Shown here: piece after piece, positions 1 to 39,973 of the stretch
Numbering within the stretch: the first letter of the stretch is position 1
Layout of the letters: each line of letters starts with the position of its first letter
Source of the DNA: a virus
IMG/VR virus record: IMGVR_UViG_3300008267_000126
Span: 1 to 39,973 of that record
Direction: 5' to 3' (one strand)
DNA: 39,973 bases
Position numbers and translations under genes: made by a program
Notes under the pieces: generated by a model
The model's input: only the letters and a program-made list of their open reading frames with translations
Told to the model about the DNA's origin: nothing
Database searches by the model: none

Positions 1-114
1 AATACCAGACTCCGAGGCGAAGAACGTCTGCTCTTCTTTGAGTTGACGATATATCTGGAGTCCTTGGTATTCCTCAATCAACTTTTCGTCAATCATCGGT
101 CCCTTGTCTCGCAA
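1..114. repeat. Terminal direct repeat, left copy (identical to 39860-39973)
   Basis: Bases 1-114 are identical to the last 114 bases of the window. An open reading frame runs uninterrupted through the join, so this is overlap of a circular or circularly permuted map. The unique length is 39,859 bases. It is not evidence of a biological 114-bp terminal repeat, because no packaging site is visible here and the overlap falls inside a gene. Confidence 0.9.
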
Positions 115-216
115 CAGAGTCAAGATGTCTTTCATGGTCTGCGTAACTTTAGCCTCGTCAAGAGACATCGCCGCGTCACGACTTGTCTCAGGATCGGTCA
201 CTCGGTAGAGAGTCAT
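1..216 (-). CDS. Winged-helix DNA-binding protein, N-terminal part (gene crosses the circular join)
   Basis: The ATG at 214-216 opens a 107-residue protein: 72 codons here, and the rest at 39752-39859 once the ends are joined. The N-terminus carries TDPETSRDAAMSL, a signature of small phage winged-helix proteins. A helical segment and a wing-like RTRRSQLVKLGFV (about residues 73-85) follow. The start overlaps the stop of the upstream gene as ATGA, so translation is probably coupled. It is probably a transcription or replication-associated DNA-binding protein; the exact role is unknown. Confidence 0.75.
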   Translation of the reverse strand, partial: MTLYRVTDPETSRDAAMSLDEAKVTQTMKDILTLLRDKGPMIDEKLIEEYQGLQIYRQLKEEQTFFASESGI

Positions 217-650
217 TTCTTGGACCTCCCTACAACGAACTTGAAACTTGCTCCAGTTGGTTCATCGTGCGAGGAGCGTCTAGCCGTAAGATCCTTACCC
301 TCTAACGTGTAAGTAATACGGAAGTCGCCTTTCAAGAATCCGAAACGTCCATCTTCAAGATCCCTGACTTGGCACTGAAACGCTCCCGATCCGTTACGCC
401 AAGTGACGTTACTGTATTCAATAACTAGCTTGGTTCTATCGGTGATTTTGTTTCTGGCAATCCACTCCGGGTAGACGTAATTCTTCCACTCCTCCAGAGC
501 GTCCTCCCAACAACCGAGACAAGAGTCTTCGGGAATCGGATTGCCCTTTTCATCTAACAGGTCGCAATCGTTCTCGTGGTCGTATTTGACGCAAACACAA
601 TCGCTATCCAACGTTAGCTCTATTTTGATTAGCTCTACGATGTCGCTCAC
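213..650 (-). CDS. Hypothetical protein, 145 aa, cysteine-bearing
   Basis: I do not recognise a family. The protein is acidic at the N-terminus, with CVC and CLGC cysteine pairs in the first 50 residues that could bind a metal. A beta-rich C-terminal half follows. It starts with GTG at 648-650, overlapping the stop of the recombinase gene as GTGA, and ends overlapping the start of the winged-helix gene. Its place directly after the annealing protein suggests a part in recombination or replication, but that is only context. Confidence 0.7.
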
Positions 651-1471
651 TTGGACTCCTCCTCTGGCAACTCTTCGGATCTTGCCACGAACAACTGCTT
701 TAAGGTGGTCTCGTCACCGAGAGAGTTTACGAACTTTACGTCTAGTTGACCAGCGTTCTCTGCCCAGAGCTTACGCAACTCTGTCTTAGACTTGGCGTTC
801 GCAATAGCCGAAATGACTTGTTGTCTCTGATCCGGATCTGGATGGACCGGGATCTCTTTGACCTCAACCGGACTAACCTGAGTTGCTGGAGTTAGGACTT
901 TCACGTCTGCTTGCTCCATCTCCTCCGAAGTGTAGATACCCGAGAGGTCGTTCGGGAACGCTTTACGGATCGCAAGAGCCTCGGCAACCTTAGCCAACAT
1001 TACGTCTGGCATCTTGCTCCAAAGTCCTTGAGGTCTTCCGTCCTTACCGATTGGACAATAGCTCGTGATTGTCGCAACGGCGAACAGAGGCTCGGCAAAT
1101 CCAACTCGGTAGACTCCGACTTTGGCCGCTCTCGGCATTTCGGAGGACAACCAAACGTCACGCCAAACTCCGTCCTCTCCACACCAGAGAGGTTGAGTCT
1201 GTCCAGCGTATTCGCCGGATCGTTGAGCGATGATACGGAGTCCGTCAATAGAACTCTGTATCGTGTATCTGTTGTTCCCGGTCCGAGAGTCCCAACGTCC
1301 AATCATGTAGATTTGACGGCTGAACGGATCTAACCCGGTCTTTTGTGCGTAGTGTAAGAACAGAGCTAGGTCTCCTGCTGGAGCATCGCTCAGTCCGATT
1401 TGACGTAGAGCCGCTAACTGAGTTGCGTCCCATGTCTTCTGGTCCGGTTGGACCGCTAGTGTTGTGTTCAC
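647..1471 (-). CDS. bet: Bet/RecT-family single-strand annealing recombinase
   Basis: The protein anneals complementary single strands during phage recombination, usually with an exonuclease partner. The 274-residue product has the Bet-family core: an N-terminal [12 protein letters not shown] segment, [37 protein letters not shown], then [28 protein letters not shown] near residue 180. A variable charged tail ends in [10 protein letters not shown] chose the GTG at 1471 because GGAG lies 6 bases upstream; a longer frame to 1576 would overlap the previous gene and begins with unconserved residues. The likely nuclease partner is the Cas4/RecB-like protein at 32730-33674, in the other transcription unit. 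Confidence 0.88.
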
Positions 1472-1487
1472 CTGTTTCTCCTTATTG

Positions 1488-1826
1488 TTATTTATCTTCA
1501 AATGGATTGTAGACGGAACGTCCGACATCCAGAATCTCGTCAGGATCCATCTGGACGTTGATGCCGATTGAGACATCTAGTCCAACGAACTCTGCCGAGA
1601 CGCATAGTTTATTGTTTCTGGTTGCGTAAGATCCGACAACCAAGACGTGGTTACGGAGCTTGACGGATTGAGCAACCATCTTGGCGAGATCCTCTCGGGT
1701 GAAGATGATTAGTCTCTTGCCGTAGTTACGTCCGGGTGTAGTGATTCGGATCCCAAAGATGGTGCTGTTGGTCAACTCCAACGGAGGATTGACGACTTGC
1801 CCTTGTAGCACGAACGACTTGCTCAC
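1488..1826 (-). CDS. Small OB-fold-like protein, 112 aa, possible second ssDNA-binding protein
   Basis: The product has a pattern like single-strand binding folds: short strands [10 protein letters not shown] and [10 protein letters not shown], then [27 protein letters not shown]. It sits directly before the annealing recombinase, which fits a strand-binding helper. It starts with GTG at 1824-1826 in a GTGA overlap with the gene before. A canonical SSB is encoded separately at 28295-28708, so this would be a divergent or specialised copy. Family assignment is tentative. Confidence 0.6.
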
Positions 1827-2149
1827 GCTATCGCCTCGTAGAGTTCGGTCATGTCTTCTTCGGCTGGAGAGTCCTTGAACAACTCTCTTTTAGGTACGGA
1901 GTTCTGGACGTGATAGAGGTCTATCTTCTGTCTCAGACTGTATGGACTCTGAGGCTCAAGGATTAGACCGAGATTGTAGAGCTCTCGGAGACCATCCCAC
2001 AAGTATTGTGTGTCGTAGCCGTAACGTAGTCCAGTAATCAAGACAACTCTGCCGTTGATGTGAATCCGATTGGAGTAATACGCGTTGCCTCCAGACTTAT
2101 CAAACCAAGAGCGGCTCTCAATAAAGACTGAGCGAATCTTCTCTGCCAT
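1823..2149 (-). CDS. Hypothetical protein, 108 aa
   Basis: No family is recognised. The start MAEKIRSVFIESRSWFDKSGGNAYYSN at 2149 is supported by GGAG about 9 bases upstream and by the stop of a small membrane gene just before it. The middle part (HINGRVVLITGLRYGYDTQYLWDGLRELYNLG) suggests a compact alpha/beta fold. It overlaps the next gene as GTGA, so it belongs to the recombination gene string. Confidence 0.65.
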   Translation of the reverse strand: MAEKIRSVFIESRSWFDKSGGNAYYSNRIHINGRVVLITGLRYGYDTQYLWDGLRELYNLGLILEPQSPYSLRQKIDLYHVQNSVPKRELFKDSPAEEDMTELYEAIA

Positions 2150-2151
2150 CT

Positions 2152-2322
2152 CTACATCTCCCACAACTTGAACAAGAACCAGAAGAGAGCCATGATAAAG
2201 GCTAGGAATACGATTGGAGTTACGAACGGCAATCCCATAAACCACATCCACGCAGTCTGTATAAGACCAAGGATGTAGAGCGTCCCGATTGCTCCAACAA
2301 AGAGTTTCAGAAACGTCTTCAT
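2152..2322 (-). CDS. Small two-pass membrane protein, 56 aa
   Basis: ATG at 2320-2322 overlaps the stop of the upstream gene as ATGA, and TAG at 2152-2154 lies two bases before the next start. The translation has two hydrophobic spans, about residues 5-22 (LKLFVGAIGTLYILGLIQ) and 32-52 (PFVTPIVFLAFIMALFWF), with a short charged end KLWEM. The tight packing makes it a credible gene. A role at the host membrane, for example superinfection immunity or host takeover, is possible but not shown. Confidence 0.65.
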   Translation of the reverse strand: MKTFLKLFVGAIGTLYILGLIQTAWMWFMGLPFVTPIVFLAFIMALFWFLFKLWEM

Positions 2323-2522
2323 GAGCGATCCTCCTCCTCTACGGCGTGAATAAATCGCACCCGGTCAAACTGTTCGTTAGAACTCTCCAACCATTTCAAC
2401 GTCTCTGAGAAGAACTGGTCCCAGATGTCGTCAAGGACCGGGTTCTCAAGCTCTGAGATACGAGAGCGATGTTTGTTTAGGATCTTGGCTAGAGACACGA
2501 AGTCTTTACGATGTAGAGTCAT
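2319..2522 (-). CDS. Conserved small phage protein, 67 aa
   Basis: The product matches a pattern seen in many phage genomes: HRKDFVSLAKIL near the N-terminus, then FFSETLKWLESSNEQFDRVRFIHAVEEED. The function of this family is not known to me. I chose ATG at 2522 because GGAG lies 7 bases upstream; the longer frame would begin inside the previous gene. The stop is ATGA-coupled to the small membrane gene. Confidence 0.7.
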   Translation of the reverse strand: MTLHRKDFVSLAKILNKHRSRISELENPVLDDIWDQFFSETLKWLESSNEQFDRVRFIHAVEEEDRS

Positions 2523-2524
2523 GG

Positions 2525-3073
2525 CTAGTCCTCCTTGCCCCAAGTCAACTTGGAGTCAATAGACTCTCCCGGACTTGGTACGTTGGTTAGGATGTGGCAG
2601 ATTTGACCCTTGGAGTTGACTCCGGTGAGGCGAGATCCGTCACGTTTAGTTATCTTGAACTCAATGCCGTCTAGGTTTAGCACGTCACCAACCTCCAACT
2701 TGTCCCAAGCGTTCTCGGATTTCTCCTCTCCGTCCTTGAGACAATAACCACAATAATCTTCTTGTTCGGCCAGGTCCTCTTGAGGCGGCTGGCAGGAGCA
2801 GAACGCAGTAGCCTCGCAGAGCTCCAGTCCCTCGTCAAGAATCCCTCCAATCTCGTTCCAAAGATACTCAACGTGAGTGATTGAGATTGCTGGAGCAGGA
2901 TAGTTACGTTGAACCGAAATCTCGTGTTTCAAGTTTCGTTTGAAGACGTAACCCGGAGGAGCGACCAGAACGCATCCGTTAGCCGTCACGCTAGTTGCGT
3001 CAATCCAGACTTTCATTTCCACAAGTTGTGAGATCCGGTCAGCGATTGTTCTTAGTTGAGTTGAGTTGCTCAT
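2525..3073 (-). CDS. Hypothetical protein, 182 aa, with central cysteine cluster
   Basis: No family is recognised. The N-terminal half reads MSNSTQLRTIADRISQLVEMKVW and continues as alpha/beta. A central stretch holds CSC and CGYC with further cysteines, consistent with a zinc site. The C-terminal part (WDKLEVGDVLNLDGIEFKITKRDG) looks like a small beta-barrel. It is tightly coupled to neighbours on both sides. Confidence 0.65.
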   Translation of the reverse strand: MSNSTQLRTIADRISQLVEMKVWIDATSVTANGCVLVAPPGYVFKRNLKHEISVQRNYPAPAISITHVEYLWNEIGGILDEGLELCEATAFCSCQPPQEDLAEQEDYCGYCLKDGEEKSENAWDKLEVGDVLNLDGIEFKITKRDGSRLTGVNSKGQICHILTNVPSPGESIDSKLTWGKED

Positions 3074-3387
3074 TAGAGGCTCGCCTCCAATCTCTTCTCA
3101 ATGGTCTTAGTGATTTGATTCCAAAGACCTCGGATTGTGTCGGTGAGTTCCGATCCGTAAGCACGAATGTCCACAGACCCGGACATCGTAACTGGATTGT
3201 CTCCAACTCCGTCATCCCAACAGAAGTCGTGTCCGTCTCTCCAAACTTGGAGCAAGACGTAATCGGCGTTCACGATGATAGACTCCGACTCCTCGTCACG
3301 AGTAACGGAGAAGAACGAATCGCACCAAGCAGGAGCGTTTACCTCAATCGCCTCGGCGATTTCTGAATCGTTGATGTAGTATTCCAT
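3073..3387 (-). CDS. Hypothetical protein, 104 aa
   Basis: No family is recognised. It is acidic, rich in aromatic residues and contains DGHDFCWDDGVGDNP in the middle. The C-terminal helix ITKTIEKRLEASL is probably amphipathic. It is the second gene behind promoter A and overlaps the next gene by one base. Confidence 0.65.
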   Translation of the reverse strand: MEYYINDSEIAEAIEVNAPAWCDSFFSVTRDEESESIIVNADYVLLQVWRDGHDFCWDDGVGDNPVTMSGSVDIRAYGSELTDTIRGLWNQITKTIEKRLEASL

Positions 3388-3405
3388 TTTGCTTAGTCCT
3401 GTCTC

Positions 3406-3810
3406 TTAGAAGTTGTTTAGTTGAGTTGCGATTGAGCACCAGACTTGGCGTTCACGAAGTTCAATCTCAACAGAGACGTTGCTAGTTGAGTTGATGAAAG
3501 AGTCACTACAAACCAAGCTCGTAACTGACTCTCTGATTGCGTTCATAACCTCTTGAGCAGACTTGGCCTGAATCCTGCCATGGTAATCTGCCAAGCGAAG
3601 AATGTTGCTATAAACCTTGACTTGAGTTCCGTACTTAATCAAGTCATCAACGTTGAACGAGTTGACGCTATCTTCACCTGCGATTAGGTTGTTGATTTCT
3701 TGTTTCTTAGTGCGAGCCGACTCTAAGGCAAAAGTCCAGACCTTAATGTAGGTCTCTAGTTTCGCCTCTGGAGTAACCTTGCTCTTATCGTGATAGGTGT
3801 AACTTGTCAT
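3406..3810 (-). CDS. Hypothetical protein, 134 aa; first gene of transcription unit A
   Basis: No family is recognised. The product is largely helical, with VTPEAKLETYIKVWTFALESARTKKQEINNLIAGED at the N-terminus and a strand-rich C-terminus. I chose ATG at 3810 (MTSYTYHDKSK) because GGGAG lies about 10 bases upstream and the leader resembles that of the gene at 35620-35880. The longer frame to 3864 would run through the putative promoter transcript start. Being first behind a strong-looking promoter suggests early, abundant expression. Confidence 0.68.
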   Translation of the reverse strand: MTSYTYHDKSKVTPEAKLETYIKVWTFALESARTKKQEINNLIAGEDSVNSFNVDDLIKYGTQVKVYSNILRLADYHGRIQAKSAQEVMNAIRESVTSLVCSDSFINSTSNVSVEIELRERQVWCSIATQLNNF

Positions 3811-3818
3811 CTCTGACT

Positions 3819-3951
3819 CCCTTGTTTCTCGGAGATCCGCCGTTCGGACCTCTCTGTAGAACAATTATTGTCTTCTCCCCGGTCCGAGTCAACTCTTTCA
3901 ACAAACTATTTCTTCGGCGAGTCGCAACCCGAAACCCTTGTATTCACAGGG
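3819..3951. repeat. Duplicated leader/promoter block, copy A
   Basis: This block resembles 35889-36013. Shared pieces in the same order are TTTCTC..GGAGATCC, CTCTCTGTA, AGTCAA, CGGCGAGTCGC and TGTATTCA(A)CAGGG. In the minus orientation GCGACTCGC is a small palindrome upstream of the -35 box, placed where an operator or activator site could sit. The two copies probably give the two transcription units the same control. Confidence 0.65.
3864..3892 (-). promoter_or_regulatory. Candidate promoter A (TTGACT-N17-AATAAT)
   Basis: Read on the minus strand, TTGACT (3892-3887) and AATAAT (3869-3864) are separated by exactly 17 bases, close to the sigma-70/SigA consensus. Transcription would start near 3857 and cross a short leader containing the CGGA..TCCG hairpin and GGGAG before the ATG at 3810. 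A diverged copy of the whole block, with the same -35 box and spacer, lies at 35935-35963. Confidence 0.6.
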
Positions 3952-4312
3952 GAACTCAGCAGGAGGGAGGAGGGAGCAGGGAGAACGACCTGTTTAGGAT
4001 CGTCCTCTCCAAGCCGATTCCAGCAGTCGGGGATCGGGATTGGTCAAACGAGCTCCAACCACTACGGATGGAGCAGTTGCGTCATACGTTGAGGAGATCC
4101 GGCTAGGCAGGGACTAAGGGCAACTCGGATCTTAGCCATCTCTTCAACACTCATTACTCTCGGTGAAACGTAACTTGTTTAACCCGAGGCTAGTCGTTCC
4201 GGGTACGCCAAATCGGCGACCTCTAACGTCCGATTACGTGGTGGACTAGACCAACGTTGTCCTCAAGGGAACGAGGTCTATCTTGCGTGAACGGATCTCA
4301 AATCAACAACTA

Positions 4313-4360
4313 AGTTATCCACCAATAAAAGAGGTTTCGGTGGATAACTCTGTGGATAAC
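4313..4360. promoter_or_regulatory. DnaA-box cluster, candidate replication origin
   Basis: Three 9-mers match the bacterial DnaA box. TTATCCACA (minus strand, 4359-4351) is perfect. TTATCCACC lies three bases further on the same strand (4347-4339), and another TTATCCACC is inverted on the plus strand (4315-4323). The two outer boxes form an 11-bp inverted repeat (AGTTATCCACC/GGTGGATAACT) around an A-rich 15-base loop. No phage replication initiator is recognised in the window, so recruitment of host DnaA is the simple reading. Confidence 0.6.
4324..4336. repeat. 13-bp direct repeat AATAAAAGAGGTT, copy 1
   Basis: An exact second copy lies at 4445-4457, 121 bases away. This copy forms the loop between inverted DnaA boxes. 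Meaning is unknown; an iteron-like or unwinding element is possible. Confidence 0.7.
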
Positions 4361-4444
4361 TTTCAACGTCTCGTAGTAGAATCGCAGACTCGCCTCCACA
4401 ATGGCTCAAATCGGTCACAGATTGACCACAGACGGCACGAACGT

Positions 4445-4457
4445 AATAAAAGAGGTT
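4445..4457. repeat. 13-bp direct repeat AATAAAAGAGGTT, copy 2
   Basis: This exact copy of 4324-4336 lies just downstream of the last late gene (4474-4635). On the minus strand it reads AACCTCTTTTATT, and the pyrimidine-rich run could also contribute to transcription termination, though I see no strong stem before it. Confidence 0.6.
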
Positions 4458-4473
4458 AGAGTTCACCCGGACG

Positions 4474-4635
4474 CTAAAGAGGTCTCGTGAGAGCGTTTAT
4501 TTCTTCCTCGGTCAACCCGAGCTCTTTGAGTTTCTGAATCGCAGACTCTTTGGCTAGTTGCTCGGGAGTCGGTTCAGGATCGGGAGCGTCAAACTGCTCC
4601 ACAATCACGCCGTCACTCCAAATTGTAATCTTCAT
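4474..4635 (-). CDS. Small hypothetical protein, 53 aa; last gene of the late unit
   Basis: ATG at 4633-4635 shares its A with the TAA stop of the tail gene (TAATG), a strong sign of coupled translation. The product begins MKITIWSDGVIVEQF, then has a proline-rich acidic linker (DAPDPEPTPEQ). It ends in a short helix with KLKELGLTEEEINALTRPL, a pattern like small phage proteins that follow tail genes. Function is unknown. Confidence 0.7.
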   Translation of the reverse strand: MKITIWSDGVIVEQFDAPDPEPTPEQLAKESAIQKLKELGLTEEEINALTRPL

Positions 4636-5456
4636 TAGAAACCTATGCTAATCGCTGGAGCAGTTAAAGATAAAGTCTTAGTTGTCGTCCAAGTCGCAGG
4701 GAGAGCTCCAGAGACTCCCGATTGCGTCCACGCAACAGCACCATAAGAAGATGAAGACAAGATACCAGTTGGAATAACTTCACTCATAACTCCGTTGGTT
4801 GTCGTATAACTATAAAGACCCGGGTTGCTGACTCCTTGCCGAACACCAACCAACCAATACAGACCGGGAGTCAATGAGACTGAAATAATCGCTAAGTTTG
4901 GTCCGGTGGATCCGCCAACAGTATCAGTTCCAATAACTCCTCCATCAGCCAAGCGAGCGTTCGGATAATCGTCAGTCGTGCTGTTGCTATAAATACCGAC
5001 ACGAACGCCACCAGACGCTCCGTTGAGAGACGTTACGTTGATACTCAAATAAATTGCTGTAATGGTTTGAGGACAATAGAACGGAACGGCATGAGCCAAG
5101 TCAGCCGTAAAAGTCGTTCCCGATCCTTGCGTAACCAAACCAATCGGAGCATAGAAATACCCGGTCTTCACGTATCTAGGACCATAAGGGACCGGAGTTG
5201 AGGCCGCCGTAACTAGATTGGTTACAACTCCAGAAGTGTTGACGTATTTAGGCGTGTTCGTAGTCGTATTGAGCCAGATGTCTCCAACTCTCGGATTGGA
5301 CGGATCGCCTGTTGTCCCTCCAGTAATCGTTGGCTGACTCGTCAAGACAGGAGTATTAGGCATAGTGAAACGTTGAGCGTTCTCAACTTTGTTGAGCCTC
5401 GCATCAAGATCCGCAAAGATAGCTTGAAGACTAGGAGGGAGATTGACGTAACCCAT
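4635..5456 (-). CDS. Minor tail or tail-tip protein, 273 aa
   Basis: The N-terminus has a short coiled-coil-like segment (FADLDARLNKVENAQRF). A GDIWLNTTTNTPKYVN motif common in phage fibre and appendage proteins follows. The rest is rich in Thr, Ser, Gly and beta strands (about residues 90-273), as in receptor-binding or carbohydrate-binding domains. It is the most distal tail gene in the late operon, which fits a host-recognition role. AGGA lies 8 bases before the ATG. Confidence 0.7.
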   Translation of the reverse strand: MGYVNLPPSLQAIFADLDARLNKVENAQRFTMPNTPVLTSQPTITGGTTGDPSNPRVGDIWLNTTTNTPKYVNTSGVVTNLVTAASTPVPYGPRYVKTGYFYAPIGLVTQGSGTTFTADLAHAVPFYCPQTITAIYLSINVTSLNGASGGVRVGIYSNSTTDDYPNARLADGGVIGTDTVGGSTGPNLAIISVSLTPGLYWLVGVRQGVSNPGLYSYTTTNGVMSEVIPTGILSSSSYGAVAWTQSGVSGALPATWTTTKTLSLTAPAISIGF

Positions 5457-5464
5457 TTGAGATC

Positions 5465-6553
5465 CTAACTTGTCGGAAGAGTCAACGTGACTGTAACTCT
5501 CTCAGGACCGGTCTCCCCGGGAGTCACCGACAAAGCCACAATCCGATAAGTTGCGTCTATGCCATCAGGGAATCGGTCATCCTTGATACGAACTCTAGCA
5601 TCATCTCCAATAACATACGAGCCGAGGACTGGATTGAGGCTCGGATTGGCGACAAGCTTGATGGTAGTCGGAGGATAAGAGACGGCGGCCACACGACCAG
5701 AGGCGAGACCTTGAACCAACGTTGCGTCAATGATGTCGTTGAAAGAAACAGAGTCCTCCAAGAGCGGCCACCCGGACGTAAGTTTCGTGGAGTCCGTTGC
5801 GTTGTAAATCAACTTACCCTCATTAGATCCTGCTCCGGTTGCGTAGATTCGGTTGGCAACCAGAGATCCATCTTCTGGATACTCGTACTCAACCACGTTG
5901 CCAGCAGGGAACTCAAAGACCGGGACAGATGTAGACGTTGACGAGTACGCCGTTCCAAGCCTCGGATAGCCAAGAACTAGAGTTTTAGTGATGTTGTAGT
6001 CCGAGTTGTAAGCACAACGAATCGCAAAGTCAAAGCCAGATCCGGATCGGCTCAAGTCCAAGAGAGCTTGATAAACTGTCTTCTGCTCGTAAGCGTAGAA
6101 CAACCGAGTCAAGTTGACTCCAGAAGTTTCGCTCCCGGTCAAGACTCCGATGTTGCCGTTAGCGACAGATTGAGCCGTATTCACTAGACCACGAGCTATC
6201 GCCAACTGATCCGTATTGAAGTAAGTCAAGTTAGAGGCGATACGTCTACGTTCAAAGTAAGACTCAAACTCTCTAGCCGAAATTGTTAGACGTTGACTCT
6301 TAGAGTTGTAGGATCTCAACCAAAGTATTCCACCCCAAACGATAACTCCGTCTCGGTCAACGTAGACGGCAGTACGTCCGGGAGTAGTTGAGGCTGTAAC
6401 GTTCTGATTGACCGAAACTCCTGAAAGCAAGATAGAGCCGTTCAACGTTCCCGAGGAGTTGAGAGCCTGAGTGAAGTTGACTCCAGTTATTTCTAACTCA
6501 GCGTTGATTGCGTTCGTGACTAGATCCGCAAAGAAGTAGCGATAAGTCGCCAT
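5465..6553 (-). CDS. Minor tail protein (baseplate hub/Gp37-like), 362 aa
   Basis: The product resembles the actinophage minor tail proteins often grouped as Siphovirus Gp37-like. It has an N-terminal beta-rich domain with VYVDRDGVIVWGGILW, then LTISAREFESYFERRRI, a helical FYAYEQKTVYQALLDLSRSGSGFDFAI stretch and a C-terminal RIKDDRFPDGIDATYRIVALSVTPGE segment. Such proteins form the tail-tip hub below the tape measure. It lies next to the lysis genes, which are embedded in the tail cluster here. Confidence 0.78.
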   Translation of the reverse strand: MATYRYFFADLVTNAINAELEITGVNFTQALNSSGTLNGSILLSGVSVNQNVTASTTPGRTAVYVDRDGVIVWGGILWLRSYNSKSQRLTISAREFESYFERRRIASNLTYFNTDQLAIARGLVNTAQSVANGNIGVLTGSETSGVNLTRLFYAYEQKTVYQALLDLSRSGSGFDFAIRCAYNSDYNITKTLVLGYPRLGTAYSSTSTSVPVFEFPAGNVVEYEYPEDGSLVANRIYATGAGSNEGKLIYNATDSTKLTSGWPLLEDSVSFNDIIDATLVQGLASGRVAAVSYPPTTIKLVANPSLNPVLGSYVIGDDARVRIKDDRFPDGIDATYRIVALSVTPGETGPERVTVTLTLPTS

Positions 6554-6556
6554 GAT

Positions 6557-6844
6557 TTACTTCTTGTCTTTAGACTGCTCTTCAACCGAATCGGCGGCTC
6601 TCTTGAAAGCTCGCTGGAGATCCTCCAAGATGACTCGCATCTTGCCAATCATCGTTCTACCAATCTCGCTAAAGACCAGCAACATCGCTCCCATGAACAT
6701 CGTCAAGATACCTGTTAGAGCCGTAGACCCGGGGAGGATTGCTCCGACTCCAGCACCGACTCCAACTACGATGAAGAAAAGTCCAACGGAGAACCAGATG
6801 AACCAACCTAGTAACTTTAGGATCGCAACTATACGAGATTTCAT
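6557..6844 (-). CDS. Two-pass membrane protein, candidate holin
   Basis: The 95-residue product has two strong hydrophobic spans, about residues 8-34 and 40-60, and a charged C-terminal tail (ILEDLQRAFKRAADSVEEQSKDKK). This is class II holin architecture. It overlaps the start of the M23 endopeptidase gene by one base, so it sits in the lysis position. A second single-span protein at 7312-7533 flanks the endolysin on the other side; either or both could be the holin. Confidence 0.65.
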   Translation of the reverse strand: MKSRIVAILKLLGWFIWFSVGLFFIVVGVGAGVGAILPGSTALTGILTMFMGAMLLVFSEIGRTMIGKMRVILEDLQRAFKRAADSVEEQSKDKK

Positions 6845-7311
6845 TAGGCCGCCTTATTTGAGAGGATGTGTTTCAAAGGATCTACAAGTTTGTCGTATGG
6901 AGCAAGGTGAACGTTGACTCCAGAGAAGTTAGGTCCCATCTCTCCAATAGAGAGGTGTAGGTGAGCTCCGGTTGAGGCTGTCCCGGACGGCGTGTTCTTG
7001 CCTCCACCGACTTTACCGATGATGGTCTTGCCTCCCTCAACTTTGTCTCCCTTTACGAGACTAGGTTTCTCGGCTAGGTGAGCGTATAAGATCCACTTCT
7101 GATCCTTGCTTGAGTGGACTAGGATCCAACCGAGAACGTCCGTCCAAGCGACAAGTCCAACAGTTCCAGAGGTAATCGCTTTTATAGGAGAGTTCTCTTT
7201 AGGACTCCAGTCCTGTCCACGATGCGGTCTGCCCTTGCGATACGGAGCTAAATTGCCAAACTCGTCACCTCTGGTCTTCACCGGGAACGGCTCATGATAA
7301 ACGACACTCAT
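6844..7311 (-). CDS. M23-family peptidoglycan endopeptidase, endolysin
   Basis: The enzyme cleaves peptide cross-links in cell-wall peptidoglycan during lysis. The zinc site is visible as H30..D34 (PHRGQD) and the H-x-H pair at 117-119 (GAHLHLS), with another catalytic-type histidine in YAHL near 78. At 155 residues it is a bare catalytic domain with no signal peptide or separate wall-binding domain, so export would depend on a holin. Membrane-protein genes lie on both sides. Confidence 0.9.
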   Translation of the reverse strand: MSVVYHEPFPVKTRGDEFGNLAPYRKGRPHRGQDWSPKENSPIKAITSGTVGLVAWTDVLGWILVHSSKDQKWILYAHLAEKPSLVKGDKVEGGKTIIGKVGGGKNTPSGTASTGAHLHLSIGEMGPNFSGVNVHLAPYDKLVDPLKHILSNKAA

Positions 7312-7533
7312 TTATGCTCCTAACGCTCTCGCAATCAAATAAACCAAACTAGAAGATAGACCAGCCGTCAATACGCTAATCAACCAAGCAGATTGGTAAC
7401 GTGCTTTCTCTAACGCTCGGATCCTCTCTTCATGGTCAGCAACAACATCTAGTTTCGCTTTGATGTCGGCGATGTCCTCAACAACTCTAAGCAAGAGAGC
7501 TTGGTTGCTTGGCGGTCTAATTTCGTCACTCAT
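7312..7533 (-). CDS. Coiled-coil and single-span membrane protein, 73 aa, holin-like
   Basis: The N-terminal half is a predicted coiled coil (LLLRVVEDIADIKAKLDVVADHEERIRALEKAR). One membrane span near the C-terminus follows (WLISVLTAGLSSSLVYLIARAL). This layout is typical of actinophage lysis-cassette membrane proteins. ATG at 7533 overlaps the TAA of the previous tail gene as TAATG, and I prefer it to the ATG three codons earlier. Confidence 0.7.
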   Translation of the reverse strand: MSDEIRPPSNQALLLRVVEDIADIKAKLDVVADHEERIRALEKARYQSAWLISVLTAGLSSSLVYLIARALGA

Positions 7534-8894
7534 TACGCCCACGCTCCAATAGAGTTCATAGCCGAAGTTCCGACAGGAGTTATCTTGACGAAAGAGTTAT
7601 TCGTTACAGTGAAGGAGGTTGTGTTGTTGACCGACAAAATAATTTGAGGAGTCAGCACAGTCGTTGAGGCAGCTGTTCGGACAAGTCCAGTAACTCGGAA
7701 GTTCACGTTGTATGTTGATGCTGTCGCTGGAGTTGTGTAAATCAAACCAGTCAACGGCAAGCCAGATAAGAACTTGCTGGACGTTGTTCCGTTGTCCACA
7801 CCACCAACAACAAAAGGGTTAGTTGAAGTTGGCAAGTTCGTATAAGAAGTGATTACTGAGATGCTGTTGGCGACAGCCGTGTTAGTGACGAAAGTCGCTT
7901 GACCGACAATCTCTATTTCGTAAGTCGTTGAGGCCGCTAAGGATAGACCGACACCGAATAAAGATTGAGCAGTTGTAGAACCAGCAGTTAGAGTTCTCGT
8001 TGCTGAGAGAGCGTAGAAGTGACGAGATGGAAGAAGTCCACGTCCACCATTAGTGGTCAACGTAGAGGTAGAGTTCGGAGCAAGATACGCCACGTTGCCG
8101 TCATACTCAATAGCTCCACCAATAGTTCCCGAGTTGAGTAGCGATCCGGATCTCAAGTCAATCGGAGGAGCAGAAGTAGTACCAGTCAACGGATAGAAAG
8201 TTCCGTTCTGGTCTATGTAAGTCAATACAGTCGGAGTATTGTTACGCCATTGTTGAAGAGCCGTCAACTGACCAGATGCTCCAGTTACGACTAGAGGAAC
8301 GTTAGCGGCCGTTGAGTTATTTACAGCAACGTTAGACGTTGAAGTCAAACCCGGAGTCGTAAGCGATCCTGTTAGAGTACCTCCAGTTATTGGCAGGACA
8401 GGCAAGTTGGTTGTCGTCAAGGACCGGGTGTCCGTAATGTTACCAGCAACCACAGACGTTGCTAGAGCGGCTACGGCAATAGTCGCCAAAGAGATTGAGT
8501 TGTTTGGAGTTGCTGGAGCAGACGGCGAGGCCGCTGGAGTTCCCGCCAAGACCTGAAAAGTCACGTTGTTAGTCGCACCCGAATAGAACGAGTCGTTCAC
8601 AGTAACTACAATTCGGTCAACTCTTGGCAAGCTCGGATCGGCAGTAGTGATAGTTAGAACAGTCGTGCCGTCATTGTAGGCAACGTAAGTACCCGAGTTT
8701 GATGGAGTTCCGACAATCGCACACCACCCGGACGCAACGTTTACAGTCATGTTTGGAACTGCTTGAGCGGTAACGGCTAGAGACGTTGCTCCAATGATGC
8801 CTGTTGAGTTGTAGATTGCCCTAGTGGTTAGCCTGTCGTTCTCGGCAGGATGCGATCCGTTTTGTAACCAACTCGGAGGAGTTCTTAATGCCAT
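7533..8894 (-). CDS. Tail fibre or minor tail protein, 453 aa
   Basis: The N-terminal domain (LRTPPSWLQNGSHPAENDRL, then VNVASGWCAIVGT and PRVDRIVVTVND) resembles the conserved attachment domain of actinophage minor tail proteins. A glycine/threonine-rich middle with PITGGTLTGSLTTPGL is a fibre repeat motif. The C-terminal 170 residues are beta-rich and probably form the receptor-binding part. AAGGAA lies 8 bases before the ATG. Confidence 0.75.
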   Translation of the reverse strand: MALRTPPSWLQNGSHPAENDRLTTRAIYNSTGIIGATSLAVTAQAVPNMTVNVASGWCAIVGTPSNSGTYVAYNDGTTVLTITTADPSLPRVDRIVVTVNDSFYSGATNNVTFQVLAGTPAASPSAPATPNNSISLATIAVAALATSVVAGNITDTRSLTTTNLPVLPITGGTLTGSLTTPGLTSTSNVAVNNSTAANVPLVVTGASGQLTALQQWRNNTPTVLTYIDQNGTFYPLTGTTSAPPIDLRSGSLLNSGTIGGAIEYDGNVAYLAPNSTSTLTTNGGRGLLPSRHFYALSATRTLTAGSTTAQSLFGVGLSLAASTTYEIEIVGQATFVTNTAVANSISVITSYTNLPTSTNPFVVGGVDNGTTSSKFLSGLPLTGLIYTTPATASTYNVNFRVTGLVRTAASTTVLTPQIILSVNNTTSFTVTNNSFVKITPVGTSAMNSIGAWA

Positions 8895-8903
8895 GATTGT
8901 TCC

Positions 8904-9755
8904 TTAGACGTATGCTGGACTATAACTTATTGTAGCGTTTGTAGAGGCTGTTGCTCCAGATGAAACAGAAAAGTAGAACTGACTTGTTCCGGGTGGAGCA
9001 GTAAACCAAGTAGATCCGGGAGTGACCAAGTTACGAGCCGCCGTTCCGTTCAACGTTACGAGCTTTTGATTTAGGTCAATCACCACAGTATCGGTTGCCG
9101 TCAACTGATAGTTCACGCCAACGTAGTTGGTCGTGCCACTCAATCCAATAACAGGTATGTTACAAGGACCAGTAATTGTGACGATTGGAGACGTATAAAT
9201 CCAACCTGTATTGAAGATAGATGCTTGGTTGGATCCACCTCCACCAAAGTTGAGGTCATAAACTCTGTTGTAAGTTCGCCCGGGTGTCGTCAACGGAGGA
9301 TAGATTGAAACGAAAGTTGTTGAGTTGTCGTAATACCTCGGGTCAGGACAGAACATTACAACTTGAGTCTTGATGTAGCCGAACGTGAACTCTGGGTCAA
9401 CTTTAGTTCGGACTTGTCGGACTCTCGCTTGAATAGTCTTCTCCGTATCGCTCGGAGAGAGCTTGAACATCAAAGTAGTCGTTCCTGTGGATTGAGGCAA
9501 GAGCGAGGCTTGGAGCAAACTGTAATTCGTTTGAGCAGAATTGTTGTTGCCAGCAAACACGTTGATTACGAACGTGACAGTACGTCCATTGTAGAAGTCT
9601 CGTCCCGAGAACGATCCGTCATTGTAGCCTCGGTTATCATCTTGAACTCTAAGCTCGGGGACTCCCTCTAAGCCGTCAATCTCTAGGATCGGGAACGGCG
9701 TTCCTGCTCCAAAAGTAAAAGAGCCAAAGGTGAAAGAGTAATCTGCTAACGGCAT
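8904..9755 (-). CDS. Distal-tail-like (Dit) minor tail protein, 283 aa
   Basis: It directly follows the tape measure gene, the usual Dit position. The sequence shows the expected features: a beta-rich N-terminal domain with GLEGVPELRVQDDNRGYNDGSF and FYNGRTVTFVINVFAG, then a KIQARVRQVRTKVDPEF-like segment, PDPRYYDN and a C-terminal beta domain. It would form the ring joining tail tube and tip. Confidence 0.8.
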   Translation of the reverse strand: MPLADYSFTFGSFTFGAGTPFPILEIDGLEGVPELRVQDDNRGYNDGSFSGRDFYNGRTVTFVINVFAGNNNSAQTNYSLLQASLLPQSTGTTTLMFKLSPSDTEKTIQARVRQVRTKVDPEFTFGYIKTQVVMFCPDPRYYDNSTTFVSIYPPLTTPGRTYNRVYDLNFGGGGSNQASIFNTGWIYTSPIVTITGPCNIPVIGLSGTTNYVGVNYQLTATDTVVIDLNQKLVTLNGTAARNLVTPGSTWFTAPPGTSQFYFSVSSGATASTNATISYSPAYV

Positions 9756-12085
9756 TACGATCCTGCTCCTGCCACTATTGGAAGATTGAACTTGATGTTG
9801 TTGACGACTGCTTGAGAGATGTCTTGAGCCGTAGCGTTAGTCGTCACGTTGACCTCGGTGTTGATTGTCGGACCGGAGGCTACGACCGGAGCAGTTGGCG
9901 TAGATCCGTATTGAGTCATGCCGTAGCCGTAAGTCACATCGTTAGCCGAAGATAAGACTTGTTGCCCAACCTTAGTGGCTAGACCGATTTGAGCGACCCG
10001 GGTGGCAACGTTTTTATCCGTCTCGGCTAGACCAGCGTTGACTATGGTTAGAGCGTCTTTCATGTTCTTAGCCGAAGTTCCCAGAGCGTCATTGAGAGCC
10101 GTAACAGACTTGGCTATCGCATTGTTTCTAGTCGTAGTGAGCTTGGCGACAGCATCGTCAAACTTCACTTGAAGATCCGTAGCAGACTTGGCATAAGCCG
10201 CGTTCTCGTTCGCTAGAGCCTCAGCCAACTCGCTCTGAGCCGAAACATACGCCTCTTTCAACTCCTCTGTGGCTAAACCAGAAGTGTCGTAAATCTGTTT
10301 AGCCAACGTATCTACGCCTGTGTTCTGAAGCGTTCCAAGATCCTTGAATAGAGACTGTATCTCGGTTGCTTGCTCTGGAGTCGCTTGGAGAAGTTGCTTA
10401 GTCAACTCGCCAGCAATCATCGGTCCCTGAGAAACAATCTGCTCCACGAACGTCTGAGAGTAACCCATAGCCGTCAACTTGGCGGCATCCTCGGCAAGTC
10501 TCTTCCCGGACATCAACTTATCTCGCAACATAGTTACAAAGTTGTTTATGTTGGCTCCAGCGTTGATAAACATTTCGCCAGCGTCAAAGTTAGTGACTTG
10601 AGCGAACGCCGAACGTAAGCGATCCTGCGACTGCTTTACGATGTCGGCAAGCTTGTTCGCTCCGTCCTTTTGAATCTCGGCAATCTTCTCAACGTGTTCC
10701 CTATCTAGTTGAGCCAGAGCATCATTACGTTCCTTGAGAGCAACCTTTAGTCCTTGAGTGTATTTCTTAGTTGCGTCTAAGACATCGTTCACAAACTTAC
10801 GTTGAGTGGCCGCAGATTTCTCGGCCGCCTTGTCTGCTTTAGATTGACCTGTCTTCGCTCCTCCTCCAAGATCCAAGTCAATACCAGAAAGATCCATGTC
10901 TCCAAAGCCGAACGCTCCAAGCTTGCTCTTCTCAGAGTCGTCAACTTTAGGTTTCACCATCGGCTCAATCTTGATGCCAAGGAGCGAGGCAAGTCCCTCA
11001 ATGATTGGCTTAATCATGAACTCCCAAAGAGGACCTAGAACTTTCATCAAGTTCTCAAACGCTCCGACAAGATTGTCGGCAATCCAGTTCACGACTGGCT
11101 CCAATACGTCAATCAACCAAAGCCAAGCCGGGATTAGATAAGTAATCAGATACTCGGCAAGCATGTTGATAATCGGCAGGACGACTTTCTCAATAATCTT
11201 TGTTAGAGGAGGAAGGATCTTCTCTACGACTTTCATGATGACTCCAGCGAGAGCCTCAAAGACCGGGACGAGAGCCGTAATAAGTTGGTCAATCAACGGC
11301 ATTAGAGCAACCACGACTTTATCAAATAGTCCGGCGATAAGGTTGATGAACGGCATCAACTTTAGGAGGATCTTGCCAAACGTGTCTAGGATCGGGAGCA
11401 GAGCTTTACCTAGAGTTTCTTTCAACCGATCCATCATCACGCCTAACTTGGCGTAAGGATTGGCGTTAGCGGCCGTTTCGGCGGCTCCCTTAAATTGTTT
11501 CTGAAGATCCCCAAGCACGTTTGAGGAGTTCTTTATCCCCGGGACTAGACGTTGAAGAGCCGTTCCCTGCCCTGAATATGCCTTGGCTAAAGCCATAGAG
11601 ACAGCCTCAAGATCCTTACCTGTACCAGCCGAAACGTCCATGGCGAGCTCTTGAAGTTTCATCGCCTCGGTTGAATCTTTAGTTACCCGGACGAGTCCAG
11701 AGAACGAGGCTCGGATCTTATTGTCAGCGACACCAGACATCTCCTCTAGTGAAGAAATCTGATCCTCAACTGCCCCAATCTGCTCTTTAGTCGCACCAGT
11801 AGTCGCCTCAAGTTGCCTAGCCAAAAGAGCTTGAGATTGCTGATCCTCAACGGCGGCCTTAGCCGAATCGTTCAGAAACGTAATAACAGCGGCAGCTCCA
11901 AGCAACTTGCCCAGAGATCCGGCGAGACCACCAAAAGACTTGCTTAGTCCGTCCACTTTGGACGACTGAGAGGAGATGTTCCCTGCCATCTTCTCAACTT
12001 GCCCGGTCACAGCGTTCAACTGAGATGTGAGACGCTCGGTTTCAAGTTGTAGCGAGATGACAATAGGATCTAAGCGTTCAGCCAA
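9755..12085 (-). CDS. Tape measure protein, 776 aa
   Basis: This is the longest gene, placed after the tail chaperone. The product is almost all alpha-helical. The N-terminal part (ETERLTSQLNAVTGQVEKM) is a coiled coil, followed by a conserved GATKEQIGAVEDQISSLEEMSGV region. A long hydrophobic stretch, about residues 225-345, is rich in Leu/Ile/Val and likely inserts in the host membrane. Charged coiled coils fill the C-terminal half. At the usual 0.15 nm per residue the tail would be about 115 nm long. It determines tail length and is ejected ahead of DNA. Confidence 0.92.
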   Translation of the reverse strand: MAERLDPIVISLQLETERLTSQLNAVTGQVEKMAGNISSQSSKVDGLSKSFGGLAGSLGKLLGAAAVITFLNDSAKAAVEDQQSQALLARQLEATTGATKEQIGAVEDQISSLEEMSGVADNKIRASFSGLVRVTKDSTEAMKLQELAMDVSAGTGKDLEAVSMALAKAYSGQGTALQRLVPGIKNSSNVLGDLQKQFKGAAETAANANPYAKLGVMMDRLKETLGKALLPILDTFGKILLKLMPFINLIAGLFDKVVVALMPLIDQLITALVPVFEALAGVIMKVVEKILPPLTKIIEKVVLPIINMLAEYLITYLIPAWLWLIDVLEPVVNWIADNLVGAFENLMKVLGPLWEFMIKPIIEGLASLLGIKIEPMVKPKVDDSEKSKLGAFGFGDMDLSGIDLDLGGGAKTGQSKADKAAEKSAATQRKFVNDVLDATKKYTQGLKVALKERNDALAQLDREHVEKIAEIQKDGANKLADIVKQSQDRLRSAFAQVTNFDAGEMFINAGANINNFVTMLRDKLMSGKRLAEDAAKLTAMGYSQTFVEQIVSQGPMIAGELTKQLLQATPEQATEIQSLFKDLGTLQNTGVDTLAKQIYDTSGLATEELKEAYVSAQSELAEALANENAAYAKSATDLQVKFDDAVAKLTTTRNNAIAKSVTALNDALGTSAKNMKDALTIVNAGLAETDKNVATRVAQIGLATKVGQQVLSSANDVTYGYGMTQYGSTPTAPVVASGPTINTEVNVTTNATAQDISQAVVNNIKFNLPIVAGAGS

Positions 12086-12088
12086 GAT

Positions 12089-12514
12089 TTACCTCCATCG
12101 TCTCTTAAAAGCGTTTGTGAATAACTCGTTCGCTCTCTTTGAAATCTTCTTGCCAGCGGGTATCAGATAAGGATAGTTTACACCTGGTCCCCACGATGGT
12201 AGACCTAGTTCAACGGCTCGGGAGTAGACCATTGTCGGAAACACGTCTGCCTCGTAAGTGCCGAAACCTTTACGCACCTCAGTATGAATAGAACGTTGTA
12301 GAGCTCCCGTGACTCTCGCAGGTCCAAAACCCGGAGTCGCTCCAGTCTTAGTTCCTCTCGGATGTGTTCCACCTTGAGCGGCGTTTAGTTTCGCCTCACG
12401 CTCTACGGCCAAAGCGACTTGTCCAAGAGCATAGAAACCTGCTTGCTCTGCCTTAGTTGCGTCCATCGCCAAAGCTCGGATAACTTGATTAACTCCAGTT
12501 ACCTTTATGTTCAT
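12089..12514 (-). CDS. HK97 gp10-like head-tail/tail completion protein, 141 aa
   Basis: The product has KVTGVNQVIRALAMDATKAEQAGFYALGQVALAVEREAK at the N-terminus. RVTGALQRSIHTEVRKGFGTYEADVFPTMVYSRAVELG follows, the layout of gp10/minor-tail completion proteins. Its gene lies between chaperone and tape measure rather than before the major tail protein, which is less usual. The start overlaps the stop of the frameshifted chaperone frame as ATGA. Confidence 0.72.
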   Translation of the reverse strand: MNIKVTGVNQVIRALAMDATKAEQAGFYALGQVALAVEREAKLNAAQGGTHPRGTKTGATPGFGPARVTGALQRSIHTEVRKGFGTYEADVFPTMVYSRAVELGLPSWGPGVNYPYLIPAGKKISKRANELFTNAFKRRWR

Positions 12515-13064
12515 TCTTTCATCCGTTCGGCTTTGACTTCTTCAACAACTCCAGCAATCGCTAGTAACCAATCTAACAACTCTGCTGGTTGTTCATCTAC
12601 CTCTAACGGAGTCCAACCGAAACGATCCGCCAACAAGAAGTATCGGTATTCCCGATCCGGATACTCCAAGTCATCGTGACGCTCGTTGCCTTGGAGTAAC
12701 CACTTTAGTCTTTGGAGTTTTCGGTAAGGGCTAAAGGGTCAAGTTCAGCCTCAACGTCTTTCGCAAGTTTAGGGAACAAGACCGGGATAACTGCCTCAGC
12801 CTCAGATTGAAGAACATCGTAGTCAGCAATAGACAAATCACCAAGAGAGTCTAGGTTGACGCTCGGAGGTAACAAGTCAAAGTCCCAACTTTCAACCAAG
12901 ACGGCGATAAGAGCGTCAATCATACCGACACCACGCAAGAGTTGAGCTTTGTTCTCGTCAGAACTGTTTTGATAGATTCGCACCCGGTCCTTTTGACGTA
13001 ACTCTTTAGGATCCTTGAGCGTGACTTTATTGCCAGACGGCAGAGTGATTACTTTAGTTGCCAT
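12511..13064 (-). CDS. Tail assembly chaperone gpGT, made by -1 ribosomal frameshift
   Basis: The slippery heptamer CCCTTTA lies at 12738-12732 (minus strand), in exactly the frame C CCT TTA at codons 110-111 of the G gene. A shift of -1 there continues without stops to TGA at 12511, giving a product of about 184 residues. The extension reads LEYPDREYRYFLLADRF and ELLDWLLAIAGVVEE, typical of T-domain helices. In lambda-like phages gpG and gpGT at a fixed ratio load the tape measure. The next gene starts in an ATGA overlap with this stop, which supports the frame being real. Confidence 0.82.
12705..13064 (-). CDS. Tail assembly chaperone gpG (unshifted product), 119 aa
   Basis: The unshifted frame encodes 119 residues starting MATKVITLPSGNKVTLKDPKE, with KDRVRIYQNSS and a helical acidic C-terminal half. 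This is the usual size and position, between the major tail and tape measure genes. The slippery site lies ten codons before the stop. The start is preceded by the AAGGCTAAACA block seen before three other genes. Confidence 0.82.
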   Translation of the reverse strand: MATKVITLPSGNKVTLKDPKELRQKDRVRIYQNSSDENKAQLLRGVGMIDALIAVLVESWDFDLLPPSVNLDSLGDLSIADYDVLQSEAEAVIPVLFPKLAKDVEAELDPLALTENSKD

Positions 13065-13089
13065 TGTTTAGCCTTTCGTTTGGAGTGAT

Positions 13090-13133
13090 GAAGTTGACTA
13101 GAGCTAGGCTAAACAAAACCTCTAGCCAACTCC
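13090..13133 (-). terminator. 14-bp hairpin after the major tail protein gene
   Basis: Arms at 13120-13133 and 13090-13103 can pair over 14 positions in the minus-strand transcript, with two G-U pairs and a 16-base loop. No U-run follows, so it is more likely a processing, stabilising or attenuating element than a full terminator. It separates an abundant structural protein from the low-level chaperone. Confidence 0.6.
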
Positions 13134-13146
13134 ACCACGTTTATTG

Positions 13147-14133
13147 TTACTGGTATGTTCCAGACGCAACTGCGTTCTGGACAACGAACTTGATTGGAGA
13201 GAATCCAAGAGTCGCTCCAGCGTCAGTTGTGTTACCGATACCAGTAAGGTCTACTTTGATTTGGACGTACTCGGATCCTCGGTCAATCGCCGCCGCCGTG
13301 TAAGCACCTTTGGTCAACGTTGCCTGAATCTGAGTTAGAGTCGCACCTGCTCCTTGCTGGAAGTTCACAACAATCGCTGGTTGAGTGTTGGTGAGGTAAC
13401 GAGTTAGTTCAGCGTTGGTCTCCATGATGAACGTGAACGATCCAGTAGCCTCTAAAGCACCCGGGAAGATGGCAAACGGATTCTGAGTGTTACTAAGACC
13501 ATAGACCGGAGTGACCGAGCGACTTAGCTTGATAGATCCGTCAACAGAGTAAGCGACAGTTGAACCTGCGATGCTTACAGTACCAATCCAAGCCGGGTTA
13601 GGCAAGATTGTTGAGAACGTTGGTGTTGGAGTTGAGGCAGTCGTACTTAGCCAACCAGTCGCCTTAGCGTCATACTCTAATAGACCATCAGCCGAGAAGT
13701 TCAAAGTGAAGTCTGAAATCTGGCAACCAGCATAAGCTCTTACATCGGCGGCGTAAAAGTCGGTGATAGTGAAAGACGTTGGAGAAGTTTCAGCGTTGAT
13801 GGCTGAGGCGTTCTTCAAAGAGATTGTGTGGCTGAACGGAGCAGACGCACCAACAGTCGCAACCGATCCCATCAAACCAGCAATCGCCCATGGAACAGTA
13901 TCAGGGAACACCGGTCCACCAAAGTCTACTGTTGAACGAGTACGACCCGGAATGTAGTTGTAAGTCTTCGCAAGAGATCCTCGCATTGCTTGGTCAAAGA
14001 GCGGATCTATAACGTCAACAGGTTTGAACTTAGATTGAGCGACCGGGATAAAAGCAGTCGGAGCGACAGCAGTACCCTTAGTGACCTCTTTGGCAATACC
14101 GAGATACGACCGGACGGAAGCTTGAACAGCCAT
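13147..14133 (-). CDS. Major tail (tube) protein, 328 aa
   Basis: The product begins with a conserved-looking SYLGIAKEVTKGTAVAPTAFIPV, as in many siphovirus tail tube proteins. Alternating beta strands follow, with FGGPVFPDTVPWAIAGLMG and FSADGLLEYDAKATG. The C-terminal third is a separate beta domain. Position before the chaperone pair, strong AGGAG and a downstream hairpin agree with high expression. Confidence 0.88.
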   Translation of the reverse strand: MAVQASVRSYLGIAKEVTKGTAVAPTAFIPVAQSKFKPVDVIDPLFDQAMRGSLAKTYNYIPGRTRSTVDFGGPVFPDTVPWAIAGLMGSVATVGASAPFSHTISLKNASAINAETSPTSFTITDFYAADVRAYAGCQISDFTLNFSADGLLEYDAKATGWLSTTASTPTPTFSTILPNPAWIGTVSIAGSTVAYSVDGSIKLSRSVTPVYGLSNTQNPFAIFPGALEATGSFTFIMETNAELTRYLTNTQPAIVVNFQQGAGATLTQIQATLTKGAYTAAAIDRGSEYVQIKVDLTGIGNTTDAGATLGFSPIKFVVQNAVASGTYQ

Positions 14134-14136
14134 TGT

Positions 14137-14355
14137 TTATTCTCCTTTGGAATCTGAGTTGACCGAATCGGTTTCAACCAACTCGGAGTCTACAACAACC
14201 TTGTCGGTTATTGGCTTGGATTTCTTGGTGTCGGCAACAACAAGTTTGTTGATGGTGAGATCCGCATCAGTCTCAAACTCGTCACCATTTCTGATAACTA
14301 ATCCAAGAGTCGGGAAGACTAGCTCTTCTTCACCCTCGTAACGATACTTAGTCAT
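14137..14355 (-). CDS. Small head-tail region protein, 72 aa
   Basis: The N-terminal half (KYRYEGEEELVFPTLGLVIRNGDEFETD) matches small phage proteins found between tail terminator and major tail protein. The C-terminal half is a low-complexity Ser/Asp/Val tail. I chose ATG at 14355 because AGGAG lies 6 bases upstream. Function is unknown; a capsid-tail accessory role is likely from position. Confidence 0.68.
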   Translation of the reverse strand: MTKYRYEGEEELVFPTLGLVIRNGDEFETDADLTINKLVVADTKKSKPITDKVVVDSELVETDSVNSDSKGE

Positions 14356-14362
14356 AAGTCTC

Positions 14363-14851
14363 CTAAATAGCCTCGGTCTGTGTGACAACAAAGTTTATGG
14401 ATGCCCAAATCTCCGTTGCCGATCCTTCGTTCGTCATTGGCTCTCCGTAAGTAACACTAATGTCTGGCTCTGCGGCTTGCCAAATGATGTCGCCGTTTTC
14501 AAGTCCTAGTCTATGACCTCCGTCCCTCAATCTTGCTTTGATGGCATCTATGATGGAGTCAAACTCCGTCATCGCATCTTGAGCGTATTGAGCGACCGAG
14601 TGAGTGAAGACTTGAAACTCCACGTCATAGTCAATCAACTTCCACCCGGAGTAAGCACCACCATTAGCAATACGGCGTTCGCTCTCGGATCTTATGAAGA
14701 CAACTCCTGCTCCACGAGTAACCTCGCCAGCCGTAGAGTTAGCTTGAAAGTTGATACGTTTCGGAAACGAAGTGAAGACTTGGTTGAGGTGAGGGATGTT
14801 CGCACCAGCAATCCAGTTCCCCACAGCCGTCCGAACTTCTTGTCTGCTCAA
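14363..14851 (-). CDS. Tail terminator-like protein, 162 aa
   Basis: The protein lies where a tail terminator is expected and has a fitting size. It contains RQEVRTAVGNWIAGANIPHLNQVF at the N-terminus and WKLIDYDVEFQVFTHS in the middle, with a C-terminal strand pair ending SATEIWASINFVVTQTE. The first six codons overlap the preceding gene. Assignment rests on position and general pattern. Confidence 0.65.
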   Translation of the reverse strand: MSRQEVRTAVGNWIAGANIPHLNQVFTSFPKRINFQANSTAGEVTRGAGVVFIRSESERRIANGGAYSGWKLIDYDVEFQVFTHSVAQYAQDAMTEFDSIIDAIKARLRDGGHRLGLENGDIIWQAAEPDISVTYGEPMTNEGSATEIWASINFVVTQTEAI

Positions 14852-15741
14852 CGGATTCTCCTAAACGGCTTTAGGATCTCCTGAGCGTGAGCGATGTCCG
14901 ATCCGACTTTCTGCGAACCCTCTATCTGTTGCCCGGGACGATTAGTCACCTCAAGTACCAAGGATGCGTCACCTCGGATCTTCAAGTACGCAGACGTAAT
15001 CAAGATACAAGCTTGCTTGACGGCCGCTGGAAGAGAGGAGACGGCTACACCGACAGCATGAGCGTAGAGAGTCGGAGAGGCTAAAGGAACAGTTGCCGAT
15101 CCGTAGACGTATGTTGAGGCGACAATCACGTCCTCAGAGGACGCTCCGTCATAAATCTTGAGGACTTGTCCAGCCGTAATCCCGAGACCTGTATCTAAGA
15201 GGAGGCTAGTCGCTCCGAGAGACGCTTGAGTCGCAACCTTTGAGACCGGGTATCCGTTGACGTAAGTGTAGTTGATGTAAGTTTGAGACCGAGGATTGCC
15301 TCCCCAACCTAATCCCAAAGGTCCTTGAGAAGACCATTGAAGTTGACCAGACTGGAGAGGGAAGACTATTTGTTGCTCCTCAATCCACGCACCGCTGAGA
15401 TCCGGCACGTTGGTAAGATCCCCCGGGTAATAACCAACCGAGAGAGAGTTGAGCGACACGATTGGAGCGTACTTCGGATGCCAGCGTAGAGTCCCATCGT
15501 TAGCCACCCGGACTCTCTGCTGTTCAAGATCCAACGTTGCCGCTAAGACTTGATTACAGTATTGGTCTATGTAAGATGACGCTCGGGTAATAGCGTTCGT
15601 AAGCTCGGCATCCTGAGCCGCTTGATTGCCTCCTTGGACTAGGTTGCCATAATCAAGAGCCGTTGGAGCGTTCTTGTATTCGTCAAGAGTCAGATAAGGA
15701 CGGCTGACTTGACGGATGATTGGACTAACTACGCTGGTCAT
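14848..15741 (-). CDS. Head-tail connector/adaptor-like protein, 297 aa
   Basis: The N-terminal part (PYLTLDEYKNAPTALDYGNL, ITRASSYIDQYCNQVL) matches gp6-like adaptor proteins that form the ring under the portal. A longer beta-rich insertion with YINYTYVNGYPVSKVATQA and AGQVLKIYDGASSEDVIVAS occupies residues 160-230. A helical end (AVKQACILITSAYLKIRGD) follows. I chose ATG at 15741 over a start seven codons earlier because it shortens the overlap with the preceding gene. Confidence 0.72.
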   Translation of the reverse strand: MTSVVSPIIRQVSRPYLTLDEYKNAPTALDYGNLVQGGNQAAQDAELTNAITRASSYIDQYCNQVLAATLDLEQQRVRVANDGTLRWHPKYAPIVSLNSLSVGYYPGDLTNVPDLSGAWIEEQQIVFPLQSGQLQWSSQGPLGLGWGGNPRSQTYINYTYVNGYPVSKVATQASLGATSLLLDTGLGITAGQVLKIYDGASSEDVIVASTYVYGSATVPLASPTLYAHAVGVAVSSLPAAVKQACILITSAYLKIRGDASLVLEVTNRPGQQIEGSQKVGSDIAHAQEILKPFRRIR

Positions 15742-16006
15742 TTTCTGTTCCGCATTTCGCACAAGTGTATTTAGGGAATACTCCGTTGAAAGAGCAAGAT
15801 TCGTTCACGCAAGGATAACCCGGTGAAGCAAATCCGCCAATAGTCAAACCCGCATTAGTGAAGCCCTCCGAACGAAGTTTATCAATCGTTCGTTTATCAC
15901 TCACCTCAATACGTCCAGACTTATCGGCATTGAGCTTTACTTTAGATCCGTTAGGACGTTCAATGTCTATGCCACGAACGCCGTCCGGTCCTCTAAGATC
16001 CGCCAT
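15725..16006 (-). CDS. Small zinc-ribbon-like head protein, 93 aa
   Basis: The N-terminal half (IDIERPNGSKVKLNADKSGRIEVSDKRTIDKLRSEGF) is a charged alpha/beta segment. The C-terminal half carries four cysteines, C-x4-C and C-x2-C (PCVNESC, TCAKCG), a likely zinc ribbon. It follows the capsid gene, so a role in head completion is possible. The start has the AGGAGGCTAAACAT block upstream. Confidence 0.68.
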   Translation of the reverse strand: MADLRGPDGVRGIDIERPNGSKVKLNADKSGRIEVSDKRTIDKLRSEGFTNAGLTIGGFASPGYPCVNESCSFNGVFPKYTCAKCGTENDQRS

Positions 16007-16030
16007 GATGTTTAGCCTCCTTTGGTGAAA

Positions 16031-16064
16031 GAGGGAGGAGAGTCCATTAGGATCCTCCTCCCTC
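16031..16064 (-). terminator. 10-bp hairpin after the major capsid gene
   Basis: GAGGGAGGAG (16064-16055 on the minus strand) pairs perfectly with CTCCTCCCTC (16040-16031), with a 14-base loop. Only three T residues follow, so it would act as a weak terminator or a 3-prime stabilising stem between the capsid gene and lower-expressed genes. Confidence 0.65.
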
Positions 16065-16081
16065 CATCGTGGTTAGTCAGA

Positions 16082-17713
16082 TTAGGCTGACTTGATACCA
16101 GTCACAACACCGTTCCATGCTGGAGCGTAGCAAACAAAGCCACCTCTCCAGTATGTGCTGAACTCGTATGCGAACTGAGTTACTGGCCATTGGACTCCCA
16201 TGTAGTCCTGAACGTTGACAACTGCCCATACGTCAGAGACCTCGGTGTCCGGGATTGGCAAGGTGTAAGACAGAACTGGTGCGACACCCTGTGGCAACCA
16301 AGGGTGAACAGTTAGGTCTACAAGCTTGCCTGTAACCTCGTTGTAGAGACCACCGATAACAGCACCACCCTTGTAGTCGCCTCGCTCGTCCTGAGTCAAG
16401 TTGAGGCGGTAGTTGGCGTTAGAGCCGTTCTTGATAGCGTCTGATAGTTGCTTGCGGTCTGATCCGTTCAACCAGATTTCGTCCGGATCTGCCTTTACGT
16501 TGTCGTATAACTGACCGAAGATAGTCTGGAACTCAACACCCGGGTTAGAGGTTGAGAACTGAGAGTTAGCTTCGTTCACTACACCACCAGCGAAGATTTG
16601 AGGCAAGATACCATCGTAACCAGTTGCGTATGCTGACGAGTCAACAGTTGGAGCAGTCACAGTTGAAGTGGTTGAGTAGATGATGTTGTCGTTCACGCTT
16701 GAACCGGATCCGAGAACACGACCATTTAGCGAGGTGAAACGTCCTTGGAACTTGGCGTTAGCGGCACCTGTTGTAGTACCGATGTAGACCTTAGTTCCTA
16801 GAGCTCCTGCTACGTTAGTGACGGCAATGTTTAGAACCTGAGTAGAAGTAATGGTAATGCTCTGAACAGTTGACGCAACCGACTCACCGAACGCACCAGC
16901 GTCAGAAGTACAGTAAACGTAGTAAGTTGTGTTAGCCAACCCGGTTTCGCCTGTTCCTGCCGCGCTCTGAGTAAGAGTCACAGTTGGAGCAGACAAAGCA
17001 CCTGATAGACCAGAGGCAGTTCCACGAGACATCAACAACATTCTTTCTTCCATCAACATAGATGCGTAAAGAGTTGAGGTTGATGACAACTGACGTAGAT
17101 CCTGATAACCCTGACCAGAGAAGTTAGCGTCAAAGCTTACTGCGTCTGATAGTGAGTATGAGAAGTAAGGGAATACTACGTCATCTGCGGTGTAGCCAAT
17201 CTTCGGACCACGCTCAAAGTTGATTGAACCAAAAGCAGTAGTTGTAGATTCGGTAACACCCGGCCATACCTGTCCCTGACCACCAGTTCCAGTACCTGTG
17301 TAACCAGTAATACGCTTGATGCGGTGAGAAGTACCGACACCTTTCTTGCGAACAATCTTGTTACGAAGAGGAGTTGGACGTGGCGTTAGCAACTTGGCTG
17401 GAGCTTCTAGGTCAAACGCGGCAAACGATGAAGACAATGGACTCGTTAGAGTAATGTCCTTTACGATGTCTGCGTTGACTGAACGCTGAACTGCCAGAGC
17501 TTGGTTTAGAGATCCGACAGCCTCGGGAGATAGAGACTTGTTAGCAACAAGAGCCTCAATCTGAGCAGTTGGATCAGCCTGAACTGGCTGACCCGGGAGG
17601 GATGATGGAGCGGCGAAAGACTTGTTTAGAGTCTCAAGATACTCCTCCATGCGTACAGCAGATTCTTTAGGTGAAGACTCACCAAAGAGTTCTGTGGACT
17701 TGATTGGTTCCAT
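16082..17713 (-). CDS. Major capsid protein (HK97 fold), 543 aa
   Basis: The protein has a helical N-terminal delta-like region (residues 1-100) that is probably removed by the upstream protease. HK97-type elements follow: an N-arm/E-loop area around ITGYTGTGTGGQGQVWPGVTE and a spine-helix area around SRGTASGLSGAL. Residues about 240-345 look like an inserted beta-sandwich domain (APTVTLTQSAAGTGETGLAN, then TTYYVYCTSDAGAFGESVAS), as in capsids with surface I-domains. The C-terminal part with DPDEIWLNGSDRKQLSDAIK and DYMGVQWPVTQFAYEFSTYWRG is the P/A domain. AGGAG precedes the ATG. Confidence 0.9.
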   Translation of the reverse strand: MEPIKSTELFGESSPKESAVRMEEYLETLNKSFAAPSSLPGQPVQADPTAQIEALVANKSLSPEAVGSLNQALAVQRSVNADIVKDITLTSPLSSSFAAFDLEAPAKLLTPRPTPLRNKIVRKKGVGTSHRIKRITGYTGTGTGGQGQVWPGVTESTTTAFGSINFERGPKIGYTADDVVFPYFSYSLSDAVSFDANFSGQGYQDLRQLSSTSTLYASMLMEERMLLMSRGTASGLSGALSAPTVTLTQSAAGTGETGLANTTYYVYCTSDAGAFGESVASTVQSITITSTQVLNIAVTNVAGALGTKVYIGTTTGAANAKFQGRFTSLNGRVLGSGSSVNDNIIYSTTSTVTAPTVDSSAYATGYDGILPQIFAGGVVNEANSQFSTSNPGVEFQTIFGQLYDNVKADPDEIWLNGSDRKQLSDAIKNGSNANYRLNLTQDERGDYKGGAVIGGLYNEVTGKLVDLTVHPWLPQGVAPVLSYTLPIPDTEVSDVWAVVNVQDYMGVQWPVTQFAYEFSTYWRGGFVCYAPAWNGVVTGIKSA

Positions 17714-17718
17714 TTGAC

Positions 17719-19491
17719 TTACTCTCCTTTAGAGTTAGCTTGTAGGCGAGCCTCCTCAGCGAGTTCCTTGTAACCTTTACGGAGTACAGGATCGCTAGTT
17801 TGGTCTGCCTTGAGTGAATACTCTGCCGCCTTTTGGAGCAGAGCGATTTGGTTGTAGTTAGAAGTAACTCCACCGGATCGCTTAGGACCGGACGGAGCAA
17901 CTGCTTTCTGTGCCAGCACCAACTCACCCGCAAGCCGAGACTTCTCCAACTGCTCTGCCTCTAACGCAGACTTGAGTAGAGTTATCTCCTCTGTTACAGA
18001 TGCCTTAGCTTGTGCTACGGCTTTCTCAACGATAGAGGTTAGTTGCTCTTCGTTGAAATCTATTGTGACGGACTTTTCAGCATCCGTTTCTTCATCGGAC
18101 TCGGCAGACTTGTAGCACTTGTAGCACTTGCCCTCCATAGCCTTATCGTCAAGATCCGATCCGCACTCTTTACACTTCATCTCTTCCGAGACATCTTTCA
18201 TCGCCATTGTTGCTGACTCCTCCTCGGACTCTTCTTCAACGTCTGTTACGACCGGGTTCTCAACCTCGCCGTTAGCGACTTCACCCTCATACCACTCAAA
18301 CAGATGATGAACTGCCTCTAAGAGTTGCGTTAGGGAATAAGTTTCATCTTCTCCCTCAGCCAACTCCTTAGCCTCAACCTGAATCAGATTGGCTAACTCG
18401 GTGCGAGCTCTATCAAACGTTGCTTGGTCAAACTTCTTTAGTGACGCAGAGAACGACTTGGCAACGTTTAGTAGTTCGGCCGCTTTCTCTACTTCAGGAT
18501 CTCCAACCGGAGTCTCCTCAGTTACGGCTGGCTCACTAGACTCAACCACTTCTTCACCCGGGTCTACAACCTCGGGAACAACTTGCTCCTCAGAGCTTTC
18601 AAGACTCTCCTCCACAGGAGCGTCTACTTGTTCTACTGCCATGAGTTCTCCGTCCTCTGCCGCCTTAGCGAGCATTAGTTTCGCATTTGGATTCGCTGGT
18701 CTATCAACCAGACTTACTTCCACAATAGTCCCATCTATGATACGACCGCCAGCCGCCTTTTCGTCTCGGATGATACGAGGCGAACGGATCCCAATAGAGA
18801 AACCTTTAAGGACTCCTGTTTCAACTTTCTTGACGCTCACCGGATCTACGACCAGAGCCGTAATGTAGTGACCATCGCTCTTGAGTTCGTAGTCTGTCGC
18901 AACTCCAGCGGCTATGTTGGAGTGTTGCTCCCGGACGTTGCCTCCAGACATCATCCAATCTGGCATCGCTCTCTTGAGCCAAGCTTCATCGCAAATTTGT
19001 TGGTCTATGTCTATTGAGTCGTCAGTGGCTTTACCATAGACAGTTAGAGTTCCGTCCGGGTTCTTGTCTGCTTTCTCAATGCTTGCGTATGAATGAGCTA
19101 TACGTTCAGCCATCTCGCTCCTCTGGATTGTTGAAGTATCAGATTTAGATACAAGTGTAGCAGTCTTAGTCTTCTCTCCGTCACCGATTCGGTTCACCCA
19201 ACTCCGTCCCGGATCTCCTCCCCAAGAGTCCCAGGCTACTCTGCCCGGACTTGGAAATCCTTTCTCACCCGAGTTGAATCCCTCGGCTTTACGATCCACT
19301 TCGTGGCGAGCAAAGAACGAACGCATACGATTTATGGTCTCTTGACTTACTGCTTGACCCGAGGCGAGTTGTGATGCTCTACGTCTACCAGTCGGAGTGA
19401 AACCATCGCCAGCAAGTCCGTCTTCAATCCACTTGATAGCTCTGCGAGCGGCGGATCTTACGCCAGCAGGAGGTGAGAATGTTTCAGGCAT
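17719..19491 (-). CDS. XkdF-like prohead protease fused to a scaffold-like C-terminus, 590 aa
   Basis: The N-terminal domain (PETFSPPAGVRSAARRAIKWIEDGLAGDGF, then GFPSPGRVAWDSWGGDPGRSWV) is a conserved extra module. A serine protease domain of the XkdF type follows: VYGKATDDSIDIDQQICDE, REQHSNIAAGVA, LKGFSIGIRSPRI, EVSLVDRPANPNA. The rest is an acidic linker, a four-cysteine zinc motif (CKECG..CYKCY) and a coiled-coil C-terminus that could serve as scaffold. I chose ATG at 19491 (MPETF); the longer frame to 19569 runs into the previous gene. Confidence 0.82.
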   Translation of the reverse strand: MPETFSPPAGVRSAARRAIKWIEDGLAGDGFTPTGRRRASQLASGQAVSQETINRMRSFFARHEVDRKAEGFNSGEKGFPSPGRVAWDSWGGDPGRSWVNRIGDGEKTKTATLVSKSDTSTIQRSEMAERIAHSYASIEKADKNPDGTLTVYGKATDDSIDIDQQICDEAWLKRAMPDWMMSGGNVREQHSNIAAGVATDYELKSDGHYITALVVDPVSVKKVETGVLKGFSIGIRSPRIIRDEKAAGGRIIDGTIVEVSLVDRPANPNAKLMLAKAAEDGELMAVEQVDAPVEESLESSEEQVVPEVVDPGEEVVESSEPAVTEETPVGDPEVEKAAELLNVAKSFSASLKKFDQATFDRARTELANLIQVEAKELAEGEDETYSLTQLLEAVHHLFEWYEGEVANGEVENPVVTDVEEESEEESATMAMKDVSEEMKCKECGSDLDDKAMEGKCYKCYKSAESDEETDAEKSVTIDFNEEQLTSIVEKAVAQAKASVTEEITLLKSALEAEQLEKSRLAGELVLAQKAVAPSGPKRSGGVTSNYNQIALLQKAAEYSLKADQTSDPVLRKGYKELAEEARLQANSKGE

Positions 19492-19498
19492 TAGAGTC

Positions 19499-19783
19499 CT
19501 AAATTCCCGAGTAGAGTATAGAAATGTCATCAGGCTCAGTAGCAACTGAGGCAATCGCCCAAAGTTCATCGCCAGCGTTCAACCAGATTTGTTGAGTTGC
19601 GTTAGCTCCCAGAGTTTGTCCGTGATTAGCTCCATTAGTGGCAACGGCACTAGATGCTCCAATAAAGATGGATGACGAGTGACCATTAGAAACTTGAACG
19701 GCTGTATACGGCAGACCTTTAGGCAGAACAAAGATTCGGGTTGCTGTTGTTCCAACTGTTGCGTTTACTTGAGCGAATGCCAT
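19499..19783 (-). CDS. Small beta-rich structural protein, 94 aa
   Basis: The product is hydrophobic and beta-rich, with ATRIFVLPKGLPYTAVQVSNGHSSSIFIGASSAV. The end LNAGDELWAIASVATEPDDISILYSGI resembles small virion proteins placed near protease and capsid genes. A decoration or head-fibre role is plausible; no firm family call is made. Confidence 0.65.
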   Translation of the reverse strand: MAFAQVNATVGTTATRIFVLPKGLPYTAVQVSNGHSSSIFIGASSAVATNGANHGQTLGANATQQIWLNAGDELWAIASVATEPDDISILYSGI

Positions 19784-19830
19784 GGAGATAAACCTCTCTT
19801 CAACCTCATTGTAGTTTGAGGTGGTCTCAT

Positions 19831-20697
19831 TTAGTCACGAACAGGTGACGAGTCATCTTCAATAAATGGTAACACAGAGCAACGACAATTCGGGTGAGCA
19901 GGTGGTTCAGTATCTCCAGACGGGAACTCCGATCCGAGAGGTATCGGTCCAGCCTCAGCGTTCTCCTCACAATAGTCGCAACCTTCAAGAGCGAACCACT
20001 CCACCCGGTCTAAACCAAGTTCGTTGTAAGTGTCCATAGAGGCGACACTCATAGCTCGGTTCATCTCCGTATTCGCTATCGTCAACGCACGTTGCGGATC
20101 TTTACTCAATCCACGAATCCCTGCCGCTATAAACTCCTTGGCAACTTGCTTGTCCGTCAACCCGAGACCGAGAGCGTCAGCAAGTATCGTACCGATTCGT
20201 TCTCGGCTAGTCTGCGAGATCCCTTGAATAGTGATTGGCTTAGTCCGGTTGAGCAGAGCATCTAGTCCACCTTTAGGACGGAGGAGAGCCTCGGCCGCTC
20301 TATACCCGGGTTTCCAGTTAGCCCAATCAAACCGGGTTGGCTGTTTAGGATCTAGTTTCGGCGGCTTAGGTTCAGGAGCTTTAGTCTTCACTCGGAGACG
20401 TATTCCCCGAGCCTGACGTGTAAGTTCGTTGGCAAGATCCTCACCGAGAATCCACCCGGACGCATAAACCCGGTCCATGATTTCAGAGAGACGTTTCGGG
20501 TCAATAGAGACGTGGACTTTAGCCCAATCTCTAGCCTCTTGAGGTGTGAGTTGAGATCCGGGAGGGAACGAGTTGAGGAAGTCTTCGGCTATCTTGTCCG
20601 GGTCTAATCCTTGACGGATCGCAACTCTAATCTCGTCAGCCAACCTAGAGGCAGTACGGACTAAAGCTCCATCAGCCGCTAAAGTTGTAGACCTCAT
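19831..20697 (-). CDS. MuF-like minor head protein, 288 aa
   Basis: The C-terminal half has the MuF pattern: TLIANTE-like ALTIANTEMNRAMSVASMDTYNELG, VEWFALEGCDYCEENAEAGP, and the closing AHPNCRCSVLPF. Cysteine pairs may hold a metal. MuF proteins associate with the portal and are packaged in the head. The start overlaps the portal stop as ATGA. Confidence 0.85.
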   Translation of the reverse strand: MRSTTLAADGALVRTASRLADEIRVAIRQGLDPDKIAEDFLNSFPPGSQLTPQEARDWAKVHVSIDPKRLSEIMDRVYASGWILGEDLANELTRQARGIRLRVKTKAPEPKPPKLDPKQPTRFDWANWKPGYRAAEALLRPKGGLDALLNRTKPITIQGISQTSRERIGTILADALGLGLTDKQVAKEFIAAGIRGLSKDPQRALTIANTEMNRAMSVASMDTYNELGLDRVEWFALEGCDYCEENAEAGPIPLGSEFPSGDTEPPAHPNCRCSVLPFIEDDSSPVRD

Positions 20698-22559
20698 AAG
20701 TATCGTTCAGCGTACCAGCGAGCAGAGTCAAAGTCTCTAGCCTCAACGAACTTGTTGAGTGTCTGAGCGTAACTAGCAGAGAGAGCAACAAACTCAAAGG
20801 ACCGGGACGGAGACTTACGGATCCAACGGATAAACTGGCGGATCTCCTCCTTAGCGGCTTTCTCCTTAGCGTCCTCCTCAACGTCTTCTTCACTTGGCTC
20901 AACTTGGTCTGTCTCGGGTTGCTCCTCAACAGGCTCTTCTGGCGACTCCTCAACCTGTCCGGGTTCTGCCTCAGTCTCCCCGGGTTGTAGCTCTTCATCG
21001 GTTGCGTCAACTAGAGATCCTGTTGACAAGTCCATAAGTCCGTTCTCCGTAATGAAGTAACCAGCCATACCACTCAAGAAGATTGGAGTGTCTGCCTCTT
21101 CTGCCTCAAGCAACGGAAGACCTGCTTTAGCTCTAGCCTCGTTGATGGCGAGAGATCCGTTCTTTAGTCTGATGTCGTCAGCCTGAGCCATCGCAGTATC
21201 ATCGTGACGACCGGACGGCATGAACTTAAACTCTAGTTCTCTTGGCATACCTAGATAGACGTAAGACAGGTGCGACAACATCCGTCCCATCCAGCGACTC
21301 AACGGCACTAAACCAATCACTTCACTAGAGGTTGACTCGCCATCTTGGAATCCAGCACCACCGAGACCAGACTCTGGATTTATACCAATCTCGCTTGGCA
21401 TTACGCCGAAGTGTCCACAGATAGAGTTGACGAGCCACTTGTCTAAAGTGTCTTTGAACTTTTCGCCGTAACCCTCAAACTGAACAGGATCTAATCCAGC
21501 CGGGAGCAACGTTGCTTTACGTCTCTGCTCTGTCTGCCCTCCGAGGTTGTCGTTCAAGATGTTCTCGTAAGCTCGGAGCAAGTCCGGGTTGTTACCAAAG
21601 TTAGCGTCAGACTTGAGCATAAGATCCGGGAGAACACCATCGGTGTATTCGGCTCTCAACCATTGCTGTCTGCGAAGATAAATGTCGGCGATTGGCAACG
21701 CTCTTTCAACAGGAGAGTAACCATACACGCTCATAGTGCGTCTGTTACGGACTAAATAAGACAACTCGTCAGAAGTGAAGATGCCGTCAGCCGTTGGAGT
21801 TTCATCTGGAGCTGAGAACTCGGATCTCGGGAAACCAAAGAGGATCTGCTGGAACGCCGCGTTAGGTGGAGTTGGTCTCATACCCCGGTCATCTATCAGA
21901 GGCTTTATCGTAGAGCCGTCTAGTATCTGAAGTCCATGTAGACTCTGACCGATAGTCTTCTGAGGCCAAACCGCCCAAGCGTCTAGGACTAGCACGTCTT
22001 CAAGAGCCATGTTCAACCAATCGGCGAAGATAAGTCCATTACTCGGATCGGGAGTCTTCCAGAACGCTCTAAGTCTCGCAATTTCTGGAGTGAAGTTCTC
22101 TTTAGCGACCTGTTGAGCTCGGAGAGCAGACAACCCGGTCTCCTTAGCGACTTTCTCGGTTGCGTCATCCGTTAGTACGATGTCCCAATCAAGACCAACC
22201 ATCTTATTCTTCATCGCCTCTATACAACGTCTAATGATGTCTATCTGGTCTGCGGCGGCTCGGAGCGTCTTGAACGGAACAAGTCTTGTCTCTGTGATGT
22301 TGATGTTCTGAGCAACTTGATACTCGTAACGTCTCGGATCTGGTCTGCCGTCTGAACGGACCGGGTTTATCGCACCCGGGATTATAGGCATACCCGGAGC
22401 AAACGGAACAGACGCAAGATTAGGATTACGCTCTAACGGAACACTTGTGCCGATCCCTTGCTGTTGCGGGAGGAGGTTCGTGTTGATTGGAGTTACTGTC
22501 GGAGCGACCTTGGTTATCTCGGTTGCGAGGCGAGTTACAAAGTTATCAAATAGTCCCAT
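20694..22559 (-). CDS. Portal protein, 621 aa
   Basis: The product shows the usual portal layout. A stem/wing region carries DIIRRCIEAMKNKMVGLDW, then ADWLNMALEDVLVLDAWAVWP, GYSPVERALPIADIYLRRQQWL, and the crown helices around DKWLVNSICGHFGVMPSEIG. After residue 510 an unusually acidic, proline-rich tail (EELQPGETEAEPGQVEESPE and on) ends in a helical RWIRKSPSRSFEFVALS segment. It forms the dodecameric DNA channel and lies directly after terminase. Confidence 0.92.
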   Translation of the reverse strand: MGLFDNFVTRLATEITKVAPTVTPINTNLLPQQQGIGTSVPLERNPNLASVPFAPGMPIIPGAINPVRSDGRPDPRRYEYQVAQNINITETRLVPFKTLRAAADQIDIIRRCIEAMKNKMVGLDWDIVLTDDATEKVAKETGLSALRAQQVAKENFTPEIARLRAFWKTPDPSNGLIFADWLNMALEDVLVLDAWAVWPQKTIGQSLHGLQILDGSTIKPLIDDRGMRPTPPNAAFQQILFGFPRSEFSAPDETPTADGIFTSDELSYLVRNRRTMSVYGYSPVERALPIADIYLRRQQWLRAEYTDGVLPDLMLKSDANFGNNPDLLRAYENILNDNLGGQTEQRRKATLLPAGLDPVQFEGYGEKFKDTLDKWLVNSICGHFGVMPSEIGINPESGLGGAGFQDGESTSSEVIGLVPLSRWMGRMLSHLSYVYLGMPRELEFKFMPSGRHDDTAMAQADDIRLKNGSLAINEARAKAGLPLLEAEEADTPIFLSGMAGYFITENGLMDLSTGSLVDATDEELQPGETEAEPGQVEESPEEPVEEQPETDQVEPSEEDVEEDAKEKAAKEEIRQFIRWIRKSPSRSFEFVALSASYAQTLNKFVEARDFDSARWYAERYL

Positions 22560-22563
22560 GCGG

Positions 22564-23919
22564 TTATCCTAACGCCTGATGGCAAGACGGGCAGAACTTG
22601 GCTGTCTTCGGTGCTGGCATCCGACAAGATGGACAGAACTGAGCGAGAGCCGCTATACCTAGCATAGAGGACGCTCCCTCCATTAAGTCCGTCATCGCCC
22701 AAACTAAAGCATCAAGTCTGTCTGGTGAGAAGTCTGCGAGTGGAGTGTAGTTCGTCATCTGATCCTCTAGTTGAGGGAACGATCCGACATGGTGAGCTCG
22801 GTGTTGCTCGTAGAGAGATGCGACAGGTTCGGCTCTAAGTAACTTGCCTCGGGTTGCCGTAACTTTCTTGTAAGGGATAAGCGGATCTACTTGTCGGAGG
22901 AGAGCCTCAATCATGTCGCCTCCATTGTTGCCCTCACCGATGATGCGATCCGCTTTATGACGATAGTACGCCTCTACTGCTGTCCTCGCCCAAGCGTCCG
23001 GTCCTGCTCTACGACTCAAGTCCTCTAAGACGTAATAGTGTCCATCGCTCGTAACTCCAGCGACCACGATACCTGTTTCGTCAGAGTCCGGTCTGGACGT
23101 TACGGCAGGATCTATGGCGACTACGATCCGGATCAGAGGAGGACACTCTTGAACCCGGGTTTCATCTAAGAGCGTGTTAGTCCATAGAGCTCCGTCAACC
23201 TCGTCAATGATTTCGCCGTAAAGCTCTTGCCGTCCGAGGCGTGTTCCCTCGTAACGTAGTTTGAGATCCGCTAGAGCCGTTGGAGCCAGATTGTCTGCGT
23301 TGTCAAAGGTTGAACCCCGGGTGACTACGACAGAGCCGTCTGTCCGGGTTGCGAGGGATCGGATAAGGGACGTTGGTCTCGGAGTCGTGGTGACAATAAT
23401 ACGAGGCTTGTCGCCTAGACGTAGACCGAACTGGAGTTGATCCCAAGCATCCGTGTAGCGATAGGCCGCTAACTCGTCACACCAAGCTCCGTGATGTTGA
23501 GGTCCACGAAATCGGTCTGGTTTGTCTGCCGAGAAGAGTTTGATACGAGAGCCGTTAGTGAGGAGGATCTCTCCGAGAGACCTGTTCCAATCCTTGAGCA
23601 TCTTGTAACGTCTCAACACTCCGAGAATCCCGGACTCTCCCTCAGCACAAGTGTCTCTAGCGTCAGCGTAAGTTGGAGCGACTATCGCCCAACGAGTGTT
23701 TGGTTGAGAGATTGCTTGGTCTGCCAGCCACTCGGCCGCCGTCCTAGTCTTCCCTGCTCCACGTCCAGCCAGATAGAGCCAGACGTTCCAATCGCCGTCA
23801 GGAGCTAACTGTTCCGTTCTGGCTTGCTCCACTCTCCAGCGGTAACGGCTTGCCCGGATCCACTGAGCCGAGTAGTCCAATGATGCGTTCAATGTCTTCG
23901 TTGTAGTCGTAGTTGCCAT
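22564..23919 (-). CDS. terL: Terminase large subunit with C-terminal zinc ribbon, 451 aa
   Basis: The ATPase domain has Walker A AGRGAGKT at residues 51-58 and Walker B WCDELAAY near 136. The RNase H-like nuclease has VAIDPAVTSRPDSDETGIVVAG, RIIGEGNNGGDMIEALL and the final DRLDALVWAMTD. The last 25 residues add CPSC and CPSC pairs, a zinc ribbon that most large terminases lack. The ATG at 23919 has AGAGGTGG 9 bases upstream, although this gives a 122-base overlap with the small subunit; a GTG at 23832 is the alternative. Confidence 0.93.
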   Translation of the reverse strand: MATTTTTKTLNASLDYSAQWIRASRYRWRVEQARTEQLAPDGDWNVWLYLAGRGAGKTRTAAEWLADQAISQPNTRWAIVAPTYADARDTCAEGESGILGVLRRYKMLKDWNRSLGEILLTNGSRIKLFSADKPDRFRGPQHHGAWCDELAAYRYTDAWDQLQFGLRLGDKPRIIVTTTPRPTSLIRSLATRTDGSVVVTRGSTFDNADNLAPTALADLKLRYEGTRLGRQELYGEIIDEVDGALWTNTLLDETRVQECPPLIRIVVAIDPAVTSRPDSDETGIVVAGVTSDGHYYVLEDLSRRAGPDAWARTAVEAYYRHKADRIIGEGNNGGDMIEALLRQVDPLIPYKKVTATRGKLLRAEPVASLYEQHRAHHVGSFPQLEDQMTNYTPLADFSPDRLDALVWAMTDLMEGASSMLGIAALAQFCPSCRMPAPKTAKFCPSCHQALG

Positions 23920-24283
23920 CGTAGTTCACCACCTCTGCCTGAACCCGAGTCGGAGCTTCAAGTCCGAGGAGTTTCGCTCTCCGATCCATAACCTTTAGAA
24001 CGACCTCTGCCGCTCTCTTATCTCTCTCCACGATTGCTGGAGTCCAGAACGCTCTCTGAATCCGGTCTAACCTGTCCAACTCTAAGTCTCGGATCTCGTC
24101 AACACTTTCACGTTGAACCCGGGACACAACTCTCGCATACGCTTTCTGAGCTCCCGAGGCGTTCGCATAACCAACGGCTAAAGCAATCCTCTCCCAAGTT
24201 TCACCGGATCGCCGTAACTCAAGGACTTTATTCTCTTTATCAAACTGTTCGGGAGGGACAGACTTGCGTTTCTTTGTCGCCAC
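23798..24283 (-). CDS. terS: Terminase small subunit, 161 aa
   Basis: The product has a helix-turn-helix-like N-terminal region (KVLELRRSGETWERIALAVGYANASGAQKAYARVV). A helical oligomerisation region with ELDRLDRIQRAFWTPAIVERDKRAAEVVLKVMDRRAKLLGLEAP follows, typical of actinophage small terminases. I chose GTG at 24283 (VATKKRKS) because GAGAGAGG lies upstream and the previous gene ends 17 bases before; the longer frame overlaps the kinase. It recognises phage DNA for packaging, possibly in modified form given its neighbours. Confidence 0.82.
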   Translation of the reverse strand: MATKKRKSVPPEQFDKENKVLELRRSGETWERIALAVGYANASGAQKAYARVVSRVQRESVDEIRDLELDRLDRIQRAFWTPAIVERDKRAAEVVLKVMDRRAKLLGLEAPTRVQAEVVNYDGNYDYNEDIERIIGLLGSVDPGKPLPLESGASQNGTVSS

Positions 24284-24300
24284 TATGGTTATCCTCTCTC

Positions 24301-24831
24301 TCAGGATAAATAGTATCGTATCTGTTCGGCTAATGCTAGTGGCGTGAGGGATCCGTCTAGGTTTATTGCGCCCCAACGTTGAGCGAGGTTGAGGTGTTTG
24401 GTTTGTCTGCCTTTGAGCCAAGTCGGATTCTGTGTGGCGAGGTTGTAGGCTCTGGCTCTAGCGATACGGCGTTCTTGTGCGACTCTAGGATCGGTGTTGA
24501 GGTGGAAGATTATGGTTTCTCCATGGTCTTTGGCTAGACGTATGAACCTGTCGTTCGCTAACCTGTCTCCCTCAGAGATTACGAGTCCGTCTATGCCGTC
24601 TCTATACCAGTTGGCGACTTGGTTGATGACTGCTTGCCCTAGAGTGTCTGTTCCAGAGAACGGAGGTCTATGCCAACCGAGTTGTATTGCCGATCCGTAT
24701 GGTGTGTCGTAAGTGACGTGTTTGACCGGGTGGAGTTCTAACGTGAGTTCCGTCCAAGGTTTCACTAGCTCTGCCGTCAGAGTTGACTTACCAGATCCTG
24801 GCTCTCCCAAGATGATTAGGGTTTTAGTCAT
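24301..24831 (-). CDS. P-loop DNA kinase of the 5-hydroxymethyl-pyrimidine (5-HMUDK-like) family
   Basis: Residues 9-17 are a P-loop (GEPGSGKST). The family signatures HVTYDTPYGSAIQLG, HRPPFSGTDTLG (54-65) and ISEGDRLAND (85-94) follow. In thymidine-hypermodifying phages such kinases phosphorylate 5-hydroxymethyluracil in DNA, making the 5-phosphomethyl base that the next enzyme attacks. At 176 residues it is the usual size. It is the last gene of the modification cassette and overlaps its neighbour by 8 bases. Family membership is recognised from motifs; the substrate base here is inferred. Confidence 0.83.
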   Translation of the reverse strand: MTKTLIILGEPGSGKSTLTAELVKPWTELTLELHPVKHVTYDTPYGSAIQLGWHRPPFSGTDTLGQAVINQVANWYRDGIDGLVISEGDRLANDRFIRLAKDHGETIIFHLNTDPRVAQERRIARARAYNLATQNPTWLKGRQTKHLNLAQRWGAINLDGSLTPLALAEQIRYYLS

Positions 24832-25036
24832 TTCTTTTCTTTTCTTCTGGTATGAACCCGAGTTGTCGTTCTGGTATCGGCTCTTTGTCGGCTATGTGAG
24901 TTATTGAGGCTAGTTCCCCTTGAAACTCTCTAGGTGGTTGGCACTTATGCGTTCTTCGCCACTCTCGTATCAACTTGAGTTCGTCATCTCGGTTGACCTC
25001 TATGGCGGCTCCACAAGAGCAAGTTTCGTTTATCAT
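24824..25036 (-). CDS. Small cysteine-bearing protein in the modification cassette, 70 aa
   Basis: I chose ATG at 25036, which overlaps the FAD-gene stop as TGATG; the longer frame would run back through that gene. The product starts MINETCSCGAAIEVNRDDELK and continues LIREWRRTHKC, giving C-x-C and a later His-x-Cys that could bind zinc. The tail is unstructured (PIPERQLGFIPEEKK). No family is recognised. Its fixed place between oxidoreductase and kinase suggests a carrier or DNA-targeting role. Confidence 0.7.
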   Translation of the reverse strand: MINETCSCGAAIEVNRDDELKLIREWRRTHKCQPPREFQGELASITHIADKEPIPERQLGFIPEEKKRND

Positions 25037-25851
25037 CACAATAGGGATTTCAGCCAGTTTTCTATGGCGGCTGGAGCAATCGCATACCCGGATCGTGCTA
25101 GGTTGCCGATAGACGTAGTTGTCTCGCCAAGTTTCGGAAGAGTTGGTTCGTTGCCTTTGACTCGGGATCGTATTCCTGTGACGACTTGCCAACTTGCTCC
25201 GGGTAGAACTAACTTGGCTGTCTCGGCAACTTGTAGCATCTCCTCTACGCTTCTAATAGCGTCTGCCTCGGTCTTAGCGATACTAGATCCGAGACGTGTC
25301 TCTCCTCGGTTCTCTGCGATTGTTAGCGTATGGTATGGACGGATGTGGTGGATCCTAAGCGGCTTATGGTCTAGGACCGCGTTCGTTGAGATTAGTGTTG
25401 CTCCCCATAAGTCTTCGTGAGGGACAGAGAGGTTGCCTCCGTAAGCTCCTGTTGCGTTTAGGACGGCATCAAACTCGTATTGGTCATCTTGCGTGACGAT
25501 GATGTTGTCGTTGACGAATCGGACTTGCTCGGAGATGTCTGGCGTGACGAGACTTGCCTCCGGGTCAACCAACCACCAATCTTTCTGGAGTTTGACGTTG
25601 GAGTTACGCCAGTGCGAGACGTATGCGTGTTGAGTGATTGCCGATCCCCAAGTCTCGTACCATCGCCACGATTGCTGGATTGTCCCTTGGAGATCCTCTT
25701 TGAACCATTGAGGTCTGATGGTCGCTAAAGCACATCTGGAGGCGGCTTTCCCGGGTGCGTGGTCAAAGACTGTAACGTCCATGCCTAGTTGTCTGCCGAT
25801 TCTGGCCGCTGACGATCCGGCTATACCCGATCCGATAACTCCAAGTTTCAT
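25036..25851 (-). CDS. FAD-dependent oxidoreductase (glycine/D-amino-acid oxidase-like) of the modification cassette
   Basis: The N-terminus has a dinucleotide-binding fold with GSGIAG at residues 7-12 and VTVFDHAP ending the second strand. Later DAVLNATGAYGGNL and the C-terminal VTGIRSRVKGNEP and GNLARSGYAIAPAAIENWL match the DAO-fold ends. In the M6-type pathway an FAD enzyme of this kind cleaves the glycine attached to the base, leaving 5-aminomethyl. ATGA overlap and GGAG couple it to the transferase gene. The 271-residue length is short for a DAO enzyme, which are usually 350 or more. Confidence 0.82.
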   Translation of the reverse strand: MKLGVIGSGIAGSSAARIGRQLGMDVTVFDHAPGKAASRCALATIRPQWFKEDLQGTIQQSWRWYETWGSAITQHAYVSHWRNSNVKLQKDWWLVDPEASLVTPDISEQVRFVNDNIIVTQDDQYEFDAVLNATGAYGGNLSVPHEDLWGATLISTNAVLDHKPLRIHHIRPYHTLTIAENRGETRLGSSIAKTEADAIRSVEEMLQVAETAKLVLPGASWQVVTGIRSRVKGNEPTLPKLGETTTSIGNLARSGYAIAPAAIENWLKSLL

Positions 25852-26753
25852 TCTGGTCTCCTCACTACCAACTTACCTGTTTCTTTGAAGACTCGCTTAC
25901 GTTTCTGGTCTACGCCTGTCCAGCCGTTCAACTCCCCGAGATAGTGGTGAGGGATAACCCGAGCTCTAGCCTCAAACATTACTTGAGCGAGAGGACTTGG
26001 ACACTTGAGGAGGTTCTCCAACATAGCGTCTATGTCCATGCCGAGATAGTAATGACCCTCTGCGAGAGCGTATACGTCACAGAGAGACGTTTCAGCCTCT
26101 TCTATCTTTGCGTCCACTCCAAGTTGCTCTAATTTTCCAAGGAGGTCTATTGAGATCCTATCTAACTCTGCGACATCTTCAAGTCCGTTGCCGTCCGGGA
26201 GGTTGTCGTAGAGTAACGCAAGTCCTTTTCTTGGACCGGAGGAGTGAGCGTGTCCCATGTCGCTTGCTTGTAGAGGAAGGTCGTTTATCTTCCAAAGCAT
26301 TTCTGCCGTCTTGTAGGATGCCCAACGTCCGTTGCCGTAGATTGACTCTAACGCTCCGACAACCCGGTCCCAAGATTGTTGCGGGGAGTCGTGGACTAGG
26401 TATTTACGGATCCAAGCGAGGAGGCCGCCATTGTTTTCTGCGATGGAGACGAGTTCTCCGAGGTGTCTCTCTAGCTTGCTTGGTACTCTATGAGCTCTTC
26501 GTTCTGTCCCGGTCGGCAACTTGAGGAGGTCTAGTCTCGGGATTGTTGGCTCACGATGTTCTTGAAAGACTTGGAGCGTTGAGTTCATGTTGTAGTAAGC
26601 GACATAGAGAAACGTCAACCATACTGCTTGCTCCTCGGAGAGTTTTAGGATCTTACCGAACTCTTTGAGGCAAGGATAAACGTCATCTATTTCGTTGCTG
26701 GCAACTGACTCTGCGTGAAACTGTGCGTAAGTCTGCCAATCTAGGCGACTCAC
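25848..26753 (-). CDS. Amino acid:DNA transferase-like protein (alpha-glutamyl/putrescinyl thymine pyrophosphorylase family)
   Basis: The product shows features I recognise from the aGPT-PPlase/amino-acid:DNA transferase family: LTFLYVAYYN (47-56), YGNGRWASYKTAE (139-151) and DMGHAHSSGPRKGL (165-178). A helical C-terminal half ends FEARARVIPHHYLGELNGW. These enzymes displace phosphate (or pyrophosphate) from a phosphomethyl base with an amine such as glycine or putrescine. It starts with GTG in a GTGA overlap with the dioxygenase gene. Which amine is used cannot be read from sequence; the neighbouring FAD enzyme favours glycine. Confidence 0.8.
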   Translation of the reverse strand: MSRLDWQTYAQFHAESVASNEIDDVYPCLKEFGKILKLSEEQAVWLTFLYVAYYNMNSTLQVFQEHREPTIPRLDLLKLPTGTERRAHRVPSKLERHLGELVSIAENNGGLLAWIRKYLVHDSPQQSWDRVVGALESIYGNGRWASYKTAEMLWKINDLPLQASDMGHAHSSGPRKGLALLYDNLPDGNGLEDVAELDRISIDLLGKLEQLGVDAKIEEAETSLCDVYALAEGHYYLGMDIDAMLENLLKCPSPLAQVMFEARARVIPHHYLGELNGWTGVDQKRKRVFKETGKLVVRRPE

Positions 26754-27613
26754 TTGACCTTTGTTGTGCCTGTTTTGAGATCCTCAGCCATGCCGTCTTC
26801 ACGTTTAGTCCGAGACTCTTTGGCCTTAGCGGTCTCAACTGCGTAAGTGAAACAATCTTTCATGCCTCGGAGAGCGTAATACACGACTGAGTAGCGATAA
26901 GCTCCCTCCTTTTTAGGAGTCATTGGAGTTACGCCATGGACGTACTTGTAACCCGGGAAGAAACTTACCCAACCATCTCTAGCCGTAAAGGTGAAGTCGT
27001 ATTCGGGGAAGTGGAGATAACCTCCAGCCATGTCTCTACGGATTACTGGCATCGCTGACCAAGTTGCGAAGTTGAAGCCGTCTCGGTGATACGGCAGAGT
27101 TGACGACTTGTTGACTACTCCTGAAGTCCAGAGAGCGTCATCGGTCATCCTCCACTCGTTCGCTAACTCTGCGTTCTCCAGATTGTTTACATCGTGGTCG
27201 TAGAGATCCGGTGCGAACTCTTTGAACATTTCGGCGAACTTTTCGGCGAACTTGATAAGGACGGCGTGTTCGTCAGGTTGCTCTAAAGCTAGAGTTGTCG
27301 GACGGCAGGACTCTCTACGTTGAAAGATTTTGCGTGGAGCCATACCGAACGTACGGCTAATGTTCTTTAGTCCGGTTGATTGTCTAATGGTGGATCCATA
27401 CTTGATGTTTAGGACGGCGGCTCTCAATAAAGCAACCTCCTCTTCCATCGGGAAACAAGCGAAGATTGGCTCTTCCGTATCATCGTCAATCCAAATCCCC
27501 GGTCCATGTTGTGGCGGGTTGATGTCCGGGACTTCTGTTCCGACTAGCTCTGTCGCTTGGTCTTCGGTCAGAACTCGCTTGACTCTATGGATCGGTAACT
27601 CACTCAGTTTCAC
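26750..27613 (-). CDS. TET/JBP-family 2-oxoglutarate/Fe(II) DNA base dioxygenase
   Basis: The double-stranded beta-helix core is clear. The iron ligands are H176 and D178 in PYHRDGFN and H226 in YKYVHGVTP, and the 2-oxoglutarate-binding arginine is R240 in AYRYSVVYY. Between them are GGYLHFPEYDFTF and DGWVSFFPG, as in phage TET/JBP proteins. It would hydroxylate the methyl of thymine or 5-methylcytosine in DNA. The GTG start at 27613 has GAGGAGG about 6 bases before it. Sequence alone does not say which base it uses. Confidence 0.87.
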   Translation of the reverse strand: MKLSELPIHRVKRVLTEDQATELVGTEVPDINPPQHGPGIWIDDDTEEPIFACFPMEEEVALLRAAVLNIKYGSTIRQSTGLKNISRTFGMAPRKIFQRRESCRPTTLALEQPDEHAVLIKFAEKFAEMFKEFAPDLYDHDVNNLENAELANEWRMTDDALWTSGVVNKSSTLPYHRDGFNFATWSAMPVIRRDMAGGYLHFPEYDFTFTARDGWVSFFPGYKYVHGVTPMTPKKEGAYRYSVVYYALRGMKDCFTYAVETAKAKESRTKREDGMAEDLKTGTTKVK

Positions 27614-28268
27614 GCGGTGCCTCCTCAGCGTACTCGGTTTCTAGTAGATGGACTATTGCGTCTGCGTTTGAGGCGATGTTGTTCTTGTTTCGGTAGTCCA
27701 ACAACTTCTCCATCAACCAGACGTAAGTTGCGTTCGGGTAATCGGCAATCAGCATACGAGTTGCTTTTTGAGCGTAACGTTCAGCGTACTCCTCCAGACT
27801 TGGAATCGTAAGTGTCCCGCTCTGTCCTGTCTCGCCTTTGCTAACTGCCGAGAACGCCGACACGCTTGGAGTCTCTGACTCCTCTAGTAGAGCTTTCAAG
27901 TCGTCAAGATCCGACTCTTGATACCCGGAGCCATCAAGATCCGGGAGAGTTGAAAGAAGAGCCAAGAGTTTCTCATTGTCATACTCACCTAGATCCGCAG
28001 ACCTGTTGTCTATGGCAACAATCTTGGCGGCCGTCTCCTCGTCAACGTTTATGAAAGTTACGGCAATCGTGTCCCAACCGAGTTGTTGAGCGGCTTGGAA
28101 CGTATGATTGCCAGCAAGGATTTCATTGTTGTTGGCGTTTACGGTGATTGGTTTGTATTGACCATAAGTCTCTAGGGACTTGGCGATTAGTGATACATCG
28201 CTCTTTCTCGGATTGTTCGGGTAAAGATTGAGATCCGATAAAGGTACTTGCTCTACTTTGAGTGTCAT
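27600..28268 (-). CDS. ParB-like nuclease-domain protein, first gene of the modification cassette
   Basis: The N-terminal ParB/Srx-fold domain has VPLSDLNLYPNNPRKSDVSLIAKSLETYGQYKPITV and ILAGNHTFQAAQQLGW (GNHT replacing the usual GxxR). AIDNRSADLGEYD follows. The C-terminal third is helical. Single-domain phage ParB proteins of this kind are often neighbours of base-modification genes and may guide or license modification. It lacks the DNA-binding HTH and dimerisation domains of chromosomal ParB, so it is unlikely to bind the parS site at 32623. Confidence 0.85.
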   Translation of the reverse strand: MTLKVEQVPLSDLNLYPNNPRKSDVSLIAKSLETYGQYKPITVNANNNEILAGNHTFQAAQQLGWDTIAVTFINVDEETAAKIVAIDNRSADLGEYDNEKLLALLSTLPDLDGSGYQESDLDDLKALLEESETPSVSAFSAVSKGETGQSGTLTIPSLEEYAERYAQKATRMLIADYPNATYVWLMEKLLDYRNKNNIASNADAIVHLLETEYAEEAPRETE

Positions 28269-28294
28269 AACTCCTCCTTGGCTCTATTGTAGCA

Positions 28295-28708
28295 CTAGAA
28301 CGGAAGAGAGTCTGCTGGCAGACTTGTTGGAGTCGCTGGCACGAACGGAGAGTCACCCGGAGTGAACGGAGCGTCTGTTGAGAGTTGATCCTTGTCGTGA
28401 CGGATCGCCGTAGAGACAACCTCGGCTTTGATGACTAGGTTCTTGATGGTTGAGCCATCCTTTTCGTAAGTCTCCTGAAAGAGCTCTCCAGATACGATAA
28501 CCCGGGTTCCCTTGACGTATAGGACCTCTGGCAACCGATCCCAAACGGCAACTCTGAACCAAATTGTTTCAGCGTCAATCCACTCGCCGTTCTTCTTCTC
28601 CCGAGGAGTTACGGCTACCGTTAGATTACTTACATACTTGCCCTGTTTGGTCTGACGGACCTCAACGTCTCTTCCGAGATTGCCGATGATTGTTATAGGG
28701 ATGTTCAT
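28295..28708 (-). CDS. ssb: Single-stranded DNA-binding protein
   Basis: This is a typical OB-fold SSB: ITIIGNLGRDVEVRQTKQGKYVSNLTVAV, then WFRVAVWDRLPEVLYVKGTRVIVSGEL. A disordered Pro/Thr-rich linker ends in the tip ADSLPF, equivalent to the acidic protein-interaction tail. At 137 residues it is close to normal length. It coats single strands in replication and recombination. Confidence 0.93.
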   Translation of the reverse strand: MNIPITIIGNLGRDVEVRQTKQGKYVSNLTVAVTPREKKNGEWIDAETIWFRVAVWDRLPEVLYVKGTRVIVSGELFQETYEKDGSTIKNLVIKAEVVSTAIRHDKDQLSTDAPFTPGDSPFVPATPTSLPADSLPF

Positions 28709-29925
28709 TTTGTTTCTTCCTTATCTTTTAGTAGTTGTTTTGGCAGTAAGATCCGTAAAGCGATTTCTGCCTGTTGTGGAACAACGCCGTTGCCAGCGAG
28801 TTTCAACTCTTCGTTTCGGGTCAATCCACAATTGGTTATCCAACCCTCGGGGAGTCCCATCATCCACTCTGTAAATACGCTAGAGAGTCTTTGAGCTCCG
28901 TCTCTGCCATCTGGTTTAGTTGGCGATGGTGCTGGTCTTCCGAGAGTCGCCTCCCATCGTCTGATGGCTGGCTCGTATTTACCCCAAATGTCCGGGTTGT
29001 CTACACCGGATCTAGCAACGTTCGTGAGAGCGACTTGATTGCCGTTGGCGATACGCTCCTCAGCCGTAATGGTCGTATCTTGTTTAGTTCCCTCGGAGGC
29101 TAGAACAGTTGGCAACAACTCCACCTCAACTTTCAAACGTCTATGTGGATTACCCTCGGCAACCTCGGAGGAGGCGGCACCTCGGTTGTCGCTCACAGTT
29201 ACAGTTGGCAATAACTCTACTTGGTCTTCAAGTCTTCCCTTAGTTGCTCCAGACTCTATTTGAGAGCGAGTAGATCCGTTCGCAGAGCTAGTTCGTGGAG
29301 TCCCAAGCAACATTACGTCTTCCCTTAAGTTCCCGGTCGTAGACCGGACAGAGCCTCCCTCAACTCCTCTACGCAACTGACGCTCTAACGCCTCACCCTC
29401 TCTTGCTGGAAGAGAGTCCATCGTGTTAGGAGTCGGAAACAAGTCAATACCCTCCTGCTCCAAACGGATCGCAACTCCGAGACTTGCTCCGGGCATACCC
29501 GAGGTACGTCCAGCCTCGTAATCTTCTCTCCTCTGGAGATAGTCCTCTAAATCTTCATCGTGATTACGGATGTGACCAACAGTCGGAGTTGGAAGAGTCA
29601 CGAGGTCTACAATCTGGTCTCTCAACATGACGTAATGTCCTTTAGCCTCTTTGACTTTTGCCGAGACTGCTCCACCATCACCCTCAACGGCAACTGGAGT
29701 TTGAAACAACTTTTCTTCACCATCCGTCCCGAGACGCAACGATGAAGATCCGTTCCCTCCTGTGCGGAGCTCCAGCATCGGAAGCTCGTACGCCTGTCCA
29801 CCTAGCGTCATACCCGAGACTGGCCAGGTCCCCGAGAACAGCTCCAAGTGCTCGCAATATAGGCTCGCTATCGGTTGCTCCCATACACCACGAACATCGT
29901 TCCAGATGGCTATTGGCTTTAGCAT
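28705..29925 (-). CDS. C5-cytosine methyltransferase, C-terminal part (target-recognition region and motif X)
   Basis: The start region (LFSGTWPVSGMTLGGQAYELP) and the repeated LLPTV/LLGTPRTSS blocks match the C-terminal part of phage Dcm-like methylases. So does the end (FTEWMMGLPEGWIT, then KLAGNGVVPQQAEIALRIL, motif X). It lacks motifs I-VIII, which are on the separate frame 29717-30277. The start at 29925 lies inside that frame, giving about 209 bases read in two frames. Together the two chains could form a two-subunit enzyme. ATGA coupling links it to ssb. Confidence 0.75.
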   Translation of the reverse strand: MLKPIAIWNDVRGVWEQPIASLYCEHLELFSGTWPVSGMTLGGQAYELPMLELRTGGNGSSSLRLGTDGEEKLFQTPVAVEGDGGAVSAKVKEAKGHYVMLRDQIVDLVTLPTPTVGHIRNHDEDLEDYLQRREDYEAGRTSGMPGASLGVAIRLEQEGIDLFPTPNTMDSLPAREGEALERQLRRGVEGGSVRSTTGNLREDVMLLGTPRTSSANGSTRSQIESGATKGRLEDQVELLPTVTVSDNRGAASSEVAEGNPHRRLKVEVELLPTVLASEGTKQDTTITAEERIANGNQVALTNVARSGVDNPDIWGKYEPAIRRWEATLGRPAPSPTKPDGRDGAQRLSSVFTEWMMGLPEGWITNCGLTRNEELKLAGNGVVPQQAEIALRILLPKQLLKDKEETK

Positions 29926-30277
29926 TTAGTATTCCTCTCACATTTTCAATAACTACGAGTTTTGGTTGTAACGTTTCTATTGCTCTAGCGAACTCGCTCC
30001 AGAGTCCACTCCTTGTTCCCTCTTTGAGTCCTGCTCTCTTCCCTGCGACACTCAAGTCTTGGCAAGGGAATCCTCCAGTTAGAATCTCAACAGGTTCAAC
30101 TTGAGTGAAGTCTACGGATCTTACGTCTTTATAGTTTGGTACGTCCGGGTAATGTTTCTCAAGGACCTTGCTTGGAGCTTTATCAAACTCACAATGCCAG
30201 ACAACTCTTCCCCCGGTCACGTTGGAGACGGCGATGTCTAGGCCGCCGTAACCACTAAAGAGCGAACCGATCCTCAC
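29717..30277 (-). CDS. C5-cytosine methyltransferase, catalytic N-terminal part
   Basis: Catalytic motifs are intact: motif I LFSGYGG (6-12), motif IV PCQ with nucleophile C72, motif VI ENV (111-113) and motif VIII HRRERIF (172-178). The protein stops at residue 186, before the target-recognition and motif IX-X region, which are encoded by 28705-29925 in another frame. The enzyme would transfer methyl from S-adenosylmethionine to cytosine. It starts with GTG in a GTGA overlap. A sequencing frameshift is an alternative explanation, but the conserved blocks overlap rather than abut. Confidence 0.82.
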   Translation of the reverse strand: MRIGSLFSGYGGLDIAVSNVTGGRVVWHCEFDKAPSKVLEKHYPDVPNYKDVRSVDFTQVEPVEILTGGFPCQDLSVAGKRAGLKEGTRSGLWSEFARAIETLQPKLVVIENVRGILNAKANSHLERCSWCMGATDSEPILRALGAVLGDLASLGYDARWTGVRASDAGAPHRRERIFIVASRDGW

Positions 30278-30936
30278 GACTTGTCTCGCTCTCTGATGAT
30301 TGCTGACCGGATCTCAATGCTCAAGTCTTCTGGCACCATAGAGCGTTCTTTGCTTGAGGCTCTGCCCTGAGTCCCTCCTGAGTGGTCTCCTCTAGGTGAG
30401 GGAGTGTGGCAAGGATCTCCAGCCTTACACGCTGGTCTAGCCGTCCACCCGGGAACGAATCCCCACAAGTCCGTTGGTTTCATCCGGTCGTCTCCGTATT
30501 GGCAATACGAGACTGTTTGTCTCGGGAGTCCCTCTACAACAGATAACTTACGGAGCATTCCTCTCGGGTTCTCTATGATGAATCCGTATCTTGGACGTAT
30601 AGCCTCAACTAGCATCCGAGCTTGAGCGACTAGCCGCTGATTTAGAATCGCCAACTCTGACTTAGGTTGAGGATTATCTCCTCCACTAATCCAATGAAAC
30701 GGAATAGACGCAACGGAGAACGCCGTACAAGGAGGACTAGCCCAAATGAAGTCCGGTTGTCCGTAAGTCGCTAAGAGGTATTCGGGAGTCAACGTCAATA
30801 CGTCTACGTTCTCGGTTGCCGAGAATTGCGGATCTAACTCAAAGGAGATGATTGTGTCGCCAGCATCGGCGAACGCTTTAGTGCTTGATCCGGTCCCAGA
30901 GAAGAAGTCATAAATAAGTAGTTTAGAGTCGCTCAA
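30274..30936 (-). CDS. Phage DNA methyltransferase-like protein (Dcm-related, compact)
   Basis: The 220-residue product has a Rossmann motif FFSGTGSS (11-18), SPPC with candidate nucleophile C70 (67-70), and IENPRG (121-126). QTVSYCQYGDDRMKPTDLWGF follows, then a Cys/His segment (CKAGDPCH..PRGDHSGGTQG) found in a widespread phage family annotated as DNA cytosine methylase. The start is TTG at 30936 behind the AAGGCTAAACA block. It is distinct from the split enzyme downstream. Confidence 0.78.
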   Translation of the reverse strand: MSDSKLLIYDFFSGTGSSTKAFADAGDTIISFELDPQFSATENVDVLTLTPEYLLATYGQPDFIWASPPCTAFSVASIPFHWISGGDNPQPKSELAILNQRLVAQARMLVEAIRPRYGFIIENPRGMLRKLSVVEGLPRQTVSYCQYGDDRMKPTDLWGFVPGWTARPACKAGDPCHTPSPRGDHSGGTQGRASSKERSMVPEDLSIEIRSAIIRERDKS

Positions 30937-30939
30937 TGT

Positions 30940-31200
30940 TTAGCCTTTGTTCTTATCTAATCTTACACGCCTCTTGATTAAGAGTCTTCGTTTCTCCTCG
31001 GTGAGTCCTCCCCAAACTCCATCCGTAATTTGATTGTCTATGGAGAACTGGAGACAAGCTTTCTGGAGAGGACAATCCTCGCAGATACTTATTGCGAGAT
31101 CCTTAAAGAGAGGGTCAAAGAAGAACTCCGGGTCAACCCATTTCTGAGTACACTTCGCTAACTCGTTGCCGTCACTATCCCTAGTTTCAAAGAACTTCAC
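30940..31200 (-). CDS. WhiB-family iron-sulfur transcription factor
   Basis: The four cluster-binding cysteines are C17, C40, C43 and C49, followed by the WhiB turn GVWGGLT (61-67) and a basic DNA-contact tail (KRRLLIKRRVRLDK). WhiB proteins are confined to Actinobacteria and their phages and act with the housekeeping sigma factor. It starts with GTG at 31200, five bases after AGGAG. It may switch host or phage promoters during infection. Confidence 0.93.
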   Translation of the reverse strand: MKFFETRDSDGNELAKCTQKWVDPEFFFDPLFKDLAISICEDCPLQKACLQFSIDNQITDGVWGGLTEEKRRLLIKRRVRLDKNKG

Positions 31201-31201
31201 T

Positions 31202-31612
31202 TCAACTCCTAATGCTAATGATGGTCAACGGAAGTCCGACTGCGTAGACCTTAGTCGCCACTAGAACTGTCACTTGAGCGTCATCGTGCCAAATAACTCC
31301 AGATTGAGTAATGGCATCTAAACACGCCCGGGTTGTTTTGTCCAAGTCGGGTTTTACTGTTGGATGTAATCGGCGAACTGATTTTGGCCGCTCCATGAAG
31401 AACGTGAGTGAGACGTGTATCGGCGTGTTGCGATCCGGCATAGTCCACTTGTGACTTGCTCTCTTCGCCTCCTCCGTTACGAGCTTACGCCAACGTTTCA
31501 ATCCTCTAGCCGACTCCACTAGAACAATCTTGCCGTTGCGATTGTAAGCGTTCTTAGATCCTTGAGGAACTGGCTGACCCGGTACGGCGAACTCTATCTC
31601 CATGTTATTCAT
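31202..31612 (-). CDS. rusA: RusA-family Holliday junction resolvase
   Basis: The protein has the RusA core: FAVPGQPVPQGSKNAY at the N-terminus and KPDLDKTTRACLDAITQSGVIWHDDAQV with the acidic catalytic residues D89, D91, D110 and D111. It would resolve branched DNA before packaging. The start may be ATG at 31612 or at 31603 (MEIEFAVPG); neither has a strong ribosome site. Confidence 0.9.
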   Translation of the reverse strand: MNNMEIEFAVPGQPVPQGSKNAYNRNGKIVLVESARGLKRWRKLVTEEAKRASHKWTMPDRNTPIHVSLTFFMERPKSVRRLHPTVKPDLDKTTRACLDAITQSGVIWHDDAQVTVLVATKVYAVGLPLTIISIRS

Positions 31613-31820
31613 CTCGGCTAATGTCTACCGAGTTCTCTGCTCCACACTCTGAACACTCTACGAGAACTTCATCGGATCCTTTAGAGCCAACTGCCTCAAC
31701 GTCTTCGTTGAGCTCTTCACAACAGCAACAATCAAACGAGACGTTCATGGCAACTTCATCATCCCAAGGAGTCGCCGTCCTCCAGCCGTCATAACCTCCA
31801 CCGATGTCGTAACCGCTCAT
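31605..31820 (-). CDS. Small Cys-rich hypothetical protein, 71 aa
   Basis: The product has a run of four cysteines (DCCCCEE) and a later CSEC, so it probably binds metal. The N-terminus is glycine- and aromatic-rich (SGYDIGGGYDGWRT). No family is recognised. It is packed between two overlapping neighbours. Confidence 0.6.
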   Translation of the reverse strand: MSGYDIGGGYDGWRTATPWDDEVAMNVSFDCCCCEELNEDVEAVGSKGSDEVLVECSECGAENSVDISRDE

Positions 31821-32170
31821 TAGTTCACCTCTCCGGTCCGTATCAACTTAGCGGCCTGAGAGAGATAGTGGCAGACATCGCACTCCTCCTCAGTAACGGC
31901 TTTATAGTTACAGACTTTGTTGTGTTCCAACAATCCGTCTGCGATCCGATTACGCTCCTTTTGGATAAGCTCCTCAAGTTGCGTGGCGAAGTCGCTCGTT
32001 TCTTCCGACATGGTTTTATTCTCCTGTTCTCTATTTGTTATCCATCCACACTCACATTGAAACGTGGATCCGTTTGGTACTGGACTTGGAAACGTCTCTC
32101 CACAGAACTCGCATCCGTATTGAAACGGATAGCAGTCCTTACACTTATAGTTGCCACAACCGAACGTCAT
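31820..32170 (-). CDS. Zinc-ribbon protein, 116 aa, with possible internal start
   Basis: The N-terminal half carries multiple cysteine pairs (CGNYKCKDC, CEFCG, CECG), consistent with one or two zinc ribbons. The C-terminal half is a separate helical unit with CDVCHYL. ATG at 32170 overlaps the hydrolase stop as ATGA. A second ATG at 32011 (MSEETSDFATQ) has a strong AGGAG 9 bases before it and would give a 63-residue short form. Confidence 0.65.
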   Translation of the reverse strand: MTFGCGNYKCKDCYPFQYGCEFCGETFPSPVPNGSTFQCECGWITNREQENKTMSEETSDFATQLEELIQKERNRIADGLLEHNKVCNYKAVTEEECDVCHYLSQAAKLIRTGEVN

Positions 32171-32733
32171 CTTGACTCGCAATTCTCTATCGCCGAGAGC
32201 TCGGTACGATAGTTGTTCCAACAATTCAAGTCCACCCGGACGTAACGAATTTGACTCCTCTTGTAATCGCTCAACGGCTCAACAACAGTAGTTCCGTAGT
32301 ATCGGTTGGCGTTCAAGACTTTACGATTCCCGAGATAAATCCCTGAGTGATAAAAGTCTGTTGATCCGGATCTTGCCATAACTACGATGTCGCCAACTTT
32401 AGGTTTAGAGACCCGGGTTCCGATGTGAGCTTGCTTATTGGCTGAGTGAGGGACTCCGACTCCAAGTTGCTCGTAGAACCACCGGACAAGTCCAGAGCAG
32501 TCCCAACCATAGATTGACGATCCGGTGGAGACGTAAGAGGTCTTGCCGACTCTGGAGCGTAAAACTTGAATAGGTTTCTTCATCTTCGTTTCACGAATCT
32601 TCTCTGCGATGAAGTCGCTAAATGTTTCACGTGAAACATTAGGTTTAGGATCCGCAACGGCGACAGTTTGGACACTCCCGAGGGAGAGCAGGAAAGACGC
32701 AACTATCGCCGTTGCGAAGACTCGCTTGGTCAT
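32167..32733 (-). CDS. Secreted NlpC/P60-type peptidoglycan hydrolase, 188 aa
   Basis: Residues 1-27 form a signal peptide (basic N-end, hydrophobic core VFATAIVASFLLSLG, AVA before the likely cut). The NlpC/P60 domain has catalytic C79 in YGWDCSGLVRWF and H129 in DFYHSGIYLGN. It would cut wall peptides outside the membrane. It lies in the accessory region far from the holin/endolysin cassette, so it may remodel the wall or help release or exclusion instead of timed lysis. A perfect parS palindrome lies in codons 32-37. Confidence 0.85.
   Translation of the reverse strand: MTKRVFATAIVASFLLSLGSVQTVAVADPKPNVSRETFSDFIAEKIRETKMKKPIQVLRSRVGKTSYVSTGSSIYGWDCSGLVRWFYEQLGVGVPHSANKQAHIGTRVSKPKVGDIVVMARSGSTDFYHSGIYLGNRKVLNANRYYGTTVVEPLSDYKRSQIRYVRVDLNCWNNYRTELSAIENCESR
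32623..32638. promoter_or_regulatory. Perfect chromosomal-type parS site
   Basis: The 16-mer TGTTTCACGTGAAACA is a perfect palindrome and matches the consensus of bacterial chromosomal parS sites bound by host ParB. It is embedded in the coding sequence of the NlpC/P60 gene. No second copy was noticed. A chance perfect 16-bp match in 40 kb is very unlikely. Confidence 0.85.
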
Positions 32734-33674
32734 TTGACGTTCAATCTTAGTGATGGCTGACCAACCTTTACAGGTAACTCCATCTTCTCGTCAACGTGAG
32801 TCTGGAGAAGTTTCAGGATCTCGTCAGTATCGGGAGTCTTACGTCCAGCGACTTCACTCCACGAAACCTTTATGCCGTCCATTGTAACTCCAGCGAAACC
32901 CTCTAAAGCAGACTTGATGGCATCCTTTTCGGACTCTAGGAGCTTGATTGCCTCATTGACCTCTATGTAACGTTTCGCCGCGTTAGAGGCGTTCTCGTCA
33001 ACAATCGGCGACCCGGACAAGTCTTTACCGATTCCTTGGCAGAGTTTGCCGTAATAGGAGCAATACTTCTGGCAGAACGAGGTTGCGTCTCGCTCCGGAT
33101 CGGGAGCAGTCTCTCGGCTCACTACGTCTTCCAACCACTTTAGAGCTTGGAGAGCAACGTCTTCGTCATACGGCTCTGAGTGAACGATGATGTCGTTCTC
33201 TGTTCCATCTCTCGGGATTCCGACCAGACTTACAGTTTGGACGTGATTACCCGCTTGCTTTAGCAGATAGCCGTAGACCTGAACTTGCCAACGTTTCTGT
33301 TGGCTAACGAACCAATCAACGTTCTTAAGCGTAATGGTCTTCCAATCCACGACCTCGCCATAAAGCGGATCGTAGAAATCTATGGTCGCAGGAGGTAGTC
33401 CCTCAATCTCTACACGATGCTCCAAGAGAGGCATATGGCTCTGATCCCGGTCCTCGTAAGCGAAGAGGATTGCCTCTTCAATAGACTTGTGAATCGCCGT
33501 TCCCATGATTGCTGGAAGAGCTAGAGTCTGATTTGTTTTAGCGTCTCCCTTGCTCATGTGCCAGACTTTACGGCGACAATCTCCGAGGCTAGAGACTCCG
33601 ATGGCGACTTGCCGAGAACGCGGTCTCTCTTGATCGGCTCTGATTAGAGCTTGTATGACTATTTCTTTATCCAT
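32730..33674 (-). CDS. Cas4/RecB-like PD-(D/E)XK exonuclease with four cysteines
   Basis: The nuclease core shows GTAIHKSIEEA (H62), D99, the D110-W-K112 motif (GEVVDWKT) and QVQVYGYLL. Cysteines C33, C201, C205 and C212 match a Cas4/AddB-type iron-sulfur site. It would resect DNA ends to supply single strands for the Bet annealing protein. The C-terminal 90 residues are helical with unknown function. It is ATGA-coupled to the NlpC/P60 gene. Confidence 0.82.
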   Translation of the reverse strand: MDKEIVIQALIRADQERPRSRQVAIGVSSLGDCRRKVWHMSKGDAKTNQTLALPAIMGTAIHKSIEEAILFAYEDRDQSHMPLLEHRVEIEGLPPATIDFYDPLYGEVVDWKTITLKNVDWFVSQQKRWQVQVYGYLLKQAGNHVQTVSLVGIPRDGTENDIIVHSEPYDEDVALQALKWLEDVVSRETAPDPERDATSFCQKYCSYYGKLCQGIGKDLSGSPIVDENASNAAKRYIEVNEAIKLLESEKDAIKSALEGFAGVTMDGIKVSWSEVAGRKTPDTDEILKLLQTHVDEKMELPVKVGQPSLRLNVK

Positions 33675-33677
33675 TAG

Positions 33678-34103
33678 TTACTCCTTGATGTTTGGTATTG
33701 CGAGTTGTATTAGTTCGGTTACGAGTATGTGCGTGAGTCCAGAGGAATCAAATGCCGGATCGGGAACTTTGGTGAAACGCTTGGACTCTTCGGGGAGATA
33801 ATCTACAAGCGACTTGGCGACTCCTCCTAGAGTCGCAACTGCTATAAGATGCGAGTCTTGAAATCCGATTACTACATCAGCCCAGTTGATTAGATCCTTA
33901 GTAAGAGCCTGAGAGCGATGTTGCTCCATGCCTACATAGCCGAGACTTGCTAATCTCTCTCGCATCTTTTTAGCCATTGGTTTATTAGACTTGAGGTTGG
34001 TGGCCGCTCCGAGAATCTGCCAGTCCGGGTGGACGGCTCTCAACATAAACTCAGCGGCAGCGGATCGGTTTATGTTGCCAGTACAAACAAATAAGACTTT
34101 CAT
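33678..34103 (-). CDS. Low-molecular-weight protein tyrosine phosphatase-like protein, 141 aa
   Basis: The start MKVLFVCTGNINRSAAAEF carries the C-x5-R active loop (C7 to R13), and VPDPAFDSSG near residue 110 supplies the general-acid loop. I chose ATG at 34103, overlapping the upstream stop as ATGA. These phosphatases act on phosphotyrosine or sugar phosphates; arsenate reductases share the fold. It may act on a host signalling protein or on a phosphorylated intermediate. Confidence 0.85.
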   Translation of the reverse strand: MKVLFVCTGNINRSAAAEFMLRAVHPDWQILGAATNLKSNKPMAKKMRERLASLGYVGMEQHRSQALTKDLINWADVVIGFQDSHLIAVATLGGVAKSLVDYLPEESKRFTKVPDPAFDSSGLTHILVTELIQLAIPNIKE

Positions 34104-34945
34104 TTCTTGAACTTCGTTTCTTGATAACCAACTTCTAGCTTGTGATTGTAGGGACGGAACTGAGGGAATATCCAATCTCTGGACTCGTAGAGATCCTTTG
34201 CTGGAGTTTGGTCAGTTATAGCCGCCGTGACGAAGGACTTACACCAACTAACAGCAGACTCTATCTCTATCCAATCGGCAGTCCCGGGGAAATGACGGAA
34301 CTCTATTGTGCCGTTCTTGAATAGGGATCGGAGATTCATTGCTGGTCTAGGTGCTATGTGAAAGAGACGTAGACCCGAGGCTGAGAGAGGAGCATGAGAG
34401 GCGTAGATGTCCGTTGGATAGGATGCTCGCATAAGCTCTGCGAAACGCTCCTCAGGAAGTGAGTAGTGATGGCTGATTAGTCTGCGTCTATAACGTTTCA
34501 TCGCTCCCTTGAGTTCCTCCGGATCGGCGTAATCTTCTTTAGTTGGTTTAGGAATCGGTTCAACTACCGAGAACACGAACTTTTCGTTCTCTCTAAAGTA
34601 GAGAGCGACTTGTTTCATCAAGTTAACGTCTTCGGCTAGTCCCGGAACGGCAACGTGAACGTGAAGATTACAGCGATAGTTGATTGTCGGTTTTAGAAGT
34701 TCGGCTAGTTGAAAGGCTATGTGTGCTTGCTCCATTGGAGTTGAGGTTGGTTTGGTGTTGATTTCGCCACCGATTGGATAGCGTCCGGTCGGATCGTTGG
34801 CTCTGCCGTTGGAGTTTACGATTGTGTAATCTTGCGTGTCCCAAGATCCCAAATCCTCGGGAATCTCAATCCGTCTATCAACGTCTGCCCACTCTAGCTC
34901 TAATCCGTAAGTCATAGCGAAAACTCTATTGGCAACCTCAGACAT
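34100..34945 (-). CDS. Amidoligase-like enzyme (COOH-NH2 ligase fold), 281 aa
   Basis: The product has the pattern of the phage/bacterial putative amidoligase family: TYGLELEWADVD at the N-terminus, YPIGGEINTKPTSTP, RCNLHVHVAVPG and NGTIEFRHFPGTADW. These fit the glutamine-synthetase-like active site. Such enzymes join a carboxylate to an amine using ATP. I chose ATG at 34945 (MSEVANRVF) because AGGA lies 7 bases before it. Its substrate is unknown; a link with the aminomethyl base pathway is speculative. Confidence 0.75.
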   Translation of the reverse strand: MSEVANRVFAMTYGLELEWADVDRRIEIPEDLGSWDTQDYTIVNSNGRANDPTGRYPIGGEINTKPTSTPMEQAHIAFQLAELLKPTINYRCNLHVHVAVPGLAEDVNLMKQVALYFRENEKFVFSVVEPIPKPTKEDYADPEELKGAMKRYRRRLISHHYSLPEERFAELMRASYPTDIYASHAPLSASGLRLFHIAPRPAMNLRSLFKNGTIEFRHFPGTADWIEIESAVSWCKSFVTAAITDQTPAKDLYESRDWIFPQFRPYNHKLEVGYQETKFKK

Positions 34946-35285
34946 TGAGATCCTGAAACTTGGAGACAAGCTCGCTCCAGCCGTCTAGGTCGTAGTAAGT
35001 CCAATCCTCGTTCTCTGTCCCTCCGTCTTTGACTAAATAGAGTGTCTGATCCGAGAGGCTGATTACGAGGTTGATGGACTTGTTGTCGGATGGCATTACT
35101 GCGAGCCAGTTCTGGTATCGGTTGTGGACGTACTCCACTACGTCCCAACGTTCGCTCAGTTCGTAGAGCGGCGAGGCAATTAGTCTCTTGAGGATTGTCC
35201 ATTGGTCTTCGTACCCGGGTTGAGTTCCTTGCCAATCTGGATTGGTGATTGTTACTGGAACAGTTGAGATCCGTACGCAGTTCAC
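34938..35285 (-). CDS. Hypothetical protein, 115 aa
   Basis: GTG at 35285 has GAGGAGG nine bases upstream and overlaps the previous stop as GTGA. The product is alpha/beta with DQWTILKRLIASPLYELSERWDVVEYVHNRYQNW and a C-terminal TLYLVKDGGTENEDWTYYDLDGW. No family is recognised. It is adjacent to the amidoligase-like gene. Confidence 0.7.
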   Translation of the reverse strand: MNCVRISTVPVTITNPDWQGTQPGYEDQWTILKRLIASPLYELSERWDVVEYVHNRYQNWLAVMPSDNKSINLVISLSDQTLYLVKDGGTENEDWTYYDLDGWSELVSKFQDLNV

Positions 35286-35617
35286 TTTGAGACCTCCTCT
35301 GTGTATGAGATCCTGATTGTGTTGTAAGACCAATCGGACTCTATAATCTCAGTCTGAATACCAGCGAGCTCTAACGCTCCCATCAGTCTCCGAGTCATTG
35401 CGTCTATTGCTGGTTTGTCTTTGTCGGTTGAGTGAACGAAAGCGTAGTTGACTTCAACTCTCTTGGTCGTAACTCCAGCGATAGTTAAGTCGTATGTTGA
35501 AACCATGAATCCATCGTTCCAAAGTTTCTCGGTTGCTCTGCTCCTCCACTCTGCTTTGGCAAATCCTGCCTCAGTAAGAATCTTGGTGACTTGAGGTCTA
35601 GTGATTTTGGTAGTCAT
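35282..35617 (-). CDS. Hypothetical protein, 111 aa
   Basis: No family is recognised. The N-terminus (TRPQVTKILTEAGFAKAEW) resembles a short helix-turn-helix, and the C-terminal half is alternating strand and helix (VEVNYAFVHSTDKDKP, TEIIESDWSYNTIRISY). It is the second gene of unit B. Confidence 0.68.
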   Translation of the reverse strand: MTTKITRPQVTKILTEAGFAKAEWRSRATEKLWNDGFMVSTYDLTIAGVTTKRVEVNYAFVHSTDKDKPAIDAMTRRLMGALELAGIQTEIIESDWSYNTIRISYTEEVSK

Positions 35618-35619
35618 CT

Positions 35620-35880
35620 TTAGAACTCCACTCTTTTACATTCGCAAGTTGGACGTGACTCGCCAATCTCGTTGATTAGAAAGTCCTTCATGTATGCTCG
35701 CTCCTCTACTGTGAATCGGTACGCTCCACTCCAAGTCTTCGCCTGACGGATGTTGTTGCCGATTTCGTGGAACAAGTTGTAGCCCATACAGTCAATAGAA
35801 ACGCAGACTAGGTTGCCGTTCGCTGTTGACCAGATTTCGTTCTCTCTGCCCTTAGGACCTGAGTAAGTGGTGTTGCTCAT
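35620..35880 (-). CDS. Hypothetical protein, 86 aa; first gene of transcription unit B
   Basis: ATG at 35880 is preceded by GGGAG and a leader similar to that of the first gene of unit A. The product contains NTTYSGPKGRENEIWSTANGNLVCVSIDCMGYNLFHEIGNN and ends in CECKRVEF, with several cysteines. No family is recognised. The longer frame to 35976 would cross the promoter. Confidence 0.68.
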   Translation of the reverse strand: MSNTTYSGPKGRENEIWSTANGNLVCVSIDCMGYNLFHEIGNNIRQAKTWSGAYRFTVEERAYMKDFLINEIGESRPTCECKRVEF

Positions 35881-35888
35881 TTTGTATC

Positions 35889-36013
35889 TCCCTGTTTCTC
35901 TCGGAGATCCCCATCGGATCTCTCTGTAAGTCCAAGTTTTGTCCAATCGGCGAAGTAAGTCAAGACCTTTTGCCAAATAAGTTTCTCGGCGAGTCGCCTG
36001 TATTCAACAGGGA
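35889..36013. repeat. Duplicated leader/promoter block, copy B
   Basis: This is the counterpart of 3819-3951, with the shared words in the same order: TTTCTCTCGGAGATCC, CTCTCTGTA, AGTCAA, CGGCGAGTCGC, TGTATTCAACAGGG. Here GGCGACTCGCC is a perfect palindrome and CCTGT-ATTCA-ACAGG a second. It fills the gap between the metallophosphoesterase gene and unit B. Confidence 0.65.
35935..35963 (-). promoter_or_regulatory. Candidate promoter B (TTGACT-N17-AAAACT)
   Basis: TTGACT (35963-35958) and AAAACT (35940-35935) on the minus strand are 17 bases apart. The -10 box is poorer than in promoter A, so it may need an activator; GCGACTCGC lies just upstream in both copies. It would drive the long unit running from 35880 down to the tail genes. 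Confidence 0.5.
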
Positions 36014-36031
36014 GACGGACCCGGGTGGAGC

Positions 36032-37060
36032 TTATTTATCCAACCAGACCTTGTAACTAGCCGTTACCCTGCCCTTATTTGGATCCACGAAGTGAAGACG
36101 TTGAGACGGAGTTGCCGAGGCGGCCAGCATCACGCCAGCGTATCGGTTGTCCGACTCCGTTGAGCCAGTCTGATAAACCGATCCGAGTCCGTTAGCCATC
36201 GCCCATTCTGAGTGAGTGTGATAGTGACCGATGTATACGTCTCTAAACTCCCAAGGGTACGATCCGGATCTCCAACGATTGACGTGTTGAACAATAGCAC
36301 CCGGACTTGCGAATCCGTTACGACCAACCTCGTCACCATGAATAAGTAGAGCTCGGTAGTTGCCAATCTCTATACGTTGGATGTCTTCTGGAGAGTCGTT
36401 CCAAGTTAGACGTTTCTCTGAAGCGAGGAGTTGCCTCGCAAGTTCGTAACACATCCGGTCAAAGTTGTCGGATCTTGGAACATTGTCTCTCTTAGATCCG
36501 ATACGACCATGATTGCCCCACTCGGCTACAACCTCCACTTGCTCGTAGTTCGCTAATGCGACTCGCACGACATCAACGATAAGTCTGCTCACAGTAACGT
36601 ATTGTTGGAAGATTGTTGAATCTATTTCAAACGCTTGTCCCGGGAAGTTGAACAATCCCTCAATCATGTCTCCTCCAAACGCAATCACGCATTTCGGTAC
36701 GGCATGGTCTGCCCGGTGGATGTTTGTAATGCTGATTGCTTTATCGGTGAACAACATAACTCGCTCACGCATCACGTCAGAGTTATAGGAGGTTGTGAGT
36801 TTCGCTCCTTGCCAATCTGTTAGATGCCAGAGAGCAACCTCAGCAGTTTTACGCCGATCCGATTTCGGAGCTTGAACAGGAGGAACTCCTCCAAGAGTTA
36901 CCATCGCATCGTACGCCGCTTGACGAGTAACCTCTACAAGTTGCTCTGTCCGGTCCTTGGCCTGAACGAGTTGAGTTTGAGTTCTGCGAAGAGCGTTCCG
37001 TAATGCCTTTACGTCTGCTGGTTCTTCTTCGGGTGGTGTTAGGTCCTCCAGCATGAGCAA
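36032..37060 (-). CDS. Calcineurin-like metallophosphoesterase, about 342 aa
   Basis: An N-terminal coiled coil (LRNALRRTQTQLVQAKDRTEQLVEV) precedes a metallophosphoesterase domain. Metal-binding motifs appear in order: WHLTDWQGAK, AFGGDMIEG, EWGNHGR, LLIHGDEVG and IGHYHTHSEW. The start is ATG at 37060 or 37054. It may act as a nuclease or phosphatase in DNA metabolism. It is the last gene of unit A. Confidence 0.82.
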   Translation of the reverse strand: MLMLEDLTPPEEEPADVKALRNALRRTQTQLVQAKDRTEQLVEVTRQAAYDAMVTLGGVPPVQAPKSDRRKTAEVALWHLTDWQGAKLTTSYNSDVMRERVMLFTDKAISITNIHRADHAVPKCVIAFGGDMIEGLFNFPGQAFEIDSTIFQQYVTVSRLIVDVVRVALANYEQVEVVAEWGNHGRIGSKRDNVPRSDNFDRMCYELARQLLASEKRLTWNDSPEDIQRIEIGNYRALLIHGDEVGRNGFASPGAIVQHVNRWRSGSYPWEFRDVYIGHYHTHSEWAMANGLGSVYQTGSTESDNRYAGVMLAASATPSQRLHFVDPNKGRVTASYKVWLDK

Positions 37061-37269
37061 GCTTTCGTCCGGTGGTCGTGTAATGCGTGACGTTGAATCT
37101 TGATGCCTCGTTCAGTAAGAGCCTTAGCGAGAGCATTGCTACTCCACTTATCGTTCTCCAAAGCCTCGGCTAGTTTGGTCTGATCCTCTTTAGACAGAGT
37201 TTCTGCGATCCGTCCGAGTAGACAGATTCTCTTCTTATCGGGAGGAGTTAGGTCGTCAAGTAATCCCAT
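37039..37269 (-). CDS. Small DNA-binding-like protein with C-terminal CxC, 76 aa
   Basis: The body (KALTERGIKIQRHALHDHRTKACSC) resembles a common small phage protein whose end HRxxxCxC follows a helix-turn-helix-like segment (NALAKALTERGIKI). Its N-terminal MGLLDDLTPPDKK echoes the start of the next protein (LMLEDLTPPEEE), suggesting a shared interaction peptide. Function is unknown. Confidence 0.68.
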   Translation of the reverse strand: MGLLDDLTPPDKKRICLLGRIAETLSKEDQTKLAEALENDKWSSNALAKALTERGIKIQRHALHDHRTKACSCWRT

Positions 37270-37273
37270 GTTT

Positions 37274-37618
37274 CTATCCTTTCAGACTTGGAGCAAGAAC
37301 TCTAGTTCCGTTATCCCTAAGCAACCACCACTTGCCAGACCAAGTTTCGTAGACCGGGACTTTTAGTGGATCCTCGTAGACGCTCAACTTCCATCCCTTT
37401 TCTCTGCCTAGCCTCGCAACGTCAGCATCCGACTCCAAGAGTCCGTTGACGATAGAGCAGAGGGTAATGATGTTGCTGAGACGCTCTCGCTCCTTAGATC
37501 CTCCCATGCCTCTATTTATTCGGTGTTGAGGAACGAGGTTGTCTCCAGCCGCTCCACAGTGATAGCATCGGCCGCCGTCTCGCTCCAAGAGCTTACTGAA
37601 CTGTTTGTAGGTCATCAT
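37274..37618 (-). CDS. HNH endonuclease-like protein, 114 aa
   Basis: The product has CYHCGAAGDNLVPQHRINRGMGG, then LSNIITLCSIVNGLLESD, the spacing of phage HNH proteins with a zinc-binding CxxC. The C-terminal half contains YETWSGKWWLLRDNGTRV. ATG at 37618 overlaps the preceding stop as ATGA. In this position it could be a homing, recombination or packaging nuclease. Confidence 0.75.
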   Translation of the reverse strand: MMTYKQFSKLLERDGGRCYHCGAAGDNLVPQHRINRGMGGSKERERLSNIITLCSIVNGLLESDADVARLGREKGWKLSVYEDPLKVPVYETWSGKWWLLRDNGTRVLAPSLKG

Positions 37619-37785
37619 TGAGATCCCCATCCACTTCCTCTAAATGTAACTCCACCGAGTTTGAAGACTCGCTCCAAGACTTCTTTACAAGTATCGCACG
37701 AAACCTCGGTGTCTCGCTCCTCAATAGGTCGCTCCAGTTTCACGATCCGGTCGCAACCCGGACACTTGTAGACGTAGATTGGCAC
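37615..37785 (-). CDS. FmdB-type zinc-ribbon protein, 56 aa
   Basis: Starting with GTG at 37785 behind GGAGGA, the protein reads as PIYVYKCPGCDRIVKLER, then VSCDTCKEVLERVF. It has the CxxC pairs and short C-terminal strand of the FmdB family. The ATG four codons earlier lacks a ribosome site and overlaps more. Role in phage is unknown. Confidence 0.78.
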   Translation of the reverse strand: MPIYVYKCPGCDRIVKLERPIEERDTEVSCDTCKEVLERVFKLGGVTFRGSGWGSQ

Positions 37786-38120
37786 TAGCTCCTCCACATC
37801 AACTCAACTTGCTTGGCTATAACCGCCGTAGCAACCGAGGCAGACTCCAACGTTCTTATCTTGGTCTTCACTCGGTTCAACTCAGCTCTGGCGAGATCCC
37901 GGGAGAGCCTAGCATCAGCGGCCTCTAGTCTTGCCATAGCCTGTTTCTCGGCTATTGTTCCAGCCTCGGATCTCAACATTGCTAGAGCCTCCGTCTTATC
38001 TAGGTGAGCCTCAGCCTCAGCGAGTTTCACCTCGGCATTGAATAGAGCTTCTGGAGCTTTGTCAAGATCCCTCTGGATTCGTTGGAGCTCGGTGATTACG
38101 TTGTCCGGTGTTGGTTCCAT
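37785..38120 (-). CDS. Coiled-coil protein, 111 aa
   Basis: Nearly the whole protein is a charged heptad-like helix (LQRIQRDLDKAPEALFNAEVKLAEAEAHLDKTEALAML and RDLARAELNRVKTKIRTLES). It resembles a family of small phage proteins often near recombination genes. GAGAGG and the GGCTAAACA block precede ATG at 38120. Confidence 0.72.
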   Translation of the reverse strand: MEPTPDNVITELQRIQRDLDKAPEALFNAEVKLAEAEAHLDKTEALAMLRSEAGTIAEKQAMARLEAADARLSRDLARAELNRVKTKIRTLESASVATAVIAKQVELMWRS

Positions 38121-38406
38121 GATTGTTTAGCCTCTCTTCTGATACGATGTGTGTCTTCTCAATACAGTCTCGGTTGCCACAGAGACGTTCACCCGGTCGG
38201 AATAACTTGCCCCATCGGTCCAGAGGGTTATCCATTGAGTCAAACTCGCCACGATGTGGACGGCAGACTCCGTATTTAGTCTTGATTGCTCGGACCGGGA
38301 TTGCCAAGCAGGATCGGCAAAGTATCTCTTGTCCTCGTTCGTGTCTACGTTCATAGAAACTAGCCTCGGACGGATCGTCATAACCGCATCGTAAGCATTG
38401 AAACAA
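38062..38406 (-). CDS. Zinc-binding HNH-like small protein, 114 aa
   Basis: The product has CLRCG and CRSC pairs. CRPHRGEFDSMDNPLDRWGKLFRPGERLCGNRDCIEKTHI follows, a pattern found in phage zinc/HNH-like proteins. It starts with TTG at 38406 because AGGAGG lies five bases upstream. It overlaps the coiled-coil gene by 59 bases. A hairpin lies just before the ribosome site. Confidence 0.7.
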   Translation of the reverse strand: MFQCLRCGYDDPSEASFYERRHERGQEILCRSCLAIPVRAIKTKYGVCRPHRGEFDSMDNPLDRWGKLFRPGERLCGNRDCIEKTHIVSEERLNNHGTNTGQRNHRAPTNPEGS

Positions 38407-38535
38407 GTCTGCCTCCTCTCGTTCTCATTGTAGAACGAAAAGGAGACAGGAGTGTCTACTTCTACGTTCGGAGAAACAGGGGAGAAACGCACGAACGGAG
38501 GACACTCCTGTCTTGTTGCTATCATAGCCGAGAAC
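38407..38535. other. Intergenic structured element
   Basis: No gene is credible here. The stretch contains a nested stem of 13 bp (38444-38456 with 38501-38513) enclosing a 6-bp stem (38465-38470 with 38492-38497). A separate 6-bp hairpin (38420-38425 with 38432-38437) sits next to the TTG-start ribosome site. It could be a small RNA, riboregulator or operator. Confidence 0.65.
38444..38513. repeat. 13-bp perfect inverted repeat with nested inner stem
   Basis: AGACAGGAGTGTC pairs exactly with GACACTCCTGTCT, 44 bases apart. Inside, CGTTCG pairs with CGAACG. No U-run follows, so this is not a plain terminator. Confidence 0.75.
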
Positions 38536-38679
38536 TCAATAGATTCTCAAGCTACGAAGACAAGCTCGGATCTTACGTTTGAGATCCGGTTTGACGAAGA
38601 ATCGCCAGCGATTGACGAGACGTTGACGCTTAGGTGAGCCGATAAACCTCTGTCGCCAGTATCGGATTTTACGCAACAT
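38536..38679 (-). CDS. Small very basic protein, 47 aa
   Basis: The frame from ATG 38679 to TGA 38536 encodes a chain with many Arg and Lys, starting MLRKIRYWRQRFIG and continuing KRQRLVNRWRFF. The start overlaps the stop of the upstream gene by 11 bases, with GGAAG about 9 bases upstream. The basic composition suggests nucleic-acid binding. It is short and could be spurious. Confidence 0.45.
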   Translation of the reverse strand: MLRKIRYWRQRFIGSPKRQRLVNRWRFFVKPDLKRKIRACLRSLRIY

Positions 38680-38866
38680 TGGAGTTTCTTCCGATGTCTC
38701 CATAGACGGACCGGTCCTGTATGATACGTGTCGCCTCTTGGAGTCCTTGCTTGTTAGCAGAGTCCGGGTCTCGCTTAAGTTCAGCCTCTATAATCTTGAG
38801 CAACTCTAGTCGCTCTACTCTCTGCCCTTGACGGCGATAGAAATTACGTACATCTTCAGCAGACAT
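38669..38866 (-). CDS. Small helical hypothetical protein, 65 aa
   Basis: No family is recognised. The product is mostly helix (SAEDVRNFYRRQGQRVERLELLKIIEAELKRD). It starts directly after the stop of the upstream gene, consistent with coupled translation. Confidence 0.65.
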   Translation of the reverse strand: MSAEDVRNFYRRQGQRVERLELLKIIEAELKRDPDSANKQGLQEATRIIQDRSVYGDIGRNSNVA

Positions 38867-39112
38867 TTACACCTCCTGAACCCAAGTCAACGTTTCGTGG
38901 CTTTGAACACAATCGCAGTACGCAACCTCAACAAGAGAGTTCACGACTTCGTCATCGTACTCTTGAGGTAATCCGCAAGGGCAAGGAGCGTCATCGCAGT
39001 CAGCCTCAAACTTCTTCCAAGCCTCCTCCTCGGATCTTGCTTTGATTACGAGAGAGTCACCAGACAAGAAGATAAAGTCCCGAAGAGTCCGACAAGTCTC
39101 TACGTCTAGCAT
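38867..39112 (-). CDS. Hypothetical protein, 81 aa, with CPC and CDC cysteine pairs
   Basis: The N-terminus is MLDVETCRTLRDFIFLSGDSLVIKARSEEEAWKKFE, a small alpha/beta pattern. CDDAPCPCGLP and AYCDCVQS follow as likely metal-binding pairs. No family is recognised. It overlaps a small membrane gene upstream. Confidence 0.65.
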   Translation of the reverse strand: MLDVETCRTLRDFIFLSGDSLVIKARSEEEAWKKFEADCDDAPCPCGLPQEYDDEVVNSLVEVAYCDCVQSHETLTWVQEV

Positions 39113-39218
39113 AGCGTGGACCGGGTTTGTTTATGAGCATTAGGATCGCCGTGAGCAACACGATTACTCCGAGAGCAATCAGCCCTAGTCCGACTATTGA
39201 CCAATCTGCTTTATTCAT
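39057..39218 (-). CDS. Small single-span membrane protein, 53 aa
   Basis: ATG at 39218 has GGGAGG about 5 bases upstream. The product has one strong span, about residues 8-29 (IVGLGLIALGVIVLL), followed by a basic segment (KPGPRYARRRD). It overlaps the next gene by 56 bases, so the C-terminal half is double-coding; the start of the shorter gene lies inside it. Confidence 0.6.
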   Translation of the reverse strand: MNKADWSIVGLGLIALGVIVLLTAILMLINKPGPRYARRRDLSDSSGLYLLVW

Positions 39219-39486
39219 CATCGCCTCCCTGTGTATTGTTGTCCGGTTGATACTGAGGTGGAGTTTCGTATGCCAACTTTTGTATGGCTCGTTCGGCCGC
39301 TCTTAGTCCCTCTAGTCGTAGAGCAGTATCTAACTTCAACCACTCTGGAGCAGAGGAGTCCTTACGGATCTCCTCCACCTCTTCAATCAACTTTAGGATT
39401 CGTTCGTGACTCTCGGTTAGAGCCTCACGCCAACCAGTTTTGAAAGCTAGGTCCTGCCAGACTTTCATGTAGTGTTCGGTCATCAT
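39211..39486 (-). CDS. Hypothetical protein, 91 aa
   Basis: Starting at 39486 in a TAATG overlap, the protein is helical with YMKVWQDLAFKTGWREALTESHERILKLIEEVEEIRK. LDTALRLEGLRAAERAIQKLAYE follows, then a disordered Gln/Asp tail. The longer frame to 39567 would begin inside the upstream gene. Family is unknown. Confidence 0.66.
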   Translation of the reverse strand: MMTEHYMKVWQDLAFKTGWREALTESHERILKLIEEVEEIRKDSSAPEWLKLDTALRLEGLRAAERAIQKLAYETPPQYQPDNNTQGGDDE

Positions 39487-39755
39487 TAGTCTCGCTCTTT
39501 TAGGCAGAAGTCGCATCGCTTGCCGTAGCAATCGCAGTCTCGGTCTCCACAAGGATCGCAAGTACACTCGGACTCTTGCTCAATCTCTGGTTCTTGAGGT
39601 TTCTGGTTCTTTGGCCAAGTAGAGTCATCAAACGGATCTATCTTGTGTTCAAAGAACTTGTTGGAGCAATCTACGCACATAGATAACTCCTCCTGCCAAA
39701 CGTCAGCCTGAACTGGAGCGTCACAATAGATACAAGGTTTAGTTTCTTCGCTCAC
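39486..39755 (-). CDS. Cysteine-rich zinc-binding-like protein, 89 aa
   Basis: The N-terminus has a zinc-ribbon pattern (PCIYCDAPV..MCVDCSNKF). The C-terminus adds a dense cysteine run (CTCDPCGDRDCDCYGKRCDFC), twelve or so cysteines in all. It is ATGA-coupled to the winged-helix gene that crosses the join. Role unknown. Confidence 0.68.
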   Translation of the reverse strand: MSEETKPCIYCDAPVQADVWQEELSMCVDCSNKFFEHKIDPFDDSTWPKNQKPQEPEIEQESECTCDPCGDRDCDCYGKRCDFCLKERD

Positions 39756-39973
39756 TTGCTCAACCTCCAGACAATCGCACTCTTCCCGGATCTAGTTGGT
39801 AGACGGAACCCGGAGTCCTGAACGAACCCGAGCTTGACGAGTTGCGAACGGCGAGTCCTAATACCAGACTCCGAGGCGAAGAACGTCTGCTCTTCTTTGA
39901 GTTGACGATATATCTGGAGTCCTTGGTATTCCTCAATCAACTTTTCGTCAATCATCGGTCCCTTGTCTCGCAA
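39752..39973 (-). CDS. Winged-helix DNA-binding protein, C-terminal part (continues at 1-216)
   Basis: Positions 39752-39859 encode the last 35 residues and stop of the 107-residue protein that starts at 216. The remainder, 39860-39973, duplicates 1-114. The C-terminal residues (RRSQLVKLGFVQDSGFRLPTRSGKSAIVWRL) form the recognition helix and wing. The reading frame continues exactly across the join, confirming circular closure. Confidence 0.75.
   Translation of the reverse strand: MRDKGPMIDEKLIEEYQGLQIYRQLKEEQTFFASESGIRTRRSQLVKLGFVQDSGFRLPTRSGKSAIVWRLSK
39860..39973. repeat. Terminal direct repeat, right copy (identical to 1-114)
   Basis: This is an exact duplicate of the first 114 bases. 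See the left copy; the end is an overlap of a circular map. Confidence 0.9.

Follow-up and report, generated by a model that had tools for sequence, protein, structure and literature searches.

Bacillus phages SPR, phi3T, rho11s, and H2 combine restriction-site avoidance with self-methylation by multispecific C5 methyltransferases. M.AquI is encoded by two overlapping ORFs, the first supplying the catalytic motifs and the second the recognition region and the final motifs; this enzyme has a single specificity and no module array. GGATC methyltransferases of the AlwI type are adenine enzymes. Multi-specificity of phage methyltransferases is also cited in a report which states the sequence specificity in 5hmdU phages to be unknown, and credits the 5hmdU kinase with a sequence preference, as restriction-resistant sites in M6, ViI, and phiW-14 favour TG/TC (PMC6449724). 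In Rhodococcus phage Tonitrus, genes for ParB-like and TET-like proteins, an amino-acid/DNA transferase family protein, and a 5-hmU DNA kinase are adjacent (PMC11955845).

The stretch of DNA analysed here (the window) is a metagenomic contig of 39,973 nucleotides, IMG/VR record IMGVR_UViG_3300008267_000126, positions 1 to 39,973. A sequence-only reading had counted ~220 GATC sites by eye, all but one preceded by G or followed by C. The exact total is 236, and the context rule itself stands: 235 of the sites are GGATC or GATCC (AGATCC 71, GGATCT 51, CGATCC 40, GGATCG 35, GGATCC 22, TGATCC 14, GGATCA 2), and the exception is the same TGATCG (its GATC at 33632–33635), inside a Cas4/PDDEXK-like gene. 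The fear that exact counting might uncover many sites outside these contexts was thus unfounded. Synonymous shuffles preserving protein and codon usage place such a flank at 48% of sites (binomial p ~1e-68), agreeing with the earlier estimate of a chance level below half; in coding DNA, 222 of 223 observed sites obey the rule, compared with 96.7 (sd 7.2) of 199.9 expected, and so do all 21 intergenic sites. GATC density is alike inside and between genes, and no clustering of GATC was seen at gene starts in the window.

With most genes on one strand and a skewed codon usage, a codon, amino-acid, or host compositional bias might be thought to produce such a pattern. We regard this as practically negligible: the shuffles reproduce the rule at only about 97 of 200 sites, intergenic sites conform to it, GATC usage is entirely different in near relatives whose proteins are similar, and the putative host is unbiased. 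The latter is an Actinomycetota MAG holding a binned 65% terminase relative, and its host status is putative only, resting on that binning; a WhiB gene in the window also suggests an Actinomycetota host. All GATC context classes in the MAG are near 1.0. The bias is therefore phage-specific, and the comparison with host and relatives, which the sequence-only reading had proposed as a check, spoke against codon or host-composition causes.

GATC is not the only word affected. The window genome is heavily purged of words: TCGA and TGCA do not occur in it, CTAG has no palindromic hexamer context, and GCGC, CGCG, TTAA, and several 5-mers are very scarce. None of its other 4-base palindromes, however, shows gating by one flanking base as sharp as that of GATC. 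As this depletion is phage-specific and exceeds codon and protein constraint, the pattern is best read as a case of restriction-site avoidance, an already known kind of system, in a variant probably gated by self-modification of the phage.

The purging has a bearing on the several-fold excess of GGATC claimed earlier. Against the codon-shuffled null there are 232 occurrences versus 103 (2.2–2.3x), whereas synonymous sequences sampled to respect 113 avoided words as well (constrained null) give 232 versus 173, or 1.34x, an approximate figure because mixing of the sampler was limited (~5 accepted swaps per codon). The excess is thus mostly displacement from avoiding other words, and therefore gives weak support to GGATC being a selected functional word, acting in DNA binding, packaging, replication, or repair, with the other contexts lost separately. 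In favour of such a word, AGATCC (1.9x) and CGATCC (2.1x) remain about twofold enriched under the constrained null, unlike GGATCC (0.86x) and GGATCA/TGATCC (0.40x). Further to that, pooling nine relatives that lack a methyltransferase puts AGATCC first among all hexamers (675 vs 165), and there it is found in every codon frame and in intergenic DNA; it reaches 3.9x under the constrained null in G012, and another phage, L170, carries an iterated CCGGATCCGG. We nevertheless consider this explanation improbable, given the small total excess, the absence of GATC from any special position at gene starts, the similar genic and intergenic densities, and the failure to account for the loss of all other GATC contexts.

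The rule has been kept through considerable divergence. No near-identical annotated phage was found by megablast, and records L002 and L003 belong to the same species as each other and the window (100% DNA identity). The nearest relative is G023 (IMGVR_UViG_3300032225_000555), which shares 75.5% DNA identity with the window across 34.8 aligned kb; 76 GATC sites are common to both, 129 are confined to the window, and 44 to G023. All 129 of the window-only sites and 39 of the 44 G023-only sites obey the rule, which has thus been maintained across many independent site gains and losses. Both genomes carry a split methyltransferase, the small methyltransferase-like protein MT2, TET, ADDT, an FAD oxidoreductase, and the kinase; a Dam-type gene is present in G023 and absent from the window.

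Among relatives drawn from 80 terminase and 80 TET relatives, GATC usage is strikingly discrete between phages. Many have no GATC over 5–40 kb, including the close relatives L005–L007. At the other extreme, every context is allowed in G002, at 24 per kb, and G002, G008, and G015 have GATC at 1.6–2.9x in each context group. RGATCY is enriched 2.7–5.3x in nine near-complete relatives, in which no methyltransferase was found, and in the MAG-derived L435, and is absent or strongly depleted in G018, G029, G034, and G035. Essentially only GGATC is retained in the window and G023. GATC is depleted outside GGATC (O/E <0.4) in 71 of 302 non-redundant phages, and in those 71 the O/E of GGATC is bimodal, being <0.1 in 30 and at least 0.6 in another 30; where retained, GGATC is mostly close to expectation.

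We consider it probable that the pattern reflects avoidance of GATC restricted by the host, with GGATC/GATCC shielded by the phage's own modification. Hosts of the phage lineage would restrict GATC, so that unprotected sites would be purged from the genome, and the phage would modify GATCC on at least one strand, making these sites tolerable. As regards the earlier claim of GATC restriction with protection at GGATC only, the pressure is borne out by the zero-GATC relatives and the sparing of one word by the bimodal O/E and the independent gains, while modification of the spared sites by the phage is something we infer. Alternatively, a host nuclease might itself read HGATCD, a GATC that neither follows a G nor precedes a C, and the phage might simply avoid this word with no need for modification. 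HGATCD is self-complementary, and what it leaves over is exactly the retained set of GATC sites; other phages also drop flank-defined subsets, with G018 losing RGATCY and GGATC, L009 (G006) losing WGATCW, L318 retaining SGATCS, and L027 retaining mainly TGATCC. Such a nuclease is nonetheless unlikely in our view: GGATC has disappeared as well from L005–L007, which are closely related and under GATC pressure, the GGATC-sparing pair of the window and G023 bears a large modification island, and we know of no enzyme with HGATCD specificity.

On the reading that we favour, self-protection at GGATC/GATCC, the spared sites would be modified by products of the island at 24301–30936 on the minus strand, which encodes the kinase, FAD oxidoreductase, ADDT, TET, ParB, an SSB-like protein, the two subunits of the split C5 methyltransferase, and the small second methyltransferase, MT2 (Table 1).

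Table 1. Coordinates of GATC sites, modification genes, and the terminase gene in the window
Feature	Position	Strand	Details
All GATC sites	1..39973	.	236, with 235 as GGATC/GATCC
Sole rule-breaking site, TGATCG (GATC)	33632..33635	.	Within Cas4/PDDEXK-like gene; hexamer starts at 33631
Large terminase	22564..23919	-	Query for relatives and control tree
P-loop nucleotide kinase (Ploopntkinase3)	24301..24831	-	PF18751, 5.7e-21
FAD-dependent oxidoreductase (DAO)	25036..25851	-	PF01266, 3e-10
ADDT, amino acid:DNA transferase	25848..26753	-	PF18724, 2.8e-22
TET/JBP dioxygenase	26750..27613	-	PF12851, 2.1e-9
ParB-N-domain protein	27600..28268	-	Adjoins TET in relatives listed
C5 methyltransferase, second subunit	28705..29925	-	phrog_1008 DNA methyltransferase, 1.6e-58
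Module N44 (LPTVLASEGTKQDTTITAEERIANGNQVALTN...)	28987..29115	-	Approximate bounds; candidate GGATC recognition module
C5 cytosine methyltransferase, catalytic N-terminal subunit	29717..30277	-	PF00145 profile positions 1-163 of 324, E=6.8e-39
MT2, second small C5-methyltransferase-like protein	30274..30936	-	phrog_757

Two routes to such a modification can be envisaged. In the first, a recognition module (N44, N11, or N109) or MT2 would place 5-methylcytosine at GATCC, and TET, followed by the downstream enzymes, may elaborate this base further. In the second, the TET and kinase cassette would hypermodify the thymine within GATC, favouring certain flanks. We weight the first slightly above the second because an asymmetric 5-base word with a single leak in 236 sites resembles methyltransferase recognition. 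The kinase route is plausible since the published 5hmdU kinase preference is for TG/TC (PMC6449724); GATC contains TC.

The two methyltransferase ORFs overlap out of frame by 209 bases, an arrangement also found in G023, G009, and G008 and annotated for genes 41/42 of the isolated Arthrobacter phage Leona; the isolate Andrew, too, has a pair of annotated methylase genes that adjoin or overlap. This is similar to M.AquI, in that the predicted split enzyme has its catalytic motifs in one ORF and its recognition region, along with the closing motifs, in the overlapping one; unlike in M.AquI, the second subunit has a module array. It consists of a header, six modules of the type 'L[P]TP..', and a C-terminal end, WMMGLPEGW...GNGVVPQQA. 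Like the Bacillus phage enzymes, the window's is a phage-borne C5 methyltransferase with tandem recognition-like modules in a genome depleted of unprotected host sites. It differs in being split into two overlapping genes rather than forming a single polypeptide, in having second-subunit modules that are shuffled between phages, in adjoining a TET hypermodification cassette, and in that its specificities are putative. Across ~125 distinct second-subunit proteins, modules starting with L-x-T-P number 3–7 each and are found in shuffled combinations.

Among 113 phages, module N44 is carried by the window and G023 only, the two GGATC-only phages, and N109 by the window alone. N44 is thus the best candidate for the GGATC recognition module, with N11 and N109 as further candidates, though the N44–GGATC link is not independent because the module is confined to two related phages. 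Homologues of N44 could not serve as an independent test, as a scan yielded distant modules only, and L323, L348, and others were unsupportive. N2, hinted at as a GGATC recogniser by 64 proteins, was rejected when the association did not replicate in the 113 phages and its carriers L398 and L432 had no GATC; N7 and N16 were likewise discarded as general GGATC protectors, their carriers L203, L204, and L229 also having none. Testing for association of modules with words in the 113 phages gave N7 with GAAGA (z 4.2 vs a permutation limit of 3.8), a lineage-confounded comparison in which most other modules were unclear.

MT2 shows an association of its own: among phages depleted in non-GGATC GATC, GGATC is kept in 11 of 11 MT2 carriers versus 24 of 60 others (Fisher 1.6e-4, lineage ignored). 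The kinase, likely a hydroxymethyl-pyrimidine DNA kinase, is present in all 10 near-complete phages enriched in RGATCY and in none of the 8 that avoid it, and over 47 loci the phenotype goes with it in 21 of 28 versus 2 of 19, RGATCY being missing in the other 7 of 28 kinase carriers. Despite a raw Fisher value of 1.7e-5, this link rests on only 4–5 independent changes on the terminase tree and is non-significant there, and several kinase phages have no GATC at all; we therefore rejected the kinase as sole determinant. A scan for close kinase homologues beyond the window's own species found none.

The gene order TET-ADDT-FAD-kinase-terminase places TET/JBP, an amino-acid:DNA transferase, and a DNA kinase within a single operon, as in a thymidine hypermodification (THM) cassette, and the ParB, TET, ADDT, and kinase genes stand side by side as they do in Tonitrus. 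In M6, ViI, and phiW-14, which also have such cassettes, 5hmdUTP is made before replication, whereas DNA would be the substrate of the window's TET, and the word implied here (GGATC, RGATCY) would far exceed their TG/TC in length. The recognition word is identical to that of AlwI-type methyltransferases; unlike in those or Dam, an N6-adenine methyltransferase domain was not found in the window (zero matches to PF01555, PF02086, and PF05869). The cyanobacterial HIP1 (GCGATCGC) is likewise a GATC-centred word tied to DNA methylation. HIP1, however, is an iterated octamer of host genomes, a long, strongly over-represented palindrome, while the window has a word of five bases whose net enrichment is small (1.34x) and the exact word CCGGATCCGG is absent from it; L170, in which this word is iterated, is nearer to HIP1.

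More tentatively, we suggest that interchangeable sequence-specific modules of this phage family, either methyltransferase recognition modules, tailoring enzymes encoded between TET and terminase, or both, hypermodify chosen words such as GGATC, RGATCY, or GATC. The chosen word would then be readable as the sole surviving or enriched context of a host-cut site. If the protected word is the modification word, sequence alone would reveal both the specificity of an uncultured phage's own modifying enzymes and the restriction pressure that its unknown hosts exert. The pattern also allows sequence specificity to be tested directly, for TET/kinase hypermodification or for the modular methyltransferases. 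Between TET and terminase there is a slot of variable content, holding ADDT-FAD-kinase in some phages, the kinase alone in others, and proteins without a Pfam match in still others; by eye, some of these last look glycosyltransferase-like.

Among phages carrying TET, a gene of the DNA-modification cassette, ten records (G010-G014, G016, G017, G019, G021 and L435) are 2.7-5.3-fold enriched in the GATC-containing word RGATCY, mainly in the forms AGATCC and AGATCT, and this enrichment is that of a DNA-level word. Other TET phages avoid RGATCY.

In phage L170 (IMGVR_UViG_3300032236_000759), GGATCC occurs 31 times across the whole 34.6 kb record, and within the 20.5 kb of it that was inspected all 20 of its 20 occurrences form the 10-mer CCGGATCCGG. 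The copies of this iterated palindrome are spaced at ~1 kb and lie in both genic and intergenic positions, a pattern resembling cyanobacterial HIP1, while no GATC was seen outside the palindrome in the L170 coding sequence tested. L170 also encodes a modular methyltransferase.

The relative G002, represented by loci L004, L085 and L282-L283, has a terminase 87% identical to that of the window and a GATC density of 24 per kb, ~6 times the random level, in every context. CCAG, ACGT, CATG, GCGC, GTAC, TGCA and TTAA are nearly missing from it. TET and the kinase are present in G002; ADDT, FAD and a C5 methyltransferase were not found there. In L005, L006, L008, L098, L138 and related phage loci, the interval between TET and the terminase is an interchangeable slot filled by alternative tailoring genes, for which, cluster S9 excepted, Pfam matches were absent in those tested.

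The retained GATC set of the window is strand-asymmetric, with 14 TGATCC versus 2 GGATCA on the plus strand. TCGA, TGCA and CGACG/CGTCG are absent throughout, and none of the 154 CTAG sites lies within a palindromic hexamer. The two overlapping methyltransferase ORFs both look conserved in relatives, and the modules of the second are shuffled between phages like cassettes. Carriers of one such module, N7, show no depletion of GAAGA (pooled observed/expected frequency 1.34 versus 0.90), and this word is almost purged from many related phages lacking N7.

Features of the window and contents of the TET-to-terminase slot
Feature	Window position	Detail
Two methyltransferase ORFs	28705-30277	different frames, 209-base overlap
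ACTAGT		0
TCTAGA		0
GCTAGC		0
CCTAGG		0
Slot cluster S4		alternative content
Slot clusters S5+S6		alternative content
Slot cluster S8		alternative content
Slot clusters S9+S10		alternative content; S9 is ADDT

Follow-up and report, generated by a model that had tools for sequence, protein, structure and literature searches.

The window (the whole 39,973-nucleotide stretch of viral DNA analysed here, IMG/VR record IMGVR_UViG_3300008267_000126) appears, on balance, to carry a cassette with which an actinobacterial tailed phage would hypermodify thymine post-replicatively. This reading draws on the family assignments of the encoded proteins, the predicted fold and active-site residues of a TET/JBP dioxygenase, matches of a transferase to solved amino acid:DNA transferase structures, the match of an FAD enzyme to gp47 of Pseudomonas phage PaMx11, and the recurrence of the same genes together in related phages.

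The locus and its neighbours

The first-pass annotation had described six overlapping genes between positions 24301 and 28268, and all six ORFs were confirmed on the minus strand where it had placed them, with successive junctions that overlap by 14, 4, 4, 4 and 8 bp (Table 1). Five of the six are firmly assigned by sequence similarity, as a ParB-like protein, a TET/JBP dioxygenase, an amino acid:DNA transferase, a DAO-type FAD enzyme and a P-loop kinase. The sixth, the small Cys protein, is a genuine ORF (the ATG-started one in Table 1, not a longer TTG ORF), but among the 86 loci screened it turned up in just 4, and two of these have identical TET proteins; we therefore do not count it as a core part of the cassette.

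Table 1. Genes of the predicted cassette and its flanks, with the best supporting matches.
Feature	Coordinates	Strand	Match
Large terminase subunit	22564..23919	-	PF03237 1.9e-25
Small terminase subunit candidate, right-hand slot border	23798..24421	-	Pfam: weak HTH match only
P-loop kinase, 176 aa, predicted	24301..24831	-	PF18751 (Ploopntkinase3) 5.7e-21
Small Cys protein, 71 aa, accessory	24824..25039	-	no Pfam match
FAD-dependent DAO/glycine-oxidase-like enzyme, 271 aa	25036..25851	-	PF01266 3e-10
Amino acid:DNA transferase (AADT/ADDT), 301 aa, GTG start	25848..26753	-	PF18724 2.8e-22
TET/JBP 2OG-Fe dioxygenase, 287 aa, GTG start	26750..27613	-	PF12851 2.1e-9
ParB-like protein, 222 aa	27600..28268	-	PF02195 (ParB_N) 7.4e-7; phrog_723 2.3e-47
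SSB protein	28295..28708	-	PF00436 1.3e-19
Split C5-cytosine methyltransferase, C-terminal/target-recognition part	28705..29925	-	phrog_1008 1.6e-58
Split C5-cytosine methyltransferase, catalytic part	29717..30277	-	PF00145 6.8e-39
Second C5-methyltransferase-like protein	30274..30936	-	PF00145 3.8e-5; phrog_757 2.1e-27

The ParB gene lies upstream of the TET gene in 71 of 71 related loci with sufficient upstream sequence, whatever genes follow, and an SSB gene does so in 49 of the 55 testable loci. Directly upstream of SSB and the cassette in the window are two C5-methyltransferase units (28705-30277 and 30274-30936), the first of which is split identically in the sister phage L002; we do not judge these genes to be part of the cassette. 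The SSB gene and both methyltransferase units had been passed over in the first-pass annotation.

Enzymes and predicted pathway

The TET/JBP protein scores 37.2 bits against PF12851, above the curated cut-off of 34.9, and H176, D178, H226 and R240, which the first-pass annotation had singled out and which make up the HxD...H iron triad and the 2OG-binding Arg, are invariant among 41 homologues. Its AlphaFold model (mean pLDDT 82) finds CcTet, TET2, NgTET1 and CMD1 as the best PDB folds, with E values of 4.7e-12 to 4e-9. From its enzyme class we predict that it oxidises a 5-methylpyrimidine in DNA. Some GenBank and PHROG labels in the cassette deviate from these assignments, the TET protein for example being called a queuine tRNA-ribosyltransferase.

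An alignment of the transferase family (A3) matches the solved AADT of PDB entry 25qc (2.2e-17) and the glycinyltransferase of 8z2m (5.2e-8), and hhalign relates the family to PaMx11 gp46 (2.8e-11). The FAD enzyme exceeds the PF01266 cut-off, its FAD-binding GxGxxG glycines (G7, G9 and G12) are invariant, and its family HMM matches PaMx11 gp47 at 1.3e-14; the best NCBIfam model is the glycine oxidase ThiO (1.8e-11), followed by the MnmC FAD domain (1.3e-5), both under their curated cut-offs. Homology to gp47 leads us to predict that this enzyme strips a carboxymethyl group from DNA-bound glycyl-thymine.

In the kinase the motifs GxPGxGK[ST], F.GTD.L and EGdRLA are invariant or almost so in 24 homologues, and a QN..W..GR.TK..N motif is also conserved, in agreement with the P-loop kinase and SEGDRLAND signature noted earlier. 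The family, however, is PF18751, not the characterised 5-HMUDK family PF18748 to which M6 gp54 belongs, and the helical partner HMUDK_hel (PF18723), of which M6 and PaMx11 each have one, was found in 0 of 31 TET records. The kinase's hhalign matches to the PaMx11 (1.1e-7) and M6 (2.8e-6) kinases represent distant profile similarity only. We predict that it phosphorylates a 5-hydroxymethyl base in DNA. In PHROG and GenBank this protein is called a small terminase, which we reject because a separate terminase-associated family (the candidate in Table 1) adjoins the large terminase, in 53 loci, and because the kinase family tracks PF18751.

On the route that we propose, the TET/JBP enzyme, together with the ParB-like protein as its partner, would hydroxylate the thymine methyl group in finished phage DNA to give 5-hydroxymethyluracil; homology provides the enzyme class, and thymine is the substrate we infer (below). 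The kinase would then phosphorylate the hydroxymethyl group, and the transferase would put an amino acid, bound through its amine, in place of the phosphate; in view of the transferase's homology to a glycinyltransferase this amino acid is probably glycine, and the product would be 5-(carboxymethyl)aminomethyl-dU. The DAO-type FAD enzyme, as its relationship to gp47, ThiO and MnmC suggests, would finally cut off the carboxymethyl arm oxidatively to leave 5-aminomethyl-dU, for which MnmC chemistry on the tRNA wobble uridine offers a parallel (PMC9626948). DNA modified in this way would withstand host restriction, and the amine-bearing base probably shields phage DNA from host defences. It may sit at chosen sites, as the first-pass annotation proposed, or genome-wide. 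The same succession of dioxygenase, kinase, transferase and FAD enzyme had been suggested in the first-pass annotation and is supported by homology, except that FAD-dependent trimming belongs to the PaMx11 route (gp46-gp47) and not to phages ViI, M6 and SP10, to which it had been credited.

Thymine, 5-methylcytosine and other readings

No thymidylate-synthase-type dUMP hydroxymethylase (PF00303), an enzyme whose absence had been remarked on earlier, was found in the window or in any of 38 related records (39 in all, four complete genomes included), and no dUMP/dCMP hydroxymethylase was found hidden elsewhere; the window lacks this enzyme of the ViI/M6/PaMx11-type precursor route. The methyltransferase units directly upstream, kept in sister phage L002, suggest another source of substrate: the TET enzyme could oxidise 5-methylcytosine (5mC) made by them, after which kinase, transferase and FAD enzyme would produce 5-aminomethylcytosine at methyltransferase sites. 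Phage TETs active on 5mC, reportedly described by Burke and colleagues in 2021, are said to lie in cytosine hypermodification clusters together with C5-methyltransferases, a co-occurrence that fits this reading. Yet a gene of this kind is missing from nearly all relatives that have this cassette, and among the related records it was found only in the window, L002, L032, L050 and L077. (The L050 and L077 matches were kept as real on their motifs, while in L074 and L075 the iterated methyltransferase HMM had drifted to a protein that is not a methyltransferase, and its matches there were discarded.) PF00145 is absent from 7 complete isolate genomes, from 9 further TET-bearing contigs of at least 37.5 kb and from two cellular assemblies containing a TET locus, so 5mC would not be generally available; many other related contigs are partial, and absence from these is weak evidence. 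The complete genomes of Phelemich and Kozie and the long contigs G003 and G013 keep the whole dioxygenase, transferase, FAD enzyme and kinase set (TET-ADDT-DAO-KIN) without a methyltransferase. These absences argue against 5mC as the general substrate; thymine is the likelier one by this genomic comparison, and we consider the 5-aminomethylcytosine reading unlikely, although in this phage, with methyltransferase units next to the cassette, 5mC may yet be the substrate. The TET residues do not separate the two substrates: N181, the residue after HxD, is invariant in the 41 homologues, but human TET2 also has Asn at the matching position, so we rejected it as a marker for thymine versus 5mC.

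Even with thymine as substrate the end product could differ, if glycine or another amino acid stays on (as in an N-alpha-glycyl-T type base) or the amine is capped later, and the FAD enzyme has some other role. Relatives L017, L023 and L056 have the transferase and kinase with no recognised DAO, L055 has an Asp/Asn-hydroxylase-like protein in the DAO position, and PaMx11 has an extra acetyltransferase; the window DAO itself, however, belongs to the PaMx11 gp47 family and finds a glycine oxidase as its best NCBIfam model, and we regard a different end base in the window as improbable. The deviating database labels could be taken to mean that the genes act on something other than DNA, or they might be non-functional remnants, but the genes are open and overlapping, their catalytic residues are invariant across 40-100% identity, the cassette is kept beside the terminase in phages whose hosts span several genera, and the proteins have DNA-acting homologues in phages M6 and PaMx11, all of which makes such a reading very hard to credit. 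On balance we favour thymine hypermodification ending in 5-aminomethyl-dU.

Exchangeable modules and known systems

The ParB–TET core and the downstream terminase are constant in the roughly 85 related loci compared, and the slot between them varies, holding amine modules (the transferase paired with either an FAD or a PLP-type enzyme), a kinase alone, or glycosyltransferases, one of which has the T4 beta-glucosyltransferase fold. Unrelated slot modules occur in phages that are 91–99% identical in flanking proteins. Phage Hangman combines TET with a divergent ADDT and a kinase. Slot protein f2 weakly matches PF20691 (TET-associated glycosyltransferases); neither it nor f7 gave a match in a PDB sequence search, and f7 is thus called a glycosyltransferase solely from the appearance of its sequence. 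ParB and TET/JBP may form a fixed thymine-hydroxylating core before the terminase, with near-identical phages repeatedly exchanging the modules beside it, presumably to escape modification-dependent restriction, an interpretation for which we see about equal grounds for belief and doubt. If it is true, kinase-alone slots predict a phosphorylated base, for example in Mycobacterium phages Nigel and KayaCho, and glycosyltransferase slots predict base-J-like sugars in phages; such swapping suggests an arms race over modified-base chemistry and a source of new DNA-modifying enzymes.

The gene combination itself is not new, and the slot swapping is the newer result. The Rhodococcus phage Tonitrus locus has been published as a "five-gene thymine hypermodification system" (PMC11955845), and the Gordonia DR-cluster phage CaiB has been published with the cassette (PMC9302106). 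Like the window, both have ParB, TET/JBP, ADDT (40% identical to that of the window) and a PF18751-type kinase (36-37%) in the same order beside the terminase, together with an oxidoreductase; they differ in that this last gene is divergent and missed by the window's DAO profile, they belong to another phage lineage, and their genomes lack a C5-methyltransferase. Mycobacterium phage Phelemich and Microbacterium phages Kozie and MO526 have the full TET-ADDT-DAO-KIN set beside the terminase, 39-46% identical at the TET/ADDT level, with ParB as gene 1 in Phelemich and, in MO526, two genes upstream from TET; Phelemich and Kozie differ from the window in having no C5-methyltransferase. We found no description of the locus in these three phages as a modification system in the searchable literature. 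Cultured phages that carry the same core have convenient hosts, M. smegmatis for Phelemich and Nigel and Microbacterium for Kozie.

The phage TET clusters active on 5mC share with the window the TET/JBP fold and the presence of decorating enzymes, including the PF20691 glycosyltransferases, but have co-occurring C5-methyltransferases, which the window's family mostly lacks; the window does have methyltransferase units, but they are not a conserved part of the cassette among its relatives. The base J pathway (a JBP thymidine hydroxylase and a glucosyltransferase) likewise hydroxylates thymine in finished DNA and then decorates it, and a T4-BGT-fold glycosyltransferase occupies the slot in relatives of the window, whereas the window's own slot holds an amine module and no sugar module. 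A further related system is that of PaMx11, whose N-alpha-GlyT / 5-NmdU pathway was reportedly described by Wen and colleagues in 2024 and Lee and colleagues in 2022. Its AADT (gp46) and FAD enzyme (gp47) are homologous to those of the window and its P-loop kinase (gp49) is analogous, but its 5hmdU is made before polymerisation by the thymidylate-synthase-family hydroxymethylase gp51 (PF00303), its kinase has an HMUDK_hel subunit, and it has an acetyltransferase. The window would tie a TET/JBP enzyme to an amine route that until now has been elucidated solely in phages producing 5hmdU at the nucleotide stage.

Gene layout and the TET/JBP enzyme

The window virus record is 39,973 bases long and carries its phage structural genes (terminase, portal, tail tube) on the minus strand; a WhiB-like gene and the occurrence of relatives in phages of actinobacteria suggest an actinobacterium as host. 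An SSB gene and the terminase flank genes for ParB, a TET/JBP dioxygenase, an amino acid:DNA transferase (ADDT), an FAD enzyme (DAO), a 71-aa Cys ORF and a P-loop kinase, which overlap by 14, 4, 4, 4 and 8 bp and all have Pfam assignments except the Cys ORF. At its C-terminus the large terminase bears a zinc-ribbon-like Cys motif (PF13240 match weak, below cut-off), and elsewhere a putative amidoligase (PF12224) adjoins a low-molecular-weight phosphotyrosine-phosphatase-like protein (PF01451).

The TET catalytic residues named by the first-pass annotation (H176, D178, H226, R240) are invariant in 41 homologues, and for a structure model based on 37 homologues (mean pLDDT of 82), TET-family members of solved structure (CcTet, TET2, NgTET1 and CMD1) outrank all other folds. 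In all 71 loci where the upstream region is visible, ParB precedes TET whatever the slot (the region between TET and terminase) contains, so it is a partner of TET and not of the amine module. The phrog_6059 label for TET/JBP proteins, queuine tRNA-ribosyltransferase, appears wrong.

Coordinates of features in the window and in related loci
Feature	Record	Position	Strand
Large terminase	window	22564-23919	minus
Split C5-methyltransferase	window	28705-29925 with 29717-30277	
Second C5-methyltransferase unit, short	window	30274-30936	
WhiB-like gene	window	30940-31200	
Phosphatase-like protein	window	33678-34175	
Putative amidoligase	window	34100-34969	
ParB-TET-ADDT-kinase-terminase locus	L092 (Corynebacterium sp. 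13CS0277)	about 5184-8814	
f5 then f6	L033	4765-6131	
Asp/Asn beta-hydroxylase-like protein	L055	5181-6266	
Kinase	Nigel (L088)	1786-2382	
Kinase	KayaCho (L089)	1802-2377	

Contents and exchange of the slot

The gene order in about 85 loci is SSB-ParB-TET-slot-small terminase-large terminase. The slot holds ADDT, DAO and kinase in 20 loci (some ending before the kinase); ADDT, a PLP-type enzyme akin to the ACC-deaminase/D-cysteine-desulfhydrase family and kinase in 6; ADDT and kinase, with or without another gene, in 6; kinase alone in 6; protein family f5, usually with f6, in 15; f7 in 6; f2/f22 in 21; and in 5 it is empty, TET being followed directly by terminase. Family f5 has no Pfam match, and its model (pLDDT 90.8) best matches T4 beta-glucosyltransferase (TM 0.74); f2 matches PF20691 (TET-associated glycosyltransferase) weakly, below cut-off, and also phrog_842 (phage glucosyltransferase family), and f7 looks glycosyltransferase-like only by eye. 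In L033 and 13 similar loci, f6 nearly always comes right after f5; it is a 148-aa protein that begins with a HAD-like DxDGVL sequence and matches no family.

ParB, TET and kinase occur without the amino-acid transferase in L088, L089, L043-L046, L053 and L005, and the complete Nigel and KayaCho genomes contain none, so a phosphorylated hydroxymethyl base is the predicted end product there. The L055 protein (PF05118, 1.1e-7) lies between ADDT and kinase, at the DAO position, possibly a further variant of the modification.

Slot labels change at least 20 times on the TET tree, and amine/kinase versus glycosyltransferase modules 7 times when those two states only are scored; with long branches dropped, these values are 16 and 6. 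Loci L003 and L006 have ParB (97%), TET (95%), TerS (99%) and TerL (98%) in common, yet their slots hold f2+f2 and f7, respectively, and L048 and L053 (91-97% in common) hold f7 and kinase. These changes and near-identical pairs are consistent with TET making one shared hydroxymethyl intermediate, on which interchangeable enzymes complete the modification. We found no description of slot exchange in the searchable literature, key papers lying beyond that search.

Substrate and decorating enzymes

The C5-methyltransferase genes upstream of the cassette could supply 5mC as the TET substrate. The first is split, its catalytic and target-recognition halves being separate overlapping ORFs, and its combination with the short gene was elsewhere seen only in sister phage L002. 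PF00145 occurs in 3 of 39 related records searched (window, L002, L032), a count weakened by partial contigs, and in none of 5 further records; L050 and L077, outside the 39, each have a C5-methyltransferase. Seven complete genomes of isolates lack PF00145, as do nine long contigs, a 1.5-Mb actinobacterial MAG and a 3.1-Mb Corynebacterium assembly that holds a ParB-TET-ADDT-kinase locus. The L092 locus, in a cellular assembly without C5-methyltransferase, is presumably a prophage. The first-pass annotation saw no dUMP hydroxymethylase in the window, and a thymidylate-synthase-type hydroxymethylase turned up in 0 of 39 records. Most simply, TET would act on finished DNA and hydroxylate its thymines, and thymine is quite likely the substrate; the window phage itself may use 5mC. 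The modified base is possibly site-specific, as the first-pass annotation proposed.

The kinase belongs to PF18751. The M6 and PaMx11 kinases resemble it only distantly, and both phages encode an HMUDK_hel partner, whereas the window kinase has none; its role as a hydroxymethyl-base kinase is therefore a predicted function and does not follow from family membership. Phosphorylation, described for M6-type phages (PMC6449724), is very likely here, as is amine transfer: among proteins of solved structure, the ADDT alignment hits two, the amino acid:DNA transferase 25qc at 2.2e-17 and the glycinyltransferase 8z2m at 5.2e-8, and its profile matches PaMx11 gp46 (2.8e-11). Glycine is moderately likely to be the donor. 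The DAO family profile, built with PaMx11 left out, recovers PaMx11 gp47 at 1.3e-14, and the best NCBIfam models for DAO are ThiO (glycine oxidase, 1.8e-11) and the MnmC FAD domain (1.3e-5), both under curated cut-offs. In tRNA, MnmC removes the carboxymethyl arm of cmnm5U so that an aminomethyl group remains (PMC9626948); DAO would perform this reaction on DNA. Trimming by DAO is probable, and 5-aminomethyl-dU is slightly favoured as end product; the modification would play a part in restriction evasion. The Nigel and KayaCho kinases, M6 gp54 and PaMx11 gp49 are labelled terminase small subunit in GenBank, and phrog_800 bears that label too; it appears wrong for these kinases.

Relation to known systems

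Iyer et al. (2013) reportedly predicted that TET/JBP enzymes generate hydroxymethyl pyrimidines on which later modifications build. The cassette set has been published as annotation in CaiB and other Gordonia DR phages (PMC9302106) and, as a "five-gene thymine hypermodification system", in Rhodococcus phage Tonitrus (PMC11955845). The window cassette thus belongs to an already known kind of predicted modification system.

Follow-up and report, generated by a model that had tools for sequence, protein, structure and literature searches.

An uncultured actinophage-like virus carries a TET-initiated cluster that probably modifies thymine independently of neighbouring C5-methylases

Gene content of the locus

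The window, i.e. the whole stretch of 39,973 nucleotides analysed here (IMG/VR record IMGVR_UViG_3300008267_000126), comes from an uncultured phage akin to phages of actinobacteria. The original prediction had placed a TET/JBP gene and two C5-methylase loci in it, and Pfam and PHROG matches confirm these genes as well as their coordinates. All genes of the locus are encoded on the minus strand, where three genes come after that for the TET/JBP dioxygenase, encoding an amino acid:DNA transferase (AADT), then a flavin enzyme and lastly a P-loop kinase:

30274..30936, minus strand: small C5-methylase-like enzyme (Pfam PF00145, DNA_methylase, 3.8e-5; phrog_757 2.1e-27)
29717..30277, minus strand: split C5-methylase, N-terminal half (Pfam PF00145 6.8e-39, residues 1-184, first half only)
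29717..29925, minus strand: overlap of the two methylase halves, 209 nt in different frames, both conserved
28705..29925, minus strand: split C5-methylase, C-terminal half (phrog_1008 1.6e-58, phrog_10223 3.6e-17)
28295..28708, minus strand: single-strand DNA-binding protein (SSB), between methylases and ParB (Pfam SSB 1.3e-19)
27600..28268, minus strand: ParB-like protein (Pfam ParB_N)
26750..27613, minus strand: TET/JBP-type 2OG-Fe(II) DNA dioxygenase (Pfam Tet_JBP 2.1e-9)
25848..26753, minus strand: AADT (Pfam ADDT, PF18724, 2.8e-22, above cut-off)
25036..25851, minus strand: flavin enzyme (Pfam DAO flavin oxidoreductase 3e-10)
24301..24831, minus strand: P-loop kinase (Pfam Ploopntkinase3, PF18751, 5.7e-21)
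23798..24421, minus strand: phrog_645 protein before the large terminase (phrog_645 7.9e-33; synteny in relatives)

Methylases and TET cluster form one same-strand gene run in the window. The methylase loci were said to lie just upstream of TET; they are upstream, at a distance of about 1.1 kb, but the wording is loose because the SSB and ParB genes intervene. ParB precedes TET in most loci in which that flank is available and is thus a usual neighbour in the TET clade, possibly with a role in targeting. At the other end the phrog_645 gene marks, as judged from synteny in relatives, the far limit of a slot behind TET whose content is swappable.

The dioxygenase and the enzymes encoded behind it

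Comparison of the AlphaFold model of the dioxygenase (pLDDT 82.6) with solved structures gave Z 19.2 for human TET2 and Z 17.6 for NgTet1. Its DSBH fold with the HxD...H metal residues H176, D178 and H226 and the 2OG-binding arginine R240 makes it a member of the TET/JBP family, and N181 (HxDxxN) is among the residues invariant in 57 relatives. With the single sequence as query phmmer found no significant match in the PDB, whereas the family profile reached NgTet1. The closest solved folds of the model are all 5mC or 6mA enzymes, in lists that held no thymine-acting TET/JBP structure. Throughout the window's clade the active-site signature is HxDxxN, in five distant phage TETs it is HxDxxD; as a discriminator between thymine and 5mC it was dropped because human TET2, although acting on 5mC, carries Asn at this position as well. 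We propose that the protein is a thymine C5-methyl hydroxylase.

The family profile of the AADT matches the solved structures 25qc (2.7e-16; “Amino acid:DNA transferase”) and 8z2m/8z2n (“Glycinyltransferase”, 3.4e-7), and together with the PF18724 match these solved homologues link it to thymidine hypermodification of the ViI/M6 kind. We propose that it puts glycine on an activated 5-phosphomethyl base. For the flavin enzyme the best solved match of the family profile is 8z2o/8z79 (“Flavin-dependent lyase”, 6.6e-13), with glycine oxidases also among the matches; this profile match lies mainly in the FAD-binding half, where it also scores best. The proposed role is that of a lyase or oxidase which turns the glycyl adduct into an aminomethyl group. 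No specific relative of the kinase was found when its family profile was compared with solved structures, and we propose a 5-hydroxymethyl-base DNA kinase. Since no thymidylate-synthase-type hydroxymethylase (PF00303) was found in any of 25 TET records including the window, the hydroxymethyl group apparently stems from TET activity.

On the TET tree the slot was swapped at least 23 times (27 counting a residual class). Behind similar TETs it holds AADT and FAD enzyme, AADT and PLP enzyme, a kinase alone, AADT and kinase, a glycosyltransferase-like gene or others. Three branches (L019, L052 and L056) carry AADT, PLP enzyme and kinase, and the AADT and PLP proteins of these are homologous to Ackermannviridae genes at about 29-40%, a distance at which base specificity could have shifted relative to the Ackermannviridae enzymes. 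The L019 record (39,972 bp) contains no PF00145.

Co-occurrence of methylases and dioxygenase

Among the TET-bearing phage records searched over their whole length PF00145 occurs in 7 of 68 (5/45, 0/9 and 2/14 in the subsets) and in none of 13 complete actinophage genomes with TET; neither do these methylases occupy a conserved position, so a dedicated C5-methylase partner of TET is not found in this set. Three of these 13, the genomes of Microbacterium phages Kozie and MO526 and of Mycobacterium phage Phelemich, possess TET, AADT, FAD enzyme and kinase but lack PF00145. Already TETs with 76-80% identity to that of the window come without its upstream methylases, the exception being L016 with a partial PF00145 match at the contig end, about 5 kb from TET. 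A methylase gene beside the TET of P12024L was ruled out as a C5 partner, as it is not of the C5 type.

Conversely, the methylase families of the window co-occur in other phages without TET. In 15 of 80 small-methylase loci there is, in addition, a gene similar to the N- or the C-terminal half of the split methylase, and among them TET is present only in the window's sister. A PF12851 profile run over 50 methylase records gave no match, but its control likewise gave none anywhere, so that this run only backs up the preceding count.

Thymine or 5-methylcytosine

We consider it likely that TET, AADT, flavin enzyme and kinase represent a TET-initiated thymine hypermodification cluster and that the C5-methylases are a separately acquired cassette which does not feed TET, so that the modified base would probably derive from thymine and not from 5-methylcytosine. 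This reading is favoured by the two-way co-occurrence of genes, by the swapping of thymine-pathway enzymes behind similar TETs and by methylases that travel without TET. The original prediction had left the choice between both bases open, with methyltransferases independent of the pathway if thymine was the substrate, and it is this branch that the gene distribution supports. The question itself was legitimate, as documented cytosine phages with C5-methylase and TET and the phage Melnitz-2 demonstrate, but the view that sequence alone does not decide was too strong: comparative sequence analysis points to thymine with good, though not complete, confidence.

In the competing cytosine pathway the methylases would produce 5mC at their motifs, TET would convert this base into 5hmC, and from there the three enzymes encoded behind TET would yield the aminomethyl-cytosine once envisaged at methylase sites. 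Methylases and TET indeed share a same-strand run in the window and in its sister L007, the TET fold is nearest to 5mC enzymes, and in Melnitz-2 (L251) a C5-methylase gene even overlaps TET. Phages with C5-methylase and TET that modify cytosine are described in PMC12730594 (citing Burke et al. 2021), and in phages without a methylase 5mC made by the host might in principle serve as substrate. Against this stand relatives that retain the same TET and downstream set without a methylase, the methylases found without TET, and the thymine-type AADT and PLP enzymes coupled to closely similar TETs; moreover, the Melnitz-2 TET belongs to the distant HxDxxD subfamily. We therefore regard the cytosine pathway as improbable. 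TET-type enzymes can be promiscuous, and NgTet1 acts on T. With both gene sets present and intact, TET and the AADT, flavin and kinase enzymes might thus act on thymine as well as on methylase-made 5mC, with aminomethyl-uracil and, at methylase motifs, aminomethyl-cytosine in one genome. Such dual use appears very improbable, as no relative has a conserved methylase–TET pairing and nothing in the TET sequence sets the methylase-bearing lineage apart. The TETs of the window and L007 have only two private residues in common, none of them close to the active site, and thus nothing hints that this lineage has changed its substrate.

The TET family is known mainly for oxidizing 5mC, an activity readily assumed also for phage TETs encoded beside methylases. 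Here adjacency seems misleading because TET is retained whether methylases are present or absent, and it is the genes behind it that are exchanged. Thymine as TET substrate is a directly testable prediction also for cultured phages with M. smegmatis or Microbacterium as hosts. The large set of TETs comprises candidate tools for writing 5hmU in DNA, and the slot with its AADT–FAD, AADT–PLP, glycosyltransferase-like and other contents is a catalogue of candidate decorating enzymes.

Proposed pathway and product

With thymine as substrate the phage most likely turns some DNA thymines into aminomethyl-uracil. TET would hydroxylate their C5-methyl group to 5-hydroxymethyl-U, the kinase would phosphorylate this hydroxyl to 5-phosphomethyl-U, the AADT would exchange the phosphate for an amino acid, most likely glycine, and the flavin enzyme would cleave the glycyl adduct to 5-aminomethyl-U. 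Split and small methylase would methylate cytosine in the ordinary way or act similarly, presumably as a protection against restriction, without feeding TET. The analysis establishes gene families, fold, active-site residues, co-occurrence and swapping, and from these the substrate base, step order, amino acid, product and target sites are inferred. It is possible, though less likely, that the downstream order or the amino acid differs and that the pathway ends in 5hmU or a different amino-acid adduct; this concerns the product only and is compatible with thymine as substrate. The variable slot content behind similar TETs (kinase alone, AADT with kinase, glycosyltransferase-like and others) and the bias of the FAD profile match towards the FAD-binding half speak for it; against it, all four ORFs are intact and show the motifs of their families, and distant phages (Kozie, MO526 and Phelemich) have the complete set too.

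Relation to known systems

Ackermannviridae phages reportedly supply 5hmdU at the nucleotide level (a finding ascribed to Lee et al. 2018), whereas the TET of the window would make 5hmU in DNA; further, a flavin enzyme replaces the PLP enzyme. Common to both are the AADT family and, behind sister TETs, the AADT and PLP homologues of the 5-NeOmdU pathway of ViI/CBA120. In Ackermannviridae 5-NeOmdU replaces about 40% of thymidine (PMC11721090). We propose that the window works like the ViI/M6 kind but as a TET-initiated version and not as a strict member, since PF00303 is missing and TET is the proposed replacement.

The cluster of Rhodococcus phage Tonitrus was described as a thymine hypermodification system, itself a prediction, with a 5-hmU DNA kinase among its listed genes (PMC11955845). 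The window shares with it ParB, a TET of the same clade (50% identical, the best database match), AADT/aGPT-Pplase2 (about 40%) and the kinase (36%) in one run near the terminase, and can thus be assigned to Tonitrus-like TET-initiated clusters. What sets it apart are a flavin enzyme within the slot and the two-methylase cassette upstream; a PF00145 search of the Tonitrus genome found no C5-methylase. Kozie, MO526 and Phelemich have the same TET–AADT–FAD–kinase set just before the terminase genes, with proteins about 22-47% identical to those of the window, in records without modification-system annotation. With cytosine hypermodification by phage TET and C5-methylase (Burke et al. 2021, cited in PMC12730594) the window shares a TET-fold dioxygenase that is accompanied by a C5-methylase elsewhere in the genome. 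In contrast with those systems, it has AADT, FAD enzyme and kinase downstream instead of glycosyltransferases, and its TET clade is without a conserved methylase partner.

The C5-methylases

An alignment of relatives shows that the small enzyme has SPPC and ENP motifs but no large target-recognition domain. Near its C-terminus lies an invariant R198-S199, matched to CmoX R350 (the Arg at the motif X position) only by visual inspection. A CmoX-type cytosine carboxymethyltransferase was rejected for want of a CmoA partner to make Cx-SAM: CmoA (TIGR00740) was detected in none of nine records including the window, and no recurrent CmoA-like neighbour was seen across 79 loci.

The other locus, originally given as 29717-30277 with 28705-29925, is a single split enzyme on two ORFs. 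The N-terminal half carries motifs I, IV (GGFPCQ), VI (ENV) and VIII (RRER) and ends after motif VIII; the C-terminal half, in another frame and without a Pfam match, contributes the target recognition region and motifs IX-X (..LAGNGVVPQQA..). Far from being broken, this methylase is conserved as an enzyme of two ORFs, and the split is no sequencing frameshift because a near relative (L007/L095, TET 92% identical) and more distant phages keep the arrangement. The same overlap occurs in 10 relatives from divergent phages, and identity at 4-fold sites is 0.60 inside versus 0.36 outside (permutation p 5e-5), which indicates dual coding of the 209 nt. M.AquI and M.EcoHK31I are two-subunit C5-methylases, and the division of motifs I-VIII and target recognition with IX-X between two ORFs places the enzyme of the window, by its layout, among this kind. 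It resembles M.AquI in being split into separate ORFs after motif VIII and M.EcoHK31I in the overlapping frames of its halves, but differs from both in the evidence for dual coding of its overlap and in its sequence family, which is widespread among actinophages.

Gene organization and the TET enzyme

The gene cluster of the window is best read, from its sequence and that of its relatives, as a TET-initiated thymine hypermodification system accompanied by independent methylases. Systems of this kind are already known and largely predicted. In the complete IMG/VR record (39,973 bases) the genes from the methylases to TerL form one run with mostly overlapping neighbours, and the layout of the original prediction, with two C5-methylase loci upstream of the TET/JBP gene, is confirmed:

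30274-30936, minus: small C5-methylase
29717-30277 and 28705-29925, minus: second C5-methylase, two ORFs
28295-28708, minus: SSB
27600-28268, minus: ParB-like protein
26750-27613, minus: TET/JBP dioxygenase
25848-26753, minus: amino acid:DNA transferase (AADT)
25036-25851, minus: flavin enzyme (FAD)
24301-24831, minus: P-loop kinase
between P-loop kinase and TerL, minus: phrog_645 protein
22564-23919, minus: TerL (labelled by position and the relatives' terminase genes, not by family match)

The AlphaFold model of the dioxygenase (pLDDT 82.6) matches human TET2 (Z 19.2) and the TET-type dioxygenase NgTet1 (Z 17.6), and H176, D178, H226 and R240 are invariant in 57 relatives; judged from the model it is a genuine TET-fold enzyme. 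The methylase-bearing lineage shows only two private TET residues, neither near the active site. Since human TET2 also has Asn at the Asn/Asp position of HxDxx(N/D), this position is not diagnostic of the substrate. Throughout the clade, and also in Pelagibacter phage HTVC112P, the gene next upstream of TET is usually ParB-like; its product is possibly involved in targeting or regulation of the modification.

The split methylase

In the second methylase, 209 nt (29717-29925) belong to both ORFs, read in different frames. Counted in the N-half frame, 4-fold degenerate sites have an identity of 0.60 inside the overlap and 0.36 outside (10 sequences; permutation p 5e-5), and the second frame retains a recognisable motif around WNxxRxVWE..ExFSxTWPxSG; the overlap is therefore dual coding. 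The overlapping arrangement is kept in relatives from divergent phages and recurs in phages of actinobacteria. A frameshifted pseudogene is disfavoured by both observations, and the predicted product is probably a working two-subunit enzyme. Its architecture resembles that of the two-subunit methylases M.AquI and M.EcoHK31I. The start given for the second ORF (28705-29925) is provisional, as some relatives show no standard start codon where the alignment places it.

Apparent independence of TET and methylases

Among TET relatives drawn from viral contigs and phage genomes, the nearer ones keep the order ParB-TET-slot-phrog_645-TerL, and only the window and its sister L007 (TET 92% identical) have the window's methylase families at this place. 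The Pfam C5-methylase family PF00145 occurs in 7 of 68 whole TET records (5/45, 0/9 and 2/14 in three sets), which may include fragmentary contigs and are not independent samples. Five of the 20 viral contigs of at least 35 kb contain a methylase, window and sister being two of these; in the other positives of the 45-record set it lies ~5 kb (L016), ~11 kb (L037) or ~7 kb (L082) from TET. None of 13 complete actinophage genomes with TET has PF00145 (Tonitrus, ChrisnMich, Kozie, Kharcho, LittleMunchkin, Phelemich, MO526, CloverMinnie, Terij, LilMcDreamy, KayaCho, Acadian, Hangman), including Kozie, MO526 and Phelemich with the full TET+AADT+FAD+kinase set. TET thus appears independent of any C5-methylase.

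The reverse search, covering flanks of 10 kb or less, found TET in 1/80 small-methylase loci and 1/15 loci of the split methylase's C half, in both cases the sister. Fifteen of the 80 also match the N or C half; 14 of these have no TET, and eight of the 14 match both halves. The window methylases would thus be independent of TET and, since they recur together elsewhere, look like a passenger pair.

The slot behind TET and the probable substrate

The segment between TET and the terminase is a swap slot in the window (24301-26753) and in loci L002-L094. It holds AADT+FAD+kinase, AADT+kinase, kinase alone, AADT(phrog_3271)+PLP(phrog_3650)+kinase or other sets, one with a weakly matching TAGT-like glycosyltransferase; the sets c6+c7 and c8 gave no Pfam or PHROG match. 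Labels that we assigned from slot ORF sets and annotated records require 23 changes on the 57-sequence TET tree (27 with the residual class; minimum possible for all nine groups 8). The AADT+PLP pair, "PLP" being an annotation of some Ackermannviridae homologues and not a Pfam match, sits on three separate branches and is homologous to Ackermannviridae genes (AADT ~29-32%, PLP ~37-40%). In Ackermannviridae genomes the thymine-derived 5-NeOmdU replaces ~40% of thymidine (PMC11721090). One TET beside this pair (L019) is 77% identical to that of the window in the tblastn segment, and its record (39,972 bases) has no PF00145. The slot is thus swapped, in part for homologues of thymine-pathway enzymes, and with these behind similar TETs the most economical reading is a single shared handle, 5-hydroxymethyl-U made from thymine by TET. 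Thymidylate-synthase-type hydroxymethylases were found in 0/25 TET records.

The cytosine alternative is a reasonable one, since phages combining a C5-methylase with TET and glycosyltransferases have been described (PMC12730594) and since the C5-methylase gene of Methylophilales phage Melnitz-2 overlaps its TET gene (~20 nt; L251, 3206-5390). Melnitz-2, unlike the window, is a promising candidate for genuine 5mC-to-5hmC coupling; its TET belongs to a distant HxDxxD subfamily. We regard cytosine as an improbable substrate, and action on both bases as very improbable; thymine is quite probably the sole one.

The AADT profile matches solved structures 25qc ("Amino acid:DNA transferase domain-containing protein", 2.7e-16) and 8z2m/8z2n ("Glycinyltransferase", 3.4e-7), and the flavin profile fits best 8z2o/8z79 ("Flavin-dependent lyase", 6.6e-13; all depositors' names), with glycine oxidases among weaker matches. 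With a kinase activating the hydroxymethyl that TET would form on thymine in DNA, these matches suggest glycyl-methyl-U as next intermediate (AADT) and 5-aminomethyl-U as final product (flavin enzyme). This step order follows what pathway work by Lee et al. reportedly established.

Minor observations

Two slot families behind TET without Pfam match (L026, 10873-12242, ~308+148 aa; L018, 4510-5484, 324 aa) are candidate decorating enzymes. In several RefSeq mycobacteriophage records (among L003, L087, L092 and L093) TET is named "queuine tRNA-ribosyltransferase", and in L003, L087 and L092 the kinase-family gene "terminase small subunit"; both names look doubtful. As unusual cargo, an Amidoligase_2 family protein (34100-34969) adjoins a low-molecular-weight phosphatase family protein (33678-34175) at window 33678-34969.
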